The position numbers were made by a program, and so were the translations under genes. A stretch of 18,386 nucleotides of DNA from Candidatus Roizmanbacteria bacterium (lineage in GTDB: Bacteria > Patescibacteriota > Microgenomatia > UBA1406 > GWC2-37-13). Where the stretch lies: assembly GCA_026395455.1 (NCBI GenBank), contig JAPLYR010000069.1, positions 1-18,386 on the forward strand, in the 5' to 3' direction. This document shows, piece after piece, positions 1-18,386 of this stretch (positions within the stretch are counted from its first letter, which is position 1; the number at the start of each line of letters is the position of its first letter). Under the pieces are notes generated by a model. It saw nothing but the letters and a program-made list of their open reading frames with translations, was not told the origin of the DNA and ran no database searches.

Positions 1-1098
1 AAGGTAGTCTGATAACTTTTTCATTCGTTCTCTTACAAGAGGAATGGTCATCTCGATAACTTTTTCATTATATTCACCCCCAATATATTCGACGACTTTG
101 CTTTTTAATTTCTCAATTGGCATCTGTCGAATATACTCTCCATTCATCCACTCTAATTTTGTTGTATCAAAAACAGGAGCTGTTGTTTGAACATCTTTTA
201 TATCAAAAACACGAATATATTCTTCCAAATCAAATATATCTTTCCCTTCAGGATGACTCCATCCCATAAGTGCAAGATAGTTTAAAAGCGCTTCTGGAAA
301 TATCCCCTTTTCGATATATTCACTTGCCCATACAGGATTTTTTCTTTTTGAAAGTTTTGATTTATCAGGATTACGAAGGAGAGATACATGCCCAAAGAAC
401 GGCTTTTCCCAACCAAATGCATCATAAAGAATAATGTGTTTTGGTGTTGAGGGGAGCCATTCTTCACCTCTCATTACATGGGTAATTTCCATTAAATGGT
501 CATCCACCACAACTCCTAAATGATAGGTGGGAAATCCATCAGATTTAAGGAGGACTTGATCATCCAGATTTGAACTATGAAAACGTACCTCACCTCGAAT
601 AAGATCTGTAAAAACAATTTCAGTCTCAGGAATCAGAAGTCGAACTACATATTTCATACCGTCTTCAATTTGCTTTTTCACCTCATCTTGTCGTGAAAGG
701 CAGAATCGATCATATCTGGGGACCTTTTTTTCTGCTTGTTGTTTTGCTCGCATTTCAGTTAATCGCTCTGAGGTACAGGTACAGTAATATGCCTTTTCTT
801 TATTTATTAATTCTTTTGCGTATTTTTTATAGATATCAAGACGCTCCGATTGACGATAGGGAGCAAATGGCCCACCCACTAATGGAGATTCATCTGCAAT
901 AATTCCTAATTCTTGGAGAGTTGTGAGCATTTTTTTCTCCCCTCCTGGGACAAGTCGAGATTGATCGGTATCTTCAATACGAATAATAAACTTTCCGTTA
1001 TTCTTTTTTGCCCATGCATAGTTCATGAGTGCCGTAGCGACACTTCCGATATGAACATCTTTTCCTGTTGGGGATGGTGCAATGCGAGTACGAATCAT
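1..1098 (-). CDS. gltX: Glutamyl-tRNA synthetase, C-terminus cut by window edge
   Basis: Class I aminoacyl-tRNA synthetase that charges tRNA with glutamate in the cytoplasm. The frame is open from the ATG at 1098 to the window edge, so 366 residues are visible and the rest of the anticodon-binding domain lies outside. The N-terminus reads MIRTRIAPSPTGKDVHIGS, with the HIGH-type signature as HIGS (residues 16-19). The second class I signature, KLSKR, is at about 248-252, followed by a typical GluRS segment (LLNYLALMGW). A zinc-site pattern C-T-C-x24-C-L-S is visible upstream of the catalytic half; the fourth ligand of the E. coli site, His, is Ser here. The gene is divergent from the slipin gene. 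Its -10 hexamer ends 8 bases before the ATG, so the mRNA is predicted to be nearly leaderless. A GlnRS identity is unlikely, but discriminating versus non-discriminating GluRS cannot be decided from this fragment. Confidence 0.95.
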   Translation of the reverse strand, partial: MIRTRIAPSPTGKDVHIGSVATALMNYAWAKKNNGKFIIRIEDTDQSRLVPGGEKKMLTTLQELGIIADESPLVGGPFAPYRQSERLDIYKKYAKELINKEKAYYCTCTSERLTEMRAKQQAEKKVPRYDRFCLSRQDEVKKQIEDGMKYVVRLLIPETEIVFTDLIRGEVRFHSSNLDDQVLLKSDGFPTYHLGVVVDDHLMEITHVMRGEEWLPSTPKHIILYDAFGWEKPFFGHVSLLRNPDKSKLSKRKNPVWASEYIEKGIFPEALLNYLALMGWSHPEGKDIFDLEEYIRVFDIKDVQTTAPVFDTTKLEWMNGEYIRQMPIEKLKSKVVEYIGGEYNEKVIEMTIPLVRERMKKLSDYL

Positions 1099-1106
1099 AT
1101 TGAACT

Positions 1107-1112
1107 ATTATA
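1107..1112 (-). promoter_or_regulatory. -10 element of gltX
   Basis: On the minus strand this reads TATAAT, ending 8 bases before the gltX ATG. Transcription would begin 0-2 bases before the start codon. A GGAGGAGG stretch lies just upstream of this hexamer, so it would not be in the mRNA and cannot act as a ribosome site for this promoter. I see no good -35 hexamer at 16-18 bases. Confidence 0.5.
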
Positions 1113-1133
1113 TATCATCCTCCTCCGCTCTTG

Positions 1134-1162
1134 TTGACAGACGTATCTGTTCGCTGTAGACT
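1134..1162 (+). promoter_or_regulatory. Promoter of slipin gene, leaderless type
   Basis: TTGACA (1134-1139), a 17-base spacer, then TAGACT (1157-1162). The hexamer ends 8 bases before the ATG at 1171, so the transcript is expected to start at or within two bases of the start codon. No Shine-Dalgarno lies between. Confidence 0.7.
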
Positions 1163-1170
1163 AATTTCAT

Positions 1171-1935
1171 ATGGAACTATCTATTTTTTTCGTAATAATC
1201 GCAGTCGTTTTGTTTTTTATGAGTGTAAAAGTTGTGAATGAATATGATAGAGGTGTTATATTTTTCTTAGGTCGTTGTACTGGAGTGCGTGGACCGGGTC
1301 TTATTGTTCTTGTCCCCATATTGGAACGAATGCAACAAGTGGCACTTCGTACTGTGACCATGGGAATTCCTTCACAAAAAATTATTACCAAAGATAATGT
1401 TTCTATTGATATTGCAGCAGTCGCATATTACCACATTGTTGATCCACAAAAATCAGTTATTGCTATTGAAAATGTATATGAAGCAGTAAATCAAATAAGC
1501 CAAACAACAGTTCGTAATGTTGTTGGTCAGTTTGTTCTTGATCATCTTCTTTCTAATACAACAGCTATTAATACTCAGATTAAGAATGTTATCGATGCTC
1601 ATACTGAGCCATGGGGTGTTCAAGTTACAGCTGTTGAAATAAAAGACATCTTTCTTCCAGAGAATATGCAACGTGCAATGGCAAAAGAAGCAGAAGCAGA
1701 ACGTGAAAGAAGAGCAAAAATTGTTGCAGCAGAAGGAGAGTTTCAAGCAGCACAAAAATTGGGAGAAGCAGCTGATCTTATCTCGGCTCACCCAGTAGCA
1801 CTTCAACTAAGAACATTGCAGACAATGGCAGAAATAAGTGTTGAGAAGAATTCAACAATAATATTTCCCGCTCAATTCATGAGTACTGTGCAAGAAGCAA
1901 TAAAAGTAATTAAAGGTGATGCAGCGACAAAGTAA
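1171..1935 (+). CDS. SPFH/band 7 (slipin/stomatin-like) membrane protein
   Basis: Stomatin/prohibitin-family scaffold protein, 254 residues, the usual size for bacterial slipins. Residues 3-20 form one N-terminal membrane segment. The SPFH domain follows from the VNEYDRGVIFFLGR motif (about 22-35) through the VEIKDIFLPENMQRAMAKEAEAERERRAKI segment (about 156-185), which begins the Ala/Glu-rich coiled coil characteristic of the family. These proteins oligomerise on the inner membrane and are linked to membrane microdomains and to membrane-protease partners; the partner here is unknown. The usual neighbour NfeD is absent. The gene converges on the VirB4 gene with only 11 bases between stops and has its own strong promoter, so the proximity to the secretion genes is not evidence of a joint function. 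Confidence 0.9.
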   Translation: MELSIFFVIIAVVLFFMSVKVVNEYDRGVIFFLGRCTGVRGPGLIVLVPILERMQQVALRTVTMGIPSQKIITKDNVSIDIAAVAYYHIVDPQKSVIAIENVYEAVNQISQTTVRNVVGQFVLDHLLSNTTAINTQIKNVIDAHTEPWGVQVTAVEIKDIFLPENMQRAMAKEAEAERERRAKIVAAEGEFQAAQKLGEAADLISAHPVALQLRTLQTMAEISVEKNSTIIFPAQFMSTVQEAIKVIKGDAATK

Positions 1936-1946
1936 TAATTGAAGAT

Positions 1947-3683
1947 TTATTCTATCATTGAACGTTCTTCGTCTGATGCTATTCCTCTGAATCCCACGTG
2001 GGATTGTCCTGCAAAGAATAGTCCTTCTCCTACACCTGCGGAAAGGAGGAAGTGTTTTTCTCCACCTGTAAGATAAAAGGTGTCGGTAATTTTGTCAACT
2101 GCAGCGGTTGATTGTTTCAGAATAATTTGCATGGAGGAATTGGTGACAATCGCCTTTCCTTCTTCTGTTGATAAGAAGTCTTCTACGTCTTGAGTAATCG
2201 TTGTTAGTCCAAGATGATATTTTCGCGCTCGTTTTGCAAAACTATGAAGATATGCACCAGAGTCTTTATGTTTTATCAAATACCATGCCTCATCAACTAT
2301 TAAAACTCGCTTTTTTACATCACGCCGAACAGTATTCCAAATATAATCAAGCACTATATACATTGCTACTGGTCTTAAATTTTCTTCCAAGTCTCTAATA
2401 CCAAACACAGTAAAATGATTTTTAATATCAAAGTTTGATTTTTGATTAAAAATACCTGCGGCAGAGCCCATAACAAATTTTTCAAGACGACCTGCCATTT
2501 CTTTTGCCTCAGGAGTTTCCATACCCATAAACACCTTATATAAGTCTTCAAGAAGTGGTGCTGGTAGTTTAAATGTAGACGGATCCTGTGTAATTCCTAC
2601 GTTTCGATATGTCATAACAAGTGCTCGATCCAGGAGTGCATCTTGAGCTGGAGTTATATCTCCCATAATAACTCTCATAAGAGAATGAAGATCAAGAATT
2701 TTGTTCGATAGTTCATCCGCTTCTCCAATCTCACCCACTAAATCAAATGGGTTTATTTTATATTGTGAGGTGGTAGAGAATACAACAAATTCACCACCCA
2801 TAGATTCTGTAAGTTTTTTATATTCATTTTCAGGATCAAGGATAATAACTTCAATTCCCATCATAAGTAGACGGAAGGCTTCCATTTTCACGAAGAAACT
2901 TTTTCCACCTCCCGATTTTCCCAAAATAACTGAGTTGGCATTTTCAAGAGTAAATCGATCAAAAATAATAAGACTTCCGTCATGTTGATTCATACCATAA
3001 AGGATTCCTTCATTACGAGTAAGTGCAGCAGTGGAAAAAGGAAAGGTGGTGGCAAGGGACGTTGTATCCATATTTCTCCACACCGCAAGTTTGTCAGAAA
3101 ACATAGGAACAGTCGATTTAAATCCTTCTTCATGTTCCAGAGTGGCTTGTTTTGCAATTATCAAAATGGAAGAAAGTGATGAATCTACTTCTTTTGTTAC
3201 GTTATCTAACTCATCTTTTGAGTCTGCAGGAATCGTAATATAGAGACCAAACTGAAAAAATCGTTCACTTCCCTTGGCAAGTTCAGCCTGGAGTGAAAGT
3301 GCATCATCAAGTGCTACTTGCGTTGTAGGATCGACGACTTTTCCCGCTTTTATCTCTCCTTCAATTGATGCTTCCATTTCTCCAATTTTTCGCTTTAATT
3401 CATCCAACACTGTTTTTGATTCTGTTGGATAAATAAACATTGAAATATAGAGAGGATGATCAAATGTGATGAGCGAATAAAGCCAATTTGCAGAAACATA
3501 GCGAGGATATGCAGTAACAAACAATGTGCGATAGTATTTTTGGTCTATTTTAAGATGATTAAAATCCACTTCAATAAATGAAGGGGCAATCATGTCTTTT
3601 ATAGAAACGGCTCCTTGTGCGAGCACTGTTCCTACGTTTTGCATTCCCGTTGGTATCACTACATTTTTTGTTGCTCCTGCCAT
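1947..3683 (-). CDS. virB4: VirB4-family type IV secretion ATPase
   Basis: Cytoplasmic or membrane-associated AAA+ type ATPase that powers type IV secretion and conjugation machines. At 578 residues it is shorter than classical VirB4 (about 800). The first 240 residues form the VirB4/CagE-like N-terminal region. Walker A is GKSGGGKS at 255-262, Walker B is LIVDEA at about 461-466, and TTITQDVED at about 494-502 fits the downstream sensor region of this family. It is the last gene of a three-gene operon, starting 2 bases after the stop of the TraC-like gene, with no Shine-Dalgarno before its ATG (coupled translation is likely). The separate upstream TraC-like protein may supply part of the N-terminal region that is fused in longer homologues. 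No coupling protein (VirD4), relaxase or VirB11 lies in the window. Confidence 0.93.
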   Translation of the reverse strand: MAGATKNVVIPTGMQNVGTVLAQGAVSIKDMIAPSFIEVDFNHLKIDQKYYRTLFVTAYPRYVSANWLYSLITFDHPLYISMFIYPTESKTVLDELKRKIGEMEASIEGEIKAGKVVDPTTQVALDDALSLQAELAKGSERFFQFGLYITIPADSKDELDNVTKEVDSSLSSILIIAKQATLEHEEGFKSTVPMFSDKLAVWRNMDTTSLATTFPFSTAALTRNEGILYGMNQHDGSLIIFDRFTLENANSVILGKSGGGKSFFVKMEAFRLLMMGIEVIILDPENEYKKLTESMGGEFVVFSTTSQYKINPFDLVGEIGEADELSNKILDLHSLMRVIMGDITPAQDALLDRALVMTYRNVGITQDPSTFKLPAPLLEDLYKVFMGMETPEAKEMAGRLEKFVMGSAAGIFNQKSNFDIKNHFTVFGIRDLEENLRPVAMYIVLDYIWNTVRRDVKKRVLIVDEAWYLIKHKDSGAYLHSFAKRARKYHLGLTTITQDVEDFLSTEEGKAIVTNSSMQIILKQSTAAVDKITDTFYLTGGEKHFLLSAGVGEGLFFAGQSHVGFRGIASDEERSMIE

Positions 3684-3685
3684 AG

Positions 3686-4339
3686 TTAGTTGTTACTCAT
3701 AACGACATCCGTATACGAGTCAATTGGTGCCAACATGCGCCCAGTCGCTGATGGATTATATAAATTATAAAATAGCTCTGTAAGTTCTTGTTTTTGCATT
3801 ACATTTGCACGAAGTCCGATTTTTGCAAGTAAACGAAGAAGGTGATCTCTTTTTGGATAGAGGGATGTTTTTGCTCGTGCAATGACGTATTCTTTCTTCA
3901 TTCCACTCCCCATTCCACTAATGCCAATTTCCAAAGGAGAAAATGGAACTACAAAATAAAATTTCTTTTCCAAGACTGAATTTTTTTTCACTATAGACTT
4001 AATAAATTCTTTATAGCTTCCTAAGCGTGTCTTCATAAGATCGTCTTTACTTGTATTTTTTACCGATTCTAAATATTCAAGATATGAAGAAATATCCATT
4101 TTTTTGGAAAGAATAAGAATCTGTATAGGGAATGAAAGAGAATTAAGAAGACTTGAATACGCGTAAATAATGGACGACTGCTCTTCTGCAGATAATAACC
4201 AAAAATTTACAGCTCCAACACTAATAACAACAGATGCTGAAAAATCCTTGAGTAATACTATATCGTCTTTTATGTCTTCTATCTCAGTGAATGACTGAGT
4301 AGATGACTTTATTGGGGACGTTGGTTTTTGAACTGGCAT
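3686..4339 (-). CDS. TraC-like protein of VirB4/PrgI operon
   Basis: 217 residues, soluble, no membrane segment or signal peptide. Residues about 20-95 follow the pattern I know from small TraC-like proteins encoded with VirB4 in Gram-positive conjugative elements and in CPR genomes: an acidic start, VLLKDFSASVVISVGAVNFWLLS, AEEQ, then a helix ending in a LNSLSFPIQILILSKK-type strand and an arm with a D-x-x-x-YL motif. The remainder (about 100-217) has a basic helix and a FYFVVPFSPLE strand. The assignment rests on this pattern and on position between the prgI-like and virB4 genes. It begins 7 bases after the upstream stop and ends 2 bases before the VirB4 start, so all three genes are one transcript. 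It is probably a structural partner or a detached N-terminal part of the ATPase; its precise role is not known. Confidence 0.65.
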   Translation of the reverse strand: MPVQKPTSPIKSSTQSFTEIEDIKDDIVLLKDFSASVVISVGAVNFWLLSAEEQSSIIYAYSSLLNSLSFPIQILILSKKMDISSYLEYLESVKNTSKDDLMKTRLGSYKEFIKSIVKKNSVLEKKFYFVVPFSPLEIGISGMGSGMKKEYVIARAKTSLYPKRDHLLRLLAKIGLRANVMQKQELTELFYNLYNPSATGRMLAPIDSYTDVVMSNN

Positions 4340-4346
4340 AGGTTGA

Positions 4347-5225
4347 CTACATTAACTCTTTGGAATAAAACTCAATAGACTTAATATTGATATCTTGGAT
4401 AGTAATTTTCATTGTATCAAATAAATAGGAGCTCTTTGGGTCCTTAATTTCAAAGATATAATCTCCCGGTGGAAGTGGATTAAATGTTGCAAAAATACCA
4501 TGTTGATTTGTTTTAAGAAGACGAACTGGAGCCCCTTCATTATTTTTTACATAGAGTAATATACCTGGAAGAGGAATTCTTTTTCCATTTTTTACAGTTC
4601 CAATAAAAAATGGCTTATGTTCTTTTTGAATAGATGGAGCCCCTACTGGCTCTTCTTGAGGTGGAGGTGCAACCGGCGAACTATATGCTTGTACAACTTG
4701 TTCTGCCGTTGGTGGAGGTGTGGAAAGTGCTGGTGGAGGAGCGGCAATTGATTGTGCAGGAATGGGATTTTGGAAATTTTGAAACGCTTGAAGAACTTGT
4801 TTTTTTTGTGGATTTGGCTGTACAGTTTGCTTTGTTTTTTCCAAATATGAGGCTAGCATTTGCTGTGACTCAATATGAGCCATTACATGATGTGGGTCTG
4901 ACACAAAATAGAGATTTTGAAGAAGAGTAATTGGCTGATTGTGTTTATGATAGGTAAATTGAGTGGGTGAATTGAGCCTCTTCCAAATATTACGAATCCA
5001 TATATCCAAAGGTCTATCATTAATAGGGAGGAATGCTAGAGCCAGCCCAAGAACACCTACAGCTATTCCTAAGATGATATTAAGTAATGGGATCGGAAAT
5101 ATAACCGAAACGATATACCCAAGTGGTCCAAAGAGGACTAGGTATAAAAATTGCTTCAACGTCATAAACCCGATGAGTTTAAACTCATATAAGGTAATCT
5201 GACGAGGGATCGCATGCTGCTCCAT
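4347..5225 (-). CDS. PrgI-family membrane protein fused to a carboxypeptidase-regulatory-like domain
   Basis: First gene of the secretion operon, 292 residues. Residues 1-100 match the PrgI family (small inner-membrane subunits next to VirB4 in Gram-positive conjugation systems, comparable in position to VirB3). They show a short IPRQI start, two membrane helices (about 24-43 and 47-67), and the RPLDIWIRN segment after the second helix. Residues about 135-200 are a Pro/Gln/Ala-rich linker. Residues about 206-292 form a beta-rich domain with the signatures of carboxypeptidase-regulatory-like/Cna-B folds (GTVKNGKRIPLPGILLYV, TNQHGIFATFNPLPPGDYIFEI). With two helices, both termini should be on the same side of the membrane, so this domain may be cytoplasmic, unusual for a fold mostly seen outside the cell. 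The -10 hexamer TATACT ends 6 bases before the ATG. Confidence 0.8.
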   Translation of the reverse strand: MEQHAIPRQITLYEFKLIGFMTLKQFLYLVLFGPLGYIVSVIFPIPLLNIILGIAVGVLGLALAFLPINDRPLDIWIRNIWKRLNSPTQFTYHKHNQPITLLQNLYFVSDPHHVMAHIESQQMLASYLEKTKQTVQPNPQKKQVLQAFQNFQNPIPAQSIAAPPPALSTPPPTAEQVVQAYSSPVAPPPQEEPVGAPSIQKEHKPFFIGTVKNGKRIPLPGILLYVKNNEGAPVRLLKTNQHGIFATFNPLPPGDYIFEIKDPKSSYLFDTMKITIQDINIKSIEFYSKELM

Positions 5226-5231
5226 ACTTTC

Positions 5232-5260
5232 AGTATACCGAAGGAACAGACAAGTTGAAA
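5232..5260 (-). promoter_or_regulatory. Promoter of PrgI/TraC-like/VirB4 operon
   Basis: On the minus strand: TTTCAA (5255-5260), 17-base spacer, TATACT (5232-5237), then 6 bases to the ATG at 5225. The predicted start of transcription is the A of the ATG, so the first cistron would be leaderless. Confidence 0.6.
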
Positions 5261-5275
5261 GCTGAAAGTAGGAAG

Positions 5276-5322
5276 CAAAGAAAAAAGCTATCGGAAAGTC
5301 ATTTTGACTCCCCTTTAGCTTT
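5276..5322 (-). terminator. Intrinsic terminator after rpsA
   Basis: Reading the minus strand, AAAGCTA (5322-5316) pairs perfectly with TAGCTTT (5290-5284). After a 2x2 internal mismatch, GGGGAGTCA (5313-5305) pairs with TGACTTTCC (5301-5293) across a 3-base loop, using two G-T wobbles. The stem is followed by a T-rich run (TTTTTTCTTTG). It lies between the rpsA stop and the promoter of the secretion operon, so it separates the two units. Confidence 0.8.
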
Positions 5323-5342
5323 AATCTTTACCATTTAGCTGG

Positions 5343-6413
5343 TTATCTATAAGTCACTGGTCGCTCTTTTTGTGTAAGGACAAGACTCATCTTTCGAGAT
5401 CTCTTGTCTACTTTTTCAATATAAGCTTTAATCTTGTCTCCAATCTTTAGGTTTTCTTTACCGGTTAGTTTACTTATATGAATAAGTCCTTCAATTCCAG
5501 GTGTTAATCTGACGAAGTATCCATATCGTTCTTGTCTAACCACTTCTCCATCAACTTCCTTATCTTGTGGATATGTTTCCTCAATTTTTTCCCATGGATC
5601 AATTGAAAGTCTTTTAATAGAAAGATTGAGTTTTAAATCTTGTGTATTTTTTTCAACAACTGATACATCAATATCGTCTCCAACTTTTGCATATCCAGAT
5701 GGATTCATGACTTTTTCCCATGAGATTTCTGAGATATGGATAAGCCCTTCAACTCCAGCTACTTCACAGAAAATACCAAATTCAGAAACACCAAGTACTT
5801 TTGCCTTGTATGTCTTACCAACTTCAATACGTTCAAATTCTTCATGAAGCTGTTTTTGAGATATGTTGAGTGCCGCAACTTTTTGTGAAACGACAAGTCT
5901 GTTCTTTTTCTCGTCTACCTCAAGAATCTTTACTTTTATTTTCTGTCCACTTAATTTTTCTGGACTATTTAAGAAATTTTCTGTCAATTGAATTTTTGGG
6001 ATAACTCCTCGGATTCCCATAAAGTCAACAAATACTCCACCTTTTCCATATTCTCCACACATAACTTCAATTTCTTCTTCCTTATCTTTTTTTGCTTTAA
6101 GAATTTCCCATTTCCCTTGTTCAAAGAACTTTCTCATGGAAACTACTGGATATCCTTCTTTTGATTCTTCAGCAATGATTCGTACATGTGCTGTTTGTCC
6201 TTCTTTCAAATAAGGTAGGTATGTAGAAATTTCTCGTAATTCTTTTTCTCCAAGTAAAGCGTATGCTTTTGCTCCGATGTCAAAAAGGACATTTTTTCGA
6301 GAGAGAGAAATAATTGTTGCCTCAATATCTGCATTTTTCTTTACGCGTGCAAATGGCGCTTTCTGGAGGAGAGCCTCCATTGGGTTAGTTTGGGTTGTGT
6401 TTTTTTTCTTCAT
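5343..6413 (-). CDS. rpsA: Ribosomal protein S1-like, four S1 domains
   Basis: RNA-binding protein of the small ribosomal subunit that helps mRNA docking. 356 residues with four OB-fold S1 repeats at about 26-95, 112-178, 200-268 and 285-348. The last two carry the clearest signatures (VSEFGIFCEVAGVEGLIHISEISWEK and ERYGYFVRLTPGIEGLIHISKL). E. coli S1 has six repeats; four is common in Firmicutes and reduced genomes, and the first two domains here are more diverged, as in ribosome-binding S1 domains. The gene is monocistronic, with its own promoter, a leader of about 27 bases with a Shine-Dalgarno, and a strong terminator. It is the only gene in the window with this classical translation signal. 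Confidence 0.9.
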   Translation of the reverse strand: MKKKNTTQTNPMEALLQKAPFARVKKNADIEATIISLSRKNVLFDIGAKAYALLGEKELREISTYLPYLKEGQTAHVRIIAEESKEGYPVVSMRKFFEQGKWEILKAKKDKEEEIEVMCGEYGKGGVFVDFMGIRGVIPKIQLTENFLNSPEKLSGQKIKVKILEVDEKKNRLVVSQKVAALNISQKQLHEEFERIEVGKTYKAKVLGVSEFGIFCEVAGVEGLIHISEISWEKVMNPSGYAKVGDDIDVSVVEKNTQDLKLNLSIKRLSIDPWEKIEETYPQDKEVDGEVVRQERYGYFVRLTPGIEGLIHISKLTGKENLKIGDKIKAYIEKVDKRSRKMSLVLTQKERPVTYR

Positions 6414-6421
6414 GTGTTTTA

Positions 6422-6432
6422 CCTTTCTCCTT
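6422..6432 (-). promoter_or_regulatory. Shine-Dalgarno of rpsA
   Basis: The minus strand reads AAGGAGAAAGG. The AAAGG part ends 8 bases before the ATG at 6413, good spacing for a ribosome-binding site; the GGAG part ends 13 bases before it. It supports the 6413 start. No comparable motif precedes the other starts in the window. Confidence 0.7.
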
Positions 6433-6447
6433 GGTTAGGAAGAGTAA

Positions 6448-6476
6448 ACTATACCAAAAATTGGAGCAAAAAACAA
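6448..6476 (-). promoter_or_regulatory. Promoter of rpsA
   Basis: On the minus strand: TTGTTT (6471-6476), 17-base spacer, TATAGT (6448-6453). The predicted start near 6441 gives a leader of about 27 bases containing the Shine-Dalgarno. The -35 hexamer abuts the 3' end of the upstream DUF5667-like gene. Confidence 0.65.
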
Positions 6477-6479
6477 CAG

Positions 6480-7004
6480 TTATAATCGTTCGAGCTCTGT
6501 TGCAATGCGCTGATTCAAATCAATCAAGGCGCTTAAGACTTCCTCATCTTGTCCTTGAGGAAGCATTTTTGCTAGTTCTTGGATAATTTCTCTATGTTTT
6601 GAATTGCTCAATTTCAAAGTGTATATAAATTTTTCACTAGGAGTTGTTCCTTGCTTTTTCGATTCTTTCAGTATTCCAGGTATTTTCATTGCCTTTTCTT
6701 CCGCATCTGCCAATACCTCAACTGATTGTCTTGTTTTTCCCTTTTGAGCAAGTATAAGCGCAATGTGGGCTCTCTTGTCTGAGGAAACAAGAAGAAATTC
6801 TGATTTCTGAATAAGGTCTCGAGTTAAAAATTCCTTCACTTGATCTCGAAGTTGTTTAACAAAATAGAGTGGATTTTCTGGTGTAATTCCGGCGTATGGA
6901 AGGTCATACACAACTGTCCCATCTTTAATTAAATCTTTTGGTGACGCTCCATATACACTACCAACCAAACATAAACCACACAAAAAGACAAGTACTTTTT
7001 TCAT
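6480..7004 (-). CDS. Exported DUF5667-like protein
   Basis: 174 residues. A classical signal peptide (MKK, hydrophobic 4-18, cleavage near VYGA at 17-20) indicates export. After the cleavage site, AGITPENPLYFVKQLRDQVKEFLTRDL (about 38-64) and the helical stretch with KSEFLLVSSDKRAHIALILAQKGK (about 67-90) match the layout of DUF5667: a Pro-x-x-P-x-Y-F-x-K entry followed by Lys/Glu-rich amphipathic helices. The family is frequent in CPR and some other bacteria; its function is unknown. There is no C-terminal membrane anchor, so it may be periplasmic or released. It is divergent from the cohesin-like gene, and the -35 boxes of the two promoters overlap. Its -10 hexamer ends 5 bases before the ATG. 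Confidence 0.7.
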   Translation of the reverse strand: MKKVLVFLCGLCLVGSVYGASPKDLIKDGTVVYDLPYAGITPENPLYFVKQLRDQVKEFLTRDLIQKSEFLLVSSDKRAHIALILAQKGKTRQSVEVLADAEEKAMKIPGILKESKKQGTTPSEKFIYTLKLSNSKHREIIQELAKMLPQGQDEEVLSALIDLNQRIATELERL

Positions 7005-7009
7005 ACCCT

Positions 7010-7038
7010 ATTGTACCACAACCTCAAATGTTCTTGCA
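7010..7038 (-). promoter_or_regulatory. Promoter of DUF5667-like gene
   Basis: On the minus strand: weak -35 TGCAAG (7033-7038), 17-base spacer, -10 TACAAT (7010-7015), 5 bases to the ATG. A leaderless transcript is predicted. Confidence 0.5.
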
Positions 7039-7062
7039 CAGACGCAAAATTAATACTATATT
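7034..7062 (+). promoter_or_regulatory. Promoter of cohesin-like/peroxiredoxin operon
   Basis: TTGCAC (7034-7039), 17-base spacer, TATATT (7057-7062), 7 bases to the ATG at 7070. The -35 box overlaps that of the divergent DUF5667-like promoter, so the two polymerases cannot bind at once. Confidence 0.65.
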
Positions 7063-7069
7063 TACATAT

Positions 7070-7729
7070 ATGAGTAAGAAGTTGATCGGAGTGTATCTTT
7101 TTTTTGTTCTATCTATCTTATTTGCTCTTGTAACTCCTTCATATGCGGTTAATTTTGATCTTATTCCACCATCTGGCACTCTTGAACGCGGTCAAAATAT
7201 TACGTTTACCATCAATATAGACACACAAGGAACGGCAGTTACCTCCACACAGACAGGACTTACCTATGACTCTACCCTACTTCAATATGTAAGCACTACT
7301 GCTGGAGCAGCAATGAATGCTGTTGTTGCGGATGATACTACATACGGAACAGGAAAAGTATTGCTTACAGGAACTAATACGGCTGGATACAATGGAACTG
7401 GCGTATTTGCAACGGTTATCTTTACCATCATCGCACAAAATCCTGGATCAACTGAGGTTTGTACTTTGTGGATGCCAACTCCAACAGGAACCCCAGCTCC
7501 AACTCCTACAGTTGGACCAAGCCCAACTCCTATGCCAACTCTTCCTCCACAACCAACCGCATTGCCACAAACGGGTATTGCTGATTCAAGAAATACTGCA
7601 ATAGTATTTGCCATTTCTTTTATTGCTGCTGCTGGAGGAGTATTCTACCTATCTCAAAAACAGAAATATTCCTTCCCAGATTCATCAACAAAAAAAACAG
7701 TTTCAAAGTCAAAGACACATAAAAAGTAA
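7070..7729 (+). CDS. Cohesin-domain surface protein with LPQTG anchor signal
   Basis: 219 residues from the ATG at 7070. An upstream in-frame ATG is rejected because a promoter lies between. Signal peptide 1-26 (cleavage after SYA). Residues about 28-130 form one cohesin-like beta domain: LIPPSGTLERGQNITFTINIDT, then TQTGLTYDSTLLQYVS, and GTGVFATVIFTII before the end. A Pro/Thr linker follows (about 136-164), then the sortase-type motif LPQTG (165-169), a membrane segment (about 176-194) and a basic tail of about 25 residues. Cohesins bind dockerins in cellulosomes, but lone cohesin domains are widespread on other bacterial and archaeal surfaces. No sortase or dockerin gene is in the window. 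The basic tail is longer than in typical LPxTG proteins. It forms an operon with the peroxiredoxin gene 5 bases downstream. Confidence 0.8.
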   Translation: MSKKLIGVYLFFVLSILFALVTPSYAVNFDLIPPSGTLERGQNITFTINIDTQGTAVTSTQTGLTYDSTLLQYVSTTAGAAMNAVVADDTTYGTGKVLLTGTNTAGYNGTGVFATVIFTIIAQNPGSTEVCTLWMPTPTGTPAPTPTVGPSPTPMPTLPPQPTALPQTGIADSRNTAIVFAISFIAAAGGVFYLSQKQKYSFPDSSTKKTVSKSKTHKK

Positions 7730-7734
7730 TCTAT

Positions 7735-8187
7735 ATGAAAAAGGCTCCCTTATTCTCTCTTCCTGACCAAGATGGGGTTATGCATAATCTAATTGATTAC
7801 ACAGGGAAATGGGTTCTTCTCTATTTTTATCCAAAAGATGACACCCCAGGATGTACTAAAGAAGCGTGTGGATTCCGAGATATTGCATCTGACTATACTT
7901 CGCACAATATCGTTGTTATTGGTATTTCAAAGGATAGTGTTCTATCTCATAAAAAGTTTGCTGAGAAACATCGTCTTTCATTTTCACTACTAAGCGATGA
8001 ATCGAAAGAAACTATTAAAGCATATGGAGCATGGGGAGAAAAAAAGTTTATGGGTAAGGTCTTTGAGGGGATAAAAAGGATAAGTTTCCTTATTGGACCA
8101 GATCAGACTATAAAAAAAGAATATTTAAAAGTAGATGTTTTCAGTCACGCAAAAGAAATACTACATGACGTTGACACACTCTTATAA
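7735..8187 (+). CDS. bcp: Peroxiredoxin, BCP/PrxQ type
   Basis: Thiol peroxidase that reduces H2O2 and organic hydroperoxides, using thioredoxin-like donors. 150 residues, full family length, cytoplasmic (no signal peptide). The active site is YPKDDTPGCTKEACGFRD: peroxidatic Cys40 with T37 and P38 before it, and resolving Cys45 five residues later, the spacing of the intramolecular-disulfide BCP/PrxQ class. Downstream elements also fit: VVIGISKDSVLSHKKFAEKH and FSLLSDESKETIKAYGAWGEKKFMG. It starts 5 bases after the cohesin-like gene without a Shine-Dalgarno, so it is read from the same mRNA. It converges on the carboxypeptidase-regulatory gene with a 27-base gap holding a T run but no clear hairpin. 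Confidence 0.93.
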   Translation: MKKAPLFSLPDQDGVMHNLIDYTGKWVLLYFYPKDDTPGCTKEACGFRDIASDYTSHNIVVIGISKDSVLSHKKFAEKHRLSFSLLSDESKETIKAYGAWGEKKFMGKVFEGIKRISFLIGPDQTIKKEYLKVDVFSHAKEILHDVDTLL

Positions 8188-8214
8188 CCCTCTCCTCCCT
8201 CTTTTTTCCGACTC

Positions 8215-9846
8215 TTATATTTTAGGTTGAGTTGGTGTCTGTGATTGTTTTGATTTTGCCATGATAAACGCCCCAACGCCGAGCATAAGCAAAATAAGCA
8301 AAACGACTACAATCATAATAATCCCCTGCATTCCTGCAATTCCTTTTTGTGGATTTGATGTAGCGACTCCCTCTTGTTGTTGACCATCTAATCTTGAACC
8401 ACTTTTAGAAGTGGAGCTATTTTTATTTGCATCTGATGCTACTCTCATATCAGGTATCTTGTTCCCACTAACTGTCTTGAATAAAGCTAATGCAGCTTTT
8501 TCTTCTGCAGGAGTTGTTATTCTTTGGCTGAAAGGAAGAATTTCATTTGCAATAAAATAAGCGGCATTTTGTTTTACAAATGTTGAAGTGCTTACTTTTA
8601 TTACTTCCCCTGTGCTTTTCTTATAACGTAGTGCGTAACTAAACTGAGGAATGTGTTGTGAACCAATTATATATCTTCCAGCTTCGTCAGTTATTGCATA
8701 AGCGATCGCTTTATCACTATAAATAGGATAAACTCCTACAATCGCATCTACAAGTGGCTTATTGTCTTCTCCATATGCTATACCATCTATATATGCTGGG
8801 ATAACTTCTCCAGAAAATGAATTTTGTGGCGATTGAATTCCAGGATTTGAATAGATTGCAGGATTGAGTGAAAAAGTAACATCATATTTCGTTAAAAATA
8901 ACATTTTCTCTTCAGATAGCTTTGTTTGTGGTACGGTTTTGACCTGAGCTAGAAAGAATTTGTATTCGCCTATTTCGTTGGTCATTTCTGTTTTTGTATC
9001 TTGTGATATGACCCCATCTTTATCCACATATGTTGTTACTAATTTGATCAGCGATTTTGGATGCGTTAGTGCACCTGAAAAAAGAATCTCATCTCCCACT
9101 GATTTTTCTTCTTTTCTCCACATAACTGCCAAGTCTTTTACCAACATACTGTCACTTGTCACAGTAACCGGAACATGACTGACGGCTACTTTACCAGTTT
9201 GTTCAATTATTTCTTGATCTGCCTTGTACATTGTGCTAATTGGATCGTTCAAAGTAAATACACTTTTATACAGGGGATTCATTGCACTTATGTCAACCAT
9301 CGTTGCGTTCGCTGACGTAACACGTAATTTGTATGTCCCAGCTGCTGTATAAAAACTATATTGACCACTTCTCGATTGAGAAATGTCTGGATTGGTGAGA
9401 CCTATTTTTGAAGGTACATCGGCGTATGTTCCATCAATACCTTTTTGAGAAAGTGTAATTGCCACTCCCTTAACAGGGTATAACGTCTGAGCATCGAGAA
9501 CGGATCCTTTTGGATCCCATGAAATAGATGCACATTTTGAACTATCGGCAAGTGCATGAAGCATTGCGAATGTAGCTTGTTGTTGAGCGCCTAAGTCCCC
9601 TGCTTTTGTCTCATCTTCAGGTGGTGGGAGAGCTTCTTGCAGCCATAACCATTGATGTTTAACTTCTGGGACATATTCATCTGCCCATGTAACGGTCCCA
9701 CTCTCAAATTGTGGCTCAACATCTGTAGTAGTTGTTGTAGGATTGGCACTATCAGTTAATCCTACCTTCAATAGCAGTATAGTCATCATGCTTACCAAAA
9801 ATAATATCGTCTTGTTCAGGCATTCCTGTCGTACATTTATTACCAA
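8215..9846 (-). CDS. Membrane-anchored protein with carboxypeptidase-regulatory-like repeats (downstream part of a split gene)
   Basis: Frame of up to 543 codons from a TTG at 9846 (first ATG at 9789). Neither start is convincing: the first 28 residues are read out of frame over the end of the upstream signal-peptide gene. The believable protein begins near the LTDSANPTTTTTD segment. It has at least three beta domains of the carboxypeptidase-regulatory/Cna-B kind, each with a strand ending in a 'G-x-Y-x-F' turn: ISWDPKGSVLDAQT to GQYSFYTAAGTYKLRV, LFSGALTHPKSLIKL to GEYKFFLAQ, and IDGIAYGEDNKPLVDAIVGV to GRYIIGSQ. A Ser/Gln-rich linker leads to one C-terminal membrane helix (about 506-530) and a short basic tail. 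This suggests a surface protein anchored at its C-terminus, probably about 620 residues if joined to the upstream frame. It lies divergent from the VirB6-like gene, so it may belong to the same machine. Confidence 0.75.
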   Translation of the reverse strand: MVINVRQECLNKTILFLVSMMTILLLKVGLTDSANPTTTTTDVEPQFESGTVTWADEYVPEVKHQWLWLQEALPPPEDETKAGDLGAQQQATFAMLHALADSSKCASISWDPKGSVLDAQTLYPVKGVAITLSQKGIDGTYADVPSKIGLTNPDISQSRSGQYSFYTAAGTYKLRVTSANATMVDISAMNPLYKSVFTLNDPISTMYKADQEIIEQTGKVAVSHVPVTVTSDSMLVKDLAVMWRKEEKSVGDEILFSGALTHPKSLIKLVTTYVDKDGVISQDTKTEMTNEIGEYKFFLAQVKTVPQTKLSEEKMLFLTKYDVTFSLNPAIYSNPGIQSPQNSFSGEVIPAYIDGIAYGEDNKPLVDAIVGVYPIYSDKAIAYAITDEAGRYIIGSQHIPQFSYALRYKKSTGEVIKVSTSTFVKQNAAYFIANEILPFSQRITTPAEEKAALALFKTVSGNKIPDMRVASDANKNSSTSKSGSRLDGQQQEGVATSNPQKGIAGMQGIIMIVVVLLILLMLGVGAFIMAKSKQSQTPTQPKI

Positions 9847-10093
9847 CAGTTGTACCTACACATACCACTACCCATGTTTGTGCTCCACCTTGAGGAAGTT
9901 TTGTGATATTTCTTTTTTGTCTTTCTTCTGCATTTGGAAAAGAAAGTGTTGCTGAGTGTACCCCATCTCTTACTGCAGATAGACATTCACTATCAAACCC
10001 AAGGAGCGCTTGAGCTTGTACAGGCTGAGATTGAACGGTAAAAAAATAACCAAAAATTGCCAATAATACCACCACATATTTAAGATTTTTCAT
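9752..10093 (-). CDS. Signal-peptide N-terminal part of the split carboxypeptidase-regulatory protein
   Basis: 113 residues from the ATG at 10093; a TTG three codons earlier lies in the promoter region and is rejected. Residues 1-28 are a signal peptide (MKNLKYVVVLLAIFGYFFT, cleavage near VQA). The mature part has FDSECLSAVRDGVHSATLSF, then GGAQTWVVVCVGTTVGNKCTTGMPEQDDIIFGKHDD, with three Cys that could form disulfides. It ends at TGA (9754-9752), which lies inside the downstream frame. The exported start here and the missing export signal in the downstream frame suggest one gene broken by a +1 shift, needing one base to be skipped near GAAGGTAGGATTAAC (about 9757-9771). Assembly error, true mutation or programmed shift cannot be told apart here. 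Confidence 0.6.
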   Translation of the reverse strand: MKNLKYVVVLLAIFGYFFTVQSQPVQAQALLGFDSECLSAVRDGVHSATLSFPNAEERQKRNITKLPQGGAQTWVVVCVGTTVGNKCTTGMPEQDDIIFGKHDDYTAIEGRIN

Positions 10094-10101
10094 ATATATC
10101 A

Positions 10102-10131
10102 ACTATAAACTTTTATATTGTATATTGTCAA
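10102..10131 (-). promoter_or_regulatory. Promoter of the split carboxypeptidase-regulatory gene
   Basis: On the minus strand: consensus TTGACA (10126-10131), 18-base spacer, TATAGT (10102-10107), 8 bases to the ATG at 10093. A leader of 0-2 bases is predicted. It faces the VirB6-like promoter, with adjoining -35 regions. Confidence 0.65.
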
Positions 10132-10132
10132 C

Positions 10133-10161
10133 TTGTCATCACGTCTTCGTTCAGTTAGTAT
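10133..10161 (+). promoter_or_regulatory. Promoter of VirB6-like gene
   Basis: TTGTCA (10133-10138), 17-base spacer, TAGTAT (10156-10161), 6 bases to the ATG at 10168, so transcription would start on the A of the start codon. The AGGAGG just after the ATG is inside the coding region. Confidence 0.6.
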
Positions 10162-10167
10162 GAATAT

Positions 10168-12750
10168 ATGAGGAGGAAATTTAGCCAGATATTGGTTTTT
10201 GTTTATTGTATGTTGGTTTTAGTGTCCTCTGTGCATGCTCAAGCAGCACTTCCTCCCGCAAATCCTCTCCCTTGTTCAATAGGTTACTGCCCTGTTGAGA
10301 TCCCACCAATGTACAAAACAACCAATACTCCAAAAGGTGCCTACGCAGGAGAAAAATGTGTAACTTCTTATGAAGAGTTCGTCAAAGACCCTCTTATTAA
10401 TCACTATTGGACACTTGATGAACCAACAACAACACAAGGAAAAGCAAATGAACGCGCTCGCCAATTTTTATATTGGGTATTAACTAAAAGTGCTATTGAT
10501 CAACATCCGGTAATTCGACAAATATGGACAGTAACGCAGAATATAACACTTTTCTTGTTTCTCCTTGTTGCTGCTTTGTTTGGACTTGGATACATCGTCG
10601 GACAACGATCTGACTTTCAGCTCAAAATGCAAATTTGGCCAATTATCTATAAAATTGGAGCTGGTCTTCTGTACATTGTCTTTTCTTACGCGATAATCAT
10701 GACGTTTATACAACTTTCTGAGGTGATTATGAATTTTTTTATTAAATCTCTTGGAGGAGATAGGTTGTTTAACATTTATTTCGCAGGAAAAGAGAGTAAG
10801 GAAGCGAGCTACGCAACGTTTGTTGGATGTCGTGACCTGAACTATAAAGTGCAAGAAGCAATCAAGGCAGAAATGTATCTTATGAAAGTAACAAATGTTA
10901 CCTATTACGCTATGGGCATTATGATGCTATTGAGAAAAATTCTCCTCTGGTTTCTTCTATTTGCTGCACCTTTCTTAGCTCTTCTTATGCCATTCGTCTT
11001 TATAAGGAATGTTGGATGGATATGGATTGGCACGTTTGCCCAGTGGGTCTTTTATGGTCCACTCTTTGCCTTATTTCTCGGAGCACTTACCAAAATATGG
11101 CAAAGTGGTATTCCGTTCCCATTTGATTTTTCACGAACAAGTAGCGTCTCTGGTTATATTTATCCAACTGGTATTAATATTGTTTATGGGGGTCCCGCTC
11201 AAGTCGGATCACACATGATTTCAACTCTTAATAATGGAAATTACATTGATACGTTTGCAGAATATGTAATTTCTCTGATTATGTTATGGGCAGTGATTAT
11301 TTTTCCATGGTTTCTGTTACGTATCTTCCGCGATTATTGTTGTGATGGTATTATGGCGATGAAAAATGTCTTAATGTCGATGTATGATCGACTCGCTCCT
11401 CCTCCTAAAACACCGCCACCTGCTCCATCTGCTTCTCATTCATTCAATAATACTTCTATGAAAATGAATAGAGAGGTAGAAGTACCAATTAAAGTGAAAC
11501 TAGAAACACTACAAGAAATTAAACAAACAAAAACAGAAGATATCACTAAATCTCTTAATCTTTCTATGAATAAGATTACTGATATCGCAAAGTTTGAAAC
11601 TAATAAACAGACAAATGAAACTGTGCGAAAAAATATCGACATGTTATCTCAACCAACAAAAGCAGGTACTCCAGCTGAGAGACAAAAGTTTATGAACATC
11701 CGAACGGAGTTGTTTAATAGAACAATAAAAGAAGATAAAGTTGCACGACAAATCCTCTCCTCAATTTCTTCATCAAGAACGGAGTCAAGTACTCGAAAAG
11801 AGGAGTTATTACGCACAGTTCCACGAACTGCTCCACCAACAGCTTACAAGGTAAATATTTCAACTGACAAAGTGACATCAATGAATACCTCATTAGTAAA
11901 TGCGGTAACATCCAACACTTCCGTTCTTGCACAAATTGCACAAACCACACAAGCTCCAGCTCAGCAAATTCAAACAGTATTAAGTTCGTATAAAACAAAT
12001 ATTGCTCATGCCCCAGCTGAAATATTGACCAATATTACAAAAGAAACAGGCATTGCAAGTGACACAGTTAAATCAATTATCAAAGCGATTGCATCCTCCA
12101 TTAAGAAGAATAAAGAAGTAGTTAAGAAGGTGGCAGAGAAGGAACAAATGAAAGAAGAAGATGTAGAAAGAGTAATTGAAACTCAAACTCCTCTTGTCTC
12201 AGAACCAGAAAAAACCATTGAACAGTTAGTATCTATCCCACCAAGTGTCTCAATTGAAGACTATGAGGAAGTGAAAAAAATGTGGACTCAACAATATGAA
12301 AAGGGTGAGGTCCCAACATCAGAAAATATTACTTCTCGTGAACAATGGGTTGACCAAGATGTTGTCTTTATTACAAATACACTCAATAAACTACTTTCTG
12401 CAGATGATAAGTTACGCCAAGAAGGCATAGATGACCTTGCCTATATTCTTCCCATATTCCTTATTAATAGTCTCAAGGGTGAAGAACTCATTGTATATCT
12501 AAAAGCAAAAATTGAAGCAGCAAAAGCAGTAAAACATGACATGGATAAGGAACGTGAAATTACAGAAAAATTAAAGAAAAAATCTGAAGAAACAGAAGAG
12601 TTTGTTGATGTAAAGAAGAAAACAGAAGAAAATACAAAGACTCTTGAAATGAGTCAAGACTTGCCTGGAGAAGAAGAAAAGACTAAAGAAGAATCAAATC
12701 CTTCGGAAAACGTGTCAACACCTCAATCTCCCCCTGAAGAGAAACTGTAA
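10168..12750 (+). CDS. VirB6-like membrane protein with long C-terminal extension
   Basis: 860 residues. The N-terminal half has the layout of VirB6/TrbL channel-lining proteins of type IV secretion. A signal-peptide-like helix (5-24) is followed by an exported loop with Cys36, Cys41 and Cys64. Membrane helices lie at about 124-145, 163-190, 243-280 (a pair), 283-308 and 365-388, with an aromatic-rich WIWIGTFAQWVFYGPLFALFLGALTKI segment typical of the family. From about 400 on the protein is soluble. A Pro-rich stretch (411-424) is followed by Ser/Thr/Asn-rich helical sequence, and then a Lys/Glu-rich, probably coiled, end (780-860). VirB6 proteins are usually about 300-400 residues; extended ones exist in Rickettsiales and Gram-positive systems. 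With VirB4 and PrgI nearby, it likely forms the inner-membrane pore. The last 68 bases overlap the convergent M24 gene. Confidence 0.78.
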   Translation: MRRKFSQILVFVYCMLVLVSSVHAQAALPPANPLPCSIGYCPVEIPPMYKTTNTPKGAYAGEKCVTSYEEFVKDPLINHYWTLDEPTTTQGKANERARQFLYWVLTKSAIDQHPVIRQIWTVTQNITLFLFLLVAALFGLGYIVGQRSDFQLKMQIWPIIYKIGAGLLYIVFSYAIIMTFIQLSEVIMNFFIKSLGGDRLFNIYFAGKESKEASYATFVGCRDLNYKVQEAIKAEMYLMKVTNVTYYAMGIMMLLRKILLWFLLFAAPFLALLMPFVFIRNVGWIWIGTFAQWVFYGPLFALFLGALTKIWQSGIPFPFDFSRTSSVSGYIYPTGINIVYGGPAQVGSHMISTLNNGNYIDTFAEYVISLIMLWAVIIFPWFLLRIFRDYCCDGIMAMKNVLMSMYDRLAPPPKTPPPAPSASHSFNNTSMKMNREVEVPIKVKLETLQEIKQTKTEDITKSLNLSMNKITDIAKFETNKQTNETVRKNIDMLSQPTKAGTPAERQKFMNIRTELFNRTIKEDKVARQILSSISSSRTESSTRKEELLRTVPRTAPPTAYKVNISTDKVTSMNTSLVNAVTSNTSVLAQIAQTTQAPAQQIQTVLSSYKTNIAHAPAEILTNITKETGIASDTVKSIIKAIASSIKKNKEVVKKVAEKEQMKEEDVERVIETQTPLVSEPEKTIEQLVSIPPSVSIEDYEEVKKMWTQQYEKGEVPTSENITSREQWVDQDVVFITNTLNKLLSADDKLRQEGIDDLAYILPIFLINSLKGEELIVYLKAKIEAAKAVKHDMDKEREITEKLKKKSEETEEFVDVKKKTEENTKTLEMSQDLPGEEEKTKEESNPSENVSTPQSPPEEKL

Positions 12751-13753
12751 GAGTATCTTCAATGCGCATTCCCCATTTCCCCTCTCTATATACTCCGGGC
12801 TCAATGGTAAATACCTGCCCCACTTGTTTCTCATCTGTTGAGACGGCACTGATACGAGGAGATTCGTGAACTTCTAAACCTATTCCATGTCCAGTTGAAT
12901 GACTATAACCTGGAAGATTATTTTTTTTGAGTTCATCTCGACAATAATCATCAATTTGTTTGAGCAGTATTGCTTTCTGTGCAAACTCAATTGTTTTCTT
13001 TTGTGCATCAAGGAGTTGAGAATATGTTTTTATAACATCATTCCCCACATCCCCCACTGCTACCATGCGAGTTATATCTGAACAATAATTATGAGCTTTT
13101 ACTCCAAAATCTATGAGAAGTAATGATCCCTCTTCTATTACTCCATCACCTTTTTTGGTGTTGTAATGGGGAATAGCTCCGTGGGCATCAACAGCAACGA
13201 TTGGTTCAAATGCAATATCAGCTCCATACCCCTCGCGTATGGATTTTTCAAGAAGCCAAGCAATTTCCTTTTCAGTCTGTCCAGGATGAATGTAGGGGGT
13301 GATATCTTTTAACACTTGATCACCAATGTGACATGCCTGTTTTATCGCAAATAGTTCTTCTTCTGTTTTTATTGATCGAAAATGGGAAAGAGGATTGTTA
13401 ATAGGTATGAGGTCTAGTCCGAGTTTCTGAAGTGATTGTACCTCACTCCATTTTAAATCATTCGCTTCACATCCAACTGTTTTTACTTTATATTTTTCGC
13501 AAAGTCTTTGTATCACTTCACCAACTTTTTCTCCTAGCTGAAGAATGTATAGTTCTGAATCTGCGCTGTGTTGTTCTCCTTTATATCGTGCATCAGTAAT
13601 GATGATTTTCTTATCTTGCACTAAGAATAGATAAGCTTCCCTCTCATGGGGGCTAAGGGTTTCAAACGATGTGAGATAAACAATATTATAAAACTGAGAG
13701 ATCAGAAAAGCGTCAGTTTTTACAGTCTGCAAAAACAAGGAAGCATCAATCAT
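12683..13753 (-). CDS. M24-family aminopeptidase (Xaa-Pro aminopeptidase-like)
   Basis: Cytoplasmic dinuclear-metal peptidase that removes N-terminal residues, probably those before proline. The frame opens at a TTG at 13765 that overlaps the upstream TGA; I prefer the ATG at 13753 (356 residues), 8 bases after that stop. Counting from the TTG, a creatinase-like N-terminal domain spans about 10-130 and the pita-bread fold 135-360. All five metal ligands are visible: D219 (LLLIDFG), D230 (CSDITRM), H293 (HSTGHGIG), E322 (TIEPGVY) and E336 (RIEDT). Length and the N-terminal domain favour PepP/PepQ-like Xaa-Pro enzymes over methionine aminopeptidase (about 250 residues). It follows the PspC-like gene in one transcript. 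Its conserved end (RFPKDLI) lies in the 68-base overlap with the VirB6-like gene, so both ends are genuine. Confidence 0.9.
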   Translation of the reverse strand: MIDASLFLQTVKTDAFLISQFYNIVYLTSFETLSPHEREAYLFLVQDKKIIITDARYKGEQHSADSELYILQLGEKVGEVIQRLCEKYKVKTVGCEANDLKWSEVQSLQKLGLDLIPINNPLSHFRSIKTEEELFAIKQACHIGDQVLKDITPYIHPGQTEKEIAWLLEKSIREGYGADIAFEPIVAVDAHGAIPHYNTKKGDGVIEEGSLLLIDFGVKAHNYCSDITRMVAVGDVGNDVIKTYSQLLDAQKKTIEFAQKAILLKQIDDYCRDELKKNNLPGYSHSTGHGIGLEVHESPRISAVSTDEKQVGQVFTIEPGVYREGKWGMRIEDTLTVSLQGEIEVLTRFPKDLILL

Positions 13754-13761
13754 AGGTATTC

Positions 13762-14232
13762 TCAATTCTCATTTTTATATACCACAAGTATTCCTAAGAA
13801 TATAAGAAGAACTGGCCATAATTTTTTTATGATAAAAAAATCAAGAAGTCCCAAGTTTGTGAGTAAAAATATGAGTCCAACAATGACGAGAATAACGCCA
13901 AGTGATTGTTGTGATTTTTCTTTTTTATCACTTACTTCTTGATGTGCTTCTCTTTTTACTTCTTTTGCAAACTCCTGTACTGCTTCTTTCATTTGTTGTA
14001 CGTTTTCCTTAAACATATCTCTTCCATCAACTGTTTTAGAAGTATCACTGGGAAGAAGTAACCATAATAAAATATAAATAAGAACACCCGACCCTCCACA
14101 TACTGCAAGGACAATGAAAAGAAGTCGAATAATATTGGGATCTACGTCAAAGTAGCGTGCAATGCCAGATGCAACACCTGCTAATATCTTGCTTGTTGAG
14201 TCCCGAAGGAGCCTCTTTTCATTTTTTATCAT
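13762..14232 (-). CDS. PspC-domain membrane protein
   Basis: 156 residues. Residues 6-62 match the PspC domain: KRLLRDSTSKILAGVASGIARYFDVDPNIIRLLFIV, then a Gly-containing membrane helix ending in LLWLLLPSD. A charged amphipathic segment (about 70-105) follows, then two further helices (about 110-128 and 133-152) like those at the ends of LiaF/LiaI-type and DUF5668 proteins. PspC-domain proteins sense or buffer inner-membrane stress; no PspA, PspB or LiaRS genes are nearby, so the link is by domain only. The stop (TGA 13764-13762) overlaps the alternative TTG start of the M24 gene, so the two are co-transcribed. Confidence 0.85.
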   Translation of the reverse strand: MIKNEKRLLRDSTSKILAGVASGIARYFDVDPNIIRLLFIVLAVCGGSGVLIYILLWLLLPSDTSKTVDGRDMFKENVQQMKEAVQEFAKEVKREAHQEVSDKKEKSQQSLGVILVIVGLIFLLTNLGLLDFFIIKKLWPVLLIFLGILVVYKNEN

Positions 14233-14243
14233 AGTATCTGATC

Positions 14244-14249
14244 ATTGTA
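14244..14249 (-). promoter_or_regulatory. -10 element of PspC-like/M24 operon
   Basis: TACAAT on the minus strand, ending 11 bases before the ATG at 14232, predicting a leader of about 5 bases. The upstream flank is a run of A/T with no good -35 box. Confidence 0.4.
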
Positions 14250-14258
14250 ACAAAAAAA

Positions 14259-14966
14259 TTATTTTAAAAAATCCAAAATAAGAATTCTTGGAATAAGAGT
14301 GTTTTGTTTTTCTTCTCCCACTTCTTTTATCGTGTCCAAATAAAAACCTTTTGAAATAAAAGCAGATATATAATCCCCAACAGTTTTTGGATACCAAGTA
14401 AGTTTAACCTTCTCCCATAAAGACAGCTTGGTTTGCGCACTTCTATCAAAATAATTACTCAGACTTTGATATTTAGGATTGTTACTTCCAGCTAATTTCT
14501 GAGCAAAATAAAACTGAGTATTAAATGGGTGATCAACGGCGACAATAAGATGTCCTTTTGCTTTCAATACTCTATATGACTCCTGTGCAAAGAGCGATAT
14601 GTTGTTGATATATTGTAAAACCATTTTTGAAATGATTACGTCAAATACATTATTTTGAAACGGCATTTTTTCAACCACATCAAGTTCTTGAAAACTTAAA
14701 TTTGAAATATTTGTATATTTCCTTTTGCACAAGGCAATAAACATATCTGAAAAATCTGTTCCGATTACCGATAATGCTTTTTTTGCAATTTCAGCACTGA
14801 AATACCCACTCCCACACCCAGAATCTAAAATTATTTTATTAGTAGTATCCCCTAGTAGTTCTTTTATTGTTGGATGGATAAGACTATTATTTAATTTATC
14901 TCCCTCTTCTCCCATTCCATCGTTATAAATGTTAACTGCAGTATTCCATTGTTGTTTAGTGTTCAT
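14259..14966 (-). CDS. Class I SAM-dependent methyltransferase
   Basis: 235 residues, cytoplasmic. The Rossmann signature is clear: motif I ILDSGCGSG (46-54), an acidic residue after the second strand in VIGTDFS (D71), then FQELDVVEKMPFQNNVFDVIISKMVLQYI, the motif II/III region of the Methyltransf_11 family, and VLKAKGHLIVAVDHPF. Such enzymes methylate small molecules, quinone precursors or other substrates; the substrate is not evident, and neighbours give no pathway. The -10 hexamer TAAAAT ends 6 bases before the ATG, and the gene diverges from the exonuclease gene. The stop lies 26 bases before the PspC-like start in the same direction, and that space carries a T run and the next promoter. 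Confidence 0.88.
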   Translation of the reverse strand: MNTKQQWNTAVNIYNDGMGEEGDKLNNSLIHPTIKELLGDTTNKIILDSGCGSGYFSAEIAKKALSVIGTDFSDMFIALCKRKYTNISNLSFQELDVVEKMPFQNNVFDVIISKMVLQYINNISLFAQESYRVLKAKGHLIVAVDHPFNTQFYFAQKLAGSNNPKYQSLSNYFDRSAQTKLSLWEKVKLTWYPKTVGDYISAFISKGFYLDTIKEVGEEKQNTLIPRILILDFLK

Positions 14967-14972
14967 GTTTAT

Positions 14973-14978
14973 ATTTTA
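14973..14978 (-). promoter_or_regulatory. -10 element of methyltransferase gene
   Basis: TAAAAT on the minus strand, 6 bases before the ATG at 14966, preceded directly by TG. No clear -35 box at the normal distance. A leaderless start is predicted. Confidence 0.45.
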
Positions 14979-15013
14979 CATCTCAAATATTTTCAAAGCG
15001 AGAGGTTACATAA

Positions 15014-15041
15014 TTGACGTATAATGGTGATCGTTTACACA
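15014..15041 (+). promoter_or_regulatory. Promoter of exonuclease gene (two readings)
   Basis: TTGACG (15014-15019), 16-base spacer, TACACA (15036-15041), 9 bases to the ATG at 15051: again nearly leaderless. A perfect TATAAT at 15020-15025 is an alternative -10 and would give a leader of about 19 bases, but it lacks a -35 box. Either reading excludes the earlier ATG at 15024. Confidence 0.45.
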
Positions 15042-15050
15042 ACAAAACAT

Positions 15051-15599
15051 ATGTTTGATAAAAGTTTAGCTATTGTGGACGTTGAGACTACTGGGATGAG
15101 TGCACGCCATAATCGAGTGATTGAAATTGCCATTATTCGAATCGAGGGAAATAAAATTGCAGATACATTCACAACGTGCATTAACCCAGAGGTGAACATC
15201 CCCTCTTTTATTACTCACCTTACTGGAATTTCTCAAAAGGATGTGGACAGTGCCCCCATTTTTGGAAAAGTAAAACATAAAGTAAAAAAAATTCTAAAGG
15301 GCGCCACTTTTGTTGCACATAATGCGTGGTTTGATTATTCATTTATCCAAAATGAGTTTGATCGTGTCAATATTCCTTTTGAATCAAAAAGATGTTGCAC
15401 GGTACGCCTATCAAGGCGCCTCTACCCACAATACAAATCTCACAGTCTTGCAAGTGTCATTGATCGATTTGGATTTGGATATGAAAGCCGTCATCGAGCA
15501 TATGATGATGCATTCGTCGTCTGGCAATTCTTAAAGAGAATAAAAAAAGAAATACCTGCAAAGATGGTGAAAGAAACATGGAAGCTGTTGACAGTCTAA
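15051..15599 (+). CDS. DnaQ-like 3'-5' exonuclease (DEDDh)
   Basis: 182 residues from the ATG at 15051. An ATG at 15024 in the same frame overlaps promoter elements and is less likely. The DEDDh motifs are complete: Exo I D10-x-E12 in VDVETTG, Exo II D95 in HNAWFDYSF, and Exo III H148 and D153 in HRAYDDA. The family includes the proofreading epsilon subunit of DNA polymerase III and stand-alone exonucleases such as RNase T and ExoX. The short length, with no UvrC-like or helicase partner domain, leaves either epsilon-like proofreading or an independent nuclease open. Single gene with its own promoter. Confidence 0.9.
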   Translation: MFDKSLAIVDVETTGMSARHNRVIEIAIIRIEGNKIADTFTTCINPEVNIPSFITHLTGISQKDVDSAPIFGKVKHKVKKILKGATFVAHNAWFDYSFIQNEFDRVNIPFESKRCCTVRLSRRLYPQYKSHSLASVIDRFGFGYESRHRAYDDAFVVWQFLKRIKKEIPAKMVKETWKLLTV

Positions 15600-15619
15600 G
15601 TTACTTTATTAAAATAGTC

Positions 15620-15648
15620 TTGCTTATATATTTCAATACTTGTACATT
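15620..15648 (+). promoter_or_regulatory. Promoter of collagen-like gene
   Basis: TTGCTT (15620-15625), 17-base spacer, TACATT (15643-15648), 8 bases to the ATG at 15657. A leaderless transcript is predicted. Confidence 0.5.
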
Positions 15649-15656
15649 GTAAATAT

Positions 15657-16421
15657 ATGAAATACAAAAATTTAGTTATTCTACCTTTAATAACCTTTTT
15701 CTTGTTCTTTGTTGTCTATAAAGTGTCTGCAACTGTTCAACTTCCCCGTATTTCTATTGCCTGTGAGTCAAAGATTGGTGCATTGTTTGCTTTTAATGAT
15801 GGGTTTAGTTTATTAAAAAAATGTCCGGCAGGATCCCAACAAGTAGTGTTAATTGGTGAAAAAGGAGATAAAGGTGATAAGGGAGATACTGGCTCAGTTG
15901 ATCCAACAATATTGACAGACCTTAATAATAAAATATCTGATTTACAAAATCGAGTCACGGTACTTGAAAATTCTACATATACCCCAACTCCTACGCCAGG
16001 ACCAGTGATAACAACAATTACAAGTGATGGTTCTTGGAAATATTCTGAATTTAATATGTTGGGGTGGAATGAGGTTATGTTTGATGATAGTAGTTGGCTA
16101 ACTTCACTATCTCCTCCTCCTCTTGGTGAATGTATGACTTCGCCACCTCAATCAATGTGGGCACAGAGTCCCTTTACTAGTACTGCATACTTTAGAAAGG
16201 TTTTTAATGTAGCATCTCCAAAAACAGGGACCATTAAAGCTTCAATTGATACAGGAGGGGAAGTTTATGTTAATGGTGTTTCCGTCATAAGTGGAGTATC
16301 TACGTCTCCACAAACAGTTAATGTAGGACCTTATTTAACCGTTGGAAACAATGTTATTGCTGTTAGCGCTTCAGCATCAGGATCCTGTAAATGGGTACAG
16401 GTAGAGTTGTCTCTTTATTGA
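15657..16421 (+). CDS. Collagen-like trimeric surface fibre with galactose-binding-like head
   Basis: 254 residues. Residues 1-25 are a signal peptide or membrane anchor (cleavage possible after VSA). Cys36 and Cys56 frame a small N-terminal module. Residues 67-80 are Gly-x-y repeats (GEKGDKGDKGDTGS), the classic stable collagen triplets. A perfect a/d heptad follows (L86, L89, I93, L96, V100, L103), a short coiled coil able to trimerise the chain. A Thr-Pro linker (about 109-116) leads to a beta-rich domain (about 120-254) resembling galactose-binding-like/jelly-roll folds: DGSWKYSE, FDDSSWL, AYFRKVFNV, GEVYVNGV and NVIAVSASASGSCKW. The arrangement anchor-collagen-coiled coil-head resembles an adhesin or a fibre tip. 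The ligand is unknown. No sortase motif is present. Confidence 0.7.
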   Translation: MKYKNLVILPLITFFLFFVVYKVSATVQLPRISIACESKIGALFAFNDGFSLLKKCPAGSQQVVLIGEKGDKGDKGDTGSVDPTILTDLNNKISDLQNRVTVLENSTYTPTPTPGPVITTITSDGSWKYSEFNMLGWNEVMFDDSSWLTSLSPPPLGECMTSPPQSMWAQSPFTSTAYFRKVFNVASPKTGTIKASIDTGGEVYVNGVSVISGVSTSPQTVNVGPYLTVGNNVIAVSASASGSCKWVQVELSLY

Positions 16422-16450
16422 GAGAGTAACTAATACTGTCACAGCGGTTT

Positions 16451-17194
16451 TTACTGTACCATCCCAAGAAATGATAGTGCCTTAAAGGTAAGACTATTTT
16501 TTACTTCTTTTATGTGCGATGGTAATTTTCCTCCTTTATTCTTGATCTCCACAAGGTAATGCCCTTCTTGTCCCCATGCAATATCGTATGCTGAAAGAGG
16601 TTCTTCATTTTTTTCTCTTCTTTTAAATCCAGAATGTGTAATAAATGGTCCGGCAAGCTGAGAAAAATCTTGTGCAACCTCCTCGTTTTCTGTTACTATG
16701 GTAAAGATACCATCTCGTTTTAACAAGCAACTCGCTAATTCAAGAGTTGCAAAACGGGGATCATACCTCGGAGAAGGATAGAGGTATGTTATTTTTTCTG
16801 CGACTGGCATAAGGGTAGAGGTAGGTATTGATTTTATGTCAGCATCAATACATGTGAGTAAATGAAGATTATTTTTTGCCTGTTCCCATGCTTCGCGATA
16901 TACCCGTTGTAATTGTTCTGCTCGTGATTTATCCTGCAATACTTTCAGTTCAATAGATGCATATGTTTGACTCTGAGCTATAGAGTGGTTAAGAAAACTA
17001 AATACAGGTAGTCCTGATTCTAACTCATGCATAATCATTCTGGTCGCTTCTGGATTATTATCTATAGCTATTGCACGTTTTCCGAGCGCCAATGTTCTTA
17101 ATGAAGGTAGTAAAGTCGCATCTCCAAAATGAATGTGTGTGTGAGGTCCTTTAGGGATAGAAAGTAATTCAGAGCATCCATGACGTATTTCCAT
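16451..17194 (-). CDS. Unknown protein, methyltransferase-like fold
   Basis: 247 residues, no signal peptide or membrane helix. Two ATGs are adjacent (17197 and 17194); the second lies exactly 6 bases after a TATAAT and is preferred. I do not recognise the family. Residues about 20-48 (HIHFGDATLLPSLRTLALGKRAIAIDNNPEA) look like the first two strands of a Rossmann methyltransferase with an acidic residue after the second strand, but the Gly-rich loop is degenerate. The later segment ITYLYPSPRYDP, a helix and LLKRDGIFTIVTEN resembles the order of elements in TrmB-type tRNA methyltransferases, without the full motif set. Function is open; a diverged nucleic-acid or small-molecule methyltransferase is the best guess. 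It is divergent from the M48 gene and convergent with the collagen-like gene. Confidence 0.6.
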   Translation of the reverse strand: MEIRHGCSELLSIPKGPHTHIHFGDATLLPSLRTLALGKRAIAIDNNPEATRMIMHELESGLPVFSFLNHSIAQSQTYASIELKVLQDKSRAEQLQRVYREAWEQAKNNLHLLTCIDADIKSIPTSTLMPVAEKITYLYPSPRYDPRFATLELASCLLKRDGIFTIVTENEEVAQDFSQLAGPFITHSGFKRREKNEEPLSAYDIAWGQEGHYLVEIKNKGGKLPSHIKEVKNSLTFKALSFLGMVQ

Positions 17195-17200
17195 CATTAT

Positions 17201-17229
17201 ATTATACTATAGGTTATGTATAAAAACAA
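17201..17229 (-). promoter_or_regulatory. Promoter of methyltransferase-like gene
   Basis: On the minus strand: TTGTTT (17224-17229), 17-base spacer, perfect TATAAT (17201-17206), 6 bases to the ATG at 17194. The cleanest leaderless promoter in the window; the -35 box is the same as that of rpsA. Confidence 0.7.
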
Positions 17230-17243
17230 TCTATATGTATAAT
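17214..17243 (+). promoter_or_regulatory. Promoter of M48 peptidase gene
   Basis: Weak -35 TTATGT (17214-17219), 18-base spacer, perfect TATAAT (17238-17243), 6 bases to the ATG at 17250. It interlocks with the divergent promoter at 17201-17229, so both cannot be occupied together. Confidence 0.6.
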
Positions 17244-17249
17244 CTGAAT

Positions 17250-17918
17250 ATGAAATATCTATTTATTCTTATACTTTCCTATGTCACTTGGCAATGGATG
17301 TCCTTATATTTATTTGCGACAAGTATAGGAAACAAAAAAGAAGCGATTAAAATAATTACTGATAATAAACTTCTTGAAATTATTTTCAAAAAAACAGGAT
17401 TGCGCTTGGCGAGTATTCGAGTAAGTTCCTCACAAAAACCGTGGGGGATGATGATTGGTCTTCCCCGCTATCCCTATATGGTATTGTCACAAGGATTATA
17501 TGATTCCTTTGATAAGGATGAATTGGAGTATGTCCTTCTTCATGAATCGGGACACTACATGCTCGCTCACTCTGCAAAACTTGCTGTTCTTTTTATTTCT
17601 TTCTTAACAATTGGGTTTGTAAGTGTTTCGAATATAGAACTGCCACTCATATGGATTGTGATTGCACTTATTATTGGACTTATTCAAATACAGATGAGTC
17701 GCCTGTGTGAATACGAAGCAGATGCATTTACTCTCGCAAGAATGACAAATCCAAAAGGCATGATAACTGCAACTCAGAAATTTGCAAAAGCGTATAAACA
17801 CTTTGATGTTATCCGTCATGATGAAGATACTTTCTTGGGTCGCCTTATTTACATGGGAATTCCGTATAACGAGAGAATAAGGAACGCAGAGAGGGAAATA
17901 ATAAGAAGAAAGAGATAA
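17250..17918 (+). CDS. M48-family membrane metallopeptidase (HtpX-like)
   Basis: 222 residues from the ATG at 17250. An in-frame ATG at 17235 overlaps the -10 hexamer and is rejected. The zinc-protease signature HESGH is at 98-102, and the third ligand is E154 in EYEADAF, the E-x-x-A-D motif of M48. Hydrophobic segments lie at about 1-22, 111-127 and 132-149. The layout matches small HtpX-like integral inner-membrane proteases that degrade damaged membrane proteins. HtpX of E. coli is longer (293 residues) and has two helices before the HExxH, so this is a short version with one N-terminal helix. The end of the gene lies 12 bases from the tmRNA 3' end on the other strand. Confidence 0.88.
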   Translation: MKYLFILILSYVTWQWMSLYLFATSIGNKKEAIKIITDNKLLEIIFKKTGLRLASIRVSSSQKPWGMMIGLPRYPYMVLSQGLYDSFDKDELEYVLLHESGHYMLAHSAKLAVLFISFLTIGFVSVSNIELPLIWIVIALIIGLIQIQMSRLCEYEADAFTLARMTNPKGMITATQKFAKAYKHFDVIRHDEDTFLGRLIYMGIPYNERIRNAEREIIRRKR

Positions 17919-17930
17919 AGTAAACTTATT

Positions 17931-18386
17931 TGGTGGAGATGCCGGGAATTGAACCCGGATCTGAGGAAACACTTCTACAAAGGTTTAGTGAGGGATAGAA
18001 TATTTTTTACGCATGTATGAAGTCGGGAAATAAACAAACCTCTTCATACAGCCAATTATGAGTTGTCTGATCCCTACCCAATTGGGAATGGTAGTTCACA
18101 TATTCCGGCTGGTTAATCTCGTTTTCTTTGCAAGTCGGAAGGATCAAAGAAATGAGCTGATTCCTCGTTAAGAAATGCAATTAAGCAAGTCTCATTGCTG
18201 GAACAAATTGGCTTGCGCCAAATGTTTTTGCAAGCTCTGCTTTCGCAAAGTCTCGAAGATCAGAAATGTTGCTCTGTAAAGAGTTAGCATTTATTGGTTT
18301 TTTGCTATTTCCTGAAAGAGATTGCTCTCCCCCAGCGCATAACTACGCCCTCACCATTTGTAAATGTGCGAATTCCCCATCGATTC
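17931..18386 (-). ncRNA. ssrA: tmRNA (transfer-messenger RNA), 5' end just outside the window
   Basis: Rescues stalled ribosomes and tags the unfinished protein. On the minus strand the 3' end is tRNA-like: T arm CCGGGTTCAATTCCCGG, then CATCTCC and encoded ACCA ending at 17931. The 5' strand of the acceptor (expected GGGGATG or GGAGATG) should lie a few bases past 18386; the window opens with GAATCGATGGGGAATTCGC, which fits the D-loop region following it. The visible part is 456 bases, longer than the usual 350-400. A tag frame runs from about 18306 to TAA at 18183-18181, with sequence beginning SKKPINANSLQ and ending QFVPAMRLA. An alternative GCA resume codon at 18305 would give only A-K-N-Q. 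Pseudoknot positions were not resolved. SmpB is not in the window. Confidence 0.9.
18181..18306 (-). other. tmRNA tag-peptide frame, about 41 codons
   Basis: Open frame inside the tmRNA: AGC (18306-18304), then AAA AAA CCA ATA, and so on to CTT GCT TAA. The encoded end, A-M-R-L-A, is hydrophobic, as expected for a degradation signal, though not the usual LAA. The first codon is uncertain by one or two positions because the resume site cannot be fixed by eye. A run of six A after AGC separates this frame from a GCA-led frame that stops after four codons; one extra A would join GCA to the long frame. Confidence 0.55.

Follow-up and report, generated by a model that had tools for sequence, protein, structure and literature searches.

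Promoter-like hexamers adjacent to the start codons of first genes in Candidatus Roizmanbacteria, and their probable reading as leaderless transcription

Does a message in Candidatus Roizmanbacteria begin at, or next to, the first codon of its first gene? The question is raised by an 18,386-nt stretch of DNA, here called the window (contig JAPLYR010000069.1 of GCA_026395455.1, Candidatus Roizmanbacteria bacterium), which is also assigned by its relatives to Ca. Roizmanbacteria, Patescibacteria. An earlier note on this DNA had described -10-like hexamers directly before start codons and proposed leaderless transcription as a genome-wide rule. A literature search, which covered few subscription journals and preprints, found no paper on leaderless genes or Shine-Dalgarno (SD) usage in Patescibacteria.

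Transcript-initial starts in the window

Fourteen starts in the window are able to open a transcript (Table 1), and 12 of them carry TANNNT at a gap of 5–11 nt, the gap being the number of nucleotides between the end of the hexamer and the ATG. Shuffling the upstream 40 nt by dinucleotides gave 4.12 +/- 1.60 such starts, and 0 of 5000 shuffles reached 12. The pattern described in the earlier note is confirmed, with 6413 and 15051 as misses, and the hexamers and gaps that it had quoted (for 1171, 5225, 7004, 7070, 10168, 14966, 17194 and 17250) all lie where it had placed them.

Table 1. Promoter-like and SD-like elements at the transcript-initial starts of the window.
Element	Position	Strand	ATG	Gap (nt)	Gene or remark
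-10 TATAAT	1107..1112	-	1098	8	class I tRNA synthetase (E/Q type), continues beyond the window
-35 TTGACA	1134..1139	+	1171		6/6 match, spacer 17 to TAGACT
-10 TAGACT	1157..1162	+	1171	8	SPFH/Band 7 protein
-10 TATACT	5232..5237	-	5225	6	PrgI-like gene; many orthologues share the hexamer and its spacing
SD-like AAGGAGAAAGG	6422..6432	-	6413		ribosomal protein S1; SD-led exception
-10 TACAAT	7010..7015	-	7004	5	DUF5667 protein
-10 TATATT	7057..7062	+	7070	7	cohesin-domain protein
-10 TATAGT	10102..10107	-	10093	8	TTGACA at spacer 18
-10 TAGTAT	10156..10161	+	10168	6	860-aa protein (no Pfam match); TTGTCA at spacer 17
-10-like TACAAT	14244..14249	-	14232	11	PspC-domain protein; weakest case
-10 TAAAAT	14973..14978	-	14966	6	methyltransferase
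TATAAT	15020..15025	+	15051 or 15024		exonuclease gene; exception
-10 TACATT	15643..15648	+	15657	8	
-10 TATAAT	17201..17206	-	17194	6	
-10 TATAAT	17238..17243	+	17250	6	M48 peptidase

Of the two exceptions, the S1 start at 6413 does not belong among the leaderless members, as it carries AAGGAGAAAGG instead of TANNNT, and SD 5-mers are found in 12 of 16 S1 orthologues. At 15051 the TATAAT ends 25 nt upstream, outside the gap range, and would, if used, give a leader of roughly 19 nt. The leaderless rule had been offered as a means of choosing this start, but it leaves 15024 and 15051 undecided. Start choice by codon score alone was also abandoned, since it misplaced the starts of signal peptides (1219 for 1171, 10210 for 10168 and 17298 for 17250).

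The statement that many of these promoters have a -35 box was overstated. TTGACA-N17-TAGACT is indeed present before 1171, but a match to TTGACA of at least 5/6 at spacers 15–19 occurs at 3 of 12 window promoters (1171, 10093, 10168), and a rule is not supported. Among 120 sampled promoters, such matches number 9, 3 and 6 at spacers 17, 18 and 19, compared with 14 in all at the 14 other spacers tested, and the extended -10 positions are occupied by T in 52% and G in 35%.

Orthologues offered usable rows (16–73) for prgI, virB4, ORF 3686 and S1, while the 14 other window genes had 0–6. In prgI, where orthologue starts were fixed by homology, 16 of the 69 orthologues have TATANT at gap 6 and 0–3 have it at any other gap, and SD 5-mers occur in 0 of 69. 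The operon-internal virB4 (57 rows) and ORF 3686 (73 rows) show no hexamer peak; SD 5-mers were found in 9/57 and 4/73, respectively, and the virB4 count means that an SD is in use there in some Microgenomates relatives.

A positional peak in Roizmanbacteria genomes

The distance between hexamer and start codon was analysed in samples of the own genome (G000, 287 kb of 977 kb) and of a genome of the same genus (G001, 400 kb), together with 24 named loci, of which 15 bear Roizmanbacteria in the title; these loci were picked around virB4 and are thus non-random. Starts were set by a home-made caller as the leftmost in-frame ATG that does not run into the neighbouring gene. Controls were shadow ATGs, chosen by the same leftmost-ATG rule, and internal in-frame ATGs. 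This genome-wide test, run on samples, yielded a sharp TATAAT-like peak relative to both controls, with SD usage at background. A position weight matrix (PWM) match at gap 4–9 precedes 26/57 divergent genes in G000 (24/346 shadow ATGs, p 3e-12), 45/82 in G001 (35/732, p 1e-29) and 49/98 in the named loci (28/421, p 5e-22). Overall, 46–55% of divergent genes have an adjacent hexamer by PWM and 51–60% by TANNNT, and a -10-like hexamer precedes 7.0% and 3.6% of internal in-frame ATGs. In the whole own genome, TATAAT-N5-9-ATG occurs 166 times and the reversed pattern 95 times (p 7e-6).

De novo ZOOPS EM without a position prior also recovered TATAAT from 139 divergent genes (lambda 0.69), and gaps 6–9 held 44 of the roughly 96 expected sites; no such motif emerged from a single shuffled set or from a single draw of 139 shadow ATGs. 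In 176 tight-operon genes the same procedure returned an A-rich AAATAA without a peak at gaps 6–9. PWM matches in tight-operon genes (15/78, 23/98 and 12/58) somewhat exceed the controls, and general AT-richness thus accounts for part of the signal. Starts of all gene classes are A/T-rich, and T occupies -1 in 60–83% of them. The idea that this T is merely the base preceding the transcript start was dropped, as it is seen whatever the gap and also in tight operons. Tight-operon starts are generally A-rich from -13 to -3, with A at -3 in 50% and 47% versus 28–31% in controls, and a check for the Kozak-like A at -3 and -6 of Bacteroidia found no isolated peak at -6.

The peak supports the genome-wide claim in part, but universality is not supported: the hexamer stands before about half of divergent genes, and tight-operon genes are mostly organized otherwise. 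Among divergent genes without an adjacent hexamer, 13/27 (G000) and 22/35 (G001) have a -10-like hexamer at gap 12–40, which is consistent with leadered transcripts.

Since the promoter abuts the start codon in about half of the sampled transcript-initial genes, the message probably begins with the first codon or only a few bases ahead of it. For about half of first genes, leaderless or near-leaderless transcription is the explanation that fits best and, judged from sequence, is very probable; its support is the motif, the positional peak, the controls, conservation and SD usage at background. A sigma-70-type promoter with a -10 box ending about 6–9 nt before the ATG would then be a common first-gene design here and in many Patescibacteria. 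Given the position of the peak, RNA polymerase would begin either on the A of the ATG itself or 1–3 nt ahead of it, and the ribosome may bind the 5'-terminal AUG directly and translate the message as a leaderless mRNA. Tight-operon genes of Roizmanbacteria are likewise SD-less, their starts lying in an A-rich setting with a U at -1, and a few genes keep strong or extended SDs.

Shine-Dalgarno sequences and the anti-SD

Sites were scored by SD 4-mers or 5-mers and by anti-SD duplex energy. SD 4-mers precede 4/57 and 9/82 divergent genes in the two genome samples, compared with 42/346 and 118/732 shadow ATGs. Median anti-SD energies (sample) lie between -1.2 and -2.3 kcal/mol by gene class, versus -2.4 and -2.7 for shadow ATGs. 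A ribosome-binding-site (RBS) class was also sought in tight operons of Roizmanbacteria, where SD 4-mers (12/78, 12/98 and 10/58) resemble the controls. SD-led genes, which are abundant in mycobacteria alongside leaderless ones, are nearly absent here. The absence of an SD before first genes is borne out by the background level in the samples, with the SD-led S1 gene at 6413 as the exception. The sole SD excess among the Roizmanbacteria sets is found in divergent genes of the named loci (21/98 vs 52/421, p=0.024), and 12 of these 21 are S1 genes by eye (4 by motif match).

A small set of genes, namely rpsU, rplL, rpsA, rpsT and those encoding an RRM protein and HU, has kept strong SDs, which are also present before LemA and DUF5679 genes. 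The SD of rpsU is extended, with a duplex energy of <= -8 kcal/mol in 19/20 genes examined, and rplL has a strong SD in 20/25. The 3' end of the 16S rRNA, which the earlier note had singled out for a check, bears the canonical anti-SD in 15 of 17 readable tails of relatives, including G001, and the variant ATCATCTCC in the other 2, but is missing from the own assembly. There a 79-nt stretch at the anti-SD is absent and the flanks on both sides match G001, probably an assembly fault. A true loss was set aside, not disproved, given these flanks and the rplL and rpsU SDs, which match the canonical anti-SD.

The absence of SDs might be explained as in Bacteroidia, where the ribosome conceals its anti-SD and SDs are useless except on rpsU, which is translated by bS21-less ribosomes in an autoregulatory loop; this mechanism has been demonstrated in F. 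johnsoniae according to the available text of McNutt et al. 2023 (PMC9976891). Shared with Bacteroidia, as far as described in the available parts of that paper and of McNutt et al. 2021 (PMC8710568), are SD usage at background despite an anti-SD kept in most kin, the extended SD on rpsU and the covariation of SD and anti-SD. bS21 is present in 26/30 genomes, and in the relative G023 SD and anti-SD have changed together, as reported for Flavobacteriales (PMC8710568, in part). Here, however, -10 boxes adjoin first genes, and F. johnsoniae is a single-gene case, whereas the strong SDs extend to the other genes named above; a pure bS21-autoregulation model was therefore set aside. Moreover, leaderless signals are listed for 1/37 Bacteroidetes/Chlorobi genomes in the portion of Zheng et al. 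2011 (PMC3160421) consulted. A Bacteroidia-like explanation is on balance unlikely, and, because it addresses the missing SD, it could hold together with leaderless transcription.

A tentative alternative, somewhat more plausible yet short of an even chance, is that two start classes exist in Roizmanbacteria: nearly all starts would be SD-less, those of first genes on leaderless mRNAs and those of operon genes in A-rich surroundings with a U at -1, and the anti-SD may be kept for the small strong-SD set (bS21, L7/L12, S1, S20, the RRM protein and HU) as a private regulatory channel for ribosomal and for RNA- or DNA-binding proteins that arose independently of Bacteroidia. This possibility is strengthened by G023, whose altered anti-SD is matched by the SDs of its rpsU and rplL genes. 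Because SDs are so scarce in Roizmanbacteria, while their kin retain the anti-SD and a few genes have strong SDs, the reason for anti-SD conservation becomes testable. If the private channel is real, a signal that once marked starts in general would have become a regulatory element in this bacterium.

The nature of the hexamer and its distribution

The hexamer itself could be a translation element, that is, an AU-rich unstructured or S1-binding stretch in a leadered mRNA. S1 is encoded in the window, the A/T-rich starts of all classes and the modest excess in tight operons suit this view, and the AT-rich biases at -20 to -10 described in the available text of Nakagawa 2017 (PMC5397173) are open to both readings. 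Against it stand the different EM motifs of divergent and tight-operon genes, the -35 enrichment at spacers 17–19 with the extended -10 bases, and the TATACT-N6 kept at prgI, which make it improbable. That the peak is an artefact of start choice, since TA-rich stop triplets lie upstream of any leftmost ATG that follows a stop, is a suspicion that a home-made caller used without annotated starts invites, but it is highly implausible given the 6.9% and 4.8% of shadow ORFs with a -10-like hexamer under the same rule, the spread of the peak over adjacent gaps 6, 7, 8 and 9 instead of one codon phase, the 0/25 obtained for E. coli with the identical pipeline, and the prgI starts set by homology.

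Leaderless transcription also accords with known systems, as far as the portions of the sources available describe them. Zheng et al. 2011 (PMC3160421) found TANNNT/TATAAT about 10 bp upstream of starts, tested it against shuffles and read it as leaderless genes; averages were highest in Deinococcus-Thermus, at 39% of genes, followed by Aquificae at 26.5%. Their TA-led genes have the same signal and position as those seen here, where a -10-like hexamer about 10 bp upstream exceeds the control and no SD lies upstream (S1 excepted); their table of 953 bacterial genomes, in the part available, names no Patescibacteria group. In Deinococcus-Thermus, roughly a third of genes carry TANNNT about 6–7 bp upstream of the ORF, and the promoter function of the motif is supported by reporters and transcript coverage, in a survey that excluded symbiotic or not clearly classified species (Zhong et al. 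2025, PMC12340547). According to the same text, a further class of motif, of RBS type, is spread over the genome of Deinococcus; Roizmanbacteria lack this class. Leaderless transcripts are common in mycobacteria (PMC4633059, PMC3898074, in part) and were shown there by 5'-end mapping, whereas the case made here is drawn from sequence.

If the first genes of Patescibacteria prove largely leaderless, a large, mostly uncultured group would begin protein synthesis unlike the textbook bacterium, and expression constructs for Patescibacteria would need promoters placed directly against the ATG. Gene finders that seek SDs would lose their main clue to Patescibacteria starts; GeneMarkS-2, from Lomsadze et al. 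2018, reportedly models leaderless promoters beside starts.

Beyond Roizmanbacteria, adjacent -10 hexamers are enriched at p<0.05 in 9 of 12 other Patescibacteria samples, with a pooled spike at gap 6 (40/226), and the remaining three (G040, G050 and G030, the last with 8 genes) show no significant enrichment. In whole-genome pattern counts, 23/97 genomes are at or below the reversed pattern, and three (G133, G037 and G158) have a deficit at p<0.01; G031, at p=0.03, falls outside this set. Both the -10 and the RBS class are seen in other Patescibacteria, for example in G045, G069 and G073.

Promoter-like hexamers beside start codons

Every -10-like hexamer quoted in the earlier note is present in the window where it was placed, and TANNNT ends 5-11 nt before the ATG at 12 of 14 potential transcript-initial starts, compared with 4.12 ± 1.60 starts in dinucleotide shuffles of the 40 nt upstream (12 or more in 0/5000). 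The ribosomal protein S1 start at 6413 has no TANNNT at this gap (nucleotides between hexamer end and ATG) and carries AAGGAGAAAGG, and the exonuclease start at 15051 also lacks it and has TATAAT 25 nt upstream. Many of these promoters had been credited with a -35 box; good ones, with spacers of 15-19, accompany just 3 of the 12 starts.

The distance between hexamer and start codon was compared with controls in samples of the window's own genome (G000: the window and 40 contigs picked by number, C1-C40; 286,878 bases, 259 called genes) and of a same-genus genome (G001: 400 kb, 332 genes), and a positional peak was found at gaps 6-9, in line with the earlier note. Genes were called by codon score, with the leftmost suitable ATG as start, and those that lacked an ATG start or 60 nt of upstream sequence, or were truncated by a contig end, were left out, which gave 57 divergent (sampled transcript-initial) genes with ATG in G000 (60 with any start codon). 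Internal in-frame ATGs and the leftmost ATGs of shadow ORFs served as controls. Matches to a PWM built on E. coli -10 frequencies occurred at gap 4-9 in 26/57 divergent genes versus 24/346 shadow ATGs in G000, 45/82 versus 35/732 in G001 and 49/98 versus 28/421 in 24 named loci chosen around virB4 (15 titled Roizmanbacteria), and in 15/78, 23/98 and 12/58 tight-operon genes, respectively. When any ATG within the first 21 codons was allowed, the share climbed only to 30/57 (G000) and 47/82 (G001), so about half of the divergent genes have the adjacent -10 design. TANNNT shares were 50.9% and 59.8% for divergent genes, 10.6% and 6.5% for internal ATGs, and 12.7% and 9.4% for shadow ATGs (G000 and G001). 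Furthermore, when de novo EM was run on 139 divergent genes without a position prior, it recovered TATAAT, with 14.9, 8.9, 10.8 and 9.3 expected sites at the peak gaps 6, 7, 8 and 9; 176 tight-operon genes, a single shuffled set and a single draw of 139 shadow ATGs did not yield this motif. A set of 120 proximal promoters shows an excess of TTGACA-like boxes at spacers 17-19, and the bases preceding the hexamer look like an extended -10. The proposed genome-wide leaderless rule narrows to about half of the divergent genes; of those without an adjacent hexamer, 13/27 (G000) and 22/35 (G001) carry a -10-like hexamer farther upstream, at gap 12-40, and would be leadered, the others being left unassigned.

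Upstream of the prgI-like gene (5225), the DNA appears diverged by eye across orthologues, and TATACT often keeps its place: TANNNT lies at gap 6 in 20/69 orthologues (0-10 at other gaps) and TATANT in 16/69 (0-3 at other gaps), with SD (Shine-Dalgarno) 5-mers in 0/69. The hexamer peak is absent among orthologues of the operon-internal virB4 (57) and ORF 3686 (73), where SD 5-mers occur in 9/57 and 4/73, and S1 orthologues carry one in 12/16.

Sigma-70 transcription starts about 7 nt after the -10 hexamer, so that at gap 6 the mRNA would begin with the A of the ATG, and at gaps 7-9 it would begin 1-3 nt upstream of that base. The motif, its placement against controls, its conservation and the background level of SD were observed directly; the hexamer beside the ATG would be a sigma-70 promoter, its mRNA would begin with a 5'-terminal or near-terminal AUG, and the ribosome would bind this AUG directly.

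T precedes the ATG in 34/57, 39/61, 20/24 and 47/78 starts of the four G000 gene classes and in 53/82, 51/73, 36/49 and 69/98 of G001 (60-83% overall), versus about 24% of shadow controls (85/346 and 172/732); internal ATGs have it in 33.5% (G000) and 25.4% (G001). Since this also holds in operons, U at -1 is probably a translation feature. It might pair with the base beside the initiator anticodon.

Shine-Dalgarno use and the 16S tail

SD 4-mers in tight operons stay at the shadow-ATG level in G000 (12/78 vs 42/346), G001 (12/98 vs 118/732) and the named loci (10/58 vs 52/421), as they do in the remaining gene classes of G000 and G001. Only the named loci show an excess among the Roizmanbacteria sets, in their divergent genes (21/98, p=0.024); by eye, S1 accounts for 12 of these 21. 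The anti-SD at the 16S 3' end is canonical, ATCACCTCC, in 15/17 readable tails of relatives (G001 among them; the unreadable G026 tail is outside this count) and ATCATCTCC in G020 (L005) and G023 (L016). It is missing from the own assembly, where GGATCACCTCCTTTCT is absent throughout: the sole 16S copy found (L021, C35, 3' end near 4970) lacks 79 nt relative to G001, a stretch that takes in the anti-SD, some of helix 45 and hairpins downstream, with both flanks matching. This gap is probably an assembly fault, because the own rplL and rpsU SDs match the canonical tail. Among class and phylum relatives, 3/43 tails deviate from CCTCC (see table).

A few genes carry strong SDs. In family and order relatives, anti-SD energy is ≤ -8 kcal/mol in 19/20 rpsU genes (loci for 20 of 27 matches) and 20/25 rplL genes, compared with 0/29 rpsN genes. 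The start-choice rule put the start within the gene for three of the five rplL genes that miss this level, and probably for the one rpsU gene that does; G010 and G016 rplL lack a strong SD. Across the three Roizmanbacteria sets, with alternative starts permitted, 21/891 genes reach -11.5, including S20, RRM (twice), L7/L12, LemA, HU and S1 (Pfam) and proteins without a clear role. AAGGAGGTG-N2-10-ATG occurs at three places in the own genome (rplL, rpsU and a DUF5679 gene); counted over 30 genomes, the own included, it has 186 occurrences versus 36 for the reversed pattern.

In G023 (L168, L317), whose tail is the variant one, GGAGATG precedes rpsU (-13.5 kcal/mol with its own tail vs -8.8 with the canonical) and GGAGATGA precedes rplL (-19.5 vs -14.8); both SDs are identical in G025 (L167, L304) of the same genus. 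This co-change argues that SD/anti-SD pairing would be in use at both genes. The rplL SD of G020 stays canonical despite its variant tail (own-tail pairing slightly weaker, -15.2 vs -17.8), and the co-change is therefore a single occurrence within one genus rather than a general pattern.

Loci with strong extended SDs and 16S tails deviating from CCTCC
Feature	Genome	Locus	Character	Context
rpsU		L179, L178, L180	strong extended SD	genomes otherwise without SD
rplL		L324, L323, L325	strong extended SD	genomes otherwise without SD
rpsT		L023:10777-11028	strong extended SD	genome otherwise without SD
RRM		L038:2321-2623, L049:12984-13259	strong extended SD	genomes otherwise without SD
16S tail	G071	L193	no CCTCC
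16S tail	G074	L194	CCGCC
16S tail	G037	L209	CTTCC

Breadth, known systems and the window genes

With the identical pipeline, 100 kb of E. coli gave TANNNT at gap 4-9 in 0/25 divergent genes and SD 4-mers in 44-67% of genes, by class. Of 12 other Patescibacteria (100 kb each, one-sided test), nine are enriched at p<0.05 (G045, G052, G073, G069, G070, G034, G094, G112, G118) and three are not (G040, G050 and, with 8 genes, G030); pooled, TANNNT lies at gap 6 in 40/226 divergent genes, versus 5-22 genes at each of the other gaps between 0 and 30. SD in tight operons reaches p<0.05 in 5/12 (G045, G073, G069, G034, G112). Just 25 genes were called in the 100 kb of G030 (L256-L260), which may reflect a different genetic code with TGA read as an amino acid, and its figures would then be unreliable. 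In whole genomes, TATAAT-N5-9-ATG exceeds the reversed pattern in 74/97 (40 at p<0.01; own genome 166 vs 95) and falls below it at p<0.01 in G133 (83 vs 189), G037 and G158, and some Patescibacteria such as these may avoid the adjacent design.

Leaderless genes with a start-adjacent -10 are of a known kind (Zheng 2011, PMC3160421; Zhong 2025, PMC12340547; mycobacteria), from which the present case differs in phylum and in that Roizmanbacteria are nearly without an SD class yet have strong SDs on a few genes. This combination is similar to that of Bacteroidia (McNutt 2021, PMC8710568; McNutt 2023, PMC9976891), although the strong-SD set of Roizmanbacteria covers more genes. In the literature searched, titles and abstract openings gave no report of leaderless genes or SD use in Patescibacteria/candidate phyla radiation, Saccharibacteria or Parcubacteria, and in passages of related papers such terms occur in other connections or reference lists only.

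Among the best 80 of 571 confirmed places, the top relatives of the window's VirB4-like protein are Candidatus Roizmanbacteria (86% identity), Microgenomates and Patescibacteria, and relatives of its gene occur throughout Microgenomates; the own assembly comprises 977 kb in 151 contigs and is 85% complete. A VirB4/TraG-like ATPase and a PrgI-like protein adjoin at 1947-5225, and together with a large protein further along (10168-12750) they resemble components of conjugation or type IV secretion machinery.
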